NCBI RefSeq assembly: GCF_000427405.1
Contig: NZ_KE386491.1
Location: 3,662,790-3,726,789 of the forward strand
From: Flectobacillus major DSM 103
GTDB lineage: Bacteria; Bacteroidota; Bacteroidia; Cytophagales; Spirosomataceae
Length of the DNA: 64,000 nucleotides
Direction: 5' to 3'
The notes below the pieces were generated by a model. It did not search any database and had not been told where the DNA came from. It saw only the letters and a list, made by a program, of their open reading frames with translations. Position 1 is the stretch's first letter; every line of letters begins with the position of its first letter. Made by a program: the position numbers and the translations under genes. Positions 1 to 64,000 of the stretch are shown one piece after another.

Positions 1-4
1 ATCC

Positions 5-796
5 ATGACAATTTTAGATAAAATTATAGCCAACAAAGCACTCGAAGTACAAGCCCGCCAAGCTCAGGTATCTATTGATACCCTAACGAAGAAAGGGTAT
101 TTTGCCAAAAGTACTAATTCGCTAAAAACGAGTTTGCTTAATCCTGCCTCGTCGGGTATTATAGCCGAATTCAAACGAAAATCTCCCTCTAAGGGTATTA
201 TCAATGCCAATGTTACCGTAGAAGACGTAACCAAAGGTTATGTAGAAGCTGGAGCTGCGTGCTTGTCGGTACTTACCGATATTGACTTCTTTGGAGGCTC
301 TGACGAAGATATTCTCAAGGCCCGAAAAACCAACCCTACGATTCCTATTTTACGCAAAGATTTTATCATAGACGAATACCAAATCTATGAGGCAAAAGCT
401 CTTGGAGCAGATGTTATTTTGCTGATTGCCGCCAACCTTACACCTACTCAAATATTGAAACTAGGCAAAGTTGTAAAAAGCTTGGGTATGGAAACTCTTT
501 TGGAGGTACACGATAAAGGAGAACTTGATAGAAGTATCTGCGAATATATTGATGTTGTTGGGGTAAACAACCGTAATCTCAAAAACTTTGCAGAACAAAA
601 TGTCAATGCGTCGTTGGAACTAGCCGACAAAATACCAAGCAGTTTTATCAAAATATCAGAAAGTTGTATTTCGCAGCCCGAAACTATCAAGCAGCTTCAG
701 GCAGTAGGTTATAAAGGTTTTTTGATTGGCGAAACATTTATGAAAACAGAAGTACCTTCTCAAACCTTAAAATCGCTAATTGCTCAAATTCAGTAA
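5..796 (+). CDS. trpC: Indole-3-glycerol phosphate synthase
   Basis: This cytoplasmic TIM-barrel enzyme closes the indole ring, converting 1-(2-carboxyphenylamino)-deoxyribulose 5-phosphate to indole-3-glycerol phosphate in tryptophan synthesis. The 263-residue product has the normal length for a monofunctional TrpC. The phosphate/substrate motif EFKRKSPSKG lies at residues 55-64, ILRKDFI carries the catalytic lysine near 118, LLEVHDK carries the catalytic glutamate near 167, and VGVNNRNLK and ISESCI follow. It is the first gene of the trpC-trpF-trpB run. The upstream trp genes, if present, lie outside the window, so operon regulation cannot be judged from here. Confidence 0.97.
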   Translation: MTILDKIIANKALEVQARQAQVSIDTLTKKGYFAKSTNSLKTSLLNPASSGIIAEFKRKSPSKGIINANVTVEDVTKGYVEAGAACLSVLTDIDFFGGSDEDILKARKTNPTIPILRKDFIIDEYQIYEAKALGADVILLIAANLTPTQILKLGKVVKSLGMETLLEVHDKGELDRSICEYIDVVGVNNRNLKNFAEQNVNASLELADKIPSSFIKISESCISQPETIKQLQAVGYKGFLIGETFMKTEVPSQTLKSLIAQIQ

Positions 797-824
797 ATTA
801 ATCGTTGGTTTGAGAACTTAAATC

Positions 825-857
825 ACTGAAAATTCTAATTTTTTTTCAGTATTTTTG
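825..857 (+). terminator. Hairpin plus T-rich tract between trpC and trpF
   Basis: ACTGAAAA (825-832) pairs with TTTTCAGT (843-850) and is followed by ATTTTTG and a run of T. It could be a weak or partial terminator inside the trp run. The overlapping TATTTTTG (850-857) also fits the bacteroidetal -7 box, so trpF may have its own promoter. No TTG lies at the expected -33 distance. Tentative. Confidence 0.35.
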
Positions 858-900
858 TTTTTTATAAACATTTACAACCTAACACTAACCGTTCCATACC

Positions 901-1539
901 ATGAGATTAAAAATCTGCGGAATGCGAGATGCCGAGAACATTCGCCAACTGTTAGCCTTACAGCCAGACTACATGGGGTTTATTTTTTACGAAAAATCAA
1001 GCCGATTTGTTGCCGACCAACTAGACGAAGACCTATTGAGGTCTTTCCCTAAATCAACTCGAAAGGTGGGTGTGTTTGTCAACGCAACACAATCATATAT
1101 CCTTGATATGGTAAAAAAGTACAGCTTAGACTATGTACAGCTTCATGGCGAAGAACTTCCAGATTTTTGTAAAAATCTCAAATTTAAGGGTGTAAATATT
1201 ATCAAGGCATTTGCATTAGATAATTCATTTAATTTTGGGAAACTCCACAATTATAAACCTCATTGCGATTTCTTTTTGTTTGATACTAAAGGCGAACAAG
1301 CAGGTGGCAATGGCATCACATTCGACTGGTCGTTGCTGAGAAGATACGACAACGAAAAGCCATTTTTTCTAGCTGGTGGTATTAGCTTAGAGAATGCTGC
1401 TCAGGTATTGGAAATGAGAACCCTCAAAATTCATGCGATTGATGTGAATAGTAAATTTGAAATAGCTCCTGCTTTAAAAGATATTGACAAAATAGCCGAG
1501 CTAATAAAAATATTAAAACCTGAAGAGGTTGAACTTTAG
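901..1539 (+). CDS. trpF: Phosphoribosylanthranilate isomerase
   Basis: TrpF catalyses the Amadori rearrangement of N-(5-phosphoribosyl)anthranilate, the step before TrpC. The 212-residue single-domain TIM barrel begins with KICGMRDAENI (residues 4-14), which holds the catalytic cysteine. YVQLHGEE lies in the middle, then DTKGEQAGG with the catalytic aspartate, and PFFLAGGIS and AIDVNSKFE bind phosphate near the C-terminus. The usual GVDVSSGVE is slightly altered here. The ATG lies 105 bp after trpC and trpB follows after 30 bp, so trpF and trpB are probably co-transcribed. Confidence 0.96.
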   Translation: MRLKICGMRDAENIRQLLALQPDYMGFIFYEKSSRFVADQLDEDLLRSFPKSTRKVGVFVNATQSYILDMVKKYSLDYVQLHGEELPDFCKNLKFKGVNIIKAFALDNSFNFGKLHNYKPHCDFFLFDTKGEQAGGNGITFDWSLLRRYDNEKPFFLAGGISLENAAQVLEMRTLKIHAIDVNSKFEIAPALKDIDKIAELIKILKPEEVEL

Positions 1540-1569
1540 CTACTAAAGCTAGTACTAGCTTCCAAAAAC

Positions 1570-2757
1570 ATGACGACAACACAACAATATAATGTTAATG
1601 AAAAAGGGTATTATGGGCAATTTGGCGGAGCGTTTATTCCTGAAATGCTTTACCCGAACGTCGAAGAACTCAAAGAACGTTATTTAAGTATTATTGAAGA
1701 AGCATCTTTCAAAGCCGAATACAATGCTTTACTAAAAGACTATGTAGGCCGCCCAACACCTCTATTTCTTGCTGAAAGGCTTTCTGAAAAATACCAAACA
1801 ACGATATACCTCAAAAGAGAAGACCTCTGTCATACAGGTGCTCATAAGGTAAATAATACGATTGGGCAGGCCTTATTGGCCAAACGCTTGGGCAAACGCA
1901 AAATCGTAGCCGAAACAGGGGCTGGTCAGCATGGTGTAGCTACTGCTACGGTGTGTGCCTTGATGGGGCTTGAGTGTATTGTATATATGGGCGAAATTGA
2001 CATAGAGCGTCAAGCACCAAATGTTGCTCGTATGAAAATGCTTGGAGCGGAGGTTCGGGCGGCTAAAAGTGGCTCAAAAACACTCAAAGATGCAACCAAC
2101 GATGCCATGCGTCACTGGATTAATAACCCTGTAGACACACATTATATTATTGGCTCGGTAGTTGGCCCACACCCATATCCCGACATGGTGGCTCGCTTTC
2201 AGTCGGTTATTTCGGAAGAAATTAAATGGCAATTAACCGAAAAAATCGGTAAGCCTAATCCCGACTATGTTATTGCCTGTGTAGGTGGTGGCTCAAATGC
2301 CGCTGGTGCGTTTTATCATTTCTTGGATAACACCGAAACCCTCTTAGTTGCCGCAGAAGCTGGTGGACATGGTATTGCTTCGGGCTTATCGGCGGCGACA
2401 ACGTTTCTGGGAAAACCTGGAGTTTTGCATGGAAGTAGAAGTATTTTGATGCAAACTGAAGATGGGCAAGTTGTAGAACCTCACTCTATTTCGGCTGGTC
2501 TTGATTACCCAGGTATTGGCCCAATGCACGCCCACTTATTTGATACCAAACGAGCTAAGTTTTTTGCTATTACCGACGAGGCTGCATTAAAGTCAGGCTT
2601 TGAGTTATCTAAACTAGAAGGCATTATTCCAGCCCTAGAGTCGGCACATGCTTTGGCCGTATTAGAGGAACTAGGTGCTACCAAAAATGAAACAGTGGTA
2701 ATTAACCTTTCTGGTCGTGGCGACAAAGATTTGGCTACTTATATGAAATACTTGTAA
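1570..2757 (+). CDS. trpB: Tryptophan synthase beta chain
   Basis: TrpB is the PLP-dependent subunit that condenses indole with L-serine to make tryptophan. The 395-residue length is typical of TrpB1. The PLP lysine is K93 in KREDLCHTGAHKVNN. The glycine-rich phosphate loop CVGGGSNAAG, EGIIPALESAHA and the C-terminal LSGRGDKD are all present. It normally pairs with TrpA and channels indole, yet trpA is not next to it here: it lies 9.7 kb away on the other strand. A strong hairpin terminator directly follows the stop codon. Confidence 0.98.
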   Translation: MTTTQQYNVNEKGYYGQFGGAFIPEMLYPNVEELKERYLSIIEEASFKAEYNALLKDYVGRPTPLFLAERLSEKYQTTIYLKREDLCHTGAHKVNNTIGQALLAKRLGKRKIVAETGAGQHGVATATVCALMGLECIVYMGEIDIERQAPNVARMKMLGAEVRAAKSGSKTLKDATNDAMRHWINNPVDTHYIIGSVVGPHPYPDMVARFQSVISEEIKWQLTEKIGKPNPDYVIACVGGGSNAAGAFYHFLDNTETLLVAAEAGGHGIASGLSAATTFLGKPGVLHGSRSILMQTEDGQVVEPHSISAGLDYPGIGPMHAHLFDTKRAKFFAITDEAALKSGFELSKLEGIIPALESAHALAVLEELGATKNETVVINLSGRGDKDLATYMKYL

Positions 2758-2770
2758 GAATGATAGCATA

Positions 2771-2814
2771 CCAACAAAAATCCCCTTGACTTTCGCCAAG
2801 GGGATTTTTGTTGG
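2771..2814. terminator. Bidirectional terminator between trpB and the DUF349 gene
   Basis: A perfect 18-bp stem (2771-2788 with 2797-2814) encloses an 8-nt loop. The stem has a GC-rich top (CCCCTTG/CAAGGGG) and A-rich and T-rich flanks on both sides. It lies between the convergent stops of trpB and the DUF349 gene and can serve both strands. Confidence 0.9.
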
Positions 2815-2849
2815 TATAACTTATATTTTATTAAGCCATATTCCTTGAA

Positions 2850-4130
2850 TTACTGACCTAACAAAACTTCTAATTCTTTTTTGAATTCCACCAAAAGGGT
2901 TTCTTTCATCGAGATTTTGCGTTTTTGGGTATTAATCTTATTAATAACTAACTTATCACCCATCTGACCTGAGTATTGCGACTCAGAGATAAAAGAATCC
3001 AATTCGTTTTTCTCTTTTTTGGTCATATAATCCATCTGATTAATCATAATCTTCAATTGCTCGATACGAGGTTTTTCGTTCAAAGCAGGATGACGATAAG
3101 AAATCACACGCAATAAGTAATTCATCTCGAAAATCTTATCGCAAATATTACGGAAACGCTCGGCAAGGTTTCTATCAACACTTTTGGTAAGGGTTGACAA
3201 CTCTTTCCATTTCACCAAATACGCTTTTGCTTTCTCGGCAGTTTGAGGAATATTTACTTGGTCAGGGAAGTTTCTTTCCAACTCGGTAGTCATATCCATC
3301 ATTTGTTGCACACGAGGGTCTATTCTTGGTTTCGAAACAATACCTTTTACATTATTGTAACGTTCAAAGAAGAAATCGCTCGAACGCTTAAACTGCTTCC
3401 AAAGCATACTTTGCTTTTTGGGTGGCACCTGACTGATAGTTTTCCACTCACGTTGCAAATCTTTGATTTTTTGGAAACCAGCATCAACATCCTGTTCATA
3501 ACGCAAAGACCTTGCAGTATCAACGATTTTTTGAAGTTGAGCCAATTTTTCATCGATAATACGGTTTTTCTCAGCGTAATATTCTCTACGACGCACAAAG
3601 AAATCATCTACAATATCGTTGAATTCACTTTCGATACTATCTTGAAGAGCTTTATCAACAGGGCCCGTTTTCAGCCATTTGGTTTTAATTTCCATAATGG
3701 AGTCGGTGGCCTTTGCCCAGTCATCAATAGCACCAGCTTGTTTGGTTTCTTCAATCAAAGCTCTCTTGATTTCAAGATTCTTGATTTGATTATTTAGAAT
3801 TAGCTCACGCAACTGCAATTCTAACTCGTCTAACTTGTGAAGTAGAGGGAGAAAATTACCCAAACCGTCAAACTCTACGAGGTTTTTTCGCAGTTGGAGT
3901 AATTTAGTTAGGTAAGAGCCTTTGTTTTGAGCTTCATCTACTTGTGAAAAAAGTAAATTCACTTTGTTTTCTGCAATAGAAAAGCGATTTACAAAGTATT
4001 GAAGAGCTTCCTCTTCGGTGTTGCGAACAACACCAATCAGGCGGTCTGGGTATTCCAAATATCCTTTTAAGTAGACCTTACCATCTTTACAATAGCCATA
4101 CTCGGCTGCATTTTTTACTGTATTTTCCAT
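2850..4130 (-). CDS. DUF349 domain protein
   Basis: This 426-residue, highly charged and largely helical cytoplasmic protein contains repeated DUF349 units, recognisable by the W-K...F-x-R-R/K-x-x-x-F pattern (for example WLKTGPVDKA, FNDIVDDFFVRRREY, WKTISQVPPKKQ, LWKQFKRSSDFFFERY). Bacteroidota carry one or two such proteins and their molecular role is unsettled. I chose the ATG at 4130 (MENTVKNAAEYG). The longer frame to 4163 needs a TTG start and lacks family-like sequence. It is convergent with trpB. The upstream gap of about 670 bp separates it from divergent ettA. Confidence 0.85.
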   Translation of the reverse strand: MENTVKNAAEYGYCKDGKVYLKGYLEYPDRLIGVVRNTEEEALQYFVNRFSIAENKVNLLFSQVDEAQNKGSYLTKLLQLRKNLVEFDGLGNFLPLLHKLDELELQLRELILNNQIKNLEIKRALIEETKQAGAIDDWAKATDSIMEIKTKWLKTGPVDKALQDSIESEFNDIVDDFFVRRREYYAEKNRIIDEKLAQLQKIVDTARSLRYEQDVDAGFQKIKDLQREWKTISQVPPKKQSMLWKQFKRSSDFFFERYNNVKGIVSKPRIDPRVQQMMDMTTELERNFPDQVNIPQTAEKAKAYLVKWKELSTLTKSVDRNLAERFRNICDKIFEMNYLLRVISYRHPALNEKPRIEQLKIMINQMDYMTKKEKNELDSFISESQYSGQMGDKLVINKINTQKRKISMKETLLVEFKKELEVLLGQ

Positions 4131-4802
4131 TGGTTTACGTTGCGTGGTTAGAGTTTTTGGCAATGCTCATAGCTCTAACGGGATTCATGGTTTAGGTTAA
4201 TTTGACAATTGTTTTAAATTATTTATTTTCATTAACATCTATTCTCTTTGAATATACTCTACATTAACGAATAAGTCTTGATTATAACCTATAAAAGTTA
4301 GACAAATTTATTGAAACAGTTCTATGTGTATTAATAATTCTCTAATTATTTTTCCCGCAATATACTGAATTTCAGTAAAAAATCTAACAATTTACATACA
4401 TTATCCATTTTACGGATAAATTTTATGATTAGTCTTTATAAAAATATTGAAATATAGCTTAAAAACAAAAACTAAGCCATATCCACTGAATCCCCAGTAC
4501 CCTTTTACTATCTTTGATACTAAAATAGGTAGTCAATCATTACCAAGTAAAAAAAAACTTAATAAGTGAGCAAATAAGTCCTCATAAAACTATAACATTG
4601 AGGTAACTTTTTGTTCAAACACAAAATCAGTGACAAACCAAGGTAAATGTTGTTGGGATTGACAACGCTGAAGTACTTTTCTCCATCGAGATAGCATTTT
4701 ATGGCTTTTAATCTCATACCTTACTAAGGCTTATTTTGAAATTTTACTTTCCATGATTGATTCTACTAATATAAACCGACATTCAGAATAAAACAACAAA
4801 CA
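4131..4802. other. Long AT-rich divergent intergenic region
   Basis: This 672-bp gap lies between the divergent DUF349 and ettA genes. I see no convincing ORF or RNA gene. A TATCTTTG box at 4509-4516 could be a -7 element for ettA with a long leader, but no TTG stands 19-20 bp upstream. The rest is low-complexity A/T sequence. Confidence 0.4.
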
Positions 4803-6470
4803 ATGAGTCAAGAAACCATTATTTTTTCGATGGAGCGGGTTTCCAAAACTGTTCCTCCTCAAAAAACAATCCTCAAAAACATCTATCTATCTTTTTTCTA
4901 CGGTGCTAAAATTGGGGTACTTGGTCTAAACGGTTCGGGTAAGTCTTCCTTGCTCCGTGTTATTGCAGGTATCGACAAAAGCTACACGGGCGATGTAGTA
5001 TTTTCGCCTGGGTATTCAGTAGGTTTGTTAGAACAAGAACCTAAACTAGACCCCGACAAAACGGTTAAAGAGATTGTCGAAGAAGGTGTTGCCGAAATTG
5101 TAGCTTTGTTAAAAGAGTTTGACGAAATCAATGAAGCTTTTGGCGACCCCGACGCTGATTTTGACAAATTGCTGGCTCGTCAGGGCGAGGTACAAGAAAA
5201 ACTCGACCATTTCAATGCCTGGGAATTAGATACCCGCCTAGAAAAAGCCATGGATGCTCTTCGTTGCCCTCCTTCCGACGCTTTGGTAGGAAATCTATCG
5301 GGTGGTGAAAAACGCCGTGTGGCTTTATGCCGCTTATTGCTTCAAGAACCCGACGTATTACTTCTGGATGAACCTACCAACCACCTCGATGCCGAATCGG
5401 TATTGTGGCTTGAAGAACACCTCAGACAATACAAAGGAACGGTTATTGCTGTTACACACGACCGTTATTTCTTAGACAATGTAGCAGGTTGGATTTTGGA
5501 ACTTGACCGTGGCGAGGGTATTCCTTGGAAAGGTAATTATTCGTCTTGGTTAGAGCAAAAACAAAATCGTTTGGCTTTAGAAGAGAAAACCGAATCAAAA
5601 CGCCAAAAAACCCTACAGCGTGAGTTGGAATGGGTACGTATGGCACCAAAAGCTCGTCAGGCAAAATCTAAGGCTCGTTTGGGGGCTTACGAAAATTTGC
5701 TTTCGGAAGAAAACAAACAGAAAGAAGATAAATTAGAGTTATTTATTCCTCCAGGGCCAAGATTGGGTAACAAGGTTATTGAGGTAAATAATGTGTCAAA
5801 AGCTTATGGCGACAAACTTCTCTTTGAAAACCTTACATTCTCGTTGCCACCTGCAGGTATTGTAGGTATTATCGGGCCAAACGGGGCTGGTAAAACTACA
5901 TTATTCAAACTTATTACAGGAAAAGAACAACCCGACGCTGGAACATTTGAAGTGGGCGAAACTGTAAAAATGGCTTATGTAGACCAAGAACACAACCAAT
6001 TACAAGGAGACAAGACAGTTTTTGAAACTATTTCGGGTGGTACAGAACATATCCTGCTAGGCAATCGACAAGTAAATGCTCGTGCTTATGTGAGTAAGTT
6101 TAACTTTGCTGGTGCCGACCAAGAAAAGAAAATAGCAAATCTTTCGGGTGGAGAACGTAACCGTGTCCACTTGGCAATGATGCTAAAAGAGGGTTCAAAC
6201 TTGTTGCTTCTGGATGAGCCAACCAACGACTTGGACGTAAATACACTTCGTGCCCTTGAAGAAGCTTTAGAAAACTTTGGTGGGTGTGCTGTAGTTATTT
6301 CTCACGACCGTTGGTTTTTGGACCGTGTGGCTACCCATATTTTGGCTTTTGAAGGCGATTCTCAAGTATATTGGTTTGAGGGCAACTTCTCTGACTACGA
6401 AGAAAACCGCCGTAAGCGTTTGGGGTCGGATGCTACGCCAAAACGAATTCGTTATAAAAAATTACAATAG
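4803..6470 (+). CDS. ettA: Energy-dependent translational throttle ABC-F ATPase EttA
   Basis: EttA is a soluble ABC-F protein that binds the ribosomal E site and gates entry into elongation according to the ADP/ATP ratio (family knowledge). The 555-residue product has two ABC domains. The first has Walker A GLNGSGKSS near residue 40, signature LSGGEKRR and Walker B LLLDEPTNHLD. The second has GPNGAGKTT, LSGGERNR and LLLDEPTNDLD. An arginine- and lysine-rich linker lies between them (around 250-310). The length equals that of E. coli EttA. There is no membrane segment. A palindromic terminator follows the stop. Confidence 0.95.
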   Translation: MSQETIIFSMERVSKTVPPQKTILKNIYLSFFYGAKIGVLGLNGSGKSSLLRVIAGIDKSYTGDVVFSPGYSVGLLEQEPKLDPDKTVKEIVEEGVAEIVALLKEFDEINEAFGDPDADFDKLLARQGEVQEKLDHFNAWELDTRLEKAMDALRCPPSDALVGNLSGGEKRRVALCRLLLQEPDVLLLDEPTNHLDAESVLWLEEHLRQYKGTVIAVTHDRYFLDNVAGWILELDRGEGIPWKGNYSSWLEQKQNRLALEEKTESKRQKTLQRELEWVRMAPKARQAKSKARLGAYENLLSEENKQKEDKLELFIPPGPRLGNKVIEVNNVSKAYGDKLLFENLTFSLPPAGIVGIIGPNGAGKTTLFKLITGKEQPDAGTFEVGETVKMAYVDQEHNQLQGDKTVFETISGGTEHILLGNRQVNARAYVSKFNFAGADQEKKIANLSGGERNRVHLAMMLKEGSNLLLLDEPTNDLDVNTLRALEEALENFGGCAVVISHDRWFLDRVATHILAFEGDSQVYWFEGNFSDYEENRRKRLGSDATPKRIRYKKLQ

Positions 6471-6473
6471 CAT

Positions 6474-6521
6474 AATCATTAAAAGGTCGGAAGAAATATT
6501 TCTTCCGACCTTTTAATGATT
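6474..6521. terminator. 48-nt perfect palindrome, bidirectional terminator
   Basis: Positions 6474-6497 are the exact reverse complement of 6498-6521. The GC-rich core GGTCGGAAGAAA is flanked by AATCATTAAAA and its complement, giving a T-rich 3' side on both strands. It sits between the convergent stops of ettA and porP, and its right end overlaps the porP stop codon. Confidence 0.85.
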
Positions 6522-7584
6522 AGAATTTAGGACATCGAAGTTCAGCTTTTCTTGGCCTATATTTAGGCTTTGGCTCAAACAAATCGCTGAATATATAAGA
6601 TAAGGATATTTCGTGAGCTCCTCCTGTTGATGCCCCAAGGCTCGAAATTGTAGCATCATAGCTATAACCAATCGAAAAGTTGTCTTGTCGATAACCAATA
6701 AGAATAATAGCGGCATCGTTGCTCATAAAACTCTGTCCATTTTTTTGATACGATTTCAAAGGAATACCCCTATACCAAGCACCCAATACCAATGGCGAAT
6801 AAGTTAAATACAAGCCTAAATCAAGCTGGTCAGAAACACCCTGCCGTTTATAGTGAATTACAGGCGTAAGACTTTTTTCTTTCTCGATAGCATCACCTAA
6901 ATTATTCCCAATTTCATAATCAGCAATCGGAATACGATACCCCGCCTGAATACCTATTTTGATAGGCAATCGAGCATCGGCATTATTGAATGACTGATTG
7001 GGCTGATTGATATGATGCACCGATACCCCTGCCCAAAAGCGGTCGGAATAGACAATCCCACCCGACGAAAAGTCCCAGTATTTTAATTGTGGAGCCAAAT
7101 TGCCATTATTGGTAATAGGGTCGGATGTTACTGGCGGATAGCCATTTCCATCTAAATACGATTGAATTTGGTCGGCAAAAATATAGTCCCCAAAATTGAT
7201 TCCGCGCATCACATAAGACCCCTGAACACCTAAATTGGCAGAAAGCCCATCCGATATTTTGAGGTGATAAGAGTAAATAGCACCAATATCGGTTGTTTTT
7301 AGATTAGAAAACTGGCGGTCGTTGGTTAACAAAATGCCCACACCACTGTTTATTCTATCAAAATACATATCGCCCGATAGCGAAGATGTTACAAAATTGG
7401 CACTTAGCGAAGGCCATTGGTTGCGATGATTAAAATTAACCCGAGGAGCCATTGCCGAACCAGCAAAGGCAGGATTCAAATATAGTGGTGCTGCATAAAA
7501 TTGCGAATATTGCGGGTCTTGGGCTTTCGCACAAAACACACTTATTACTAATATAGACAGCAAGAGAAGGATATTTTTAAACAT
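6520..7584 (-). CDS. PorP/SprF family T9SS outer-membrane protein
   Basis: This 354-residue outer-membrane beta-barrel starts with a signal peptide (MFKNILLLLSILVISVFCAKA) followed by the family hallmark QDPQYSQFYAAPLYLNPAFAGS, split here as QDPQYSQFYA and LYLNPAFAGS. PorP/SprF proteins act with the type IX secretion system and are typically encoded beside large cargo proteins with type B C-terminal domains, which they help to deliver or anchor (family knowledge). That arrangement is seen here: the divergent neighbour at 7942 is such a cargo protein. The C-terminus ends in short amphipathic strands plus a basic tail. Confidence 0.93.
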   Translation of the reverse strand: MFKNILLLLSILVISVFCAKAQDPQYSQFYAAPLYLNPAFAGSAMAPRVNFNHRNQWPSLSANFVTSSLSGDMYFDRINSGVGILLTNDRQFSNLKTTDIGAIYSYHLKISDGLSANLGVQGSYVMRGINFGDYIFADQIQSYLDGNGYPPVTSDPITNNGNLAPQLKYWDFSSGGIVYSDRFWAGVSVHHINQPNQSFNNADARLPIKIGIQAGYRIPIADYEIGNNLGDAIEKEKSLTPVIHYKRQGVSDQLDLGLYLTYSPLVLGAWYRGIPLKSYQKNGQSFMSNDAAIILIGYRQDNFSIGYSYDATISSLGASTGGAHEISLSYIFSDLFEPKPKYRPRKAELRCPKF

Positions 7585-7941
7585 AAAATCAAAACAATTT
7601 ATTTTCCATAACTATTTATGAAAATTTGTTATTATTGACTACAACTTACTTAGCTAAGCGGTATGATTTTTTCGTATATACTAACAATACTTATGTTTTG
7701 TCGAAATGGCAAGTAGTTTTGTCTTTAACTAAAATTTTTAAGCTTATATTTCGTTTAATTTAGGCATGAATGTACTCATTTTCTAGCAGTAATACATATT
7801 TGCCATGATTGGAATAGCCCTCAAATGTAGAAAATAGTATCAAATCTAGTGCCATATCAAAACCTTAATACAACCCTTTTCAGTTTCTAATGGTCTATTA
7901 AAGTAATTTAGTAAAAGTATCACGAACTAGATAACGAAGAA
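7585..7941. other. Divergent promoter region between porP and the T9SS cargo gene
   Basis: This 357-bp AT-rich gap probably holds the promoters for both divergent genes. I found no exact TTG-N19/20-TAnnTTTG pair and no ORF or hairpin of note. Confidence 0.35.
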
Positions 7942-10900
7942 ATGTCGAATTTTGGTAAAACATATCAGTTTTTTTTGAGCCTACTACTAGGTTTATTAAT
8001 ATGGGCTGGAACCAATACGACAACTGTCGCCCAAATAAGTGCCACAAAACTATGCTTGTCAGAATGTCAGGACTCTACAGCCGCAACACAGTTTAAAGAT
8101 ACCTTTAGTACGCCAGCCACTGCATGGCTCTGGGATTTTGGTGACCCTACCAGTGGCAACAAAAATACCTCTACTTTAAAAAGTCCTGCACACTTATATA
8201 CAACACCAGGCAAAAAAACAATTACTCTTACCCGTACAGAGGTAGGTGTACCAAAGGTGTATACCACCGAAATTACTATTAATCAGCCTCCAACGCCTTT
8301 TTATTTGGGTAATGACCCTTCTCAACAAGACACTACCATTTGTAAAGGTGATAAACTCAAACTAGACCCTTATCGCACTGGCGGAGCATTACCACAATAC
8401 AAATATAGTTGGTTTCCTAAAGGCGATACCACCCAAACTATTTTTGCAGATTCGACAACGTGTTATTCTGTACAGGTAACCGATACACTTACAGGGTGTT
8501 CGTCAGAAAATAAGCTCAATGTAAAACTTTGCGTACCACCACCCCCTGAGCCTCCAAAAGAATATTGGTATTTTGGTAAAGGTGCAGGTATGTTGTTTTC
8601 AAATGGTTCGCCAACAGCCGACGACCAAGGAAAAACCGATGCCATAGAAGGGGTGTCGTCTATTACAGATGCCAAAGGAAATACTATTTTTTATACCGAT
8701 GGCCGCAAAGTATACCGTAAAGACGGAACACTCATGCCTTCGGTCAGCCCTGCCGATACCCTACTCGGCAGTTCGTTTGCCACTCAAGGAACTGTTATTA
8801 TACCTGTACCTTCCTGCAAAGGCTGTCAGTCGCTGTATTATGTGTTTACTACAACAGATATTAATGGCCAAAAACAACTTACTTATTCGGTAGTTGATAT
8901 GCGAAAAGATGGTGGCAAGGGAAAAATTGTTGAAAAAAATATCCCTGTAAATGATGCTCAAACAACCGAAAGTGTTGCATCGGTATATGTTCCCAAAGAT
9001 TCTACTTATTGGGTAGTTACCCACGACTACGGTAATAATACCTTTAGGCTCAATAGGGTTACTAAAAATGGGCTTTCTATTTCCAAAACCATAGATATCG
9101 GTTCAGCTGTCGATTCGGTAAGCAAGGCACAAGGGTATCTTAAATTTTCGGCCGATAATACAAAAATGGCTTATGTTATTCCTGGCCCTTACAAAAACCT
9201 TATTGAAATATATGATTTTGCAGATTCTACAGGAACAATCTCTGGCAAAAGGGTTATCGATCTTGGGCTAGCACCACCTACCCTTTACGGAGCAGAGTTT
9301 TCGCCCGATGGTAATAGCCTGTACGCAACCCTTACTGCAGGTGTAACAACACTTCCTCCTGCTGATACTACTATTAAATCGCAATTATTAAAATTTGATA
9401 TTACTACAACCGACACCGCTACTATCCGAAAATCAAAGGTATTAATCGATAGTACAAGTACCCAAAATTTTGGAACACTCAAGGTAGGGCCCGATGGCAA
9501 AATATACATGGCTATTCAGGGAAGTTCTTTTTTGGGTGTAATAGGCAAACCCAATGTACAATTACAAAGTACCGACAAGCTAGATACACTCGAATACAAA
9601 AGAAATGGTTTTGACCTCAATGGAAAACTAAGCCAGTTGGGGTTACCCAATACTACCTCTGTTACACCAACACAGGACGAACAATCGGGTATTTCGGTGT
9701 CAGATACGTGTTTGGGGTCTCCTACCAATTTTCAAGCGAACCACTTATGTGGCGATAAGCTCAAAAATACCAAAACCCTGTGGTTGGTTTATCGAGGTAA
9801 AGCCCCACAAAATAACCAACCTGAGGGTTCTCCTATAGCTACGCTTGGCGGTGGTGCTGGTGACAAAGATTTACAGGCTAGTATTACCCTTACCGAGCCA
9901 GGTGTTTATCATGTTAGGGTGGTTATGGCCAACCGCTGTAAATCCGATACGACTTTGCCTGCACAGGAGTTTACGATAAAGCCCATGCCAAGCCCCAACC
10001 TTGGTAATGATATTGAGCTTTGTGCGGCCTCTACTATTTTAAATTCTAACAATACCCTCGATAGTAGTAATTATTTCTGGGTAAAAGATGGCTCTTTTCT
10101 CCCTAATGATTCCCTCAGAACTCTCACGGTTACTCAGTCGGGCAAATATAGAGTATTGGTAGAACGCAATGGTTGTATCAAAGACGATGAAATAAATGTT
10201 GTATTGGCTCAGGCTCAGCCTTTTAATCTAGCCGATACCACTATCTGTAATTCTTCAAGTATTATTTTGGACGCTTCAGTTGCAGGAGGCTCTAATAGCC
10301 AATATCGATGGAGTTCAGGACAGACAACGCCTTCTATCGTTGTTACCACAGCAGGTAAATATACCGTGACCGTAACCACACCAATAGGTAATACAACGTG
10401 TACTGTAAGCGATGATATTAATGTAGCCCTAAGGCCACCAACTAATTTTAGCCGACTTATTACAGCCCCAACAGCTTGTAATAAACAAGATGGCTCTATT
10501 GTATTAAGTAATTTTAACCCAGCCGATACCTATACTTTTGTCTGGTACAAAGATGGTATACTACAACCAAATTTGACTGGTGCGAATATCAGCGGGCTTA
10601 GTACAGGTACTTATCAAGTAACAATCAATAGTCCAAGCTCTTGTGGAAAAACTGAAACATTCAGCCTGATTCCTGCGGCAACTCCATTAGCCAATATTAC
10701 TACAAGGGTCGACAATGTGACTTGTTTAAGCGATGGGGCTATCAATATCAATGTTCTTAGCACAAGCAGATTTATCCCTTTCAATTATATTTTAATAAAA
10801 CAAGGTACTCCCGACATACAAGCAGGTAGTGGTGGTATGGCTTCTATTTTTGTTTCGTCGGGTATTTATAAAATCAAAAACCTTACTACAGGTACATATA

Positions 10901-12132
10901 TTATCAGCTTTGAAGATGCGGCTGGCTGTAAATATACTACAGGCCCTATTACCATCAACAGTGTAACTAGAACTGCCGTAACTATTACCCCTCCTGCTAG
11001 CAAATGTGAAGGCGAAACCATAGAACTGGAAGCATCTAACTATTCGTCTGGAAACATTGTGTGGAATACTGGAGCTACTACCCCAAAAATAGCAGTTACT
11101 AATTCGGGAACTTACACCGTAACAGTAACCTCTTTGGACGGTATTTGTAGAAATGTAGCCAACACAACAGTTACCTTCAGGCCTAGCCCTAAAGTAACTA
11201 TTATTGGGCCAAATACTGTTTGTTTAGGTACATCTCCTATACAGCTTACTGCAACTCCTGCTGGTGGTGTGTGGTCAGGAACAAACATTAGTACAAGCGG
11301 CTTATACACGCCTCCAGCTCTTATCAAAACCGACGCTATTAAATACCAATTCACTCAAAATAACTGTGTAGGAAGCGAAACCAAAAATATCTCTACGGTT
11401 AGCAAACCACAAGTAAATTTGGGTAATGATATCAATTTCTGTAGAAATGAAATCAAAATGATTGGTATCAATACTGAGCCCAACTTGACGTACCGCTGGA
11501 ATACGGGCGAAAATACAGCTAAAATATTCCCGTCACGAACAGGAACTTATACCCTAACGGTATCGAATGGAACGTGTAATACCATTGATGACATCAAGGT
11601 GAATATCTTGGCAATACCTTATATAAGCCTAAAATCTGAAACACCAATATGTGTACCCGATGGCTTACCTGTACAGTTAGACGCAGGTAATGGCGGGGGC
11701 TTTATGACCTACAATTGGATACCAACAGGCGAAAACACCCAGAAAATAGCAGTTTATACGCCTGGTTTTTATACGGTAAAAGTAACTAACCCCGCAGGAT
11801 GTATCAATACTGCTACCACAACAGTGTATGATTTGTGTATTCCTGATGTTATTGTTCCTAATATTTTTACGCCTAATAACGACAGTAAAAACAATACATT
11901 TCAGATTTTTGTCAAGCATATTTCACGAAATGATTTTACCCTAAAAATCTATAACCGCTGGGGCGAAATGGTTTTCTTGTCTAACGATTGGGACGACCGC
12001 TGGGATGGTAAATACAAAGGCGTATTATCGCCACCCAATAGCTACGTTTGGGAGATTACGTATCGGCCCGAATATCCCGATGCTGGTAGCGAAATCAAAG
12101 TAAAACGAGGGGCTGTTACAGTAGCGTGGTAA
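7942..12132 (+). CDS. Giant T9SS type B cargo protein with PKD and Ig-like repeats
   Basis: This 1396-residue secreted or surface protein begins with a signal peptide ending near residue 31 (AGTNTTTVAQ). A PKD domain follows (WLWDFGDP near 71-78), then a proline-rich hinge (PPPPEPPKE near 200) and a beta-propeller-like region up to about 580 (YWYFGKGAGMLFSNG, IFYTDGRKVY, FSADNTKMAY, FSPDGNSLYA). Repeated Ig-like modules follow with the pattern YRWSSGQTTPSI...GKYTVTV. The last ~95 residues are a gliding-motility-associated type B sorting domain (VPNIFTPNNDSKNN, IYNRWGEMVF, WDGKYKG). The domain is normally read by the T9SS with a PorP/SprF partner, here the divergent neighbour. The ligand or substrate is unknown. 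A dispersed repeat starts 3 bp after the stop. Confidence 0.93.
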   Translation: MSNFGKTYQFFLSLLLGLLIWAGTNTTTVAQISATKLCLSECQDSTAATQFKDTFSTPATAWLWDFGDPTSGNKNTSTLKSPAHLYTTPGKKTITLTRTEVGVPKVYTTEITINQPPTPFYLGNDPSQQDTTICKGDKLKLDPYRTGGALPQYKYSWFPKGDTTQTIFADSTTCYSVQVTDTLTGCSSENKLNVKLCVPPPPEPPKEYWYFGKGAGMLFSNGSPTADDQGKTDAIEGVSSITDAKGNTIFYTDGRKVYRKDGTLMPSVSPADTLLGSSFATQGTVIIPVPSCKGCQSLYYVFTTTDINGQKQLTYSVVDMRKDGGKGKIVEKNIPVNDAQTTESVASVYVPKDSTYWVVTHDYGNNTFRLNRVTKNGLSISKTIDIGSAVDSVSKAQGYLKFSADNTKMAYVIPGPYKNLIEIYDFADSTGTISGKRVIDLGLAPPTLYGAEFSPDGNSLYATLTAGVTTLPPADTTIKSQLLKFDITTTDTATIRKSKVLIDSTSTQNFGTLKVGPDGKIYMAIQGSSFLGVIGKPNVQLQSTDKLDTLEYKRNGFDLNGKLSQLGLPNTTSVTPTQDEQSGISVSDTCLGSPTNFQANHLCGDKLKNTKTLWLVYRGKAPQNNQPEGSPIATLGGGAGDKDLQASITLTEPGVYHVRVVMANRCKSDTTLPAQEFTIKPMPSPNLGNDIELCAASTILNSNNTLDSSNYFWVKDGSFLPNDSLRTLTVTQSGKYRVLVERNGCIKDDEINVVLAQAQPFNLADTTICNSSSIILDASVAGGSNSQYRWSSGQTTPSIVVTTAGKYTVTVTTPIGNTTCTVSDDINVALRPPTNFSRLITAPTACNKQDGSIVLSNFNPADTYTFVWYKDGILQPNLTGANISGLSTGTYQVTINSPSSCGKTETFSLIPAATPLANITTRVDNVTCLSDGAININVLSTSRFIPFNYILIKQGTPDIQAGSGGMASIFVSSGIYKIKNLTTGTYIISFEDAAGCKYTTGPITINSVTRTAVTITPPASKCEGETIELEASNYSSGNIVWNTGATTPKIAVTNSGTYTVTVTSLDGICRNVANTTVTFRPSPKVTIIGPNTVCLGTSPIQLTATPAGGVWSGTNISTSGLYTPPALIKTDAIKYQFTQNNCVGSETKNISTVSKPQVNLGNDINFCRNEIKMIGINTEPNLTYRWNTGENTAKIFPSRTGTYTLTVSNGTCNTIDDIKVNILAIPYISLKSETPICVPDGLPVQLDAGNGGGFMTYNWIPTGENTQKIAVYTPGFYTVKVTNPAGCINTATTTVYDLCIPDVIVPNIFTPNNDSKNNTFQIFVKHISRNDFTLKIYNRWGEMVFLSNDWDDRWDGKYKGVLSPPNSYVWEITYRPEYPDAGSEIKVKRGAVTVAW

Positions 12133-12134
12133 TC

Positions 12135-12415
12135 AAACGTGAGTCATCTCAAATTTTAAGTAATATTAAAAGAGCCCCTATTGGTGTTTGTTGGGATTTA
12201 TAACGTCGTCAAGTAAATTTTGAAGAGATTTATCAATTGCTCAAATGATAGGAATTTAGAGGGTATTCATACAAAAGGCGGTCGAAAAACAATTTTCGAC
12301 CGCCTTTTTTTATGTTAAATATCAGCATAACACATCTTTAGCCGCAAAGCATTACATCTCTACTGGTGAAAAGCATATTCAAAAATATTCACTAAATATG
12401 AAATAACTCATGTTT
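12135..12415 (+). repeat. Dispersed TIR element, copy 1 (plus orientation)
   Basis: This 281-bp non-coding element has imperfect terminal inverted repeats. It starts AAACGTGAG and ends CTCATGTTT. It fills nearly all the space between the convergent stops of the 1396-aa gene (12132) and trpA (12435). Its core hairpin has arms GGCGGTCGAAAA (12277-12288) and TTTTCGACCGCC (12293-12304) with an ACAA loop, flanked by A and T runs. It shares long stretches with copies at 17327-17592 and 44571-44830, including TTTGTTGGGAT, CTCAAATGATAG and CACATCTTTAGCC. This copy is longest, with an insertion near its right end. No ORF is conserved. Confidence 0.88.
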
Positions 12416-12434
12416 ATGATAATATTCCATATTT

Positions 12435-13211
12435 TTATGCTCCTTTAATCGCTTGTACAAAAGCCTTAATATCAGTTTGGAGATTCTTTGAAGTCGAAAC
12501 AACCTTGATAAATGCACTACCAATAATAGCCCCAGCAGCATGAGAAGAAGCTTTGACAAATGTTTCATTATCTGAAATACCAAAGCCAATCAAGCGAGGG
12601 TTAGTAAGATTCATGGCATTGATTCTAGCAAAATACTCTTCCTGAACATCCGATATTCCAGATTTTGCCCCAGTAATACTTGCCGACGAAACCATATAAA
12701 TAAAGCCAGCAGAAATAGCATCGATATGTCTGATTCGGCTTTCTGAAGTTTGAGGTGTAATCAAGAAGATATTCAAGATACCATATTTATCGAATATTGC
12801 TTTATATTCCTCTTCATAAACATCTACTGGCAAATCGGGTAAAATCAAACCATCTACGCCTACTTCTTGACATTTTTGGCAAAAGTTTTCGATCCCAAAT
12901 TGCAACACAGGATTGATATAACCCATCAAAAGTATCGGTACTTTCACAGAAGGTCGTATGCCAGCTAATTGCTCAAACAAGAGTTTGACACTCATGCCAT
13001 TGTCCAAGGCAATTTGGTTAGAAGCCTGAATGGTTTCACCATCAGCAACAGGGTCTGAGTAAGGCATACCTATTTCTACCAAATCGGCACCACTTTCGTC
13101 TAGTGCTTTTAAGACAGTGGTAGTATCGTTCAATTCAGGGTATCCTGCCGTAAAATAAACATTTAATATATTATTCTTCTTTTGTTCAAAAAGTTGTGTT
13201 ATTCTGTTCAT
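12435..13211 (-). CDS. trpA: Tryptophan synthase alpha chain
   Basis: TrpA cleaves indole-3-glycerol phosphate to indole and glyceraldehyde 3-phosphate and passes indole to TrpB. The 258-residue TIM barrel shows YFTAGYP near the N-terminus, VEIGMPYSDPVADGETIQ with the catalytic glutamate, DGLILPDLPVD with the catalytic aspartate, and VGFGIS-like IGFGISDNE. I chose the ATG at 13211 (MNRITQLFEQKK). A longer frame to 13235 would need TTG. It lies just downstream of mpl on the same strand, 72 bp apart, and is separated from trpCFB, which is unusual for this phylum. Confidence 0.96.
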   Translation of the reverse strand: MNRITQLFEQKKNNILNVYFTAGYPELNDTTTVLKALDESGADLVEIGMPYSDPVADGETIQASNQIALDNGMSVKLLFEQLAGIRPSVKVPILLMGYINPVLQFGIENFCQKCQEVGVDGLILPDLPVDVYEEEYKAIFDKYGILNIFLITPQTSESRIRHIDAISAGFIYMVSSASITGAKSGISDVQEEYFARINAMNLTNPRLIGFGISDNETFVKASSHAAGAIIGSAFIKVVSTSKNLQTDIKAFVQAIKGA

Positions 13212-13283
13212 GATTTGAGTAAAGTTCTTTTGCAAGGTAATAGAACATCATTTTTGATGCGTATTTGCCATTACCTATCCCAT

Positions 13284-14645
13284 TTATTGAAGTATTTGAT
13301 TTGAAATTTCCGCAAAATCCAGACCATTGAAAGTCCCTGACGACATCATCAGTAAATTTGATCCACGCCATCGCTTGGTCAATAAGTAGACTTTTAAGGA
13401 TTCGTTATCGGTAAATACTTCTAAATGTGGTGTACCAAAAGCAGCTTTAATTTCTTCTACCGAAATAGCAGGAAGTTTTTTGTGTTCAAGTGTTTTTGGA
13501 CTAAAATAAACTATTGCGGTGTCGGCACTATCTAATTTATGGGCATATTCTTTCAAAAAGTTCTTATTCAAACTACTAAAAGTATGTAGTTCTAAACAAG
13601 CCACTAAGTGCCGTTCGGGAAATTGGGCTTTCAGAGCTTTTGTAGTAGCTTCAACTTTGGACGGAGCATGGGCAAAATCTCGATAAAAAATAGTATGCTC
13701 GTTTTTTGCAACCAGTTCCAAACGCTTGGCAGCTCCTTTAAAAGAAGCAATAGCCTCGTAAAACTCGTCCTCTTCGATACCGATTTGACTCAACACCAAA
13801 CGAGCCCCATTAAGGTTTTTGAGGTTATGCTCACCAAAAACAGCAATTTCTAATTCTTTTTTATTAGGTAATATCAAAAAAGTCTTACCATTTTTTACTT
13901 TGGCAGGATGGGCTCTATAAGCATATTTTTGAATATCGGGATATTCGACAGCACCTATTTTAGCCACCAAGGGGTCGGTTTCATCATAAATCAAACTGCC
14001 TGACTTAGGTACATCCTGTGCCAATAGTTCAAACTGGTGTAGATAGTCTTGAAACTCGGGGAATACGTTGATATGATCCCAAGCAATACCCGAAATAAGG
14101 GCTACGTGTGGATGATAATGTAAAAACTTGGGCCTGCGGTCGATAGGCGAAGCTAAATATTCGTCACCTTCAATAACAATTACGGGAGCATCCGACAGCT
14201 TGGCCATGGTATCGAACCCTTCGATTCGAGCCCCAACCAAATAGTCAAACTTTTTATGATGGTATTGTAGCACATGAAGAATCATTGAAGTAATGGTAGT
14301 TTTTCCATGACTTCCAGCAATCACAACTCTTTGTTTATTTTGGCTTTGCAAATAGACAAACTCAGGATATGAGTAAATATTCAATCCTAATGCCTGAGCT
14401 TTTAGTAGCTCGGGGTTATCTACTCGGGCATGCATTCCTAAAATTACACAATCCAAATCACTTGAAATTTTTTCTGGAAACCAACCTATTTCGGCTGGCA
14501 AAAGGCCATTCTGAGCCAATAAACTGCGAGAAGGCTCATAAATCTCATCGTCAGAACCCGTAACCAGATAACCATTATTGTGTAGGTCGATAGCCAGATT
14601 GTGCATGGCTGCTCCTCCAATGGCAATAAAGTGAACTTTTTTCAT
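13284..14645 (-). CDS. mpl: UDP-N-acetylmuramate:murein tripeptide ligase Mpl-like Mur ligase
   Basis: Mpl re-attaches the recycled tripeptide L-Ala-gamma-D-Glu-mDAP to UDP-MurNAc in cell-wall recycling. The 453-residue protein has the Mur ligase three-domain layout. The N-terminal Rossmann part is KKVHFIAIGGAAMHNLA (UDP-sugar binding). The central ATPase has P-loop GSHGKTTITSM near residues 111-121 and VIEGDEYLAS. The C-terminal domain contains FYRDFAHAPSKVEAT. HFIAIGGAAMH rather than the MurC GIGGIGMSG pattern favours Mpl over MurC. It is followed by trpA on the same strand, with no functional link apparent. Confidence 0.88.
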   Translation of the reverse strand: MKKVHFIAIGGAAMHNLAIDLHNNGYLVTGSDDEIYEPSRSLLAQNGLLPAEIGWFPEKISSDLDCVILGMHARVDNPELLKAQALGLNIYSYPEFVYLQSQNKQRVVIAGSHGKTTITSMILHVLQYHHKKFDYLVGARIEGFDTMAKLSDAPVIVIEGDEYLASPIDRRPKFLHYHPHVALISGIAWDHINVFPEFQDYLHQFELLAQDVPKSGSLIYDETDPLVAKIGAVEYPDIQKYAYRAHPAKVKNGKTFLILPNKKELEIAVFGEHNLKNLNGARLVLSQIGIEEDEFYEAIASFKGAAKRLELVAKNEHTIFYRDFAHAPSKVEATTKALKAQFPERHLVACLELHTFSSLNKNFLKEYAHKLDSADTAIVYFSPKTLEHKKLPAISVEEIKAAFGTPHLEVFTDNESLKVYLLTKRWRGSNLLMMSSGTFNGLDFAEISNQILQ

Positions 14646-14876
14646 AGAAATTTAACTCGAACTTTCCAGCCCGAAACAATGTTTCTTAAATTAATTGTGG
14701 TTTTGTGATTGCTATGACTTTTCCAAGAAACTAAGTGGCTGATAATGAGTTGTTTTAGTACCCCAAACAGCTTTGAAAAGAGTAATAGACCATAAGTACA
14801 ACTATTTGATTATCAAACAAATACAAGTTCTTTTACAAAACAGATTATTAAATAATCATAAATCCAAATTATATTC

Positions 14877-14907
14877 TTGCAAAGGTCATACTTTTATTGC
14901 ACTTTTG
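14877..14907 (+). promoter_or_regulatory. Predicted promoter of the arginine decarboxylase transcript
   Basis: TTG (14877-14879), a 20-nt spacer and CACTTTTG (14900-14907) match the bacteroidetal TTG-N19/20-TAnnTTTG promoter except for the first base of the -7 box. A start near 14912 would put the 10-codon upstream ORF at the very 5' end of the mRNA. Confidence 0.5.
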
Positions 14908-14917
14908 CACGTTTTTT

Positions 14918-14950
14918 ATGAGTAAAACTCCGCAAGGTTATTTTCTTTGA
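14918..14950 (+). CDS. Possible 10-residue leader peptide upstream of arginine decarboxylase
   Basis: ATG AGT AAA ... TGA encodes MSKTPQGYFL. It begins a few bases after the predicted transcription start and overlaps the 5' arm (CCGCAAG, 14930-14936) of a hairpin whose 3' arm lies just after its stop. Translation of this ORF would open the hairpin, which is the geometry of attenuation leaders. It has no run of one regulatory codon, and no homologue is known to me, so it may be fortuitous. Confidence 0.35.
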   Translation: MSKTPQGYFL

Positions 14951-14973
14951 TGAAATTTCTTGCGGTTTTCGTT
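14930..14973 (+). promoter_or_regulatory. Terminator-like hairpin in the arginine decarboxylase leader
   Basis: CCGCAAG (14930-14936) pairs with CTTGCGG (14959-14965). AAAA upstream and TTTT downstream can extend the stem, and an inner ATTTT/GAAAT stem can form. The T-rich tail TTTTCGTTTC follows, so the structure could act as a conditional terminator about 75 nt before the decarboxylase ATG. Confidence 0.45.
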
Positions 14974-15044
14974 TCTTAGGACGAAGGCTCACAAACTTAA
15001 ATAATTTCCAACATAAAAACTCGCTTTATGCTTTTCGCAGTAGG

Positions 15045-16529
15045 ATGAAAAATTACATTGACCTCATTGACCAGACCATTGAGTTTCCAACTCTTGAGTT
15101 CAACATTGACGAAAACAATGAACTAATGTTCAACAATGTGCCGTTAATGGATATTATTAAGCAGTACGGTACGCCACTCAAAATCACGTATTTACCCAAA
15201 ATTGGTGAGCATATTGAAAACGCCAAGCGTATGTTCAAGAATGCTATAAAAAAGTACAATTATAAGGGCAATTATACGTATTGTTACTGTACCAAATCTT
15301 CTCATTTTAGATTTGTGGTCGAAGAGGTTCTTAGTCACAATGTTCACCTCGAAACATCTTCGTCTTTCGACATTCCTATTATTCGAAAGTTATACGATGA
15401 AGGTAAGATTTCAAAATCTACCTACATTTTATGTAATGGATACAAGCTTCCTTTGTACACGCAATATATCAGCGAATTAATCAACGAAGGATTCAATTGT
15501 ATTCCGATTTTGGATAATTTAAAAGAAATTGACTTCTACGATAAGTCTGTTACTGCCGAAACCGTTAATCTCGGTATGAGAATCGCTACAGACGAAGAGC
15601 CTGATTTTGCTTTCTATACTTCACGTTTGGGCTTACGCTACTCTGACGTGATGGATTTGTATAAAAATAAGATTCAAAACAGTGAGAAATATAAGCTCAA
15701 AATGCTTCATTTCTTTATCAATACGGGTATTAAAGACAGTGCCTATTATTGGTCTGAGTTGAGTCGCTTCATTTACAAATACTGTGAAATGAAGAAAATC
15801 TGTCCAGAGTTGGATTCTATTGACTTGGGTGGCGGTTTACCGATCCAAACGTCTCTACAATTTAATTATGACTACCAAGCCATGATTGACGAAATTGTAG
15901 AATCTATTTCTTGGATTTGTAACAAAAACAATGTGCCTGTACCAAATATCTTTACCGAGTTTGGGTCTTATACGGTTGGTGAAAGTGGTGCAGTATTGTA
16001 CGAAATTATCGACCAAAAACTCCAAAATGATAAGGAACTTTGGTATATGATTGATGGTTCGTTTATTACGCAGTTGCCAGACTCGTGGGGCATGAACCAA
16101 AAGTATATTATGTTGCCTGTTAATAACTGGGGATTCCCTTATCAGAAGGTAAACTTGGGGGGCTTAACCTGCGATTCAATGGATTTTTACAATACTGAAG
16201 CCCATAGCTCAGATTTGTATTTACCTATTTTTGAAGAAGGGCAAGAACGTCAGTTTGTTGGGTTTTTCCATACAGGAGCTTACCAAGAATCGTTGGGTGG
16301 CTACGGTGGTATCCAGCACTGTTTGATTCCTGCTCCCAAACATGTATTGGTTGACAGGCTAGAAGATGGAACTATTACAACTCAACTTTTTGCACCAGAG
16401 CAAGGTAGCGATGGTATGTTGGGTATACTAGGCTATGGCAATGCTCCTAAGCAATCTGAACCCCAACAGCTTGTTTTGACACAAGAAGACATGAAACGTG
16501 CTGAAAATCTGTCACTTGTAGAACAATAA
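15045..16529 (+). CDS. speA: Biosynthetic arginine decarboxylase (PLP fold III)
   Basis: This 494-residue enzyme belongs to the alanine-racemase-fold decarboxylases. It probably turns arginine into agmatine for polyamine synthesis. The PLP lysine is K84 in YCYCTKSSHF. SIDLGGGLPIQ binds the cofactor phosphate, and GGLTCDSMDFY is the C-D-S-x-D motif that supplies the second active-site half in the dimer. The protein is shorter than E. coli SpeA (about 660 aa) but matches the compact Bacteroidota form. Related diaminopimelate or carboxynorspermidine decarboxylases are alternatives, though the overall sequence fits arginine decarboxylase better. The leader contains a possible attenuator. Confidence 0.82.
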   Translation: MKNYIDLIDQTIEFPTLEFNIDENNELMFNNVPLMDIIKQYGTPLKITYLPKIGEHIENAKRMFKNAIKKYNYKGNYTYCYCTKSSHFRFVVEEVLSHNVHLETSSSFDIPIIRKLYDEGKISKSTYILCNGYKLPLYTQYISELINEGFNCIPILDNLKEIDFYDKSVTAETVNLGMRIATDEEPDFAFYTSRLGLRYSDVMDLYKNKIQNSEKYKLKMLHFFINTGIKDSAYYWSELSRFIYKYCEMKKICPELDSIDLGGGLPIQTSLQFNYDYQAMIDEIVESISWICNKNNVPVPNIFTEFGSYTVGESGAVLYEIIDQKLQNDKELWYMIDGSFITQLPDSWGMNQKYIMLPVNNWGFPYQKVNLGGLTCDSMDFYNTEAHSSDLYLPIFEEGQERQFVGFFHTGAYQESLGGYGGIQHCLIPAPKHVLVDRLEDGTITTQLFAPEQGSDGMLGILGYGNAPKQSEPQQLVLTQEDMKRAENLSLVEQ

Positions 16530-16545
16530 ATTTAGGGTTTTAGAG

Positions 16546-16574
16546 TTGTGCATGAAGAGATATTTGTAAATTTG
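16546..16574 (+). promoter_or_regulatory. Promoter of the small lipoprotein gene
   Basis: TTG (16546-16548), an 18-nt spacer and a perfect TAAATTTG -7 box (16567-16574) stand 47 bp before the ATG at 16622. The promoter sits directly after the arginine decarboxylase stop, so the small gene is probably transcribed independently. Confidence 0.55.
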
Positions 16575-16621
16575 TTGTAAGATTCTCAATTGTATCAAAC
16601 TTTAATCATTTATATATCCTC

Positions 16622-16750
16622 ATGAAAAGAGCTTCCATTATTTTAGGTATGCTGGCTTTGGTAGCTTTGGCATCTTGTGGTAGAAAAAACAACTGCCCTG
16701 CTTACGGTACTACAAGCATCGATAAGCCTGCTTACAAGGGTAGAAACTAA
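16622..16750 (+). CDS. 42-residue lipoprotein with CPAYG motif
   Basis: This short gene encodes a 42-residue protein: a type II signal sequence with lipobox LASC (cysteine at residue 19), then a short mature part of about 24 residues containing the motif NNCPAYG and a basic end. Tiny lipoproteins with a C-P-A-Y motif are, as I recall, common in Bacteroidota, and their function is unknown. A promoter box precedes the gene and a terminator hairpin follows, so it appears to be a self-contained unit. It is easily missed because of its size. Confidence 0.75.
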   Translation: MKRASIILGMLALVALASCGRKNNCPAYGTTSIDKPAYKGRN

Positions 16751-16770
16751 GATTTCATAAATTTCTATAA

Positions 16771-16808
16771 AAGCTGTATTACGCAAATTTTGTGTGATAC
16801 AGCTTTTT
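16771..16808 (+). terminator. Terminator after the small lipoprotein gene
   Basis: AAGCTGTAT pairs with ATACAGCTT, an inner ACGCAAA/TTTGTGT stem is also possible, and a T run follows. It lies 20 bp after the stop codon. Confidence 0.8.
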
Positions 16809-16875
16809 ATTTGCTATTTCTTGACAATAGTAAAAAATACTTAGTTATGGGAACAAATTATATTGGTTTTAACGT

Positions 16876-16914
16876 TTGCAATATTGTTGCATTGTATTAA
16901 TTTTGCAACAACAT
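16876..16914 (+). promoter_or_regulatory. merC-like promoter overlapped by a palindromic operator
   Basis: TTG (16876-16878), a 19-nt spacer and TAATTTTG (16898-16905) form a canonical bacteroidetal promoter. The palindrome TGCAATATTGTTGCA (16877-16891) lies on and after the -33 box. A second, inverted copy of the half-site (TTGCAACAACATT, 16902-16914) covers the -7 box and start site. This arrangement suggests repression by a Fur/Zur-type regulator, because such palindromes rich in TGCAA/TTGCA are typical of that family. The regulator's identity is inference. Confidence 0.55.
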
Positions 16915-16921
16915 TACAAAT

Positions 16922-17305
16922 ATGAATCATTCGCACGCACATACGTTCAAAATGGAAAAGGTAGGTTTCTACCTTTCGGTACTTTGTGCAATACATTGTA
17001 TTGCTACGCCTGTTGTTGTTACAATATTGCCTTATCTTGGTAGTAAATTATTCCATGACCACTCGTGGGAAATTTGGTTTATTGGCGGAAGCTTAGTTTT
17101 GGCTGGTGTAATTTTGTATAATGATTACAAAAAACACCATGCAAAGTTGCCTTTTGTACTATTACTGGGTAGTCTCTTTATCAAAGTACTTGAGTTTGTA
17201 TGGATAGGCGAACAATACGAATTTATTACAGGAACATTAGGTGCTTTGTTTATCGCATTGGCCTACTATTTCAATTGGAAATATAAATCTGCTTGTAATT
17301 GCTAA
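16922..17305 (+). CDS. MerC-domain inner-membrane protein
   Basis: The 127-residue protein has about four membrane helices and fits the MerC family (mercury or metal uptake-like proteins). The N-terminus is His-rich (MNHSHAHTF). The first helix carries the paired metal-binding motif CAIHCIATPVV (C-x3-C near residues 24-28), and the C-terminus ends CNC. In Bacteroidota, MerC-like proteins often accompany Fur-family regulators and are probably linked to zinc or other metal homeostasis rather than mercury resistance (inference). No mer genes are nearby. The palindromic promoter supports metal control. Confidence 0.8.
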   Translation: MNHSHAHTFKMEKVGFYLSVLCAIHCIATPVVVTILPYLGSKLFHDHSWEIWFIGGSLVLAGVILYNDYKKHHAKLPFVLLLGSLFIKVLEFVWIGEQYEFITGTLGALFIALAYYFNWKYKSACNC

Positions 17306-17326
17306 AAGCAAGCCTTATAGATAGCC

Positions 17327-17592
17327 AAATATGAGTAATCCCGAATTTAATGAAGGTGTAATTATTTTTGAAGATGCTTTGTGGCTAAAGATGTGTCATT
17401 CTAATATTTAACATACAAAAGGCGGTCGAAAATTGTTTTTCGACCGCCTTTTGTATGAATACCTACTAAATTTCTATCATTTGAGTAAATGATAAGCCTC
17501 TTCAATGTTCTCTTGACGACCTGATGAATCCCAACAAACACAAATAGGGGGTCTCTTTTAATATTACTTAAAATTCGGAATGCCTCATGTTA
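17327..17592 (-). repeat. Dispersed TIR element, copy 2 (minus orientation)
   Basis: This 266-bp copy is inverted relative to copies 1 and 3. Its ends read AAATATGAG on the left and CTCATGTTA on the right. The terminal repeats of this copy match each other at positions where they differ from copy 3 (CCGAATTT here, CCCAAATTT there). The core hairpin (17421-17448) has perfectly paired 12-nt arms plus an outer CATACAAAA/TTTTGTATG stem. It lies between the convergent stops of the merC-like gene (17305) and the outer-membrane protein gene (17739). The remaining 146 bp before 17739 are featureless AT-rich DNA. Confidence 0.88.
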
Positions 17593-17738
17593 GTGTTACT
17601 TATACGAATATTCCAAGCACACAATTAGTATTCATCCATTAGTTAATTATAATAGATACTGAGCCCAAATAACTATTTATCACTCTATTCCCAATGTTAT
17701 ATAAAATGCTTACAGTCCTTCATAATACGTCTATTTAG

Positions 17739-18368
17739 TTACTTAAATGTAATACCTAACCGCACAACCATTCTATTGAATTTCATATCATTTTCCATAA
17801 TAGAAGGAAACTCTTCCGTACCTTGGTTTTGAAAACTTTTTACACGGTTATGCTTGTATCCAACACTCAGGGTAAACTTGGCATTTCCTCCTGTTGGAAT
17901 CAATAATCCTATTTGTGGATTAAGATTGACACCTCCATCGATAGTTTGATTGGGGAGTTCGTCGCTGAGCCAAGTCAATCCATAGCCAGCATCGATACCC
18001 AAAAACGGTTGAATGGATTTTGACAGTGGATTATTACCAATAGGCTTGCGAATACCCAACGACACAGGTAATATTTGATAAGCACTATACCAATCTACCC
18101 CCACTGTAGCCCCAATAGCCCAATTTTTGTATATTTCTATACCGTTAAAGGTTTGCATAGTAAAATTGGTGCTAGCCTTTACAGGATAACTGTACATATA
18201 AGAATTAGAGATATTATATGCCTTGCCAAACAACGCCCCGACCTCGGTATAATTCACAAAGTGATGCTTCAAGAATTCTCTGCCAGCTTTGGGGTCTTTT
18301 TGCTGACCAATAGCCATATATGAGCCTATACAGCAAAAAAAGAATACTTTTTTGAAGAAATTTTCCAT
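17739..18368 (-). CDS. Outer-membrane beta-barrel protein
   Basis: The 209-residue protein has a signal peptide (KKVFFFCCIGSYMAIG) and many short alternating strands with glycine and aromatic residues (TVGVDWYSAYQI, FLGIDAGYGLTW), ending in the barrel-like strand MVVRLGITFK. This is typical of small 8-strand outer-membrane proteins. No specific family is recognised. It is the last gene of the minus-strand unit that starts with the ECF sigma factor, 14 bp after the LVIVD gene, so it is probably a structural member of the same surface system. Confidence 0.7.
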   Translation of the reverse strand: MENFFKKVFFFCCIGSYMAIGQQKDPKAGREFLKHHFVNYTEVGALFGKAYNISNSYMYSYPVKASTNFTMQTFNGIEIYKNWAIGATVGVDWYSAYQILPVSLGIRKPIGNNPLSKSIQPFLGIDAGYGLTWLSDELPNQTIDGGVNLNPQIGLLIPTGGNAKFTLSVGYKHNRVKSFQNQGTEEFPSIMENDMKFNRMVVRLGITFK

Positions 18369-18382
18369 CTGTATAGCTAGGT

Positions 18383-19675
18383 TTATTGAGCAGATTTAAC
18401 TTTTATAACACTTAGTAACTTTAAATTTGTTTTGTCGGTATAATCATATTGGTACAATCCTTCTTTGCCAATAACCATAAGGATATTATTGAGCGGAATT
18501 ACGTCAAAAGCATTAATATCCTTGAAATGTTGTTGGAGTTTAATATCGAGAGGATTACTAGCATCAAACGATTTCAAGCCCTTATTTCCTTCACAAATAA
18601 ATAAGCTTGCGTTATCTATACCCAATCCATAGGGGTTTTCCATAGCAAAGGTTTTCTTCAATACAGGCGATGTGGGTACTGTTACATCTATTACATCCAA
18701 CTGATTGTTGATAGCTGGCCCACATGCACCGAAAACATTTACCGAACGTAAAGTTACATAAGCCATATCGTTTTGTACTACGACGGGGTCGCAGGCTCTG
18801 GCGTGTTCGAGGCGAGACAGAAACTTGGGGTTATAGGGGTCTTTATTACTCCAAATTTGTAGTCCAGTAGTTGTACCTATAAACAGGTTGTCTTTATATG
18901 GAAAAATTGTTTCTATGCCAAAACCTAGTTTTACGGTAGTTTCCATAGTAGGTTGAGCAGGGTTTTTGAGCCCAAAGAGTTTCATATCTTCGCTCGACAC
19001 AGCATATAATAAATTATTACTGATGGTAAAACGAGCCATCGACCCACCTTTTCCAGTTACGGAAGAACCATTCTGAGTAAAGCTTGTCGAAAACGATTTA
19101 TCTAGGGCATAAGGATAATAAGACCAATAAGGGTAATAAATAGGTTGTAAATCACAAGAGATTTCTTGGGAAACAGTAGTTTTTTTCCATTCTCCATCTA
19201 CGATTTTTTTCAAGTCTACATTATAATACCATGTTATGCCATCGATTGTCCCAGACTTGAAGACATCTGATACACGACCGAGCTCTTTGATATTGCGAGG
19301 GTCGTTAATATCTATGGCTACCATATCGGTATAGCTGTCGGCATACAGAATATTGTCTTGTACAGCTATATCTACATTTCCTAGGATCTCGATAAAGGCT
19401 ATATTCAAGGGAGCTTTAGCATTGGTATTATCAATAATATGAATACCTTTTTTTAATTCATTAATAAACAAAAAATTCCCTTTGATATAAATTTTACCAG
19501 GTTTTTCGAGGTCACGAGCAGTTGCCGATTTGATAGAATTACGAATATTAGCGATGTCAATCTGGGTAGACTGTACACTCATATAGGTACTTGTTTGTAC
19601 ACACTTGTCCTTACAGGCCAACAGAAATCCACTCAGTATTGTTAGCAACAATACCTTACTTATTGTTTTTACCAT
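18383..19675 (-). CDS. LVIVD-repeat lipoprotein
   Basis: This 430-residue lipoprotein has a type II signal sequence (LLTILSGFLLAC, cysteine at residue 21). It consists of LVIVD-type beta-propeller repeats, for example KIYIKGNFLFINELKKGIHI, VDIAVQDNILYADSYTDMVA and the later GIETIFPYKDNLFIGTTTGL. Such propellers are surface or periplasmic and of unknown ligand. It follows the 129-residue lipoprotein by 28 bp and precedes the barrel protein by 14 bp, so the genes are very probably co-transcribed under the ECF sigma unit. Confidence 0.85.
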   Translation of the reverse strand: MVKTISKVLLLTILSGFLLACKDKCVQTSTYMSVQSTQIDIANIRNSIKSATARDLEKPGKIYIKGNFLFINELKKGIHIIDNTNAKAPLNIAFIEILGNVDIAVQDNILYADSYTDMVAIDINDPRNIKELGRVSDVFKSGTIDGITWYYNVDLKKIVDGEWKKTTVSQEISCDLQPIYYPYWSYYPYALDKSFSTSFTQNGSSVTGKGGSMARFTISNNLLYAVSSEDMKLFGLKNPAQPTMETTVKLGFGIETIFPYKDNLFIGTTTGLQIWSNKDPYNPKFLSRLEHARACDPVVVQNDMAYVTLRSVNVFGACGPAINNQLDVIDVTVPTSPVLKKTFAMENPYGLGIDNASLFICEGNKGLKSFDASNPLDIKLQQHFKDINAFDVIPLNNILMVIGKEGLYQYDYTDKTNLKLLSVIKVKSAQ

Positions 19676-19703
19676 GACTATAATGTGTTTTTAATGGACA
19701 GTT

Positions 19704-20093
19704 TTATTGAGCAGTACACAATCCGTTCACACAATTCACAACAGGAGGCGACAGTATCATACAATCAGACATTCTATTGTACTTCTTATTTAATTCTTTT
19801 TGAAAATCGGTATAGGCTTGTACTTTGGCTACCAGTAGTTTTTCATCTACCTTCGACACCGAGTATACTAAATACTGTGTAGGACCACCACAAGCTTTAG
19901 CCCCCATAGGTATTACACGACAATCATCGCCAGAACAAGCCTTATTTTTGGCAAAATCCTGAACATCAACGCCTAATTGTTCTAGTTTTTGGTTATCGGC
20001 TGTTTCTCCCGAAAGTTCATTCGATACACCCGAATCTTTTGAACAGGCCCATAAAAATAAGTTGGCAAAGGTTAGAATAATAAGCTTTTTCAT
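19704..20093 (-). CDS. Cysteine-containing lipoprotein, function unknown
   Basis: A 129-residue predicted lipoprotein (FANLFLWAC, cysteine at residue 17). The mature part contains several cysteines (KACSGDDCR, GAKACGGP, SDCMI, NCVNGLC) that could form disulphides in the periplasm or on the surface. The region GGPTQYLVYSVSKVDEKLL resembles no catalytic motif I know. It lies 13 bp after the 169-residue lipoprotein gene in the same operon. Confidence 0.7.
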   Translation of the reverse strand: MKKLIILTFANLFLWACSKDSGVSNELSGETADNQKLEQLGVDVQDFAKNKACSGDDCRVIPMGAKACGGPTQYLVYSVSKVDEKLLVAKVQAYTDFQKELNKKYNRMSDCMILSPPVVNCVNGLCTAQ

Positions 20094-20106
20094 AGGGTTT
20101 TATATT

Positions 20107-20616
20107 TTACTTGAATTTTAGATTCTTCTCAATATCCATTAAAATAGAGCTATACTGGCTTATCATATCATCTAAACGCCAGTTTTTGAGTGCTTTATTC
20201 TTCTCTTTTACTTGTACCAATAGCATTCCGCCATCGGTACAACCAGGGCAGCCTACCGTTTGTATACTATTACCATCATTTTGTTCTTTGGCAATGACGG
20301 TATTTATCTGACTAATGATTTTGGCTGCTTTTGTAGCTTCTGCATCGGGCAACAGATAGCCCTTAAACTGGTATTTTTCATGTTGTTGGCAATAACTACC
20401 GCTACTATCGGCATACAACTTATTATTAGCCAACATATATAGTACGGGTGTACGGCAGCCCCATCCTACGCCCACTCTACCAAAAACGATGTAATTGTCA
20501 GGGGCATTTTTTGTAACATCTATACTAGTCAGTGGCGTAATGTTTTCTGATGAGTTAGAGGTTGTACATTGCCAAAGTACCCCCCATATACACAATACCA
20601 ATAATATCTTTTTCAT
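20107..20616 (-). CDS. Lipoprotein, function unknown
   Basis: A 169-residue predicted lipoprotein (MKKILLVLCIWGVLWQC, cysteine at 17). Cysteines recur in the mature part (GVGWGCRTP, SYCQQHEK, TVGCPGCTDGG). GCPGCTDGG resembles the cysteine-rich turn of some small secreted Bacteroidota proteins. No domain is identified with confidence. It lies between the anti-sigma-like gene and the 129-residue lipoprotein gene on the minus strand. Confidence 0.7.
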   Translation of the reverse strand: MKKILLVLCIWGVLWQCTTSNSSENITPLTSIDVTKNAPDNYIVFGRVGVGWGCRTPVLYMLANNKLYADSSGSYCQQHEKYQFKGYLLPDAEATKAAKIISQINTVIAKEQNDGNSIQTVGCPGCTDGGMLLVQVKEKNKALKNWRLDDMISQYSSILMDIEKNLKFK

Positions 20617-20691
20617 AATAGTGTTTGTTATATTAAATACAAATCATAGCAATATTACCTTCTTAGAGCCGCTACTTATATAAAACCAAGC

Positions 20692-21336
20692 TTACGGCTG
20701 ATAAACCCCGCCACCTACCGAAATCCTAACATTTTTAAGGATATTTTTCTTTTGAGGTTTAGGCTTTATCATAGGTTTTTCCTCAAAATAAGGTGTATTG
20801 GTTGAAGGCACATCGGTATAATGTAATACCGTAGTACGGGTTTGAATCGGAATGTAATTGGGGTTCATCGGCGTTAGTATATTTAATGAATCTACCACAT
20901 TTTTTTCAACAACAACCTCCTCGACTGGGGCTAGTGGCTGTATGGTATTTTCTTCTACTTTAGGCTCGTGCTTTGGTACAACATACTGTTCTTCCTTTAC
21001 TACTTCTGTTGGTGGTATTATAGGTTCACTTGCCAGAGGCAAAGCTTGCTCAATAATAGGGCTACTTGGCAAAGGTGTTACTTGGGGGTCATTAGTAAGG
21101 CTATTTTTCCAAAACCATAAACCAAGCAAACCAAGCCCAACAATCGCAACGATAGAATAGAGCATTGTGCCATTCATCGCAATTCCTCCGCCAGTAGAAG
21201 GCTCGGCAGATGGACTTGTTGGTGCGTCTAAGCTCGATTCAATCCTCTCCCAGACTGATTCGGAAGGAATCAGAGAGGCATCATCGAAGGCTTCACGCCA
21301 TTGGTCCTCGAAAGAGTTATTTGATAATTTGCTCAT
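20692..21336 (-). CDS. Probable anti-sigma factor-like single-pass membrane protein
   Basis: The 214-residue protein has a short acidic cytoplasmic N-terminus with FEDQWREAFDDASLIPSESV-type sequence followed by VWERIESSL, a pattern found in Bacteroidota anti-sigma-like proteins encoded after ECF sigma genes. One transmembrane helix follows (about 57-75, MLYSIVAIVGLGLLGLWFW), then a long proline- and valine-rich periplasmic segment. It lies 76 bp downstream of the sigma gene. The assignment rests on position and topology. No zinc anti-sigma HxxxCxxC motif is visible. Confidence 0.6.
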   Translation of the reverse strand: MSKLSNNSFEDQWREAFDDASLIPSESVWERIESSLDAPTSPSAEPSTGGGIAMNGTMLYSIVAIVGLGLLGLWFWKNSLTNDPQVTPLPSSPIIEQALPLASEPIIPPTEVVKEEQYVVPKHEPKVEENTIQPLAPVEEVVVEKNVVDSLNILTPMNPNYIPIQTRTTVLHYTDVPSTNTPYFEEKPMIKPKPQKKNILKNVRISVGGGVYQP

Positions 21337-21412
21337 TATAATGACTTTGTCTGTAAATTTTTCTTCATATAATCCATGCTATGCTACTGAGTACTGATAC
21401 AATAGCGATCAA

Positions 21413-21952
21413 TCATCTTTGAATTTTATCTAAAGACAATTGCGTTTGCAGCAATTGTTTAGCTCTTGAATATTGTGATTTAGAAGTACCCTCCGAAATA
21501 CCCAACATTTCAGCAATTTCGTGATGCTGAAAGCCTTCGATAGCATATAAGTTAAAAACCGTTTGGCATCCTTTAGGTAATTTTTGAATCATAGCAATCA
21601 GTTCTTGAAATTGTATCCCCTCTATACTGGTGAGGCCATCGGTAAATTGATTTTCGTATTCGGACACATCCGAAACATCTTGCCAGTGTTGCTGCGAACG
21701 AATATGTTTAATAGCCGTATTTACTACAATTCGTTTTATCCATGCTCCAATAGTACTTTCTCCTCTAAAACTTCCTAAATTTTGGAATATCTTGATAAAG
21801 GCATCTTGTAAAATATCTTCAGCCTCAGCCTTGCTTTGGGCATAGCGAGTACAAATCACCAACATACGCCCCGCATAAGCCTGATAAAGCTTTCGTTGGG
21901 CAACTCGGTCATTTTGTAAACAAGCGTTTATGAGGTCTTTCTCAATTTCCAA
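21413..21952 (-). CDS. ECF-type RNA polymerase sigma factor
   Basis: A 179-residue sigma-70 family ECF protein. Region 2 spans about 20-85 (YAQSKAEAEDILQDAFIKIF, IGAWIKRIVVNTAIKHIR). Region 4 spans about 118-170 (LIAMIQKLPKGCQTVFNLYA, HHEIAEMLGISEGTSKSQYS). Start: an in-frame TAG lies two codons upstream of the TTG at 21952. The next in-frame Met is near residue 30, inside region 2, so TTG is the likely start. It heads the unit running to 17739 and probably activates it together with its membrane regulator. Confidence 0.9.
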   Translation of the reverse strand: MEIEKDLINACLQNDRVAQRKLYQAYAGRMLVICTRYAQSKAEAEDILQDAFIKIFQNLGSFRGESTIGAWIKRIVVNTAIKHIRSQQHWQDVSDVSEYENQFTDGLTSIEGIQFQELIAMIQKLPKGCQTVFNLYAIEGFQHHEIAEMLGISEGTSKSQYSRAKQLLQTQLSLDKIQR

Positions 21953-22161
21953 TGTCTATGAAGTATTTTTAAAGGGCTTATGGATTTTCAATTATACAAG
22001 TTTTCGTACTAAAATCCCATTGGGGGGATTTTTATACTACTCCTTTATACTAAAGACCACTTGGCCATAGATTAGGTTGGAATTTATTTAATTTTTTTTT
22101 GAAAACCATCAAATTTACAATCACTTAGCTCAATGAACCCATTCCATCACAAGCTTTTTAC

Positions 22162-22169
22162 TATCTTTG
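22162..22169 (+). promoter_or_regulatory. Candidate -7 box of gatB
   Basis: TATCTTTG matches the bacteroidetal -7 consensus exactly and lies 80 bp before the GTG start of gatB. No TTG stands at the -33 distance. The rest of the 297-bp divergent gap to the sigma gene holds nothing else I can support. Confidence 0.4.
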
Positions 22170-22249
22170 TGCTTCAATATGCAACGAGGCTCTTGGCTTG
22201 TTATTATTTTAACATTACCATGAATCCTACAAACTGAAACTTTTATTCT

Positions 22250-23707
22250 GTGAATCAAGAAATTAGAGACAAATACGAAGTCGTTATTGGCTTAGAAGTA
22301 CATGCTCAGCTACAAACAGAGAGCAAAATTTTTGCAGCAGATTCAGCCTCTTTTGGAGCTGCTCCAAATACCCATATTTCCCCAATTACACTGGGGCATC
22401 CAGGCACCCTGCCCAAACTCAACAAGAAAGCCGTAGAATATGCTATCAAAATGGGATTGGCTGTTGGTTCTAGAATCTCAGAATATCAATATTTTGATAG
22501 AAAAAACTATTTTTACCCCGACCTCCCAAAAGGCTATCAAATTACCCAAGACAAAACGCCTATTTGTATCGGTGGGGGGTTAAAGGTAAAACTTTCTACT
22601 GGCGAAAAAGTGGTGCGCTTTCATCATATTCACCTTGAAGAGGACGCAGGAAAATCATTGCATACCGATAATTCGTCTGACAGCTTGATTGACTATAACC
22701 GTGCTGGTACTCCGTTGGTTGAGATGGTAACCGAACCCGAAATTAAATCGTCGGAGGAAGCTGCACAGTTTATGACCGAAGTACGAAAATTGGTACGCTA
22801 TTTGAACATCTGTGATGGCAACATGGAAGAAGGTTCGTTGCGTTGCGACGTAAATATTTCGGTAATGCCTGTAGGTAGCAAAGTGTTTGGTACAAAAGTA
22901 GAGATTAAAAATATGAACTCTATTCGTTTTATCCAAAAAGCTATTGATTATGAGGTAGGTCGCCAAATTGAAGCGGTTGAAGCTGGTGAAAAAATCATTC
23001 AGGAAACCCGCAATTTTGACCCTGCTACTGGCCGTACATCGGGTATGCGTGAAAAAGAGTCAATGAACGACTACCGCTATTTTCCTGAACCCGACTTAGT
23101 GCCTTTGGTTATTTCAGAAGAACTACTAACATCGGTCAAAAATCAGATGCCTGCACTGCCTTGGGAGCTTTTCGAGAAGTTTACCAAACAGTACGGCTTA
23201 CCCGACTACGATGCAGGGGTACTTACCGACAGCCGTGATATTGCCGAATATTTTGAAAGTACATGTAGTTTTTCAAAAAATTATAAAGCTATCTCTAACT
23301 GGATTATGGGTACAGTAAAGTCGTACTTAAACGACCATAATCTAAGCATAGCCGAGTTTAGCATTAGTCCCGAAAAACTGGCTCAGTTAATCACAATTAT
23401 CGATGAAGGCAAAGTAAGTACCTCTACGGCAGCCCAACAGATTTTTCCTGAAATGCTTACCGATACCCAAAAAACACCTCTACAAATTGCTGAATCGAAG
23501 AATTTGATTCAACAAAGCAATACCGATACACTTCAGTCGTTAATTGATGAGGTTTTGGCAGCAAACCCAGCAAAAGTAAAAGAATACAAAAATGGTAAAA
23601 AAGGCTTACTAGGAATGTTTATGGGCGACATCATGAAAAAGTCGAAAGGCTCGGCCGACCCAAAAGTAACTACCAGTCTTTTACAAAAAACACTTGATTC
23701 GATCTAA
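22250..23707 (+). CDS. gatB: Aspartyl/glutamyl-tRNA amidotransferase subunit B
   Basis: GatB is the tRNA-binding kinase/transamidase subunit of GatCAB, which converts Glu-tRNA(Gln) (and Asp-tRNA(Asn)) to the amide form. The 485-residue product has the hallmark VIGLEVHAQLQT at 13-24, YFYPDLPKGYQITQ, LEEDAGKS, DYNRAGTPLVEMVTEP, and the C-terminal YqeY-like helical domain. Translation starts at GTG 22250. The nearby ATG at 22220 runs into a stop. gatA and gatC are not in the window. A hairpin with a T run follows. Confidence 0.97.
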   Translation: MNQEIRDKYEVVIGLEVHAQLQTESKIFAADSASFGAAPNTHISPITLGHPGTLPKLNKKAVEYAIKMGLAVGSRISEYQYFDRKNYFYPDLPKGYQITQDKTPICIGGGLKVKLSTGEKVVRFHHIHLEEDAGKSLHTDNSSDSLIDYNRAGTPLVEMVTEPEIKSSEEAAQFMTEVRKLVRYLNICDGNMEEGSLRCDVNISVMPVGSKVFGTKVEIKNMNSIRFIQKAIDYEVGRQIEAVEAGEKIIQETRNFDPATGRTSGMREKESMNDYRYFPEPDLVPLVISEELLTSVKNQMPALPWELFEKFTKQYGLPDYDAGVLTDSRDIAEYFESTCSFSKNYKAISNWIMGTVKSYLNDHNLSIAEFSISPEKLAQLITIIDEGKVSTSTAAQQIFPEMLTDTQKTPLQIAESKNLIQQSNTDTLQSLIDEVLAANPAKVKEYKNGKKGLLGMFMGDIMKKSKGSADPKVTTSLLQKTLDSI

Positions 23708-23728
23708 TATATTCAATCCCATATCAAG

Positions 23729-23787
23729 AGGCATCCATTAGGCAATACATCATTTTTATTTTGAATTGTTTAATAGATGCCTTTTTT
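23729..23787 (+). terminator. Terminator after gatB
   Basis: AGGCATC (23729-23735) pairs with GATGCCT (23776-23782), extended by ATTA/TAAT, and TTTTTT follows. The loop of about 30 nt is long, so strength is uncertain. Confidence 0.5.
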
Positions 23788-23807
23788 ATTTAACCACATT
23801 TCGTCGC

Positions 23808-24959
23808 ATGAAAAACATCTTTTTAGGTACAGCTTGCCTTTTGTTGGGCATCAATACCATAGCTCAAACACCCCTAAAAAAGGTCGAAATAACAGGCAAA
23901 GTTCAAAATGTAGCTCCCGACAAAAAAGTGTATCTTCAGTCTATCAATGGCCGAGGTACAGCTATCAATATCGATTCGTCTACTGTAGATGCCAACAAAA
24001 ACTTCAAATTCAACACGCCTATTCCAGAAGGTGGAGGGTATTACTTGGTCAATTTCTTTAACCTCGAACTGAGCCAGAAATTGCTGTTAATCTTGGAAGG
24101 TGGCGAAAAAGTAGATATCCTTGCCGACGGTATGGATACTCCACAGCAACGTGGTAAGTTTCAAATCAATAGCACCTCAAAAAACATCCAGTATTTCAAC
24201 CAAATCATCAAAATCAACCAAGATTTACAAGCCAAGGTTGACAACTGGAATAAGCAAGTAGCCACTGCTACAGCCAAGAAAGACGAAGCTACGCTAAAAA
24301 AAATTCAAGCAGAATTTCAGACAGCACAAGATATCACTATCACAAAAATTAAAGCTTTGATTCCTGAAATGGGTACAGATTTGGTAGCACTTTGGACAAC
24401 AGGTAATTTCCTAAACCCTGAATCTGATATGGATTTGATTGTGTCGGTTGCAGAACGTTTCAAAAAAGAGAAGCCCAACTCGCCCAACCCACATATTAAG
24501 TCGTTTTTGGAACAAGTAAAACGCATGAAGGGTATCGACATCGGTTCGGAAGCCCCCGAGATAGCCTTAAAAAACCCTCAAGATAGCCTCGTAACGTTAT
24601 CGTCGCTAAGAGGTAAATATGTTCTTATCGACTTCTGGGCAAGCTGGTGTGGCCCTTGTCGCCGTGAAAACCCCAATATTGTTAGGATTTACAACCGCTT
24701 TAAAGCAAAAGGATTTGATATATTAGGTGTGAGCCTCGACCAAGAAAAAAATGCGTGGGTACGTGCCATCGAAAAAGATGGTTTGGTTTGGAATCAAGTA
24801 TCAGACCTCCAATTCTGGAATTCGATTGCAGCCGTTGCCTATGGTGTACAGGCCGTTCCTGCCCAGTTTTTGCTCGACAAAGAAGGCAAAATTATTGCCA
24901 AATATGTAGGTAGCTCGGCTGATTTAGAGAAAAAACTTGAAGAAATTTTCAAAGACTAA
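23808..24959 (+). CDS. TlpA-type thioredoxin-like protein with N-terminal DUF4369-like domain
   Basis: A 383-residue secreted or envelope thiol-disulphide oxidoreductase. I chose the ATG at 23808 because it begins a clear signal peptide (MKNIFLGTACLLLGINTIAQ). A longer frame to 23766 needs TTG. The N-terminal ~130 residues form a beta-rich DUF4369-like domain, a helical linker follows (NKQVATATAKKDEATLKKIQ), and the C-terminal thioredoxin fold contains the redox motif WASWCGPCRREN and the cis-Pro VPAQFLLD. Such proteins keep periplasmic cysteines reduced, for example in cytochrome c maturation. A terminator follows. Confidence 0.88.
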   Translation: MKNIFLGTACLLLGINTIAQTPLKKVEITGKVQNVAPDKKVYLQSINGRGTAINIDSSTVDANKNFKFNTPIPEGGGYYLVNFFNLELSQKLLLILEGGEKVDILADGMDTPQQRGKFQINSTSKNIQYFNQIIKINQDLQAKVDNWNKQVATATAKKDEATLKKIQAEFQTAQDITITKIKALIPEMGTDLVALWTTGNFLNPESDMDLIVSVAERFKKEKPNSPNPHIKSFLEQVKRMKGIDIGSEAPEIALKNPQDSLVTLSSLRGKYVLIDFWASWCGPCRRENPNIVRIYNRFKAKGFDILGVSLDQEKNAWVRAIEKDGLVWNQVSDLQFWNSIAAVAYGVQAVPAQFLLDKEGKIIAKYVGSSADLEKKLEEIFKD

Positions 24960-25003
24960 TCTTTGATTTTTAGCATAATACCTTTTCTTTTTGGTAGAAA
25001 CCC

Positions 25004-25038
25004 AACCTGACAATATTTTCTAATACTGTCAGGTTTTT
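25004..25038 (+). terminator. Terminator after the TlpA-like gene
   Basis: AACCTGACA (25004-25012) pairs with TGTCAGGTT (25027-25035), followed by a T run. Confidence 0.85.
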
Positions 25039-25043
25039 TATTG

Positions 25044-25051
25044 TAATTTTG
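25044..25051 (+). promoter_or_regulatory. Candidate -7 box of proC
   Basis: TAATTTTG fits the bacteroidetal -7 consensus and lies 37 bp before the proC ATG, directly behind the preceding terminator. No clear -33 TTG is seen. Confidence 0.4.
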
Positions 25052-25088
25052 TTGGGTAATCAATTTTGACCAAAAAACTAATTAAAAA

Positions 25089-25889
25089 ATGAAAGTTGCA
25101 ATTGTCGGTGCTGGAAATATGGGAATGGCTTTTGCTAAGTCGTTTATTCAATATGACTTAGTAAAAAAAGAAGATTTATTTCTGATTGAAAAAAACGCAG
25201 CAAGAGCAGAAGCCCTTCAACAAGAAAAAGCAGGCGTAGTAGTTGATACAATTTCACCTAAAATTGGGGATTACGATTTAGTGATTTTATCAGTAAAGCC
25301 TCAGGATTTTGCCTCGCTCCAAGAAGAACTCAAGGCCGTAATACAGCCAAAACAGGTTGTTTTGAGTATTATGGCGGGGATTTCTATCGAAAAGATTCAG
25401 GAGTCGCTCAATCACCGTTTGGTAGTACGTGCTATGCCCAACACACCAGCCCTACTAGGTATGGGAATGACCGCCTTTTCGGCAGCAGGCGATATTACCC
25501 TAAGCCAATTAAAAAAGGTTGAAAACCTTATTAACTCGACAGGTAGAGCAGTTTTCCTAGAAGATGAATCACTTTTGGATGCCGTAACGGCATTGAGTGG
25601 TAGTGGCCCTGCTTATTTTTTCTACCTAGTAAAAGCGATGATAGAAGCAGGAAAAGAAATGGGCTTTGAAGATTCTATGGCAGCTCTTTTGGTAAAACAA
25701 ACTATGTTAGGTTCATTTCATTTAATCAATAATGCCGAAAAAAGCCTCGACGAATTGATCAAAGCTGTAGCCTCGAAAGGTGGTACTACCGAAGCCGCTT
25801 TGAAGAAATTTGAGGAAGGTCTTTTAGCTCAAAACTTAAAAGATGGTATTTTTGCGGCTCAAAAACGAGCTACTGAACTTTCAAAATAA
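25089..25889 (+). CDS. proC: Pyrroline-5-carboxylate reductase
   Basis: ProC reduces 1-pyrroline-5-carboxylate to proline with NAD(P)H, the last step of proline synthesis. The 266-residue protein begins with the Rossmann motif VAIVGAGNMGMAFAKS, contains VILSVKPQDF and the substrate region VRAMPNTPALLGMGMT. The C-terminal dimerisation domain carries the family signature ALSGSGPAYFFYLVKAMIEA (near 170-189) and KGGTTEAAL. Length and motifs are standard. It stands alone, with its own candidate promoter and a downstream terminator. Confidence 0.97.
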   Translation: MKVAIVGAGNMGMAFAKSFIQYDLVKKEDLFLIEKNAARAEALQQEKAGVVVDTISPKIGDYDLVILSVKPQDFASLQEELKAVIQPKQVVLSIMAGISIEKIQESLNHRLVVRAMPNTPALLGMGMTAFSAAGDITLSQLKKVENLINSTGRAVFLEDESLLDAVTALSGSGPAYFFYLVKAMIEAGKEMGFEDSMAALLVKQTMLGSFHLINNAEKSLDELIKAVASKGGTTEAALKKFEEGLLAQNLKDGIFAAQKRATELSK

Positions 25890-26370
25890 AACCACAATAC
25901 CCAAGCCTCAATTGTAGTATTTATGAAGTTATTTCGCTATTTTTCTCGAAGTTATAGATATTCAATTAATACATTTGCTTATTTTTAACATTATAATTCC
26001 ACTCAGTTTGACCTATTAGATAAGCTGAGTGGAGTTTTTTACAAGCCATTCATCAACTTCCTATAACAACCTAAACTAGGTATTTTCTAAAGAAATTTAG
26101 ATAAATAATTGTAAATCAATAAATTCCTCATGAAAAATAAGGAATTTTACACCATGAATTATTGTTATCAAGATAATCGGCCTATCTGAACTAATAACTT
26201 CCGTGAAAGTTTTTAGCATTTCATAGCTTACAATAGCAGTAAGGAATAAGATTTGTAGTAAATAATAAAGAGGTAAAATAAACCCACAAATCCCCTGAAT
26301 GCGATTATAGACACATATATTTTTAACAAAACATCTTTTTACATGCTAGTAAAAAGGTATTTACACATCA
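25890..26370. other. Intergenic region between proC and rnr with a terminator
   Basis: This 481-bp AT-rich gap holds no ORF I can support. A clear terminator lies at 25998-26040. The remainder before rnr probably contains its promoter, but no box pair is convincing. Confidence 0.5.
25998..26040 (+). terminator. Terminator downstream of proC
   Basis: TCCACTCAG (25998-26006) pairs with CTGAGTGGA (26025-26033), followed by GTTTTTT. It lies about 110 nt after the proC stop, giving a long 3' untranslated region. Confidence 0.85.
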
Positions 26371-28761
26371 ATGACTAAACCCAAGCAGAGCAAAGAACAA
26401 AAATTTCGTGAAGGAGTTAAAGCTGAAATTTTAGCATTTTTCGAATTAAATGACGACCGTAGTTGGTCGCTCAACCAAGTACATAAAGCTTTCGCCATAA
26501 GAGACCGCAGTACAAAAGAACTATTCTCGACGCTTATTGAAGATTTGACCAAAGCAAAAAAACTTATCCGTCAAAAAGACGGCAGTTATACTATTGACCA
26601 TGTTACCGAGTTTGTTACAGGAAAAGTAGACCATGTAAATGCTCGCTTTGCCTTTGTAGTAGTAGAAGGACGCAAAGACGATGTTTGGATTGCCGTAAAA
26701 GACCTCAATGGAGCTGTAGATGGCGACATTGTAAAGGTGTTGGTGGCCGCAGGCCGCAAAAAAGACTCGGATCGTGCCGAAGGTGAGGTTGTAGAGATTA
26801 TTCAGCGTGGTAGAGAAGAATTAGTAGGTACTATAGAAATATTGCCTAACTATGCCTTTGTAACCCCCGACTCCAAACGCATATACCAAGACATTTTTAT
26901 TCCTCGCGAATACATCAAAGATGTATTTCAAGGCGATAAAGTGATTGTAAAAATCACTAAATGGGCTACTGGCGAACGCAAAATGGAAGGTATCATTAAA
27001 GAGGTACTCGGCAAAGCTGGTGAGAACAATACCGAAATGCACGCTATTTTAGCAGAATTTGGCTTGCCATATCATTTTCCTGAGGTAATCAATGCTGAAG
27101 CCGATGGTATTTCTGAACGTATTCCCAATGCCGAAATTGCCAAAAGAAGAGACATGCGGAAGGTTACGACCTTCACTATCGACCCTATCGATGCCAAAGA
27201 TTTTGATGATGCCCTCAGCTTTGAAAGCTTAGAAAATGGTAACTACGAAATCGGTGTACACATTGCCGACGTAACTCACTACGTAAAAACAGACTCACTA
27301 CTTGAACAAGAAGCTCTTAAACGTGCCACATCGGTATATTTAGTCGACCGAGTAGTGCCTATGCTTCCCGAAAAGCTATCGAATGGCTTGTGTTCCTTAC
27401 GGCCTAACGAAGATAAACTAACATTTTCGGCGATTTTTGAAATAAGCCCAGAAGGAAAAATCAAAAAAGAGTGGTTTGGTAGAACTATCATTCACTCCGA
27501 CAAAAGGTTCTCGTACGAAGAAGCTCAGGAGGTTCTTGACCTATCCAAACCTGTAGAACAGCCCTCTGTTGAAAATACCACAGAAGAAGTTGTTGCTGAA
27601 AAACCAAAACGTGGCCGTAAGAAAAAAGAAGAGACCTCTGAAAATACTGTCTTTTTAGCCCCATATCAAAGCGAGCTTACGATTTTGAATAATTTAGCTC
27701 ATATTCTTAGAGATGAACGCTTTGCCAATGGAGCTGTAAATTTTGAAACAGTTGAGGTAAAATTCCAACTAGATGAAAATGGTAAGCCTTTGGGTATTTA
27801 CCAAAAAGTGAGAAAGGATGCTCACAAGCTAATTGAAGAGTTTATGCTATTGGCCAATAAGCGTGTGGCCGAATATGTTTATAAATTACGTAAATCAGAG
27901 CCTAAAAATACCATGGTGTATCGTGTTCACGAAGCACCAGACCCCGAAAAGCTACGTTCGTTTTCTACCTTTGCCAAAAAATTTGGTTATACCGTAGATA
28001 CCGACGTAACCAAAATCAGTGGCTCTTTTAATCAATTGATGGCTGGTGTAGAAGGAAAACCCGAACAAAATATCTTGGAAAGCTTGGCTGTTCGTACTAT
28101 GTCGAAAGCTAAATATAGTACCGACCCAATCGGACACTTTGGCTTGGCATTCCCATTTTATTCGCACTTTACCTCGCCAATACGCCGATACCCCGATATG
28201 ATGGCTCATAGAATGCTTCAACACTATTTGGATGGTGGCGAACCCCTAGAAAGAGCCCCTTGGGAGGCACGTTGTAAACACAGCTCTGAAATGGAAAAAC
28301 TTGCTAGCGAGGCCGAACGTGCTTCTATCAAGTACAAGCAAGTAGAATATATGAGCTTGATGGAAGAGAAAAAAGTATGGGATGGTATTATTTCGGGTGT
28401 AACCGAATTTGGTTTGTTTGTCGAAATAACCGAAACAGCTTCTGAAGGACTCGTTAGAATGGTTGACCTAACCGACGATTTCTACGACTTTGACCGAGAA
28501 AACTTCCGAATCGTTGGCCAACGCAATGGCAAAGTATTTACTTTTGGCGATGCCGTTCAAGTGCGTGTCAAAGAATGCAACTTGGCTCGCCGAAGTATGG
28601 ATCTAGAATTGGTAGGTATGACCGAAGAACGTGGCCGTAAAAAAGCTTTTGATAGAAACTCTTCTCGACATAGGTCGAAGGGTGAAGCCAAAGGCAGCAG
28701 AAGACCATCGGGTGAAAAAGATAAAAAACGCTCGAATAACAAAGATAGAAAACGCAAATAA
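26371..28761 (+). CDS. rnr: Ribonuclease R
   Basis: RNase R is a processive 3'-5' exoribonuclease that degrades structured RNA and helps in rRNA and tmRNA turnover. The 796-residue protein has a winged-helix N-terminus, two cold-shock OB folds (about 85-225), the RNB catalytic domain with DAKDFDDALSF (274-284, metal-binding aspartates) and HFTSPIRRYPD, an S1 domain (WDGIISGVTEFGLFVEIT) and a basic tail. An unusual Lys/Arg/Glu-rich insert with the AT-hook-like KPKRGRKKK interrupts the RNB domain at about 398-427. A strong terminator follows. Confidence 0.96.
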   Translation: MTKPKQSKEQKFREGVKAEILAFFELNDDRSWSLNQVHKAFAIRDRSTKELFSTLIEDLTKAKKLIRQKDGSYTIDHVTEFVTGKVDHVNARFAFVVVEGRKDDVWIAVKDLNGAVDGDIVKVLVAAGRKKDSDRAEGEVVEIIQRGREELVGTIEILPNYAFVTPDSKRIYQDIFIPREYIKDVFQGDKVIVKITKWATGERKMEGIIKEVLGKAGENNTEMHAILAEFGLPYHFPEVINAEADGISERIPNAEIAKRRDMRKVTTFTIDPIDAKDFDDALSFESLENGNYEIGVHIADVTHYVKTDSLLEQEALKRATSVYLVDRVVPMLPEKLSNGLCSLRPNEDKLTFSAIFEISPEGKIKKEWFGRTIIHSDKRFSYEEAQEVLDLSKPVEQPSVENTTEEVVAEKPKRGRKKKEETSENTVFLAPYQSELTILNNLAHILRDERFANGAVNFETVEVKFQLDENGKPLGIYQKVRKDAHKLIEEFMLLANKRVAEYVYKLRKSEPKNTMVYRVHEAPDPEKLRSFSTFAKKFGYTVDTDVTKISGSFNQLMAGVEGKPEQNILESLAVRTMSKAKYSTDPIGHFGLAFPFYSHFTSPIRRYPDMMAHRMLQHYLDGGEPLERAPWEARCKHSSEMEKLASEAERASIKYKQVEYMSLMEEKKVWDGIISGVTEFGLFVEITETASEGLVRMVDLTDDFYDFDRENFRIVGQRNGKVFTFGDAVQVRVKECNLARRSMDLELVGMTEERGRKKAFDRNSSRHRSKGEAKGSRRPSGEKDKKRSNNKDRKRK

Positions 28762-28770
28762 TTGCTAAAA

Positions 28771-28807
28771 AAAACTCCACGAGTGTATTATACACTTGTG
28801 GAGTTTT
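28771..28807 (+). terminator. Terminator after rnr
   Basis: A 17-bp stem (28771-28787 with 28791-28807, one G-T pair) ends in TTTT. It lies 9 bp after the rnr stop. The ~185 bp from here to 28992 contains only a weak ATATCA/TGATAT hairpin. Confidence 0.88.
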
Positions 28808-28992
28808 AAGTTTGTATAGCCTCTTGTTTTAGAATATCCCTCTCTCCATCCATTCCTAACCTTTGGTGATATACTTGAACATAATCGTAAAAGCTAAAGG
28901 GTGTAAATGTCACACCGTATCAAATATAAAGTATACCCCATATCACTCAGGCCTATAGCCTGATGATATTTTGCAAACTTGCTATTCATTTA

Positions 28993-29505
28993 TCATACAG
29001 GAACAATCACTTCGCTTGCACCTAACAAAGAACCCGTTGTTATTTCAGAAAAAGACTCTTCAGGTTTTTCGGTAATATGAATAGTTTTTACGCCTACCCT
29101 TTGTCCAGCTTTAATGTCTCGATGAGCATCACCAATCATCCATGACTGATTAGGGTCTATTTTATATTTGGCCATAGCTTTTTCAATCATCAGCGAGCCA
29201 GGCTTGCGAGTCAACGATGCCGAATTAAAGTTTTCGTGATGAGGGCAAAAGTAAATATCGTCTAACAAATTACCACATTGTTCTTGAAAATAATTGTGAC
29301 AATTCAGCACGTCTTCACGCGTATATATTCCTTTGGCAATACCCGACTGATTAGTAATAACAATCAAAAGGTATCCTGCGGCTTTCATTCTTTGTAAGGC
29401 TTCAATTGTTCCCTCAGGAATAATCAAATCTTCGATGCGATAGACATAGTCAACCCTATCTACATTTAACACACCGTCTCTATCTAAAAAAATGCACTTA
29501 TTCAT
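28993..29505 (-). CDS. HAD-IIIA phosphatase, GmhB-like
   Basis: A 170-residue HAD hydrolase resembling D-glycero-D-manno-heptose-1,7-bisphosphate 7-phosphatase (GmhB) and histidinol-phosphatase domains. Motif I is FLDRDGVLNVD (nucleophile and acid/base aspartates), motif II VITNQSGIAKG, then CPHH and motif IV MIGDAHRDIKAG. GmhB normally has a second cysteine pair (C-x-C) that completes a zinc site. Here the segment after CPHH reads ENFNSASLTRKPG, so that pair is missing, and the substrate is less certain. A TAACTTTG box stands only 7 nt before the ATG. Confidence 0.85.
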   Translation of the reverse strand: MNKCIFLDRDGVLNVDRVDYVYRIEDLIIPEGTIEALQRMKAAGYLLIVITNQSGIAKGIYTREDVLNCHNYFQEQCGNLLDDIYFCPHHENFNSASLTRKPGSLMIEKAMAKYKIDPNQSWMIGDAHRDIKAGQRVGVKTIHITEKPEESFSEITTGSLLGASEVIVPV

Positions 29506-29512
29506 ATCTTCA

Positions 29513-29520
29513 CAAAGTTA
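29513..29520 (-). promoter_or_regulatory. Candidate -7 box of the HAD phosphatase gene
   Basis: Minus-strand TAACTTTG lies 7 nt upstream of the ATG at 29505. If used, the mRNA would be leaderless or nearly so. No -33 TTG is seen at the expected distance. Confidence 0.4.
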
Positions 29521-29689
29521 ATCAGTTTTATATAAAATGGTTGAATGGTGATAGTCCAAAAAATAGTATCAAATCCTAATATTTGTTAAAATATAACTTT
29601 ATAAATATTTTTTTTAATAAAAAAAGCAAAAACTACGCATAAATCAAATTTTTCCTGAAGCCTTTTAAGATAAATTAGCAAATGGCAAT

Positions 29690-29723
29690 AAAAAAAAGAC
29701 CTACCGATAGATTTCGATAGGTC
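29690..29723 (-). terminator. Terminator of the small membrane protein gene
   Basis: On the minus strand GACCTA...TAGGTC (29723 to 29698) with internal TATCGA-type pairing is followed by eight T. It lies 23 bp after the stop at 29746. Confidence 0.85.
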
Positions 29724-29745
29724 AATTCTTTACGATTTGGGGTAT

Positions 29746-30189
29746 TTATTGAGCTAATCTTTCCCAAGGAATACCTGCCAAAATTAGCACTAATCCGATT
29801 CCAAAGAAAACAAGTGCATTTTTATGTCTTTTAGCATCTACGATTTCTCTCTTATTTTTAGAATGTCCAATAGTAATTAATACCAAAGCAATAAGCATTA
29901 TTACTACGTGTTCTACGGCAATCTTGCGATAAACAGGATTTCCCATTACTTCTTTCATTCCTAATGAAAATGCTTGCACACCAAATGGGCTAGTCACAAA
30001 ATACAAAACCAAGCCGATTAGTAATTGTGTATGGCAAGAAATCATAAAAAATAAGCCCAATTTACGGTCGCCTTCCGTAAAAGCAGCTTTAGAAGAAATA
30101 CCAATAGCGGCTTTAACCAAAGCAACAACGCCCAATAATAATACTAACCAACGAAGGTATGAGTGTACACTAACAAGAATGTCGTTCAT
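29746..30189 (-). CDS. Four-helix integral membrane protein, cytochrome b-like family
   Basis: A 147-residue protein with four predicted membrane helices (about 10-28, 45-68, 88-108, 124-140) and histidines near helix ends (SVHSYLRW, SCHTQLLIG, EHVVIMLI, GHSKNK). This resembles small Bacteroidota membrane proteins annotated as cytochrome b-like. Whether it binds haem is unknown. I chose the ATG at 30189. A frame extending to 30252 would start at TTG and add a polar stretch. It is a single gene with its own terminator. Confidence 0.65.
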   Translation of the reverse strand: MNDILVSVHSYLRWLVLLLGVVALVKAAIGISSKAAFTEGDRKLGLFFMISCHTQLLIGLVLYFVTSPFGVQAFSLGMKEVMGNPVYRKIAVEHVVIMLIALVLITIGHSKNKREIVDAKRHKNALVFFGIGLVLILAGIPWERLAQ

Positions 30190-30432
30190 AATTTTAGTTT
30201 TTTTGTTTGACAAATAGCAACAAGTGGTGCTATGGTTTAAATTCTTTTTCAAAGATAAGCAACAATGAAATCGTACAATGTGTAATTTTATAAAAATGTG
30301 TGTTATTTATTTTGTTTTTAATAGCCATGAATATGTTGTTTAGCTAAAAACGAGCTATTCTACCACTAATAGATACCTTTTCTTATAAATTTAAGACAAT
30401 CTATCTTTATGTATCATCCTACCAGAAGTCTT

Positions 30433-32097
30433 ATGAAAAAGCGTTACGTTTTACCGTTGATGTGTTTAGGGAGTATGTTACTAGGTGGTTTTATAACCAA
30501 AATACTAGAGAACCCTCCCCTTTCTGTGGCTATCATTAAAAATGCTGAACAATTGATTGGTCTCGATTTCTCTCAAGCCGAAGCCGATTCTATGCTCAAC
30601 GACCTAACCGATAATCGACAAGGCTTTCAAGAAATACGCAAAATAAAGCTCGACAATGATGTTGCTCCTGCTTTATTTTTTAATCCATTGCCTATTGGCT
30701 TTTCTTTTTCAAAAGAAATATCTCGGTTTGCAGCCTCTAAAGTTCTGATAACACTTCCCAAAAATAAAGCTGATTTGGCTTTTATGAGTGTTCGTGAACT
30801 GGCAGAACTTATCAAAACCAAACAAATCACTTCGGTAGAACTTACGAAGTTTTTTATAGAACGTCTCAAAAAATATAATACTCAATTAGCCTGTGTAATT
30901 ACTATTACCGAAGACCTAGCACTACAACAAGCCCAAAAAGCCGACCAAGAAATGGCTAAGGGTATTTATAAAGGTTTGTTACACGGTATTCCGTACGGAG
31001 CAAAAGATTTATTAGCTAAAAAAGGTTATAAAACTACATGGGGCTCTGTACCTTACCAAAACCAAGTACTCGATTATGACGCTACTGTAATTACTAGGCT
31101 CGAACAGGCAGGAGCAGTACTATGTGCAAAACTTACCTTAGGAGAACTGGCCTGGGGCGACGTTTGGTTTGGCGGTACAACCAAAAATCCCTGGAATTTG
31201 AAACGAGGTTCATCTGGCTCATCGGCTGGTTCGGCATCATCTGTGGCGGCGGGTTTATTACCCTTTGCCATAGGCTCCGAAACACTTGGGTCGATTGTCT
31301 CGCCATCTTCTGAATGCGGAACTACAGGCCTTCGTCCAACCTTTGGGCGTGTGCCTCGTACAGGAGCAATGGCCTTGAGCTGGTCGATGGATAAACTTGG
31401 GCCAATTTGCCGAACAGTCGAAGACTGTGCCATTGTTTTTAATACCATCAAAGGAACAGACGGAAAGGATTTAAGTATTATTGATGCTCCGTTTAGTTTT
31501 GATGCCAATCGCAAAAGCCTCAAAGGCTTGAAAATTGCTTACCTAAAACAAGATTTTGAGCGAAATTATCCTACCAAAGCACAAGATTCGCTAACACTGC
31601 TAACTTTACGCAAATTAGGGGCAACTCTTATTCCGCTAAAATTACCCAAATATCCTGTTAGCGATATGACCATTATCCTGAATGCCGAAGCCGCCGCCGC
31701 TTTTGACGAGCTTACGCTTTCGGGCAAAGACGACCTTATGGTACGTCAAATCAAGAACGCTTGGCCTAACTCTTTTAGGGCATCAAGGTTTATTCCTGCC
31801 GTAGAATATTTACAAGCCAATAGGCTCAGAACACGCTTAATTCAAGAAATGGAGAATAAACTCAAAGGCATCGACGTTTATTTAGCTCCAGCCTTTGGTG
31901 GCAGCAACTTAACATTGACCAACTTGACAGGACATCCTTGTGTAGTATTACCCAATGGGTTCCGAGCCGAAGGTCGTCCAACAAGTATTACTTTTATGGG
32001 TAAGCTATTTGGAGAAGGGAAGCTATTGGAAGTAGCCAAAATCTATCAAGACGCTACTATTTTTCATAAGCAACACCCCGACTGGTTAAAACAATAA
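30433..32097 (+). CDS. Amidase signature family hydrolase, exported
   Basis: A 554-residue amidase-signature enzyme with an N-terminal signal or anchor (KKRYVLPLMCLGSMLLGG). The Ser-cisSer-Lys triad region is visible: lysine in GIPYGAKDLLAKKG and serines in RGSSGSSAGSASSVAAG and GSETLGSIVSPSS. A substrate-facing block, TTGLRPTFGRVPRTGAM, follows. The family hydrolyses amide bonds of varied substrates, and export suggests an envelope or extracellular target. An upstream in-frame ATG at 30409 would add 8 residues. I prefer 30433 because the signal begins there. The NTF2-like gene follows after about 55 bp. Confidence 0.85.
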   Translation: MKKRYVLPLMCLGSMLLGGFITKILENPPLSVAIIKNAEQLIGLDFSQAEADSMLNDLTDNRQGFQEIRKIKLDNDVAPALFFNPLPIGFSFSKEISRFAASKVLITLPKNKADLAFMSVRELAELIKTKQITSVELTKFFIERLKKYNTQLACVITITEDLALQQAQKADQEMAKGIYKGLLHGIPYGAKDLLAKKGYKTTWGSVPYQNQVLDYDATVITRLEQAGAVLCAKLTLGELAWGDVWFGGTTKNPWNLKRGSSGSSAGSASSVAAGLLPFAIGSETLGSIVSPSSECGTTGLRPTFGRVPRTGAMALSWSMDKLGPICRTVEDCAIVFNTIKGTDGKDLSIIDAPFSFDANRKSLKGLKIAYLKQDFERNYPTKAQDSLTLLTLRKLGATLIPLKLPKYPVSDMTIILNAEAAAAFDELTLSGKDDLMVRQIKNAWPNSFRASRFIPAVEYLQANRLRTRLIQEMENKLKGIDVYLAPAFGGSNLTLTNLTGHPCVVLPNGFRAEGRPTSITFMGKLFGEGKLLEVAKIYQDATIFHKQHPDWLKQ

Positions 32098-32152
32098 TAA
32101 CCCTCAATTGGCTTGGAAAAAGCGTATCGTATTTTATCAAGCTATATTCCTA

Positions 32153-33007
32153 ATGAAAAAAAGCAATTTCACCATTCTAGCACTTTGCTCGCTTACTTTT
32201 CAAGAACCTCAGCAAAAAGAGGCTTTAAAAGGTATGATTTTAGCCGAAAAAGCATTTGCACAAACGTCTATTGATAAAAATACGCAAACGGCATTTTTAA
32301 CTTTCCTCGCCCCCGAAGCGGTTGTATTTGAGAAAGGCATGCCTATCAATGGCCTTTCCAAATGGAAATCCATTGACTATAAAGGTGTATTAAAATGGCA
32401 ACCTAATTGGGCAGGAATGGCCATTTCGGCAGATATGGGCTATTCGATCGGTAATTGGCAGGCTTACCCTTCCAAGGAAGCTACTCAGGCTAGTGCTAGT
32501 GGCAGTTTTATTTCGCTCTGGAAAAAACAACCTACAGGCGACTGGAGGGTATTGGCCGATATTGGGGTAGTGTACCCCAGCAAACCTTCCGATAAGTTGG
32601 AAGAACGGTATTCGACCTTTAAGCCTCTTGATATTAAAAACCTAACAACCCAAACCGAGCGTTTTGCCTTTATGAAAGACCATTTTTATTGGAAAAATAC
32701 CAAAACAGCTCTTAATCCTTTCGAGCCTCATTTGTCGGAAAAAGTTATTATTTTTAGAAATAATACCCAGCCCCTCATAGGCAAAACGTTAAGTAATACT
32801 TTTTTACAAAAGAATTTTGACAAAAACCTTATTTATACGGGTCTCAAAACACTTGTATCTAATGCTGGTGACATGGCCTGTATTTACGGTACAATCTCAG
32901 GAAAAAACAAAGCTGGCAAAGTAGTAGTAGGTAGCTATTTGAGAATCTGGCAACAAGAAGCCAAAGATATTTGGAAAATTGTCGTTGATGTAGAAACAAC
33001 AGAATAA
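32153..33007 (+). CDS. Secreted protein with NTF2/SnoaL-like domains
   Basis: A 284-residue protein with a short hydrophobic N-terminus (KKSNFTILALCSLTF) and two halves that resemble DUF4440/SnoaL-like (NTF2-fold) domains. The first contains EKAFAQTS, FLTFLAPEAVVFEKG and GDWRVLADIGVVYPS. The second contains FAFMKDHFYWKN and IWKIVVDVET. Such domains often bind small ligands, and here catalysis cannot be assigned. The ATG at 32153 is used because the longer frame starts with TTG. It closely follows the amidase gene and may share its transcript. Confidence 0.65.
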   Translation: MKKSNFTILALCSLTFQEPQQKEALKGMILAEKAFAQTSIDKNTQTAFLTFLAPEAVVFEKGMPINGLSKWKSIDYKGVLKWQPNWAGMAISADMGYSIGNWQAYPSKEATQASASGSFISLWKKQPTGDWRVLADIGVVYPSKPSDKLEERYSTFKPLDIKNLTTQTERFAFMKDHFYWKNTKTALNPFEPHLSEKVIIFRNNTQPLIGKTLSNTFLQKNFDKNLIYTGLKTLVSNAGDMACIYGTISGKNKAGKVVVGSYLRIWQQEAKDIWKIVVDVETTE

Positions 33008-33128
33008 TCATGTATAACAAATTACTGTTTTAGTCCTTATTTTATGCTTTTCTTGCTAGAATCATTTCATACCGAGAAATACAATTTTCTCTTTGAGTTT
33101 GTTTCATGCTTCAAAAATCTATTTTGCT

Positions 33129-34253
33129 ATGTACGCACTAAAAAATTGTCAAATCTTTACTTCTGAAAAAGTATTGACCAATCATTCTATTGTTATTAAT
33201 GGAGACCAGATTGCAACTATTATTCCTAGCCACGAAGTTCCAGAACATATCAATACCGTAGACCTAAAAGGGTTAAGTATAGCACCTTCCTTTATTGATA
33301 TTCAAATTTATGGTGGTGGTGGCAGCCTTTTCAACTCGCATACCACACCCGAAACTATCGAAAACACATATCAAGAGATTCGCCGAGGGGGTACTACACA
33401 TTTCCAAATAACACTATCGTCAACACCACTCGAAAAAATCCTTGAAGCTATTGATATTTCAAAGCAATATTTGGATCGGGGTGGCAAAGGGTTGGTAGGC
33501 TTACACATTGAGGGGCCTTTTTTTAGTTTCCCCAAAAAAGGGGCTCATGTGGCCGAATTTATTAGAAAACCTAGTATCGACGAATTAAAAACGATTATTC
33601 AGGCTTGTAAAGGCTTACCTACTTATATGACGATTGCTCCTGAAGAGTTTACAGAAGAGCAATTAGACCTCCTTTTAAAAAGCCATATCATTTTATCGGC
33701 AGGCCATAGCTCGGCTACTTATCAGCAAGCTACACAAGCCTTTGGCAAAGGTGTCAAACGAGTTACGCATTTATTCAATGCCATGTCACAATTACAGAGT
33801 CGTGAACCAGGGCTTTTAGGGGCAACTTACGATTCGGATGTATGGGCTAGTATTATTCCCGATGGGGTGCATGTTGATTATGCTTCGGTTCGTATTTCTA
33901 AAAAAATCATGGGCAAACGCCTATTCATGATAACCGATGCTGTTACAGAAGATACATCGGGCGACTATAAGTTTGTCCATGCTGGCGACCGCTACACCGA
34001 CCTCAACGGTACGCTGTCGGGTTCGGCACTTACGATGATTCAAGGAGTAAAAAACTGTTATTTGAAAGTGGGTATTTCGTTAGAGGAATCGCTACGTATG
34101 GCCTCAACCTACCCTGCCGAAGTACTCAATATCAATCATCTAACGGGTAAGCTAGAAGATGGCTATTTGGCTAATATGGTTATTTTCGATGAAAATTTGG
34201 CCGTACAAGGAATCATCGAATCAGGACATTTAGAATGGTTTTTGGATATTTAA
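33129..34253 (+). CDS. nagA: N-acetylglucosamine-6-phosphate deacetylase
   Basis: NagA removes the acetyl group from GlcNAc-6-phosphate in amino-sugar and peptidoglycan recycling. The 374-residue amidohydrolase shows APSFIDIQIYGGGG, the metal-binding HIEGPFFSF, LSAGHSSATYQQ, VTHLFNAMSQL and the catalytic ITDAVTEDTSG, in the family order. I chose the ATG at 33129 (MYALKNCQIFT), since the longer frame to 33093 starts with TTG. nagB is not nearby. It is followed after 66 bp by an aminotransferase. Confidence 0.94.
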   Translation: MYALKNCQIFTSEKVLTNHSIVINGDQIATIIPSHEVPEHINTVDLKGLSIAPSFIDIQIYGGGGSLFNSHTTPETIENTYQEIRRGGTTHFQITLSSTPLEKILEAIDISKQYLDRGGKGLVGLHIEGPFFSFPKKGAHVAEFIRKPSIDELKTIIQACKGLPTYMTIAPEEFTEEQLDLLLKSHIILSAGHSSATYQQATQAFGKGVKRVTHLFNAMSQLQSREPGLLGATYDSDVWASIIPDGVHVDYASVRISKKIMGKRLFMITDAVTEDTSGDYKFVHAGDRYTDLNGTLSGSALTMIQGVKNCYLKVGISLEESLRMASTYPAEVLNINHLTGKLEDGYLANMVIFDENLAVQGIIESGHLEWFLDI

Positions 34254-34298
34254 GTAAAACAATGGGATTGTTGACTCTCCTTGTGTATTTTGCAACAA

Positions 34299-34306
34299 TA
34301 TTTTTG
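34299..34306 (+). promoter_or_regulatory. Candidate -7 box of the aminotransferase gene
   Basis: TATTTTTG fits the -7 consensus and lies 13 nt before the ATG at 34320. No -33 TTG at the right spacing was found. Confidence 0.3.
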
Positions 34307-34319
34307 CGTCATCATTTCA

Positions 34320-35465
34320 ATGCACATAGAATCTAAACAACCCCATATTGGCACAACCATTTTTACGGTTATGTCGAAGTTAGCTGCCGACCACGGAGCA
34401 TTAAACCTATCACAAGGATTTCCTAATTTCGATGGTTCTCCTAAGCTAATCGAGCTAGTGTCGTACTATCTCCAAAAAGGAATGAATCAGTATGCTCCGC
34501 TGTCGGGCGTACAGGCTCTCCGAGAAATTATTGCTCAAAAAACAGCCGATATTTATGGAGTCAACTACCATCCAGATAGCGAAATAACAGTTGTATCGGG
34601 TGCTACCGAAGCCCTTTATGCTGCCATTACAGCAATCGTTCATCAAGGCGACGAAGTGATTTTGCTTGAGCCTAATTACGATTCCTACGAACCTGCCATA
34701 CGCCTTAATGGCGGTGTGCCTGTGTATGTAACACTTGTTCCCGAAAATAATTATCAGATAGATTGGCAGATAGTAAAATCAAAAGTTACCGAAAAAACTA
34801 AATTGATTATGCTTAATACACCGCATAATCCAACGGGAACGGTTTTGAAACAACAAGATTTAACGGCACTGGCCGAGATCGTAAAAGACACCAATATTTT
34901 CATCATCAGCGACGAGGTTTATGAACATATCATTTTTGATGGAAAAGAACATTGGTCGCCAATTCGCAATACTATTTTACAAGAACGTACTTTTGTCTGT
35001 GGTTCATTCGGAAAAACTTTTCATGTAACAGGCTGGAAAGTAGGCTATTGCCTAGCCCCAAAGGCCCTAACAGAAGAGTTCAGAAAGGTACATCAGTGGC
35101 TTACTTTTTCAACAGTAACTCCTATTCAATACGCTTTGGCCGATTTCCTCAAAGAACCTGATAACTATTTATCGATTCCTGCGTTTTATCAGCAAAAGCG
35201 AGATAAATTTATATCATGTATTAGCAATGCTCGTTTTTCATTTACGCCAGCTCAGGGGAGTTTCTTTCAATGTGTCAATTACAGTGCTATTACCGACGAA
35301 AATGATTTGGCACTGGCTCAAAGACTTACCAAAGAAATTGGCGTAGCGAGCATTCCTGTTTCTGTTTTTTATCATCAAAAAAACGATTTTAAAATATTAA
35401 GATTTTGTTTTGCCAAAGATGACCAAACCTTGGAAAAAGCAGGGGAGCGACTTTCAAAATTATAA
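34320..35465 (+). CDS. Class I/II PLP aminotransferase, YbdL-like (methionine aminotransferase)
   Basis: A 381-residue fold-type I aminotransferase related to E. coli YbdL and kynurenine aminotransferases, which transaminate methionine and aromatic amino acids. Seen motifs: LNLSQGFPNFDG near the N-terminus, LNTPHNPTGTV, SDEVYEHIIFDG and the PLP-lysine block GSFGKTFHVTGWKVGY. The C-terminal RFCFAKDDQTLEKA includes the carboxylate-binding arginine. Start is the ATG at 34320 (MHIESKQPHIGTTIF), because the longer frame begins with TTG. A small lipoprotein gene follows after 10 bp. Confidence 0.9.
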   Translation: MHIESKQPHIGTTIFTVMSKLAADHGALNLSQGFPNFDGSPKLIELVSYYLQKGMNQYAPLSGVQALREIIAQKTADIYGVNYHPDSEITVVSGATEALYAAITAIVHQGDEVILLEPNYDSYEPAIRLNGGVPVYVTLVPENNYQIDWQIVKSKVTEKTKLIMLNTPHNPTGTVLKQQDLTALAEIVKDTNIFIISDEVYEHIIFDGKEHWSPIRNTILQERTFVCGSFGKTFHVTGWKVGYCLAPKALTEEFRKVHQWLTFSTVTPIQYALADFLKEPDNYLSIPAFYQQKRDKFISCISNARFSFTPAQGSFFQCVNYSAITDENDLALAQRLTKEIGVASIPVSVFYHQKNDFKILRFCFAKDDQTLEKAGERLSKL

Positions 35466-35475
35466 TAACAAAACC

Positions 35476-35859
35476 ATGATTAAGAAATTACTTGTGTTAC
35501 TGATGGCCCTAACAGGGCTAGCGTCTTGTACCAAACAACCTAAACTTGATGGTATTGATTTGGAGAAATGGCGTGAAGATAGAGGTGGCTGCTCTGGACA
35601 AAGAGCCGCCATGAAAGATCAAATCAAAGCCTTGAAAGAGGAACTCAAAGGCGTTAGTGCCAACGATATGGATGATTATTTGGGCAAGCCAGATATTCAG
35701 CAGTTAGCCGATAGAAATCAGAAATATTATATTTATTTTCTTGAAAAAGGAGTTCACTGCGAAGACAAAACCAAGAAATCAGACGCTGAGTCGTTGGGAA
35801 TTAGATTTAGTGCTATGGGTATGGCTACCGAAATTACCTTTCAGAAAGGTACGCCCTAA
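35476..35859 (+). CDS. Small lipoprotein, function unknown
   Basis: A 127-residue lipoprotein (LLVLLMALTGLASC, cysteine at residue 18). The mature part has a WREDRGGCSGQR motif, a helical charged stretch (KDQIKALKEELKG) and a beta-rich end (YYIYFLEKGVHCED, IRFSAMGMATEITF). Similar small lipoproteins occur in Cytophagales, and I cannot give a function. The ATG at 35476 is chosen. A longer frame overlapping the aminotransferase has no support. It is convergent with the GH3 gene, with a shared terminator. Confidence 0.7.
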   Translation: MIKKLLVLLMALTGLASCTKQPKLDGIDLEKWREDRGGCSGQRAAMKDQIKALKEELKGVSANDMDDYLGKPDIQQLADRNQKYYIYFLEKGVHCEDKTKKSDAESLGIRFSAMGMATEITFQKGTP

Positions 35860-35877
35860 TACCACAAAAGCATTTTT

Positions 35878-35922
35878 ATCAAAAAGGGTTACAATCGATG
35901 ATTCATTGTAACCCTTTTTGAT
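35878..35922. terminator. Bidirectional terminator
   Basis: An 18-bp stem (35878-35895 with 35905-35922), core AAGGGTTACAAT/ATTGTAACCCTT, has A and T runs on both sides. It lies between the convergent lipoprotein and GH3 genes. Confidence 0.88.
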
Positions 35923-35940
35923 TATTGCTTAAACTGCTTA

Positions 35941-37425
35941 TTAAATTACATCAGCAATATTTCTATCGTTCGACAAGCGAGGTACTTTGTTTTGCCCCCC
36001 TAATTTACCCTGTGATTTCATATAGTCAATAAAAGCATTGGGAGGAAGCGACCTTATTTTGAGCTTCTGCAAGATATTACCAGTTATCAAATCATCATAA
36101 TAGACATTCAGTTCAGTTAGTTTTTTGTCTAAGTCACTAATAAAGGCTTGCATATTGTTTGGTTCTTTAGCAAATTCAACAAGCCATTCATGATAAGGTA
36201 AACCACCTTCGGCAGGTGTAACTTGTGGTGCAACTGTAAACTCAACCACCTCTACTTCAGGATGTTGCTGCATAGCATATTGCATGGCTTTTTCTACTTC
36301 TTCGCCAATAACATGCTCGCCAAATGCAGAAATAAAGTGTTTGATACGACCCGACACCACTATTCTGAATGGATTTAGCGACACAAATTTTACGGTATCA
36401 CCAATTGAATACCCCCAAAGCCCCGCATTGGTATTCATCACCAAAGCATAATTAACGCCCAACTCAACCTCTCCGATGTGCAACCTACGAGGATTAGGTT
36501 TGAAATAGTCTTCGGCAGGAATAAATTCATAAAAAACACCAGAGTTGAGCAACAACAACAACCCTTCTGCTTTTTGTGAATCCTGATAAGCAATGAATCC
36601 TTCAGAGGCAGGATAAGTTTCGATAGAATCTATTTTTTTACCAATAGATTCACTAAGTTTTGCCCTGTAGGGTTCAAAGTTTACACCTCCATAAACAAAT
36701 ACCGAAAAGTCGGGAAAAACATCCTTGATTTTTTTACCTGTCCGAGCCTGAATTCGGTCAAAATACATTTGTACCCAAGGTGGAATTCCCGAAATCAAGG
36801 ACATATTTTCGGGCAAAGTTTCATCTATAATTTTATCGAGTTTACTTTCCCAATCGTCCATACAATTGGTTTCATAACTTGGCAATTGATTACTTCTAAG
36901 ATAACCCGGTACGTGATGATTGACAATTCCTGAAAGGCGACCAATATGAATCCCGTGTTTTTGTGTCATTTCGGGCGACCCCGACAAGAAAATGAGCTTT
37001 TTGTCCAAAAAACCAGCATTTCCAGTTTCATACACATAGCTCAACAAAGCATCTCTAGCTCCATTGATATGATACCCAATAGATTCTTTTGAAATAGGAA
37101 TATACTTAACCCCCGAGGTAGTCCCCGACGTTTTGGCAAAATACAGCGGCTTACCTTTCCACAAAATATCCTCCTCGCCAGCCACAACTTTCTCGACATA
37201 GCTTTTTAGCCCTTCATAATCTCGAATAGGAACGGCATTTTTAAAAGACACATAATCAGTAATATTACTAAAATGGTGGTCTTTACCAAAAAGCGTATTT
37301 GCAGCTGATTCAACCAAAGATTTCATCAGATTGAGTTGTGTTTCAACGGCATTGGTTTCCCACTTTTTGCGTTGGTTTATCACGTATGCGGCGAAAGGCT
37401 TTGCCAAAAAGGCTCTTATTCCCAT
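35941..37425 (-). CDS. GH3 family acyl-adenylate-forming protein
   Basis: A 494-residue member of the GH3 (auxin-responsive promoter) superfamily, which in plants adenylates carboxylic acids and conjugates them to amino acids. Seen here: the ATP-binding AKTSGTTSGVKYIPIS near residues 97-112, IETYPASEGFIAYQ, NTNAGLWGYSIGDTV and VVSGRIKHFISAFGEH, all matching the family's motif order. Bacteroidota commonly encode such a protein, but the bacterial substrate is not established. It lies upstream of nothing obvious: rnhB precedes it on the same strand by about 100 bp. Confidence 0.88.
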   Translation of the reverse strand: MGIRAFLAKPFAAYVINQRKKWETNAVETQLNLMKSLVESAANTLFGKDHHFSNITDYVSFKNAVPIRDYEGLKSYVEKVVAGEEDILWKGKPLYFAKTSGTTSGVKYIPISKESIGYHINGARDALLSYVYETGNAGFLDKKLIFLSGSPEMTQKHGIHIGRLSGIVNHHVPGYLRSNQLPSYETNCMDDWESKLDKIIDETLPENMSLISGIPPWVQMYFDRIQARTGKKIKDVFPDFSVFVYGGVNFEPYRAKLSESIGKKIDSIETYPASEGFIAYQDSQKAEGLLLLLNSGVFYEFIPAEDYFKPNPRRLHIGEVELGVNYALVMNTNAGLWGYSIGDTVKFVSLNPFRIVVSGRIKHFISAFGEHVIGEEVEKAMQYAMQQHPEVEVVEFTVAPQVTPAEGGLPYHEWLVEFAKEPNNMQAFISDLDKKLTELNVYYDDLITGNILQKLKIRSLPPNAFIDYMKSQGKLGGQNKVPRLSNDRNIADVI

Positions 37426-37529
37426 AATATTTTTAATGATTTGAAATACATCCAGTTGAGTTTAACAAGCTCAGAAGGCTTTGGGAAAACCCCTTGTTGA
37501 ATCCTTCTTGAAGCCAAAACTTTGTCAAT

Positions 37530-38102
37530 TTACATTCTAAAACTCATTCGGTGCAAGGGCGTTGTACCAAATTCTTGAATAGCTTTTCGGTGTTTTGGGG
37601 TTGGATACCCCGCATTTTGTTCCCAACCGTACTGAGGGTATTCCAAGGCATACTGCTCCATAAGGTCGTCGCGGTGCGTTTTAGCCAAAATAGAAGCAGC
37701 TGCAATATTCAAAAACTTGGCATCGCCTTTGACAATACAAGTATGAGGAATAAGCGGATAATTAGGAAAACGATTGCCATCTATGAGCAAATGTTCGGGG
37801 CGAATAGCGAGCTGATCTACCGCCAAGTGCATAGCTTTCATACTGGCTTTCAGTATATTAATAACATCAATTTCCCAATTTGACACCTCGGCTACAGCCC
37901 AAGCAAGGGCATCTTTTTTGATGTCTTCTCGCAAAATAATTCTTTGTTTTTTACTCAATTGCTTAGAATCATTAAGAAGCTCGTGTGTATAATACTTTGG
38001 CAATATTACTGCCGATGCCACTACAGGCCCAGCCAAACATCCACGCCCAGCTTCGTCGAGTCCTGCTTCAATAAGCGTTTCATTATAAAAACTTTTTAAC
38101 AT
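37530..38102 (-). CDS. rnhB: Ribonuclease HII
   Basis: RNase HII cuts RNA in RNA-DNA hybrids and removes misinserted ribonucleotides. The 190-residue protein has the active-site block IEAGLDEAGRGCLAGPVVAS (D-E-x-G-R-G), LLIDGNRFP, KGDAKFLNIAAASILAKTHR and the C-terminal HPxYG-like YPQYGWEQNAGYPT. I chose the ATG at 38102 (MLKSFYNETLIEAG). The ATG at 38123 would lie directly behind a TAACTTTG -7 box (38133-38126), too close to the expected transcription start for a normal leader. Confidence 0.93.
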   Translation of the reverse strand: MLKSFYNETLIEAGLDEAGRGCLAGPVVASAVILPKYYTHELLNDSKQLSKKQRIILREDIKKDALAWAVAEVSNWEIDVINILKASMKAMHLAVDQLAIRPEHLLIDGNRFPNYPLIPHTCIVKGDAKFLNIAAASILAKTHRDDLMEQYALEYPQYGWEQNAGYPTPKHRKAIQEFGTTPLHRMSFRM

Positions 38103-38125
38103 AAATTTTATATTTGTATTCATGA

Positions 38126-38133
38126 CAAAGTTA
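38126..38133 (-). promoter_or_regulatory. Candidate -7 box of rnhB
   Basis: Minus-strand TAACTTTG, an exact -7 consensus, lies 23 nt before the chosen rnhB start. There is no -33 TTG at standard spacing. Confidence 0.4.
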
Positions 38134-38161
38134 AGAGCAATAAATTGGTTTGATATTTGTA

Positions 38162-38356
38162 ATGAATAAAGAATACCCTAATAAAAACCATATTCTTTTA
38201 CAAAAACCAATTTTGGAAAGTACAAGGATGATTTCAGATGATATTTTCGTCATAGAAACTACCAGAGATTCCCTTAATCATATAAGAAAAATACAATTAA
38301 CCCTTGGCATGATTTATGCTTTAAATTCACCTGAGAATTTAGTTGTTAGCTCATAA
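38162..38356 (+). CDS. Small hypothetical protein
   Basis: An ATG-initiated 64-codon ORF lies alone between rnhB and the PorE-like gene. The product is soluble and mixed alpha/beta in appearance (FVIETTRDSLNHIRKIQLTL), with no signal peptide or known motif. Codon use looks ordinary, but length and lack of recognisable homology leave it doubtful. Confidence 0.35.
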   Translation: MNKEYPNKNHILLQKPILESTRMISDDIFVIETTRDSLNHIRKIQLTLGMIYALNSPENLVVSS

Positions 38357-38427
38357 AATTGACAAAATAGTAGCATCAATTTGATGAAGATTTCTGGCTA
38401 AAATTTCAAATTTAAGAAATTTAGACA

Positions 38428-40908
38428 ATGCCTAAGATAAAAAAAATTGGAATCACATTCATTCTGACCGCTATTTTATGTGTACCAATAGTAGCTCAGA
38501 CCAACAACTCCTTACTCAAAGATGCTATCCGCCATTTTGAGCTATCGAGCTTTGTTACTGCCATACCCAAATTTGAACAAGTTCTTCAAAAGGATTCTGC
38601 TCAACTCTCTTCTTCCGAACGATTTGCTACATTATTACAACTAGCATATAGTTATAAACAGGTGCAAAATATGCCCAAAGCCGAATCAACGTATCGGCAA
38701 GCTTTGGATATTCCTGTATCGGTATCGGGCGACCAACTCAAATCATATCTTTATTTTGCCCAAGTATTGGTCAATAATAACAAATACAAAGAGGCTCAAG
38801 AATGGTTTGATAAGTACAATACACTCAGCTCTACTCTTAGCGAAAGCACCATAAGTTCTCGCACCAATCTAGCCAACGATGTTAGTGCTTTGTATAATAC
38901 CAATGCCAAATACTTGGTCGAATATCTTAGCTTTAATACCAACAAGCCAGAGTTTAGCCCGATGTATTATAAAAATGGCCTCGTATTCTGTTCTGGAAAA
39001 GGCTCAGGTAGTGGCCTTACAGGCAACAAAGGGTATTTGGATTTATACTACCTCAGCGATTTGGCACAGTTATCGGGGATTTCAGAAGACGAATTGGATG
39101 TCAAGAAAACCCCAAAAACAACCTCCAATACTGGAGATAAAAGGTTAGGAAAAGACTTTTATACCCGTTTTACAGCCAATGATTCAAAAACATTGAATTT
39201 TTTCGATATTCCTTCTACTGAAACAGTTACTGTAACTCCCAAAGGTAAAATTGCAGAATCCGAAGTTTTTAGCAAAACTCTCAATACAAAATTTCATGAA
39301 GGGCCTGCTACTTTTAGTAGCGATTTTTCAAAAATTATCTTTACCCGAAACAATTATAACGACGGCGAACAAGGTAAAAGTGAAGATAACGTAACAAAGC
39401 TAAAACTCTATATAGCTAATTTTGAAAATGGGGGTTGGGGCGAAGCTCAAGAATTACCATTCAATAGCGACGACTTTTCGACAGCTCACCCTGCTTGGTC
39501 AAAAGATGGGAAATATTTATACTTTGCCTCTGACCGCAAAGGAGGATTTGGCGGTATGGACATCTGGGTGGTCGAATACAATAATGGCAAATGGGGAAAC
39601 CCCGTTAACCTTGGCAAAGATATTAATACAAAAGGAACAGAAGTATTCCCTTTTGTTGATGATCGTGGCAATCTGTATTATTCATCCGACGGCCTCAAAG
39701 GACAAGGAGGCTTAGATATTTTTTGGGTAGAAACCCAAAATGGTTTGGCCACCAAAAAGCCTTTTAATATCGGCGAACCATTCAATTCTGTCAACGATGA
39801 TTTTGGTATTATTACCGATACAGAAAGAAAAACAGGCTATTTCAGCAGCGATAGACGACGCGGCGAGGATGATGATATTTATCGCTTTAGCCGACAAACA
39901 TCGTTGTACTCTTGCCGAGAGATGACCGTTAGTGTTTATGACAGCGAAACAAAAACTGCTATTGCCAATGCCAACATAGAACTAGAAATTAAAGGTGGAA
40001 CTAATGAAAAATACCAATCTGATGATTTGGGAACGGTAAAGTTTTGTATTGGCCGAGATTTGGACTATGTTATTGGTATCAAAAAAGAAGGTTATACCTC
40101 CAACTATTTAGGGTATTCAAGTAAAGGCGAAGCCGACAATGCTCCTTCTCGCCTAGAAATACCTTTAATGCGACTTGTTATGACCGAACCTATTTCCGAA
40201 AAACCTATCAAGGCAGATACCATCACCCCTACTAAGCCTAGCATACCAACAGTCGGTAAATCCGATAAAAGCTCGCTATTGAAGGGGGTTATAAAAACCG
40301 AAATTGAGAAAATCCCGATAGAAGGTGTTTTGGTAACATTTAGAAATGAATGTAACAATACCACACAGCAAGTAGTAACAGGAGCCGACGGGGTCTATGC
40401 TTTTGAAATGGAAGACGGATGTGACTATACATTGGAGGTTTCAAAAGACGGATACGGCAAGAAAGTCAACAAAATTACCAAAGTAGCCAAGAAAGGAAAA
40501 AACAGTGAAATTTCTCAAGACTTAGGCTTGTTTAAAGAAGGAGATGTTATTACTATGGATAATATCTATTACGACAAAGGTAGTGCCAAAATCAGAAAAG
40601 ATGCTGCTCGTGAGTTAGACAAATTAGCAGCTACCTTAATGAAAAACCCAACGATGGTTATCGAAATAGGCTCACATACCGATAGCCGAGGCGATGCTCA
40701 GGTAAACCTCAACTTATCTACTCGCCGAGCTCAAACAGCTGTAGATTATATTGCTAGCAAGGGAATTGAAAGAAATAGAATGTTGGCAAAAGGATATGGC
40801 GAAACAGCCTTGGTAAACGAATGTGCCGACGGCGTAAGTTGTACCGAGCTAGAACATCAAAAAAATAGAAGAACTACCGTAAAGTTTATTAAAGCAAAAG
40901 TAGAATAG
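38428..40908 (+). CDS. PorE-like OmpA protein with TPR, PD40 and carboxypeptidase-regulatory domains
   Basis: An 826-residue exported protein with a type I signal peptide ending near VPIVAQ (residue 26). TPR repeats follow (about 30-150), then PD40/WD40-like blades (GKYLYFASDRKGGFGGMDIW, GNLYYSSDGLKGQGGLDIFW), two carboxypeptidase-regulatory-like folds (about 500-570 and 615-690) and a C-terminal OmpA peptidoglycan-binding domain (DNIYYDKGSAKIRKDAA, IGSHTDSRGDAQ, NRRTTVKFI). This layout matches PorE, which links the T9SS to peptidoglycan, and other Bacteroidota OmpA proteins. A related lipoprotein lies at 46258-48252. A palindromic terminator overlaps its stop. Confidence 0.88.
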   Translation: MPKIKKIGITFILTAILCVPIVAQTNNSLLKDAIRHFELSSFVTAIPKFEQVLQKDSAQLSSSERFATLLQLAYSYKQVQNMPKAESTYRQALDIPVSVSGDQLKSYLYFAQVLVNNNKYKEAQEWFDKYNTLSSTLSESTISSRTNLANDVSALYNTNAKYLVEYLSFNTNKPEFSPMYYKNGLVFCSGKGSGSGLTGNKGYLDLYYLSDLAQLSGISEDELDVKKTPKTTSNTGDKRLGKDFYTRFTANDSKTLNFFDIPSTETVTVTPKGKIAESEVFSKTLNTKFHEGPATFSSDFSKIIFTRNNYNDGEQGKSEDNVTKLKLYIANFENGGWGEAQELPFNSDDFSTAHPAWSKDGKYLYFASDRKGGFGGMDIWVVEYNNGKWGNPVNLGKDINTKGTEVFPFVDDRGNLYYSSDGLKGQGGLDIFWVETQNGLATKKPFNIGEPFNSVNDDFGIITDTERKTGYFSSDRRRGEDDDIYRFSRQTSLYSCREMTVSVYDSETKTAIANANIELEIKGGTNEKYQSDDLGTVKFCIGRDLDYVIGIKKEGYTSNYLGYSSKGEADNAPSRLEIPLMRLVMTEPISEKPIKADTITPTKPSIPTVGKSDKSSLLKGVIKTEIEKIPIEGVLVTFRNECNNTTQQVVTGADGVYAFEMEDGCDYTLEVSKDGYGKKVNKITKVAKKGKNSEISQDLGLFKEGDVITMDNIYYDKGSAKIRKDAARELDKLAATLMKNPTMVIEIGSHTDSRGDAQVNLNLSTRRAQTAVDYIASKGIERNRMLAKGYGETALVNECADGVSCTELEHQKNRRTTVKFIKAKVE

Positions 40909-40934
40909 AGAGCAAATTGCTCTCTATTCTACTT
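40898..40934. terminator. Bidirectional terminator overlapping a stop codon
   Basis: AAGTAGAATAGAGAGCAA (40898-40915) is exactly complementary to 40917-40934. It begins inside the last codons of the PorE-like gene and ends within the last codons of the convergent aquaporin gene, which it overlaps by two bases. Confidence 0.7.
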
Positions 40935-41634
40935 ATATATAGGCAATAATTAGTCCGCCAATAATAGCCCCCACCACAGGCCCCACCACAGGAACCCAAG
41001 CATATCCCCAGTCGGAAGTTCCTTTCCCTTCGATAGGCAACAAAGCGTGTGCAATACGAGGCCCTAAGTCTCTGGCAGGGTTAATAGCATAACCCGTTGT
41101 ACCTCCAAGCGACAACCCTATGGCCCATACCAATAAGCCCACAGCATACGGCCCTAGCTGGTTGGGTATACTTGGTAATGCCCCAAGTGCAATGATAAAT
41201 AGAACTGTAGCAAGTAGTTCGCTCAGAATGTTTGCTACGAGGTTTCGGATAGCAGGTGCTGTCGAAAAACAAGCTAATTTTAGCCCTTTGTCTTCTGTAT
41301 GTGTCCAATGTGGCAAATAATGTAGCCAAACCAATGTTGCACCAAGAATTGCTCCTGCAATTTGAGCAACAATAAAATAAAGGGCATTTGCCCAATCGCC
41401 TGTTTTGGTAGCCATAGCTACAGTTACGGCAGGATTCAAATGGGCAGCAGGACTACCAAAGGCTGTCGAAACAAAAATGCTAATAGTTACAGCCATAGCC
41501 CATCCTGTGGCAATAACCATCCAGCCAGCTCCCTCTCCTTTCGAGCCTTTCAATAATACATTGGCGACCACACCATTGCCTAAATATACTAATACTGCAG
41601 TACCGATTAATTCGCCTAAGATAGCCGATTGCAT
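40933..41634 (-). CDS. Aquaporin / glycerol facilitator
   Basis: A 233-residue MIP-family channel with six membrane helices. The two pore motifs are HLNPAVTVAMA and INPARDLGPR. The aspartate after the second NPA (NPARD) and the overall loop lengths favour a glycerol-conducting channel (GlpF type), though water permeation is also possible. The ATG at 41634 (MQSAILGELIGTAVLVYLGN) starts at the first helix. The longer frame to 41673 would need TTG. No glpK or glpD gene is in the window, and ruvB is divergent. Confidence 0.93.
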   Translation of the reverse strand: MQSAILGELIGTAVLVYLGNGVVANVLLKGSKGEGAGWMVIATGWAMAVTISIFVSTAFGSPAAHLNPAVTVAMATKTGDWANALYFIVAQIAGAILGATLVWLHYLPHWTHTEDKGLKLACFSTAPAIRNLVANILSELLATVLFIIALGALPSIPNQLGPYAVGLLVWAIGLSLGGTTGYAINPARDLGPRIAHALLPIEGKGTSDWGYAWVPVVGPVVGAIIGGLIIAYI

Positions 41635-41918
41635 AGTTGTTTGGTTTTGATAAAGGTTTCTTATTCTTTCCAAATTAAAGTACCAATTAATGCCATACAG
41701 CTCCTTGTTTATTGTGTATCGAGGCTATACTTAATATTTTAATATTGTTTAGAATATTTTGCACAAATTAAAGAAAAAACTTTTACCATTCTTAGTTTTT
41801 TAAAGACAATTCGCTGGTATTTGGTAAGACATTACCAACAAAGTTGAAAAAGATGTATTTTTGAGTTAAAACCATTTGAAGACCATTTTTCACTAACCTA
41901 GTGAAATCAAGATATATC

Positions 41919-42944
41919 ATGCGAGAAGATTATTTAAAAGGGAATAAAGAAAACCTATCTCCTGTCGAGAAAGAAATAGAACGTGCGTTACGCCCCTTAT
42001 CGTTCGACGATTTTGCGGGGCAAGATAAAGTATTGGACAACCTCAAGGTATTTGTTAAGGCTGCTAAACAACGAGAAGAAGCCCTCGATCATGTGCTATT
42101 ACACGGCCCTCCAGGTTTGGGAAAAACAACTTTATCTAATATTGTAGCCAATGAGCTTGAGGCTAATATCAAGATTACCTCTGGGCCAGTATTAGACAAA
42201 CCTTCTGATTTGGCTGGATTGCTTACCAATCTTCAGCCTTTCGATGTACTATTTATTGATGAAATTCACCGTCTTAACCCTATTGTTGAAGAGTATCTAT
42301 ATTCTGCTATGGAGGACTATAAGATAGATATTTTGCTAGATTCGGGGCCCAATGCTCGAAGTGTACAAATTTCACTCAATCCCTTTACCTTAATCGGAGC
42401 TACCACACGAGCAGGATTACTAACTGCCCCTTTGCGTGCTCGTTTTGGTATCAATGCTCGCTTAGAATACTACGATGCCAAATTATTGACTTCTATTGTA
42501 CAGCGTTCGTGTCAAATACTTGGTACGCCTATTGACAACGAAGGTGCATACGAAATAGCTCGAAGAAGTAGAGGCACACCTCGTATTGCTAATAACCTAC
42601 TCAGACGAACCCGCGACTTTGCCCAAGTAAAAGGCAATGGCCGTATTACCGTAGCAATAGCTGAAATGGCTTTGCAGGCTCTGGATGTAGACCAAAATGG
42701 ATTGGATGAAATGGATAATAGAATATTGAGTACTATTATCGAAAAATTCAAAGGTGGACCTGTTGGGTTATCAACTATTGCAACTGCTTGTGGAGAAGAA
42801 GCCGAAACAATCGAAGAGGTTTATGAGCCTTTTTTGATTCAAGAAGGCTTTTTGAAACGAACTTCACGTGGACGAGAAGCAACCGAAAAAGCCTATATCC
42901 ATCTGGGAGTTGTTCCCAAATATCGTACAGGAGAACTATTTTAA
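41919..42944 (+). CDS. ruvB: Holliday junction DNA helicase RuvB
   Basis: RuvB is the hexameric AAA+ motor that drives branch migration of Holliday junctions with RuvA. The 341-residue protein has [19 protein letters not shown], Walker [12 protein letters not shown], Walker [10 protein letters not shown], sensor 1 [10 protein letters not shown] and the arginine-finger region [15 protein letters not shown], then a winged helix ([17 protein letters not shown]). I chose ATG 41919 (MREDYLKG). An upstream GTG at 41901 adds six residues. ruvA is absent from the window. Confidence 0.97.
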
Positions 42945-42962
42945 ACAATATTTTTTGTCTTC

Positions 42963-42997
42963 AAAACCTTGATATATACCAATCATATCAAGGTTTT
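42963..42997 (+). terminator. Terminator after ruvB
   Basis: AAAACCTTGATAT pairs with ATATCAAGGTTTT and is followed by T residues, 19 bp past the stop. Confidence 0.85.
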
Positions 42998-43081
42998 TTG
43001 CTTTAAAAAGCTTTGTCAAACGTCCCTAAAGCCCCTTATCATTGTCAAATACCACAAAAACTTGTCTGATACCCCATTCAT

Positions 43082-43112
43082 TTGTAGGTATCTAGGTCAT
43101 GGTATACTTTTG
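43082..43112 (+). promoter_or_regulatory. Promoter of the DUF2306-like gene
   Basis: TTG (43082-43084), a 20-nt spacer and TACTTTTG (43105-43112) give a full match to the bacteroidetal promoter. The ATG follows 32 nt downstream. Confidence 0.55.
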
Positions 43113-43144
43113 TTTCAAGCTTTTATCAAACAAATAATAAAAAC

Positions 43145-43819
43145 ATGATTATGAAGACAATCCTAAGCGGTGCATTATTCATCCACATCTTATCGGGTTT
43201 TTTAGCCTTAATTGTTGGCTTAGTAGCTATGATAGCAAAAAAAGGAGGAAAAACACATGTCATTTGGGGCAAAGTATATTATTATGCTATGATGAGTGTA
43301 GCAATCACAGCTCTTATTCGGTTTCAGATGGAAGTACGCTTAATATTTTTGGGGTGTATTGCCATTTTTAGTTTTTATAACACCTTTACAGGCGTTAGGC
43401 TTATCCGTATGAAAAGGGGTATCCAGCCTACGGCACTAGACTGGACAGGAGCTATCATTGCTCTTTTAGGAGCATTAGTAATGTTAGGTTTTGGAATTTG
43501 GGCATTTAGCAAAGGAATTACCTTCTACTTTGTATTATTTTTTGTATTTGGTGCATTCTCAATGGCACTTGCAGTACAAGACTTATTGGTTTTTATAGGA
43601 AAAAAGAAGGTAGAAAATATCCATTGGCTACTCAATCACATTAGCAGAATGGGAGGCTCGTATATTGCTACGGTAACAGCTTTTTTGGTTGTTAACAACC
43701 ATGAGGTTTTACCTCCGCTAGTAGCTTGGCTAGCTCCAGGTGCAATTGGAGGGGCTATAATTGCCAGAACAAGAGCCTATTACAAGCAAAAAATGACCTT
43801 AAAATTAAAAAATAATTAG
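43145..43819 (+). CDS. DUF2306-like integral membrane protein
   Basis: A 224-residue protein with about six to seven membrane helices (first helix ALFIHILSGFLALIVGLVAM). It contains the family-like segment KGGKTHVIWGKVYYYAM, conserved histidines (HILSG, HWLLNHISRMGGS) and a late helix SYIATVTAFLVVN. This resembles the DUF2306 membrane proteins of Bacteroidota, whose function is unknown. It has its own promoter and is followed 76 bp later by an outer-membrane protein gene. A second ATG two codons downstream is equally plausible as the start. Confidence 0.75.
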   Translation: MIMKTILSGALFIHILSGFLALIVGLVAMIAKKGGKTHVIWGKVYYYAMMSVAITALIRFQMEVRLIFLGCIAIFSFYNTFTGVRLIRMKRGIQPTALDWTGAIIALLGALVMLGFGIWAFSKGITFYFVLFFVFGAFSMALAVQDLLVFIGKKKVENIHWLLNHISRMGGSYIATVTAFLVVNNHEVLPPLVAWLAPGAIGGAIIARTRAYYKQKMTLKLKNN

Positions 43820-43895
43820 TTTTATTTTTTGGTTTGGTAGTTATAAACGTTAGATTTTATCTTTACCGCATCTCTAACTTATATCATCTACCTAT

Positions 43896-44564
43896 ATGCG
43901 TTATTCATTTACCTTATTATTTCTACTCACGTCTATTTGTGGCTTTTCTCAATTCCAAAAAAGCAGGAATATCTTTAGAATGGGATTGCGAAATACTACA
44001 ATACAAGGCACTAGCATGATTCAAGGCAATATGCAGGTAAAGCCTGTCTTTGATTGTGGTTATGGCCATAACTATCCTATTAGCAATAAGGTTAGTTTTC
44101 AGCCTGAGATTCATTATAGTGTACGAGGTTTTGCCAAAAAATTACCTCATAGCGATTCTACATATTATAAAACAACCACAGGAATCCACTACTTAGATTT
44201 TTCGCCTAACTTTTCATTGACGATAGGCCCATCAGGGGTGGGCCGCAATCCCTTACATATATGGGGTGGGCCATATATTGGGTATGGCCTCTGGGGAGGT
44301 TTTCATACCAAAGGTCAATATCTTAATCAAGAAACGGGCTTGGCCGATAGTACAGTTACTACATCTGAGAGTGCCTTCAATAAGGTTAAAAGACTAGACT
44401 TTGGAATAAATGCAGGGATAGGCATTCAGTTTGACAGGTTTACCCATTTTGGAATCACTTGTAGTCAAGGCTTAGTAGACATATCGAAAAATAGTTCATC
44501 TCAGCCTTGGAAAACCTTTACACTCGGTTTTTATTTGACCTTCATTTTTGACGATATGTTTTAA
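43896..44564 (+). CDS. Outer-membrane beta-barrel protein
   Basis: A 222-residue protein with a signal peptide (YSFTLLFLLTSICGFSQ) and a series of amphipathic strands (MGLRNTTIQGTSM, VSFQPEIHYSVRGFAKKL, LHIWGGPYIGYGLWGG, FGINAGIGIQFD), ending in the strand FTLGFYLTFIF with a terminal aromatic residue. This fits the outer-membrane beta-barrel (PorT-like) fold without a specific function. A dispersed repeat begins 7 bp after its stop. Confidence 0.72.
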   Translation: MRYSFTLLFLLTSICGFSQFQKSRNIFRMGLRNTTIQGTSMIQGNMQVKPVFDCGYGHNYPISNKVSFQPEIHYSVRGFAKKLPHSDSTYYKTTTGIHYLDFSPNFSLTIGPSGVGRNPLHIWGGPYIGYGLWGGFHTKGQYLNQETGLADSTVTTSESAFNKVKRLDFGINAGIGIQFDRFTHFGITCSQGLVDISKNSSSQPWKTFTLGFYLTFIFDDMF

Positions 44565-44570
44565 TGGCAG

Positions 44571-44830
44571 AAACATGAGTCGTCCCAAATTTTGAGTAAT
44601 GTTAAAAGCGACTTCCTATTTGTGTTTGTTGGGATTCATCAGGTCGTTAAGAGAATATTGAAGAGGCTTAACAATTGCTCAAATGATAGGAATTTAGTGG
44701 ATATTCATAAAAAAGGCGTTCGGAAAACAATTTCCGAACGCCTTTTTTATGATCAGAATTACACATCTTTAGCCGCAAAGCATCTTCAAAAGTAATCACT
44801 CATTCACTAAATTTGGGATGCCTCATGTTT
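44571..44830 (+). repeat. Dispersed TIR element, copy 3 (plus orientation)
   Basis: This 260-bp copy has the cleanest ends. AAACATGAG at the left and CTCATGTTT at the right are the outer parts of an imperfect inverted repeat of about 29 bp (CCCAAATTT on one side, AAATTTGGG on the other). The core hairpin arms are GGCGTTCGGAAA (44715-44726) and TTTCCGAACGCC (44731-44742), so two pairs differ from copies 1 and 2 yet stay complementary. It exactly fills the gap between the convergent stops at 44564 and 44836. An ORF crossing it (44592-44795) is not preserved in the other copies. Confidence 0.9.
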
Positions 44831-44835
44831 CTTTT

Positions 44836-46173
44836 CTATCTTTCAAACAATACCCTTTGTCCTGTTTTACTTTCATCAAAAGAACCATTTTCAAAAGCTA
44901 AATGCCCCGAAACAAGCGTATGTGTGATTGTGGAATGAAGCGTTTGGCCTTCTAGTGGAGACCAGCCACATTGATAATAAATATTGTCTTTGCTAACGGT
45001 AGTTTGTTCACCCAAATCAACAACCACCAAATCAGCCCAATAACCTTCACGAATATATCCTCTTTTTGAGATTTGGAAACAATCTGCAACAGCATGCGAC
45101 ATCTTCTCGGCTATTTTCTCTAGCGAAATTTTACCTTCTTTATAAAACTCCAACATCAATTGAAGCGGATGCTGAACCAAAGGTAATCCCGACGGAGCCG
45201 ACCAATAAGGGTTTTGTTTTTCTTCCCAAGTATGTGGAGCGTGGTCGGTAGCAATTACATCTATGCGGTCATCTAATAAAGCTGCCAATAATTGTTGTTT
45301 ATGCCCATCAGCTTTTACGGCAGGATTACACTTAATTTGGTTTCCTAGCGTTTCATAGTCACGAGCATCAAACCAAAGGTGATGCACACAAACCTCGGAC
45401 GTAATTTTTTTATCTTTTAGAGGGACATCATTGCTAAACAAATGTGTTTCGTCGCCAGTCGTAATATGCAAAATATGCAAACGGGCATCATGTTTTTTGG
45501 CAAGTTCAATTGCCATAGACGATGATTTAATACATGCCTCTACATTTCTGATTTCGGGATGAACCCTTGGATGAGGGTTATCGCCATATTTTTCTTTATA
45601 CAAAGCCGTATTAGCCCTTACGGTGGCTTCGTCTTCGCAGTGCGTTGCTATTAATGTTGGGCTATTCGAGAAGATATTTTCTAATGTTTTCTCGTTATCC
45701 ACCAACATATTTCCTGTTGAAGACCCCATAAAAACTTTTATACCACAAACATTTTGGATATTTGTTTTTAAAACTTCTTCAATGTTGTCGTTAGAAGCTC
45801 CCATATAAAATGAATAATTGGCCAGCGATGTTCTTGCTGCAATATCATATTTATCTTGAAGAAGTTCTTGGGTAAGGGCATTCGGCACGGTATTAGGCAT
45901 TTCCATAAAGGTAGTTACCCCACCAGCTACGCCAGCACGAGCCTCTGAATAAATACAAGCCTTATGAGTAAGTCCTGGTTCACGAAAATGAACTTGGTCG
46001 TCAATTACCCCTGGAAATATATATTTGCCAGTGGCATCAATAGTTTTATCAGCAACAATTCCTGAAAGATTAGGACCGATTTTTTCGATAATACCGTCTT
46101 TGACAAATATATCGTTAGCCTGAATGTTGCCTTCGTTGACAACCTGTGCATTAATAAGAAGAATTGAACTCAT
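44836..46173 (-). CDS. pyrC: Dihydroorotase (class I)
   Basis: Dihydroorotase cyclises N-carbamoyl-aspartate to dihydroorotate in pyrimidine synthesis. The 445-residue amidohydrolase shows FPGVIDDQVHFREPGLTHK (first metal ligands H-x-H/R region and substrate arginine), KVFMGSSTGNML (carbamylated-lysine region), HILHITTGDE and DVIATDHAPHTWEEKQ (catalytic aspartate). Length and motifs match the class I enzymes typical of Bacteroidota. It lies downstream of the PorE-like lipoprotein gene, with a terminator between, so it is probably transcribed separately. Confidence 0.93.
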   Translation of the reverse strand: MSSILLINAQVVNEGNIQANDIFVKDGIIEKIGPNLSGIVADKTIDATGKYIFPGVIDDQVHFREPGLTHKACIYSEARAGVAGGVTTFMEMPNTVPNALTQELLQDKYDIAARTSLANYSFYMGASNDNIEEVLKTNIQNVCGIKVFMGSSTGNMLVDNEKTLENIFSNSPTLIATHCEDEATVRANTALYKEKYGDNPHPRVHPEIRNVEACIKSSSMAIELAKKHDARLHILHITTGDETHLFSNDVPLKDKKITSEVCVHHLWFDARDYETLGNQIKCNPAVKADGHKQQLLAALLDDRIDVIATDHAPHTWEEKQNPYWSAPSGLPLVQHPLQLMLEFYKEGKISLEKIAEKMSHAVADCFQISKRGYIREGYWADLVVVDLGEQTTVSKDNIYYQCGWSPLEGQTLHSTITHTLVSGHLAFENGSFDESKTGQRVLFER

Positions 46174-46180
46174 TGGAGTA

Positions 46181-46236
46181 AAAAAATTAAGGAGTTACGA
46201 GTGTTGAGCAAAATTACCCAATCCTCATAACTCCTT
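46181..46236 (-). terminator. Terminator of the PorE-like lipoprotein gene
   Basis: On the minus strand AAGGAGTTATGAG pairs with CTCGTAACTCCTT (46236 to 46189, one mismatch) and is followed by AATTTTTT. It lies 22 bp after the stop at 46258, before the dihydroorotase start. Confidence 0.8.
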
Positions 46237-46257
46237 CTAATTTATTGTTGCTAAAAT

Positions 46258-48252
46258 TTATTTTACCTCCAATACTTTAAATTCTGTTCTACGGTTCATT
46301 TGGTGTTCTTCTTCTGTACAATTCACATTGTCGGCACATTGATTCACCAATTGCGATTCGCCATAACCTTTAGCCACAATTCTGGTACGGGCTATTCCTT
46401 TCGAGATAATGTACTCTACCGCCGAGTCTGCACGTCTTTGAGATAGCTTTTGGTTATAATCAGCAGTTGCCCTAGAGTCGGTATGTGAGCCAAGCTCTAG
46501 CTTGATATTGGGATTATCTGTCAAAATCTGAACAATTTTATCCAATTCTACGGCTGCATCATTTCTGATATTCGCTTTGTCTAAATCATAATAAATAGGA
46601 GCAATTTGGAATAGTTTGGTAATTTCTTTTCCTACCTCTGGTTTATCTAATTGAATATTAACATAAAAAGTAGTATCTGTTTCAGCTTTCGTTAATTTTT
46701 CCAAAGCGATTTCTCGCCCAAGCATACTAAAAGGCTCTCTTTTAATAAAATAGCCTTTCTTTTCTGTTACCAGTGTATATGACTTACCTGTTTCTACTTT
46801 TACTCTATTAAAACTGCCATCGGCCTTTGTAAATACCTCCTCAATGGCCTGCTGGCTATCATTATCCAAAATAGCTACCTTCACCGAATCCAAAGGCTGA
46901 CCTTTAACATCGGTAATTAAGCCTGAAAGGTAATAGCGAATCGTTTTTTTGGCAGGGTCTTTTTTGGCAAGTACTGGTGGCTCTTCTTGGAATTTCTTGC
47001 CGGGCTGAGTGTTTTCGTAATAATAAATATCATCGTCGCCTTTGCCACCATCTCGGTTAGAGGCAAAATACCCTTTGGTAGAATCAACAGCCACTAGGCC
47101 AAAATCATCAAAACGGGAGTTGAGTGGAATACCCAGATGCTCAACATTAATTTCTCCATTTTTGCGAGTAGCTACATATAAATCTAAGCCCCCCAAACCT
47201 GCATGACCATCTGAGGCAAAATAAAGTTTTCCATCTGCCGAAATATAAGGGAACATTTCGTCGCCAGCCGTATTAATATCCGACCCCATATTGATAGCCC
47301 TTCCAAATCTTCCAGCATTATCGATATTGGCTCTGTACAAATCTAAACCACCTTTTCCTCCAGTACGGTTTGAGCTAAAATACAAGGTACGGCCATCGCT
47401 CGAAAAAGCTGGGCAACCATCCCAAGCCAACGAATCAGATACCGAAATTAGTTCTGGTTCAGACCACTGTCCATCAATTTGTTTTGAAATATACAAGTCT
47501 ACATCGGGCGACTGATCAGAACGCTTGCCAGTATTGCCTCGGGCAAATACCATTGTACGGCCATCTTTCGTAAAAGCAGGTGTACCCTCATTGGCATTGT
47601 CTTTGAAAATACTTGGGCTAAAAAGAGCAGGCGTTGCTACCTCTGTTGGGCTATTGATTGATGCCTTATAAAGCCCCAAATACGGCAAACCATTGTTTTT
47701 GTAGGTTAGTTCTTTACGAGAAGCCGTAAAAAGCAAATCATTTCCTAAGAGAATTGGAGCAAACTCTGTCCCCTGAGTATTAATATTAACGGGCTTAATC
47801 TCTATATAGGTTTTTTTATTGGCCAATGCCAATACCTCTGGCAGTAAATCTATTTCGGATTGGGCTTTGTTTTTGAATTCTTTACTTGGCACCCCCGAAA
47901 GGTACTTCTCTAAATTTTGTGCAGCTTCTTCATACTTACCTTGAGCCTTTTGTGTATAAGCCAGATGAAAACGCAAGTCGTTTTCACGACTCCCTGCCGC
48001 AAGTGCTTTTTCATAAAATTCACCTGCCAACAAAGAACGATTTGATAAACGAAAGGATTCTGCAATCAGATAGGCTGATTTGGCAGGCTCATAATTGGCG
48101 GTAGCAGCTTTTTTAAACTCCTTAATAGCCAACTCATATTCTCCATTATCAAACTTTTTCTGACCTTTTTTAAAAGACTGAAGAGCAGAATTACAGCTTT
48201 CCAACAACAAAATGGTGGATAGTAGGAATATCGTAGTACGCAGTTTTTGCAT
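46258..48252 (-). CDS. PorE-like OmpA-family lipoprotein with TPR and PD40 repeats
   Basis: A 664-residue lipoprotein (TTIFLLSTILLLESC, cysteine near residue 20). Domains in order: TPR repeats (about 30-140), PD40 blades (DGRTLYFSSNRTGGKGGLDL, GKLYFASDGHAGLGGLDLYV), a carboxypeptidase-regulatory-like fold (about 440-530) and OmpA (IYYDLDKANIRNDAA, LGSHTDSRATADY, MNRRTEFKV). This combination is that of PorE, the T9SS-associated peptidoglycan-binding lipoprotein, and of many paralogues. The ATG at 48252 gives the proper lipoprotein signal. The longer frame would use GTG. Its C-terminus closely resembles that of the 826-residue protein at 38428. Confidence 0.88.
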   Translation of the reverse strand: MQKLRTTIFLLSTILLLESCNSALQSFKKGQKKFDNGEYELAIKEFKKAATANYEPAKSAYLIAESFRLSNRSLLAGEFYEKALAAGSRENDLRFHLAYTQKAQGKYEEAAQNLEKYLSGVPSKEFKNKAQSEIDLLPEVLALANKKTYIEIKPVNINTQGTEFAPILLGNDLLFTASRKELTYKNNGLPYLGLYKASINSPTEVATPALFSPSIFKDNANEGTPAFTKDGRTMVFARGNTGKRSDQSPDVDLYISKQIDGQWSEPELISVSDSLAWDGCPAFSSDGRTLYFSSNRTGGKGGLDLYRANIDNAGRFGRAINMGSDINTAGDEMFPYISADGKLYFASDGHAGLGGLDLYVATRKNGEINVEHLGIPLNSRFDDFGLVAVDSTKGYFASNRDGGKGDDDIYYYENTQPGKKFQEEPPVLAKKDPAKKTIRYYLSGLITDVKGQPLDSVKVAILDNDSQQAIEEVFTKADGSFNRVKVETGKSYTLVTEKKGYFIKREPFSMLGREIALEKLTKAETDTTFYVNIQLDKPEVGKEITKLFQIAPIYYDLDKANIRNDAAVELDKIVQILTDNPNIKLELGSHTDSRATADYNQKLSQRRADSAVEYIISKGIARTRIVAKGYGESQLVNQCADNVNCTEEEHQMNRRTEFKVLEVK

Positions 48253-48590
48253 AAGGAAATGGATTTTTTTCACAAGTTAGGCAGTTTAGCCATTTTATAA
48301 ACGAATATAACCCGAAAATGATTGTGTTAATTCATCAGACTAATATTTAACGCACTAATAATGAACAAAATAGCCTTTGAAAAAAAAGCAAAAAATTGTA
48401 CTTTAAAAAGTAGCTAAATATTATGAAAAATATTGTACCTTTGCACCCCTAGTTTAGTGATTAGAGTAGTAAGTATTCTAATAGTCAGAATGTTATACAA
48501 GTAATACTTGTTATTTTCGTTATTAAACGCAAGCGGTTTAATAATTTTTATTACAGCAGTGATGTTGCAATTTTTTAACAATCAAACAAA
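48253..48590. other. Divergent region with the leader of the pseudouridine synthase gene
   Basis: This 338-bp gap holds an exact -7 box TACCTTTG at 48436-48443, giving a leader of about 140 nt. Within the leader, TTATTAAAC...GTTTAATAA (around 48521-48545) can fold into a 9-bp hairpin. No further feature is supported. Confidence 0.45.
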
Positions 48591-50457
48591 ATGAGAAAAA
48601 GAATTCAAAAAGAAGAATTTAGTCCTGAGAGAAGACAGCAAACACGTGACAGAAGAGAAGATGTACAGCGTGAACTAAGAGGAGAAAGCCCTGCGAAAAG
48701 AGAACAAAGTGGTTTTGACAAAAAACCTTATGAGTCAAGAGATTCACGCCCTCCTCGAAAAGAATTCAACGGCGAAAAAACGTGAATTCAAACCAAGAAC
48801 TGAAGGTGGATACGAAAAAAGAGAATTCAATAGAGATTCAAGACCCCCTAGAAGAGAATTCGACGGCGAAAAACGTGAATTCAAACCAAGAACTGAAGGT
48901 GGATACGAAAAAAGAGAATTCAATAGAGATTCACGCCCTCCTCGAAAAGAATTCAACGGCGAAAAACGTGAATTCAAACCAAGAACTGAAGGTGGATACG
49001 AAAAAAGAGAATTCAATAGAGATTCAAGACCCCCTAGAAGAGAATTTAACGGTGAAAAACGTGAATTCAAGCCAAGAACTGAAGGTGGATACGAAAAAAG
49101 AGAATTCAATAGAGATTCAAGACCCCCTAGAAGAGAATTTAACGGTGAAAAACGTGAATTCAAGCCAAGAACTGAAGGTGGATACGAAAAAAGAGAATTC
49201 AATAGAGATTCAAGACCCCCTAGAAGAGAATTAGACGGTGAAAAACGTGAATTCAAGCCAAGAACTGAAGGTGGATACGAAAAAAGAGAATTCAATAGAG
49301 ATTCAAGACCCCCTAGAAGAGAATTCGACGGTGAAAAACGTGAATTCAAGCCAAGAACTGAAGGTGGATACGAAAAAAGAGAATTCAATAGAGATTCAAG
49401 ACCCCCTAGAAGAGAATTTAACGGTGAAAAACGTGAGTTCAAACCAAGAACTGAAGGTGGATACGAAAAAAGAGAATTCAATAAAGATGCTAGACCGCCT
49501 AGAAGAGAATTCGACGGCGAAAAACGTGAATTCAAGCCAAGAACTGAAGGTGGATACGAAAAAAGAGCTCCAAGAGCAGAAAAAACTTTTGGTTCGGCTA
49601 AGGTTAACTTCGGTGGTAAAAACTTATTTAGAGCTCACCGCCCAGTTGAAGAATCGGATAAATGGACTCCAAATTACCAAATTGATAAATTTAAAGAGTC
49701 AGCTCCTAAAAAAATTCAAAAACAAATCGAGAAAAGCGAACACGCATCTACAGATGTTCGTTTGAATCGCTACATTGCTAATGCAGGTATTTGTTCAAGA
49801 AGAGAAGCGGATGATTTAATAAAAGCTGGCGAAATTAAGGTAAACGGTAAAGTCGTTACTGAAATGGGGTATCAGGTAAAACCTGGTGATATTGTTAAAT
49901 ATGGCAACCGCAAGCTAAGTCGTGAAAAAACGGTTTATGTTTTGGTAAATAAACCAAAAGACTTTATCACAACAACCGAAGACCCTAACGAGCGTAAAAC
50001 CGTTATGGACTTGGTAAAAAATGCTTGTGAAGAACGTATTTATCCTGTAGGTCGTTTAGATAGAAATACAACAGGTTTGTTGTTGTTAACCAACGATGGC
50101 GAATTAGCAGATAAATTAACGCACCCATCAAACGAGATTGAAAAACTGTATCAGGTTGAATTAGATAAGCCTTTGACAACCGAACATTTTGACCAAATAT
50201 TGAAGGGGCTTTCTTTGGAAGATGGCGAAATCAAAGCCGATGAATTGGCAATTGTTACACCCGATGCAATGGTTGTAGGTATCAAAATTCACTCTGGCCG
50301 TAACCGAATCGTAAGAAGAATTTTTGAATCGTTGGGTTATGAAGTACTAAAACTTGACCGTACCACTTTTGCAGGATTGAATAAAAAAGACCTTCCTCGT
50401 GGCACATGGAGATTCTTGACTGAAAAAGAAGTTATTAAATTAAAATACTTCGTTTAG
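48591..50457 (+). CDS. RluB/RsuA-type pseudouridine synthase with Arg-rich tandem repeats; apparent frameshift
   Basis: The catalytic half isomerises uridine to pseudouridine, probably in 23S rRNA (RluB/RluE/RluF/RsuA group). It has an S4 RNA-binding domain (VRLNRYIANAGICSRREADD) and the active-site motif GRLDRNTTGLLLLTNDGE with the catalytic aspartate, then GRNRIVRRIFESLGYEV. The N-terminal half is a low-complexity, strongly basic array of 31-residue repeats. The natural start at 48591 (MRKRIQKEEFSPERR) reaches TGA at 48785, because the run at 48775-48780 has six A where equivalent repeats have five. Removing one A joins both frames. Alternatively translation could start at ATG 48730 in the downstream frame. 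Confidence 0.85.
48781..49570 (+). repeat. Tandem array of 93-bp coding repeats
   Basis: Eight nearly identical 93-bp units (48781-49524) and a partial ninth encode REFKPRTEGGYEKR plus EFNRDSRPPRREFDGEK. Units vary mainly at RREF/RKEF/RREL and FNGEK/FDGEK. DNA identity is very high, implying recent expansion. Half of a further unit (DSRPPRKEFNGEK) lies before the frameshift. The period is a multiple of three and lacks stops, so several spurious frames stay open across it on both strands. Confidence 0.95.
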
Positions 50458-50488
50458 TCAACAAATATATAAGCATTGCTTAATTAGT

Positions 50489-50521
50489 AAAAGCCTCATA
50501 CAAAGCGTATGGGGCTTTTTT
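50489..50521 (+). terminator. Terminator after the pseudouridine synthase gene
   Basis: AAAAGCCTCATAC pairs with GTATGGGGCTTTT (one G-T pair) and a T run follows. Confidence 0.85.
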
Positions 50522-50534
50522 GTGGCTTAGGATA

Positions 50535-50580
50535 CTAAAAAACCTCAGAAAATACTTTTGATAGTACTTTCTGAGGTTTT
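50535..50580 (-). terminator. Terminator of the TonB-like gene
   Basis: An 18-bp stem with one mismatch (50539-50556 with 50563-50580) gives GAGGTTTTTTAG on the minus strand. It lies 20 bp after the stop at 50600. Confidence 0.85.
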
Positions 50581-50599
50581 GGGTTAGTCTTTTGGAGGT

Positions 50600-51085
50600 C
50601 TAGAAACTTATGGGTAATACATAAAATGACGCTACTTCTACACCATTGACTTTGGCAGGATTCCATGCTCCCATTTTTTTAATAACTCTAATTGCTTCGG
50701 CACTTACCAATGGATTTCCCGAGCTTTCGACAATATGTACTTTATTGATTTCGCCATATCGTTCTATCAAAAATTTCACTAATACCGTTTCCCCCTTCGA
50801 CCCTTTTGGGCGGACTAAGTTTTGAGCTATAAACCGCTTCATATTCTCGTTGCCACCCTGAAAAGATGCTACTTCATCAACATCAGTGTAAATAGAATCT
50901 CGATCTATTACTACCATTTCTCGTGATTTACTAAACAATTCGGTTTTACTACGCCCCAAACCTAATGTCTTTTCAATTTGTGATTTATCTGCAGGCTTAA
51001 AAGTAGATGTAATTAATATACTTTTTTGAGCTTTAAGAGAGAAAAACAAAAAAGTACAAACAAAAATCAAGAACCATTTTTTCAT
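50600..51085 (-). CDS. TonB C-terminal domain protein
   Basis: A 161-residue exported protein with a signal peptide (KKWFLIFVCTFLFFSLKAQ) and a C-terminal TonB-like domain (about 75-161): GGNENMKRFIAQNLVRP, VLVKFLIERYGEINKVHIVE, VSAEAIRVIKKMGAWNPAKV. Full-length TonB has a membrane anchor and proline-rich spacer, neither of which is present, so this is a periplasmic TonB-domain protein of unknown partner rather than a classical energy transducer. It is a single gene with its own terminator. Confidence 0.82.
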   Translation of the reverse strand: MKKWFLIFVCTFLFFSLKAQKSILITSTFKPADKSQIEKTLGLGRSKTELFSKSREMVVIDRDSIYTDVDEVASFQGGNENMKRFIAQNLVRPKGSKGETVLVKFLIERYGEINKVHIVESSGNPLVSAEAIRVIKKMGAWNPAKVNGVEVASFYVLPISF

Positions 51086-51445
51086 AATACTATTAGACTA
51101 ATACCGATTAAAACATTTTATAAACATCTGATTATCAATTACGATAACAATGTACACTTGACCTCACTGGCGGTATTACTCAAGTTTATCTTATAGCTAT
51201 AAAACTCCATTTTTTATCGTAATGTATTTATGATTAGTCAAAAAATATGCCAAACCCATTATCTAACAGTTTATCAGGCATGAGTAAACCTTAATATACG
51301 ACATTGATATACAGCAGAAATACATTATCCTTCAATTGTACCTACTATTCTAATCTAATAACCACTTTTATTTTTTTAGAATGGCAAAAAAATAAACCCT
51401 AAAGTTGCCTCCAAGGTTTATATTAATACGTTGATTTTATAAGCT
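51086..51445. other. AT-rich intergenic region
   Basis: This 360-bp gap lies between the TonB-like and PF04020 genes on the minus strand. Apart from the terminator at 51386-51421 I see no ORF, repeat or clear promoter pair. Confidence 0.4.
51386..51421 (-). terminator. Terminator of the PF04020 gene
   Basis: Minus-strand ATAAACC...GGTTTAT is followed by TTTTTTT, 25 bp after the stop at 51446. Confidence 0.75.
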
Positions 51446-51784
51446 TTAGTCTAAAATCCAACCAAGAATAGTAGATATAATAGATAAGCCAAAGCTAAAT
51501 AACAAAGGAGGTATAAAACCATGTACGGTAAAACCTTGTACAAAGTAGGCAACTAAATAAACCAGTACAACATTAATTACCAATAGAAACAAACCCAAGG
51601 TTAGGAAGGTAATTGGTAGGCTAATGATTTTTAGAATAGGCTTGAGGAATGTATTAACAAACCCCATGGCTATTGCCACCATAAGCGATGTACTAAAAGA
51701 GTCTATTACAATACCATTGATATACCTGGCACCAGCCATTACAGCCAATGCAATCAATAAATATTTAATGATAAAATTAACCAT
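51446..51784 (-). CDS. Phage holin family / YvlD-like membrane protein (PF04020)
   Basis: A 112-residue protein with four membrane helices and the PF04020 pattern: N-terminal NFIIKYLLIALAVMAGARY, middle MGFVNTFLKPILKIISLPIT with the conserved N-x-x-x-K-P, and a C-terminal LLFSFGLSIISTILGWILD. The family is widespread, named after holins but chromosomal and of unknown function (YvlD in Bacillus is stress-linked). No phage genes are near. It lies directly downstream of hisIE, 70 bp apart, and has its own terminator. Confidence 0.85.
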   Translation of the reverse strand: MVNFIIKYLLIALAVMAGARYINGIVIDSFSTSLMVAIAMGFVNTFLKPILKIISLPITFLTLGLFLLVINVVLVYLVAYFVQGFTVHGFIPPLLFSFGLSIISTILGWILD

Positions 51785-51854
51785 ACAGCATTATTAGGTT
51801 TAAGATTAATAAAATAATACATTCGGTATAAATATATATTTACCTAACCGAAAG

Positions 51855-52454
51855 CTACTTTGAATGTCTGGTACGAAGTACGTCAATGATTTCGTCAAAA
51901 TCAATGCCTCGTTGCTCTAACAATACCAAATAATGAAATAATAAGTCGGCGGCTTCACCTTTAAACAAATCATCGTTATTGTCCATAGCCTCTATGACAA
52001 GTTCTACAGCCTCCTCTCCTACTTTTTGGGCTATTTTGTTAGTTCCCTTTTTAAATAAACTAGCTGTGTAAGATGCCTCTGTGGGGTTATTTTTACGTTC
52101 ACGAATTACTGCTTTTAGGTGATTTAGCCAGCCCGCTTGGCCTGGCTCATTTTTTTCATTCCAGCAGGTATCGGCTCCTGTATGACAAGTAGGGCCAGCA
52201 GGATTTACTTTGATTAAAAGGGTATCTTCATCACAATCTTTCAAGATTTCGACAACATGCAAGAAGTTGTCTGAGGTTTCGCCCTTTGTCCAAAGGCGTT
52301 GTTTTGAACGGCTAAAAAAAGTAACAACCCCTTCTTTCTCTGTTTTTTCAAGAGCTTCTTGATTCATATAACCCAACATCAACACTTTATCGGTTTTGAC
52401 ATCTTGGATAATTGCAGGAATAAGCCCGCCTTGTTTTTCAAAATCTAATTGCAT
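51855..52454 (-). CDS. hisI: Bifunctional phosphoribosyl-AMP cyclohydrolase / phosphoribosyl-ATP pyrophosphatase
   Basis: HisIE performs steps 2 and 3 of histidine synthesis: pyrophosphate removal from PR-ATP and ring opening of PR-AMP. The 199-residue fusion has the cyclohydrolase domain first (LMLGYMNQEAL, LWTKGETSDNFLHV, zinc-binding NPAGPTCHTGADTCW) and the pyrophosphatase domain second (about 115-199; KVGEEAVELVIEA, EAADLLFHYLVLLEQRG). Both catalytic motifs are intact. It is the last his gene of the minus-strand set hisH-hisA-hisF-hisIE. Confidence 0.96.
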   Translation of the reverse strand: MQLDFEKQGGLIPAIIQDVKTDKVLMLGYMNQEALEKTEKEGVVTFFSRSKQRLWTKGETSDNFLHVVEILKDCDEDTLLIKVNPAGPTCHTGADTCWNEKNEPGQAGWLNHLKAVIRERKNNPTEASYTASLFKKGTNKIAQKVGEEAVELVIEAMDNNDDLFKGEAADLLFHYLVLLEQRGIDFDEIIDVLRTRHSK

Positions 52455-52537
52455 CGTTATGTATGTTCTTGAGATGAATACTTACAAAAATAACTAAACC
52501 TTTTAGGTATCGGTATTAGCCAATAGTCGATTATTAT

Positions 52538-53293
52538 TTATAGCCTTACCGAAATACCTTGCCCTTTTAAGTATTGTTTTAGTTCTATTATATCTATTTC
52601 TTTAAAGTGAAAGATACTTGCGGCTAATCCAGCATCAGCTTTACCTTTGGTAAATACCTCGGTAAAATGCTCCATTGTTCCAGCTCCTCCTGAAGCAATA
52701 ATAGGAATAGATGAATTGGTAGAAATCTCGGCAGTAAGCTCATTGGCAAATCCTGCCTTTGTACCATCGGTATCCATAGATGTCAATAGAATTTCGCCTG
52801 CACCACGGTTTTCTACTTCTTTAGCCCATTGAATCGTTCTTAATTCGGTAGGTTTTCGGCCTCCATGGGTATGCACAATATGTTCGTTATTAATAAATCG
52901 AGTATCAATAGCCACGATTATACACTGTGAACCAAATTGTAAAGCCAGTTCATTGATTAATTCAGGACGACGCACAGCCGACGAGTTGATAGAAACTTTA
53001 TCAGCACCTGCATTTAACAAAGCCGAAACATCTTCTATCGACGAAATCCCTCCGCCCACAGTAAACGGGATATTGACATGCCTAGCCACATTACGTACTA
53101 AATCGATTAAGGTTTTGCGGTTGTCGACAGTAGCGGTAATATCTAAAAAAACCAATTCATCAGCCCCTTGCTCGGCATAAATAGCTCCTAGCTCTACGGG
53201 GTCGCCAGCATCACGAAGGTTGACAAAATTAGTTCCTTTTACGGTTCTTCCGTCTTTAATATCCAGACAAGGGATTATTCTTTTTGTTAACAT
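52538..53293 (-). CDS. hisF: Imidazole glycerol phosphate synthase cyclase subunit
   Basis: HisF takes ammonia from HisH and converts PRFAR to imidazole glycerol phosphate and AICAR. The 251-residue beta/alpha barrel shows [20 protein letters not shown] (catalytic Asp in CLDIKDG), [29 protein letters not shown] and the second catalytic aspartate in [13 protein letters not shown]. The GSGG phosphate region reads [12 protein letters not shown]. It is encoded between hisA (51 bp) and hisIE (83 bp), with HisH in the same operon. Confidence 0.97.
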
Positions 53294-53344
53294 GAGTATC
53301 TATCTATAATGAATACCTATTGCATTGGGTATTCTGGTAAAGCA

Positions 53345-54067
53345 TTATTTATGAAATTCAGCCAATTGTTTGAGTGTTATACGTCCTTCATAGATAGCTT
53401 TTCCAACAATTACGCCAAATATATTCATTTCATTCAGCTTAATAATATCATCGAGTACCGACACACCTCCACTAGCAATAATATGGAGGTCGGCGTATTG
53501 GTCTTGAAGGTTTTTGTACAAATCAAAACTTGGGCCTTGAAGTAAGCCATCTTTGGCTACATCGGTCGAAATAGTGTATTTTGCTCCTTTTTGGATATAT
53601 TCACCCACAAAATCATATACCGATTTTTCGGTAGCTTCTTGCCAGCCTGAAATAGCAATTTTCTCGTTTCGGGCATCAGCTCCCAAAATAATCTTTTCGC
53701 CACCATAGCTTTTCAACCAACCCTCAAACAACTCTGGGTTTTTCACAGCTACACTTCCTCCTGTTACCTGTTTAGCACCATACTCAAAAGCAACCTGAAT
53801 CATTTCGTCCGACTGCACTCCTCCGCCAAAATCTATATGTAAGCCTGTTTTGGTAGCAATCGTTTCTAAAACCTTATGGTTAATAATTCGCTTTTGTTTT
53901 GCTCCGTCCAAATCTACAAGATGTAATCTTTGAATACCCGCATCTTCAAACGACTTGGCCACTTCCAAAGGGTTTTCGTTATAAGTTGTTTTTTGTGAAT
54001 AGTCTCCCTGAGTAAGTCTTACACATTTACCATCAATCAAATCTATGGCTGGAATAATTTGTATCAT
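53345..54067 (-). CDS. hisA: ProFAR isomerase
   Basis: HisA isomerises ProFAR to PRFAR, the substrate of HisHF. The 240-residue barrel has IIPAIDLIDGKCVRLTQGDY with the catalytic aspartate, HLVDLDGAK, IDFGGGVQSDEM, the second aspartate region TISTDVAKDGLLQGPS and IASGGVSVLDDI near the C-terminus. Twofold-repeat symmetry with hisF is normal. It follows hisH by 25 bp. Confidence 0.97.
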   Translation of the reverse strand: MIQIIPAIDLIDGKCVRLTQGDYSQKTTYNENPLEVAKSFEDAGIQRLHLVDLDGAKQKRIINHKVLETIATKTGLHIDFGGGVQSDEMIQVAFEYGAKQVTGGSVAVKNPELFEGWLKSYGGEKIILGADARNEKIAISGWQEATEKSVYDFVGEYIQKGAKYTISTDVAKDGLLQGPSFDLYKNLQDQYADLHIIASGGVSVLDDIIKLNEMNIFGVIVGKAIYEGRITLKQLAEFHK

Positions 54068-54092
54068 TGTTTTGGGTACTTTATCGTAGTTA

Positions 54093-54677
54093 CTAAAGTT
54101 TAAGAAAATTCTCTAAGATAGTTTGGCCTTCTTTGCCACTAATTTCGGTATGAAACTGGGCAGCATAGAAATTATCTTTGTGTAACATAGCCGAAAACGG
54201 TTGTACATAATTGCATTGGGCTACTGTATAAGGGCTTAATTCGGCAAAGTAGCTGTGAACAAAATACACATAGCTATTCTCTTTTAAGCCAGTAGTTAGT
54301 TCGGTTTTGAGGTTATAGATATTGTTCCAGCCCACATGAGGGACCTTAAAGGCCGAAGAATCAAAACGCTTTACATCTAAATCGAAAATACCCATACAAG
54401 TAGTATCATTTTCTTCCGAATAACGACACATCAGTTGCATACCCACACAAGTACCCAACACAGGTTGTTTCAACGAAGGTATTACTTGGTCTAAGCCTTT
54501 TTCACGTAGGTATGCCATAGCCGTGCTGGCTTCACCCACTCCTGGAAAAATCACTTTGTCGGCTGTTCTTATTTCGGCTTCGTCGTCTGTCCAAAGGTAA
54601 GATACTCCAATTCTATCCAAAGCATACATTACACTTTGTACATTGCCTGCATTGTATTTGATAATTACAGTTTTCAT
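54093..54677 (-). CDS. hisH: Imidazole glycerol phosphate synthase glutamine amidotransferase subunit
   Basis: HisH hydrolyses glutamine and feeds ammonia to HisF. The 194-residue class I amidotransferase has VIFPGVGEAS, the nucleophile C77 in LGTCVGMQLMCRYSEEN, KVPHVGWNNIY and the catalytic His/Glu pair in QFHTEISGKEG near 176-178 (H-x-E, usually H-P-E). It is the first structural gene after the his leader peptide and attenuator. hisG, hisD, hisC and hisB are not in the window. Confidence 0.95.
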   Translation of the reverse strand: MKTVIIKYNAGNVQSVMYALDRIGVSYLWTDDEAEIRTADKVIFPGVGEASTAMAYLREKGLDQVIPSLKQPVLGTCVGMQLMCRYSEENDTTCMGIFDLDVKRFDSSAFKVPHVGWNNIYNLKTELTTGLKENSYVYFVHSYFAELSPYTVAQCNYVQPFSAMLHKDNFYAAQFHTEISGKEGQTILENFLKL

Positions 54678-54783
54678 GTTTAACTCTTTCGTTTCGGGCG
54701 ATTCAACAAGAATACTTACCCCAAACTTATATTTAGTTGAAAAGTAGCCGAAGTTTTACTTAAAACCTCTAATATTGAAATAG

Positions 54784-54833
54784 CAATAAACAGAAAGCCT
54801 GACTCGTCAAGGAATCAGGCTTTCTGTTTATTG
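54784..54833 (-). terminator. his attenuator hairpin
   Basis: A perfect 19-bp stem (54784-54802 with 54815-54833), containing AGAAAGCCTGA/TCAGGCTTTCT, lies between the histidine leader peptide and hisH. On the minus strand the loop contains TTCCTTG, complementary to CAAGGAA (54883-54877) just after the leader stop. The two could pair in an alternative antiterminator form. The 3' side is T-rich but has no long pure T run. Confidence 0.7.
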
Positions 54834-54883
54834 TTGAATGTTTGTGTCGTCAATATGGCACAATACTCACCAGCCCTTCCTTG

Positions 54884-54928
54884 TTAGGAAATCATAAGAT
54901 GGTGATGATGTGTAATTGTGCTGTTCAT
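54884..54928 (-). CDS. hisL: his operon leader peptide
   Basis: A 14-codon ORF encodes MNSTITHHHHLMIS with four consecutive histidine codons (CAT CAT CAC CAT). It lies about 200 bp upstream of hisH on the same strand and is followed by a strong hairpin. By the classical attenuation model, ribosome stalling at the His codons when His-tRNA is scarce would alter leader folding and allow read-through. The ATG is only 4 nt after the -7 box, so the mRNA may be leaderless. Confidence 0.82.
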   Translation of the reverse strand: MNSTITHHHHLMIS

Positions 54929-54932
54929 TTTA

Positions 54933-54962
54933 CAAAGTTAGGCGAAGAATAAAGAAAGACAA
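54933..54962 (-). promoter_or_regulatory. his operon promoter
   Basis: On the minus strand TTG (54962-54960), a 19-nt spacer and TAACTTTG (54940-54933) form an exact bacteroidetal promoter. It begins 19 bp after the stop of the upstream DUF72 gene and ends 4 nt before the leader peptide ATG. Confidence 0.75.
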
Positions 54963-54980
54963 AGGATTCTTTATCTATTT

Positions 54981-55889
54981 TTAGAACAGACTCATCTGTT
55001 CTACTTTGGGCAAAAACTTTGGTGGTATAATTGATAAGTTACAGTGTATATTGAGTTGACTTATCCAATAGTTAGCCATTTCGGGAGCGATATTATTTTC
55101 GCAAATATGTACAAACAAATATAAGCTAGATAAGCCTTGTTCAAACCATTGTTTTAACCGCAAAACCCACTCATCAATCCGTTTGTAATCGGAGGGGTGT
55201 TCGTTACCTACCCACCGAATCATGGCTACCGAATTGGAGAGGCTTTGATGACAAACATCGCGTCGGCCTGCTACATCAGTAATTACTGTACCCTTATGAT
55301 AATGATTTAGCATGGCTAAAGTTTCTTGCCAAATGTTTGGGTATTTAAACCAATCTTCATGACGAAACTCGACCGAAACAGGTAGGTTCTCGGGAAGTTT
55401 TTGTAAGTATTTTTCTAAAATAGGTAATTGTTTAGGGCCAAACTGCGGAGCTAGCTGCAAAAAGCTGCTTCCAAGCTTGGGGCCTAAAGCTAAAATACTA
55501 TTACAAAATGCTTCGGTTAAAGCATCACAATTTTGCAGTAATTTATCATGCGAGATAATTTGAGGAAATTTTGGACAAAAAGTAAATTTTTCATTCGATT
55601 CCCACTTCCAGCGTTCTATCGTTTCTTCTGTCGGAATTTGATAATGCGTTACATTAAGCTCTATGGTATTGAACTGCTTGGAGTATAGTCCCAACAATTC
55701 ATGATTTTTGGCTGAAAATGGATATATTTTTCCATTCCAATCACGATTGGCCCAAACAGGACATCCCACAAAAACCTTGGGCTTTTGTGCTACCACTGGT
55801 TGAAGTACTTGTTGATTATATTGATTGTCGGATGGAAGCGTAAAGTTTACTCTTTCAACATCATATTTTGACAGCTTTCCAAAATCCAT
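54981..55889 (-). CDS. DUF72 family protein
   Basis: A 302-residue TIM-barrel protein of the DUF72 (YecE-like) family, function unknown. The family pattern is visible: VFVGCPVWANRDWNGKIYP at the start of the barrel, KQFNTIELNVTHYQIP with the conserved N-T-x-E, FCPKFPQIISHDK, SFLQLAPQFGP, VSVEFRHEDWF and the later LYLFVHICENN. The typical GTSGW at the beginning is replaced by GCPVW, as in several Bacteroidota members. It lies upstream of the his leader on the same strand, with the his promoter directly behind its stop. Confidence 0.88.
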   Translation of the reverse strand: MDFGKLSKYDVERVNFTLPSDNQYNQQVLQPVVAQKPKVFVGCPVWANRDWNGKIYPFSAKNHELLGLYSKQFNTIELNVTHYQIPTEETIERWKWESNEKFTFCPKFPQIISHDKLLQNCDALTEAFCNSILALGPKLGSSFLQLAPQFGPKQLPILEKYLQKLPENLPVSVEFRHEDWFKYPNIWQETLAMLNHYHKGTVITDVAGRRDVCHQSLSNSVAMIRWVGNEHPSDYKRIDEWVLRLKQWFEQGLSSLYLFVHICENNIAPEMANYWISQLNIHCNLSIIPPKFLPKVEQMSLF

Positions 55890-56072
55890 GAATAGGTAAT
55901 TAATTGATGATTAATGAATAGAAATAATTTCCCGAAAGTTCAGAAACATTTCTGAATACTTAGTTAGTAATATGCAAAATATTAAAGCATATCAGATATA
56001 TGATTTCTGTTTGATGGGCCTTATTCTGAGCTGATACAGCATCTCAACTTTTGCCCAAAAGAGTCTATTCAT

Positions 56073-56104
56073 AAAAAATCCCGCCATTGCTAGCGGGGTT
56101 TTAT
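56073..56104 (-). terminator. Terminator of the metalloprotease gene
   Basis: On the minus strand AACCCCGC...GCGGGATT is followed by TTTTT, 26 bp after the stop at 56130. The rest of the 240-bp gap to DUF72 shows no other signal. Confidence 0.85.
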
Positions 56105-56129
56105 TTATTGATACTTCTTATGGTTTTGC

Positions 56130-58697
56130 TTATTTGGGGTCTAAACCTTTTTCGATTCTAAACAAAATATCTTGTAAGTGGTATTTTGTCATTTTATCGG
56201 TAATCAAAGGTAAAGCAGCTTTTACTTCATCTTTCAAGCTCAACAAATGACCACGGCTTACCGACACTATATCTGTTTTGCGAGGGTCGACAGCTGGAGG
56301 AATAACTGTTCCTCTGAAAGAAAAACCTCCACTCATAGTAATTCCATTAGCATTGGTAGTAGCAATCAACTTTTCTACCAAAGCTTTTTGTAAATTTCTA
56401 CGGAAAGTGTCTGTAGCTTTTTTAGTTTTTAATTCCGCAAAAACACTTGTACGAACATCCGTAAAAAGTTCGTCTAAGCCATAAGCACTAGCCAATTTGG
56501 TTTGAGTTTCAATTAATCTTTGCAAGCGGTCAATCGCAAAAACACTATTTAAGGCCGATTCTTGAATCTTCGAGATAGCATCTAAACCTTGGTCTGGGCG
56601 AATTCTTGACAAAATTTTCTCATCCAACAACCAGGAAGGTGTATCAAATACATATTTATTTAGCCAAACAATAGCCTCTTTTTGAGTTGCTTTAGGTGTA
56701 GGTTCATACACTACTCCAGTTTGGTCTGAAGTTTTAGGTGTTTCAAAAATACCACCAATGTTTTTTACGACATGACCAATATAACGACGGTATTGTGTTA
56801 CAATTTCGTTATATGATTCTGTTAGCATATCATAATCCTGAGCTTCCTCTTTGGTCCAATCTACCAAATTAGGAACAATACGCTTCAAATTTTTGATACC
56901 ATATTCACTTGCCAGCATATTGTTATCGCCAAGGCATTCGCTTTGCGAACGAGGGTCGTAAGGATTAGTTTCAGTACCAAACCAGATTCTTGGATTTTTG
57001 GCATATTCCTGAATAAACTGCTTACTTAGTGCTTTCTGGTCGTCTTCGGCTGTTGCACCGTCCAAGGTTTGGTAGCCCCATTTAATCGCCCATGTATCGT
57101 ATTCACCAATACGCGGGTAAAGGTCTTTTACACCGTCTTCGGGTTGTGCTACATAATTAAAGCGAGCATAATCCATTATAGAAGGGGTATGGCCATGTTC
57201 TGCAATCCATTTTGGGTCACGTAGTTTTTCTACGGGTACAGTACTACTTGAGCCGTAGTTATGTCTTAAGCCAAGTGTATGCCCCACTTCGTGAGAAGAC
57301 ACAAAACGGATTAAATCGCCCATTAATTCATCATCAAATTTGCTTTTTCTAGCTCTTGGGTCAACAGCCGCCGCTTGGGTCATGTACCATTTTTTCAATA
57401 ACTTCATTACGTTATGATACCAGCCAATATGACTTTCGAGGATTTCGCCCGAGCGTGGGTCATGTACATTAGGGCCATAGGCATTTTCAATATCTGAAGC
57501 AAAATAGCGAATAGCAGAATAACGGGCATCTTCCAAACTAATAGTAGTGTCGTTATCGGCAAGGATTTCGCCACGAATAGCGTTTTTCCAACCCGCAGCT
57601 TCAAAACCTTTTTGCCAATCATCAACACCTGCTTTTAGGTATTTTCTCCATTTTACGGGTGTGGCTGGGTCGATATAATAAATAATCGGCTTTTTAGGCT
57701 CGATAAGCTCACCTCTTTTTTGCTTGGCAGCATCTTCTGCATTTTTGGGTTCTAATCTCCAGCGAACAGCAAAAGTTTGGTCTTCGGTACGTTGCGAGTT
57801 TTCGTCAAATACCGTGTATCCATTAGCAAAAAAACCCACTCTTGAATCGAAATAGCGTTTTTTCATAGGCTCTTTAGGCAACAAAATCATCGACGTGTTG
57901 ATTTCCATTGTTAAAGCACCTGTAGCTGCCACAGAAGGTAACGACACCGATGGCACTGGACTTGGAGGGCCTGGCATCGGAGGAATACCGCTGTATGTTT
58001 TTACAACACGAATTTCGGTATTGATAGGAAAAGTCTTTGCCGAAACAATATAAGAGCGGTCTGGAGCAAGCACCGTAAGCTTATAAGTTGATTTTATATA
58101 AGGAGGTAACGAAATAATTTGGTTGTCGCTCTTGAAAAAATCGGTTACTTCAATAACTGAATTTGACGATTTGGTAATAGAATCCTTTTTGATAGCCTTT
58201 AATTCAAATGCTTGAGCAATTGGGTCAACATTTGAGTTACGTACAGCTTTGTAAATAGGCTGTGTAGAGTCGGCCGATACATTGATGTATTGTACCGCAC
58301 GAAGAAATATTTTGTTTTCAGGGCCTTTTTCAAAGCGAATAACCTGGCGGTTGAGCAACTCGCCCCCATAAGCAGGCAAACCAACCGACCCCGGTACTGT
58401 TGCAGACTTAGAAACACGTGTTACAGACATGACTTCACGGCCCATCAATGAATCAGGTATTTCAAAATAGTATTTATCTTCTATTTTATGAACCGTAAAC
58501 AACCCTTTTGTGGTTTTGGCTTTTTCAGTAATTACTTCTTTATAAGCTTTTGGCCCTGTTTTAGGTGCTTCTGGTTTGGCGGCTGGCGTGGCGGCAGCTG
58601 GGGGTGATTTTACATCTCCTTTTTTGTCTTGAGCTTGGGCCTGAAATACGCCTAGAGCCATCACAACCAAAGAGATTTTCGTGGCAGTTTTTAGCAT
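56130..58697 (-). CDS. Zinc-dependent metalloprotease (DUF5117/DUF5118 type)
   Basis: An 855-residue exported metalloprotease. The signal peptide KISLVVMALGVFQAQAQ is followed by a proline- and alanine-rich stretch, a DUF5118/DUF5117-like N-terminal region (about 50-350) and the catalytic domain with the zinc motif HEVGHTLGLRHNYGSS (H-E-x-x-H-x-x-G-x-x-H). A Met-turn-like SIMDYARFNY lies shortly after, as in metzincins. The C-terminal third is helical. Substrate is unknown, and these proteins are common in Bacteroidota envelopes. I chose ATG 58697. ATG 58745 would add 16 residues before the signal. Confidence 0.88.
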   Translation of the reverse strand: MLKTATKISLVVMALGVFQAQAQDKKGDVKSPPAAATPAAKPEAPKTGPKAYKEVITEKAKTTKGLFTVHKIEDKYYFEIPDSLMGREVMSVTRVSKSATVPGSVGLPAYGGELLNRQVIRFEKGPENKIFLRAVQYINVSADSTQPIYKAVRNSNVDPIAQAFELKAIKKDSITKSSNSVIEVTDFFKSDNQIISLPPYIKSTYKLTVLAPDRSYIVSAKTFPINTEIRVVKTYSGIPPMPGPPSPVPSVSLPSVAATGALTMEINTSMILLPKEPMKKRYFDSRVGFFANGYTVFDENSQRTEDQTFAVRWRLEPKNAEDAAKQKRGELIEPKKPIIYYIDPATPVKWRKYLKAGVDDWQKGFEAAGWKNAIRGEILADNDTTISLEDARYSAIRYFASDIENAYGPNVHDPRSGEILESHIGWYHNVMKLLKKWYMTQAAAVDPRARKSKFDDELMGDLIRFVSSHEVGHTLGLRHNYGSSSTVPVEKLRDPKWIAEHGHTPSIMDYARFNYVAQPEDGVKDLYPRIGEYDTWAIKWGYQTLDGATAEDDQKALSKQFIQEYAKNPRIWFGTETNPYDPRSQSECLGDNNMLASEYGIKNLKRIVPNLVDWTKEEAQDYDMLTESYNEIVTQYRRYIGHVVKNIGGIFETPKTSDQTGVVYEPTPKATQKEAIVWLNKYVFDTPSWLLDEKILSRIRPDQGLDAISKIQESALNSVFAIDRLQRLIETQTKLASAYGLDELFTDVRTSVFAELKTKKATDTFRRNLQKALVEKLIATTNANGITMSGGFSFRGTVIPPAVDPRKTDIVSVSRGHLLSLKDEVKAALPLITDKMTKYHLQDILFRIEKGLDPK

Positions 58698-58891
58698 GTT
58701 GAATAGCTTGTTATAAGATGTCTTAAATGGTTTACTTTCCTTCATAGAGCTACAAAGGATTCTGTTTTGTTATGAAACCAAAACAAATACAAGAACGAAA
58801 ATAGAATGTTCAGGTTTAAATTAAAAGTAGGTTTTGATGAATGGCAACAAATTTTCGACTATCAACAAGCTATTCAGGCAAAACACTTGTG

Positions 58892-61075
58892 CTAATACAG
58901 ATAAATTGCCCCTGTATCTTTCAAATACCTTGCTTCTATTTGTAGTGCCTTTGCTTGATTTAGGAGCTTCCTAGCATACCAATCTGTATAAGATGCATCT
59001 ATAATTAAGGTTTTGAAAGCCATGTCTTTTACCTCTTTTATATCTCTAATAGCCTTGTTGGCTACAATCAAATAGTCGACCTTAATCCCTTGAAGTTTTA
59101 AAGATTTAGTAGGCTGTGGGCGGTGAAGATAGACTATTTTTTTGGCATAATAACTCATCACAACCATTCCCGATGGGTGTGTTTCTAAAGCCATATTATA
59201 CCCTCGATAGTACTCGTCGGTGCTGGAGGCTGTCCAATGGCTACTAAGCGTATCTTGTATTCTTTGTTTTGCCAAATAATTGGTCAGCCTGAAAGAAAGA
59301 TCTTTTTTACTTCTTAGGAAAGAGCTATCAGCTAAAATAAGGGCATTTGTTCCATTAAGTACAGACATAACACTATGCTTTGGTGTGGCGTGTATCATCA
59401 GGTGTATTTGATGCCGATGTGCTAAAAAGCCTATTACATTGAATATCCCCAATACCAGTATTAAGGTTGTGTTGATTTTGACCCAAGCATAGTTTCTGAA
59501 TTTTACTAAAAAACCTAGCCCTAGCAACAAACCAAACCACAGAACCATTTCGACAACATTAAAATGAAGAAATCGAACTACCGAGTGTGGTAATCGTTCT
59601 GTAATTTCGACCGATTGGTTAAGAGCATAAATAACTCCTTGTAACAGCCATGCCATAGCTTTGATGAGTTGTAAAAAGCCCAAATACTGTAAAACAGGCA
59701 CCAATACAATAAACAGTAGGCCATAACATAAAACCACCGACGATAAGACAATAACAAATGGGTTGACAATAAGAAAATATACAGGAAATTGATGAAAGTA
59801 ATAAATCGTAAATGGCAAGGTGGCTAACTGGGCTGCTAACGAAACAGCTGTCATTTGCCATAAGTAATCCAAAACCTTATAGAAGATACCTTTTTTTACC
59901 TCTATAATCCATAACTTGGCAATCATTGGATAAAAGAATATCATACCCAACACAGCCAAATACGATAATTGAAAACCTACTTGGTAAATATAGTTGGGGT
60001 TGAATAACAACAAACAAAAAGCCGAAAAAGCTAATGTGTTGTAGGAGTTTTGTTTGCGGTTGATACTATTAGCCAATAAAAACACTGAAAACATTACGGT
60101 AGAACGCAACACTGGCGAAGAGAGCCCTGTCAGTAAAGCATAAAACCATAATATCATAAAAATCAACACAACAAAAAGAGTTTTGCCCCATGTGCCTTTT
60201 TTATTCAAAAACCCCAATAATAGAAGCAATACCTGATAAATAACCCCCACGTGCATACCCGAAACAGACAATACATGAATAGCCCCAGAGGCTGTATAAG
60301 CCTGAATAATAGCATTGTCTAGGTCATCTCGCAAACCAAGAATCATGGCATTGGCCACAGCATAATTGTTTTTTTGATGTAAATATTGGGTAAAAACTGC
60401 ATCGCACCACTCGTTTAATGCAATAGCAGCCCCCAAGATACTCCAAGATTTAGCAGAAGAAACTGGATAAACTTGCTTGGCGGTGACATATTGCTGATGC
60501 GTAATATTTTGCCGTAGCAAATACACACGATAATCAAACTCATCAGGATTTAATGGAGCATTGATAGACTGGAGTTGGGCTTTTATCCAAAAAATATCGC
60601 CATATTGAGGTTTTGAAAGGCTATTTTTGTCAAAATAAAGCAACATTTGCCCTTTAGTAGCAAAAATACTATCACCTCTAAGTACTTGCTGTACCTCACA
60701 GGTAGCTTTCCATGAATTCGCTTTTTCCTCTACTAAAGAATGTACGCTAATATTGAGTAATGACACTTGGCCAGCTTGATGACTAAAGTGCCTAGGGTTG
60801 TTCAAATCATCGTTGAAATAAGCTAGCACATAGCCTAGCAAAACCACTGTCAATAAACCCAGTATTCCTACAATAGATTTTTGGAAACGAAAAACTTTGG
60901 ATTGAGCTAGAATAACATATAATAGCACCCCAACTAGCCAAATAGATAAAATAACATTGATATTAGGGCTTATAAATGGGTATAGCATAATACCAATAAT
61001 CAAAAACCCAACATAACGCAAGAATGGAAAAGTAGCAAAAAGAGCCATCAGTAGAACTGTTTTATAGGTGAACAT
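58892..61075 (-). CDS. ComEC/Rec2 family DNA-uptake channel protein
   Basis: A 727-residue polytopic membrane protein of the ComEC/Rec2 family, the inner-membrane channel for transforming DNA. An N-terminal helix region and DUF4131-like OB domain (about 60-210) precede the competence domain (about 230-510), which has HVLSVSGMHVGVIYQVLLLL, LSSPVLRSTVMFSVFLLANS and LSYLAVLGMIFFYP. The C-terminal metallo-beta-lactamase domain of full-length ComEC is absent. After about 560 only a short degenerate segment remains, as is usual in Bacteroidota. It is divergent from the SNF2 gene. Confidence 0.9.
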   Translation of the reverse strand: MFTYKTVLLMALFATFPFLRYVGFLIIGIMLYPFISPNINVILSIWLVGVLLYVILAQSKVFRFQKSIVGILGLLTVVLLGYVLAYFNDDLNNPRHFSHQAGQVSLLNISVHSLVEEKANSWKATCEVQQVLRGDSIFATKGQMLLYFDKNSLSKPQYGDIFWIKAQLQSINAPLNPDEFDYRVYLLRQNITHQQYVTAKQVYPVSSAKSWSILGAAIALNEWCDAVFTQYLHQKNNYAVANAMILGLRDDLDNAIIQAYTASGAIHVLSVSGMHVGVIYQVLLLLLGFLNKKGTWGKTLFVVLIFMILWFYALLTGLSSPVLRSTVMFSVFLLANSINRKQNSYNTLAFSAFCLLLFNPNYIYQVGFQLSYLAVLGMIFFYPMIAKLWIIEVKKGIFYKVLDYLWQMTAVSLAAQLATLPFTIYYFHQFPVYFLIVNPFVIVLSSVVLCYGLLFIVLVPVLQYLGFLQLIKAMAWLLQGVIYALNQSVEITERLPHSVVRFLHFNVVEMVLWFGLLLGLGFLVKFRNYAWVKINTTLILVLGIFNVIGFLAHRHQIHLMIHATPKHSVMSVLNGTNALILADSSFLRSKKDLSFRLTNYLAKQRIQDTLSSHWTASSTDEYYRGYNMALETHPSGMVVMSYYAKKIVYLHRPQPTKSLKLQGIKVDYLIVANKAIRDIKEVKDMAFKTLIIDASYTDWYARKLLNQAKALQIEARYLKDTGAIYLY

Positions 61076-61164
61076 TCCAACAAATAGGTAGTATAATTTA
61101 TTTCTTGTCGATTTTTACAAGTTTTAGATTCCTTCCATATCTAATATCCGTATCTTTGCGGATT

Positions 61165-61172
61165 AATCAAAA
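61165..61172 (+). promoter_or_regulatory. Candidate -7 box of the SNF2 helicase gene
   Basis: In the sequence ATCCGTATCTTTGCGG before the gene, TATCTTTG fits the -7 consensus, about 20 nt before the ATG at 61186. The -33 position reads TTC rather than TTG. Coordinates may be off by a few bases. Confidence 0.4.
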
Positions 61173-61185
61173 TACATCAAAATAA

Positions 61186-64000
61186 ATGTCTTCAATAATT
61201 AACGATAAATTAGAAAAATTTCTCAAAGGTAATTCTCTTCCCAAAATACTAGCACGGGGTACTCAGATTTACAGAGATAAGGGTTGTTCTTTAGAAAATG
61301 TACAAACAGAAGGCAATGGCGATGCAAAATTTAGAGTAAAAAGCGATAGTTCTACCCAACATTATCTAGTAGAGATAAAAAATTGGAACACTGCTGCTAT
61401 CCAAACCAAATGTAATTGTAATTATGATTGGGGCGGAATCTGTAAACACCGTGTTTCTGCTATTTTAACCTTGAAGGAATACCTCAAAACTAATCCTAAG
61501 ATAATAGCACAAAAACCAAAGTTTATTACGGCACAGCATATTGTCAAAATTTCCTCTTTCGACGACTGGTCGCTCAAGCAATTAGTAAACGACGAAGATT
61601 GGAAAAACCGAACCGATACACATTATCATGTCAATATTGTTCAGGCTATCAATGGTATTGCCGAAGTAGAAGTACAAAAGGGTAATAAAACCTTTCAGGT
61701 AAAGTTTGAGAAACTTCGTTTTAATCAAGAATTCTTTACGGCTTGTTCGTGCGAAGAGTCGATTGATGCACAATTATGCTCGCACAAATTTCATGCCCTA
61801 TTAGCTATTCGAGAGCGATTTGGCAATTATAACCCATTCGATAGAATGAGGGATTATACCGCCGAAAAAAATAAGCTCCTTCAAGAATACGGCTTCAGCT
61901 TGGAAGATGATTTAAAAGGAAAATTTGATTTCAAAATCAATAGTGATGGCTCTGTAACACTTATCAAACTCGACAAAACCATCCAAAAAATTAGTTCCTT
62001 CCAAAACTGGCGAATTATTAATAACAAAATATTTAGGCCTGAAGAGTACTCCTTCCAGCTCAATATAGAAGAAGAACTCAATACCGAACCACGCGAGATT
62101 ATCTATGTCATTTATTTTAAAGATGCCAGCTATCTCAACGATGTTCAGTTAGAAACATATTCGTGTAAGGTAAATACACAGGGGAAAATGTCTTCGTTCA
62201 AATCTTTTGATACAGCACAATTCAAGGATTTCCCTCAACTTTCAGAAGAAGATATTCAACTTATTTCAACCATTAATAGTATCAATGCCGACGGAATTCA
62301 GAGTTTTGCTAAACGCAAAGAAATTCGTTTAAACTATTTTCACGAATACCTCGACCGTGAACAGGTTTCGGCCGATACCCTTCCTATTATCGAAGAGTAC
62401 ATCAGCAAACAACTCGATAAAGTATTTAACCTTTTACAAAATAAAAAAGTGTATGTAAGTAATTCACCTTATTTTAGTACACACCACGAACTCAACCCTA
62501 TTACTTTATCAAGCGAACGTATTATTCCTTTCTTTACCCTCCGTGAAGATTCCGAATTTGTTATTCTGGAAGGTTATACTCGCATTTATAAAAAAAGAAT
62601 CCGTTTGGCTTCATTGAGTAACCCTAATAGCTACTGGATTCGAGAGTATGGCAACCAACTACACAAAGTAGCCAATCCAGAGGTGGCCAATCTATTACAT
62701 TATCTGTCTAATCAAGGTATTATAAAAGTCAGAAAAAGCGATTTTGAAGGTTTCTTACAAGATTTTATTATGCCACTTAGTGAGAAATTTTCTATTGAAA
62801 TTGCTCTCAACGATAACGTAGATAAAAAACCACTATATTTTTCTACTATCAAACTTCATCTCAAGGAAGAGGAAAATAACCTTATCTTCATTCCGAAGTT
62901 TACCTATACCGAATTATCGCCTGAAGAAATTGCTATTCAACAGGAAGTATCAACCAAAAAGGTTTCAAAAAGAACAAAAACACCCGACATTCCAAAACCT
63001 ATTACCGTTTTAGAGTTTTCGCACGACCACAAAACCAACCGTTTTGATTACCAACACGGTAAGGTTATTATTCAAGAACGTAACCCCGAGCAAGAACAGT
63101 CTTTTTATGAAATAATACAAAACCAACACGAAGCTTTTAAGCAACAAACTCAATACCCCTTCTTTCATTTATCATTCAACGATGTACTGAAAGATGGCTG
63201 GCTTTTTACATTTTTTGAAGAAATGAAAAAAGCTGATATTAAAATTTATGGTATTCAAGAGCTTAAAAAGTTTCGTTACAACCCACATAAAGCCAACTTC
63301 TCCGTAAAATCTAGCTCAGGTATTGACTGGTTTGATATGAAGATTGAAATACAATTTGGCGAGCAAACAGTGTCTTTGAAAGATATACAGAAAGCTGTAT
63401 TAAAAAAACAGAATTATGTCGAGCTAAAAGATGGCACACTGGGGCTTTTACCAGAAGAATGGTTAGTCAAATATGAGCATATTTTTAAGTTGGGTAAAAT
63501 CAAGGGAGATAACATACAAGTATCAAAACTTCATTTTTCATTATTAGATGATTTAGGAACAGATATTAATGAGTTTGAAATTCAACATGAGATATTTGAG
63601 AAAAAGCAAAAGCTCCTTCATTTCAAACAATTACCCAACGTTCCGATTCCTGTCAATGTAAACGCTCAATTGCGGGATTACCAGTTAGAAGGTTTTAAAT
63701 GGCTTAATTTCCTCGATGAATTTAATTGGGGAGGTATTTTGGCCGATGATATGGGTTTAGGTAAAACCCTACAAATGCTTGCTTTTTTACAAGAACAGCA
63801 AAACAAACATAGTAGTACAACCAATTTGGTTATTTTGCCTACTACCCTAATATTTAACTGGCAAGCCGAAGCAACCAAATTTTGCCCCGACTTAAAGCTA
63901 TTTGTTCACCGTGGGGGTACTCGCCAAAAATCTAATGACCATTGGCATGATTTCGATATTATTTTAACTACTTATGGTATGATTCGCTCTGATGTTGAGC
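61186..64000 (+). CDS. SWIM zinc-finger / SNF2-family helicase (3' end beyond window)
   Basis: This gene runs open to the window edge (938 codons seen), so the product is partial. Two SWIM zinc fingers open the protein: C76-x-C78...C86-x-H88 (CNCNYDWGGICKHR) and C187-x-C189...C198-x-H200. A long unassigned middle region follows. The SNF2 ATPase begins near residue 826 (LRDYQLEGFKWLNFL) with Walker A DDMGLGKTLQ near 853-862, then VILPTTLIFNWQAEATKF and IILTTYGMIRSDVE. Walker B (DEAQ) and the second helicase lobe must lie outside. Such proteins act on DNA as motors, and the specific role is unknown. Confidence 0.92.
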   Translation, partial: MSSIINDKLEKFLKGNSLPKILARGTQIYRDKGCSLENVQTEGNGDAKFRVKSDSSTQHYLVEIKNWNTAAIQTKCNCNYDWGGICKHRVSAILTLKEYLKTNPKIIAQKPKFITAQHIVKISSFDDWSLKQLVNDEDWKNRTDTHYHVNIVQAINGIAEVEVQKGNKTFQVKFEKLRFNQEFFTACSCEESIDAQLCSHKFHALLAIRERFGNYNPFDRMRDYTAEKNKLLQEYGFSLEDDLKGKFDFKINSDGSVTLIKLDKTIQKISSFQNWRIINNKIFRPEEYSFQLNIEEELNTEPREIIYVIYFKDASYLNDVQLETYSCKVNTQGKMSSFKSFDTAQFKDFPQLSEEDIQLISTINSINADGIQSFAKRKEIRLNYFHEYLDREQVSADTLPIIEEYISKQLDKVFNLLQNKKVYVSNSPYFSTHHELNPITLSSERIIPFFTLREDSEFVILEGYTRIYKKRIRLASLSNPNSYWIREYGNQLHKVANPEVANLLHYLSNQGIIKVRKSDFEGFLQDFIMPLSEKFSIEIALNDNVDKKPLYFSTIKLHLKEEENNLIFIPKFTYTELSPEEIAIQQEVSTKKVSKRTKTPDIPKPITVLEFSHDHKTNRFDYQHGKVIIQERNPEQEQSFYEIIQNQHEAFKQQTQYPFFHLSFNDVLKDGWLFTFFEEMKKADIKIYGIQELKKFRYNPHKANFSVKSSSGIDWFDMKIEIQFGEQTVSLKDIQKAVLKKQNYVELKDGTLGLLPEEWLVKYEHIFKLGKIKGDNIQVSKLHFSLLDDLGTDINEFEIQHEIFEKKQKLLHFKQLPNVPIPVNVNAQLRDYQLEGFKWLNFLDEFNWGGILADDMGLGKTLQMLAFLQEQQNKHSSTTNLVILPTTLIFNWQAEATKFCPDLKLFVHRGGTRQKSNDHWHDFDIILTTYGMIRSDVE

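Follow-up and report, generated by a model that had tools for sequence, protein, structure and literature searches.

Terminator-like MITEs of Flectobacillus and relatives appear to land by exchanging hairpins at gene ends

Three related elements between facing genes

The window, a stretch of 64,000 nucleotides from Flectobacillus major DSM 103, contains three copies of a short element, each lying between genes that face each other (Table 1). The copies can be aligned end to end and carry terminal inverted repeats, confirming the element with common ends and a hairpin proposed in the first-pass annotation. Copy 1 lies 2 and 19 bp from the flanking stop codons, copy 2 21 and 146 bp, and copy 3 6 and 5 bp; hence stop codons are close on five of the six sides, the exception being one side of copy 2. 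In the orthologous gap of copy 1, related elements are present in three Flectobacillus-group genomes.

Table 1. Coordinates of the elements in the window, their parts and a comparison site.
Feature	Position	Strand	Details
MITE copy 1	12135..12415	+	281 bp; flanked by 1396-aa ORF 7942-12132 (+) and trpA-like gene 12435-13235 (-)
Copy 1 left terminal inverted repeat	12135..12156	+	3 mismatches to consensus
Copy 1 right terminal inverted repeat	12394..12415	-	5 mismatches
Copy 1 bidirectional terminator-like hairpin	12273..12308	.	arms 16 bp
MITE copy 2, inverted	17327..17592	-	266 bp; flanked by ORFs 16922-17305 (+) and 17739-18368 (-)
Copy 2 hairpin	17412..17457	.	arms 21 bp; + strand loop ATTG, equal to CAAT in copy 1 orientation
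MITE copy 3	44571..44830	+	260 bp; flanked by ORFs 43896-44564 (+) and 44836-46173 (-)
Copy 3 left terminal inverted repeat	44571..44592	+	2 mismatches
Copy 3 right terminal inverted repeat	44809..44830	-	2 mismatches
Copy 3 hairpin	44705..44752	.	arms 22 bp
Naked hairpin, comparison site	6473..6522	.	23-bp arms, no terminal repeats, convergent gap

The arms of all three hairpins are free of mismatches and enclose loops of 4 nt, and the predicted folding energy on either strand is -25.5 to -34.8 kcal/mol (z -7.7 to -11.5). The whole of copy 3 also folds (z -8.5), with the element ends pairing. The differences between arms claimed earlier, two paired changes and a C-G to A-T swap in the outer stem, were seen. 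An A tract and a T tract lie within the arms and both strands fold; the hairpins are putative terminators of transcription in both directions. A simple terminator scan of positions 12000-17800 called copy 1 on the + strand only and left copy 2 uncalled, with 4 sites against 3.6 in shuffled sequence. No family reached the gathering threshold in an Rfam search of the window.

A genome-wide family and its partner IS

A search of this genome and its relatives placed the window copies in a genome-wide family that also occurs in the relatives. A 21-base end pattern, allowing at most 3 mismatches, matched 89 times in forward and 95 times in reverse orientation in this genome (184 matches; control 0 and 0). 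With copy 3 as the query, 152 candidates (40 scored) and 93 match rows were obtained. At least 10 matches to the terminal repeat per genome were present in 14 of 121 family genomes. The end pattern had no match in one genome of the same genus (G004), which shares just 7 orthologues on the compared stretch at a median identity of 71%. Many copies in a genome of another genus (G056) have terminal repeats with no mismatches, and the shortest copies consist of two repeats and little else (L058, 62 bp; L243, 54 bp). The elements are short and non-coding, with terminal inverted repeats and numerous dispersed copies, as in MITEs. We use this name because of the ends and of the partner IS described below, despite the missing target-site duplication. 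Some copies are overlapped by ORFs of 62-69 codons, few in number and attributed to chance.

Automatic pairing of ends gave 59 pairs, 4 of which were discarded as wrong pairings, leaving 55 copies for the tests on flanks; 16 loci with approximate bounds were added for the table of genomic contexts (71 copies). Filler and length differ among these 71 copies; 62 of them have a strong GC hairpin and 9 lack it.

The first-pass annotation had named a match to an IS-derived MITE as evidence against its reading, and such a match was found. An IS of about 1.45 kb in relatives has ends of the MITE type, one example (1468 bp) showing no mismatch to the MITE consensus at either end, and encodes an IS4-like DDE transposase. 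Two of three intact transposase homologues matched Pfam DDE_Tnp_1, one of them at 28 bits (cut-off 23). Residues D129, D231, Y349, R352, E356 and K363 are invariant in all six aligned transposases, and the signature Y-2-R-3-E-6-K around the catalytic E is the YREK motif, shared with the IS4 family (IS4, Tn5/IS50, IS10). In a PDB search to E=1, all six sequences returned were Tn5 transposase or its inhibitor (E about 5e-4). NCBIfam IS4 models scored 20.8-50.9 bits against cut-offs of 115-250, and IS701, IS1380 and IS1634 models also matched below their cut-offs; because the curated cut-offs are missed, we write IS4-like rather than IS4. No IS1182 model was among the transposase matches at E<=0.001, although the library may hold no such model. 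A target duplication of fixed length is typical of the IS4 family, whereas none was seen here.

At E<=1e-10 the IS transposase found no counterpart in this genome, so the case for mobilisation of the MITEs is drawn from the identical ends in relatives; on this basis the MITEs would be moved in trans by the partner IS. No partner end, as expected of an autonomous copy, was found beside five single-ended copies in the stretches of this genome examined. Another genome (G016) has the ends with no match to the IS4-like transposase, and another IS may therefore share them.

Position relative to genes

Among the 71 copies examined in this genome, 50 lie in convergent, 20 in tandem and one in divergent gaps. 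By comparison, 9 of the 47 gaps in the window are convergent (Fisher p 6.8e-8 for the enrichment of copies). A similar picture is seen in the orthologous gaps of three close relatives, where the family hairpin occupies 16/37 convergent, 4/146 tandem and 0/41 divergent gaps (Fisher p 3.8e-11). The claim that the element occurs only between convergent genes is thus wrong, since 21 of 71 copies lie elsewhere; the rule of placement is a position directly behind a stop codon. Within the IS itself no hairpin reaches the scan threshold, and still 13 of 22 copies lie at most 24 bp from a stop codon.

In 38 paired convergent copies, the interval from stop codon to element contains no second hairpin (score >=9), most of these gaps being too short for one. 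Unrelated hairpins were found in five of the six convergent gaps of the window that lack the element, the gap at 35860-35940 having none at threshold; a hairpin therefore seems usual in such gaps. Several orthologous gaps are filled in every genome compared, with diverging fillers.

Filled and empty sites

An F. longus element of 217 bp occupies a gap that measures 50 and 58 bp in two relatives, each with a naked hairpin. Compared with BC115SP, a 30-bp perfect hairpin has been exchanged and a single flank base differs. The relative compared at this site has 98% identical proteins, and the flanks are nearly identical. An F. longus IS copy likewise occupies the place of a perfect hairpin of 34 bp in BAB-3569; owing to another insertion upstream in F. 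longus, the left junction here is supported by about 10-14 bp, and the right flank of this site was not found in BC115SP. The clean filled/empty pairs are this one MITE and this one IS, and at both the relative's stem-loop is missing where the element sits, as in replacement of the IS1272 type. When the empty site of a BAB-3569 IS copy was sought, F. longus had no match and BC115SP no more than a weak partial one.

Duplication was also observed: 2 of 22 two-ended IS copies, in another genus, are flanked by exact palindromic direct repeats of 19 bp and 45 bp, each a whole hairpin. The other 20 lack such a duplication, just one of them having a known empty site. Two further sites have a naked hairpin in a relative, but the elements there do not have a good terminal repeat at both ends, and at one site the native A tract partly persists. 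A native-looking hairpin is retained outside two MITEs of other genera, 26 bp (L240) and 16 bp (L242) away. The naked hairpin of Table 1 corresponds to family elements in the orthologous gaps of three relatives, one of them without a hairpin. The earlier suggestion that a mobile element is merely tolerated in such gaps is probably not correct, as the two filled/empty comparisons and the two whole-hairpin duplications indicate that insertion targets a hairpin, which is either removed or copied.

Short duplications were not evident. Exact target duplications in the 55 copies equalled those of permuted flanks, approximate ones reached z 2.9 at the best of 176 settings, repeats of at least 5 bp at 80% flanked 2 of 55 copies, and none of 10 copies in G056 had a short target-site duplication. 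Insertion into the loop of a target hairpin was considered and rejected: complementary flanks scored >=7 in 4 of 55 copies against 1.9 expected, with no rise in the mean (p 0.29).

Covariation and loop inversion

In the alignment of hairpins 94.6% of cells are paired and both sides have changed in 12 of 20 pairs, a level reached in 0 of 500 shuffles. This alignment holds 54 of the 62 hairpins, 8 whose length made alignment hard having been excluded by hand. However, of 55 informative orthologous hairpins 10 have an inverted loop, as do 5 of the 10 that contain the family core and lie in convergent gaps, and loop orientation changes 11 times on a tree built from 39 of the 42 type-I copies (the loop was ambiguous in 7 of the 62 hairpins). 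Loop inversion is among the footprints described for template switching (PMC8794818). Its repeated occurrence points to template switching at the DNA level besides selection at the RNA level, and suggests that copying from arm to arm contributes to the covariation, which is therefore not a measure of RNA selection alone. The covariation itself is real and strong.

Interpretation and comparison with known systems

The explanation that we consider probable is that these are MITEs which bring a two-way terminator with them and are mobilised by an IS that targets hairpins, either replacing or duplicating the terminators there. The MITE has terminal inverted repeats of 22 bp, most copies also containing a hairpin with the layout of an intrinsic terminator for both directions, and the IS4-like transposase of the IS with identical ends would act on it in trans. 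Terminator hairpins, probably as extruded cruciforms or single-stranded-DNA hairpins, would be the target, the element being joined at the hairpin's feet. The target hairpin would often be lost (replacement) and sometimes be copied, leaving a whole hairpin as flanking direct repeat. The MITE's own two-way terminator would preserve termination in both directions of a convergent gap, which is proposed as the reason for the survival of copies in such gaps and next to stop codons. Recognition of cruciforms, the share of targets that are hairpins and the role of selection are what we infer here. Portable bidirectional terminator and non-autonomous mobile element, offered earlier as alternatives, are both supported together; confinement to convergent gaps is not.

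An ordinary MITE could instead insert anywhere, with selection purging copies not behind stop codons, as the hairpin stops transcription, and the redundant native terminator decaying. Nearly empty divergent and copy-rich convergent gaps fit this, as do the hairpins retained beside L240 and L242, and SPRITE of pneumococcus has been so explained (PMC3049150). However, the exchange of a native hairpin at its feet with nearly identical flanks is too exact for slow decay, the two IS copies have duplicated an entire hairpin and nothing more, and more than half of the IS copies lie close to a stop codon with no hairpin at threshold in the IS; we consider purging unlikely. Still less probable, in our opinion very much so, are host-maintained bidirectional terminators spread by recombination or gene conversion and not by transposition, with the terminal repeats belonging to a structure formed by RNA or DNA. 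The gaps occupied throughout the genomes compared, the folding of the whole of copy 3 and the 55 copies without a fixed-length target duplication would agree with such terminators, but relatives have an IS that combines the identical ends with a DDE transposase, zero-mismatch repeats occur in many G056 copies, and copies that are nearly repeat-only are expected of transposase recognition sites.

Template switching at palindromes might alone have produced covariation and arm symmetry in a hairpin that has no selected function. The inverted loops and orientation changes are what it predicts, whereas the strong GC hairpin kept despite varying filler and length, and the unrelated hairpins in convergent gaps of the window, are against it, making it a distinctly improbable account.

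Beyond the probable reading of hairpin-targeted MITEs, we put forward only tentatively that one IS group has a shape-recognising DDE transposase capable of both replacement and duplication, that its MITEs are terminator-for-terminator exchange cassettes re-equipping a large share of the genus' convergent gene pairs at their 3' ends, and that their palindromes record template switching as inverted loops. If true, replacement and duplication by an IS4-like element would make shape-directed targeting a wider, and testable, option for DDE transposases. MITEs carrying the type of signal that they displace would explain low-harm residence at gene ends and the turnover of terminators, and the inverted loops provide natural cases in which to study how stems acquire paired changes.

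REP/BIME sequences, with their RAYT (Y1) transposase, are intergenic palindromes frequently found at 3' ends. The elements here are intergenic palindromes too, but have a DDE partner and long terminal repeats instead; Y1_Tnp (PF01797) had no match in this genome and matched in 5 of 14 control genomes, and this reading was rejected. SPRITE of Streptococcus pneumoniae, as described in PMC3049150, is a closer parallel, a short repeat that looks like an intrinsic terminator and is enriched in convergent gaps near 3' ends, for which that account gives no target duplication. However, its ends are AAAA/TTTT only, against 22 bp here, with 30 copies in the strain studied, and the same account reports no IS with similar ends and no empty site, whereas here there are a shared-end IS and empty sites showing hairpin exchange.

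The nearest precedent for insertion is IS1272 of the IS1182 family, the only terminator-targeting IS found in our literature search. In its new insertions (PMC5678879), stem-loops of unrelated sequence are targeted and replaced with no short target duplication, and the four insertions very near genes all lie just downstream of them, much as here. The case made there for hairpin-replacing transposition draws on IS1272 and its composite transposons, together with a remark about further members of IS1182 (PMC5678879). Both hairpin replacement and terminator-like repeats thus have precedents, and none of the papers searched described an IS4-like group that combines the two. The authors also drew a pathway that would duplicate the whole stem-loop (PMC5678879). 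In the elements described here the transposase is different, that duplication is actually seen, in two IS copies, and there are terminator-bearing MITEs, with the 184 end matches in this genome.

Context and structure of the repeat family

The first-pass annotation had described a three-copy element in the window, and all three copies proved to be real and mutually alignable (Table). Convergent gaps account for nine of the 47 gaps in the window and three of the nine contain the element. Unrelated hairpins were found in five of the six element-free convergent gaps, one of them spanning stop codons. Genes that face each other here are thus usually separated by a strong hairpin, and the element brings one of its own.

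Coordinates of individual copies, gaps and hairpins
Feature	Sequence	Position	Observation
Copy 1	window	12135-12415
Copy 2	window	17327-17592	inverted
Copy 3	window	44571-44830
Element-free convergent gap	window	35860-35940	no hairpin at scan threshold
Copy in divergent gap	locus L064	2038-2160	sole divergent case among 71 examined; without strong hairpin
Short copy	locus L058	2054-2115	62 bp, almost nothing but two terminal repeats
Short copy	locus L243	1522-1575	54 bp, almost nothing but two terminal repeats
Bare hairpin	S2	32549	family core without filler; one of five inverted family-core hairpins

The genome holding the window (G000, 6.22 Mb) was searched with copy 3, giving 152 candidates, of which 40 were scored. 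A 21-base terminal-repeat pattern allowing up to three mismatches matched 184 places (control, 0). We examined 71 copies, 30 from the copy-3 search and 41 in 40 loci around other end matches, the loci being chosen among 100 of the 184 places listed; the 71 are among the better-matching copies, a non-random sample. The claim that the element lies only between convergent genes did not survive, as crude ORF calls placed 50 copies in convergent, 20 in tandem and one in divergent gaps. Stop codons lie at a median of 16.5 bp from the element in 38 paired convergent copies (58/76 sides within 30 bp), and 17 of the 20 tandem copies lie nearer to the preceding stop codon than to the following start. 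In a comparison of three close relatives, whose proteins have a median identity of 97-98%, the family hairpin was present in 16/37 orthologous convergent gaps, 4/146 tandem and 0/41 divergent gaps, and all seven sites that differ between the species are convergent. Convergent gaps of the three relatives (L188-L207) also contain other inverted repeats of short words (GAATTGTGAATC, TTTGAAGATTTGAAAATG), which differ between relatives.

The elements end in AAACATGAGTCATCCCGAATTT and its complement, and enclose variable fillers, with end pairs spanning 62-325 bp. A GC-rich hairpin, either central or adjoining one of the ends, is present in 62/71 examined copies; some of the other nine carry a second hairpin type. 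Loci L041, L052, L054 and L077 show this second type, with arms like GTGCTTTTTTCCAATAGGGTG and its complement, a longer loop and the usual family ends; in three of the four it stands in place of the GC hairpin. Fillers at L014 and L022 contain a palindromic word resembling GTAGAGACGCAATGC...GCATTGCGTCTCTAC, which is also found elsewhere in relatives' gaps.

Covariation and loop inversion

The covariation first noticed in the hairpin was borne out by an alignment of 54 hairpins from G000 (53 distinct), in which 94.6% of cells pair and 12/20 stem pairs have changed on both sides. The covariation score was 0.282, against 0.095 for shuffles and at most 0.039 for slid controls. The shuffles keep the kinship of copies; orthologous sites give added help. 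The nearest trpA sequences outside G000 (85-87% identity) are from BC115SP (G002, record title Cellulophaga sp.), Flectobacillus sp. BAB-3569 (G003) and F. longus LYT7W (G001), all labelled as the same genus. At the trpA site the filler beside the hairpin is nearly identical in BAB-3569 and F. longus, but in three stem pairs both bases differ.

Inverted loops were scored in 10/55 informative orthologous hairpins, the inversion being exact in four. Convergent-gap hairpins bearing the family core contributed 5/10, all others 5/45. Among informative orthologous hairpins without the family core (L169-L227), inversion was seen in 5/42. On a filler tree of 39 type-I copies, poorly resolved with 26/36 inner branches open, loop orientation is unclustered (11 changes, shuffled mean 13.1), and at least four changes are forced by well-supported branches. 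One paper (PMC8794818) proposes loop inversion and multiple paired changes as footprints of template switching, and describes compensatory change with loop inversion as extremely rare in its rRNA data.

A partner insertion sequence

Of 121 family genomes, 50 contained at least one end-pattern match and 14 at least ten; the reversed control gave 11 matches in total, and one or two in a genome may therefore reflect chance. G004, of the same genus, had no end-pattern match, and the family was thus either lost from its lineage or never entered it. In F. longus, two pairs of ends with 0 or 1 mismatch, the ends of each pair being 1.45 kb apart, enclose transposase ORFs (404 codons in one, 364 in the other). 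BAB-3569 has a longer homologue of 447 codons, which matches Pfam DDE_Tnp_1 (2.2e-6, 28 bits, cut-off 23) and, below cut-off, the IS4, IS701, IS1380 and IS1634 models; the 404-codon protein weakly matches Tn5 transposase. D129, D231 and Y349-R352-E356-K363 are invariant in 6/6 transposase sequences.

At E<=1e-10 the transposase was matched in eight of 16 genomes searched, with 32 match rows in BAB-3569, many at contig ends, and 25 in G119. At this threshold there was no match in G000, G004, G005, G016, G056, G068, G071 or G094. G056 has 117 end matches; MITEs are therefore present in both G000 and G056, with no transposase of this group detected in either. In G016 and G118 the end patterns are concentrated close to contig ends, as a collapsed multi-copy IS would give. 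G118 has a transposase of this group; G016 has the ends and no transposase match, so these ends may also belong to another IS.

Probable insertion at hairpins

One F. longus convergent gap contains a complete 217-bp element where BC115SP has a 30-bp perfect hairpin, the flanks being the same bar one base; BAB-3569 has a similar naked hairpin with more diverged flanks. At two further sites, one relative has a naked hairpin where another has an element without good end pairs. Where F. longus has an IS copy on contig C5, the BAB-3569 sequence shows a 34-bp perfect hairpin; homology extends over 520 bp (88%) in the right flank, and the left adjoins for only about 10-14 bp because of another insertion.

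Both ends were present in 22 distinct IS copies, 17 of them in G119. Two of the G119 copies sit between exact direct repeats, of 19 bp in one case and 45 bp in the other, each repeat being an entire hairpin. No notable direct repeat adjoins the remaining 20, of which at least three are decayed and have stops in their transposase. Ten G056 MITEs with 0 or 1 end mismatch, seven of them convergent, had no target repeat. At one of the ten (L240) a hairpin is retained 26 bp outside the element, and in G068 a hairpin lies 16 bp outside L242. Eight IS copies are convergent, 12 tandem, one divergent and one one-sided, and in 13/22 a stop codon is no more than 24 bp away.

The best reading of these data is that IS and MITE alike are moved to terminators by an IS4-like transposase that targets hairpins, which would also explain why the IS lies near stop codons. 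The target hairpin would often be removed on insertion, and the MITE would bring a hairpin predicted to terminate both ways. Such a hairpin should be neutral between converging genes and costly ahead of genes; selection may be the source of the higher convergent share of MITEs (50/71) than of IS (8/22). In this scheme cruciform extrusion, binding by the transposase, termination and an effect on fitness are putative steps.

Hairpin replacement is already known from IS1272 (PMC5678879) and terminator-like repeats from SPRITE of Streptococcus pneumoniae (PMC3049150). For this MITE family, its IS4-like partner, observed hairpin duplication and terminator-for-terminator exchange we found no precedent in the literature searched, a search with most subscription journals and ISfinder outside its scope. 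The IS1272 authors (PMC5678879) drew both outcomes, the stem-loop being lost when joining takes place at one of its feet and duplicated when it takes place at the other; the loss and duplication of target hairpins seen here correspond to these two.
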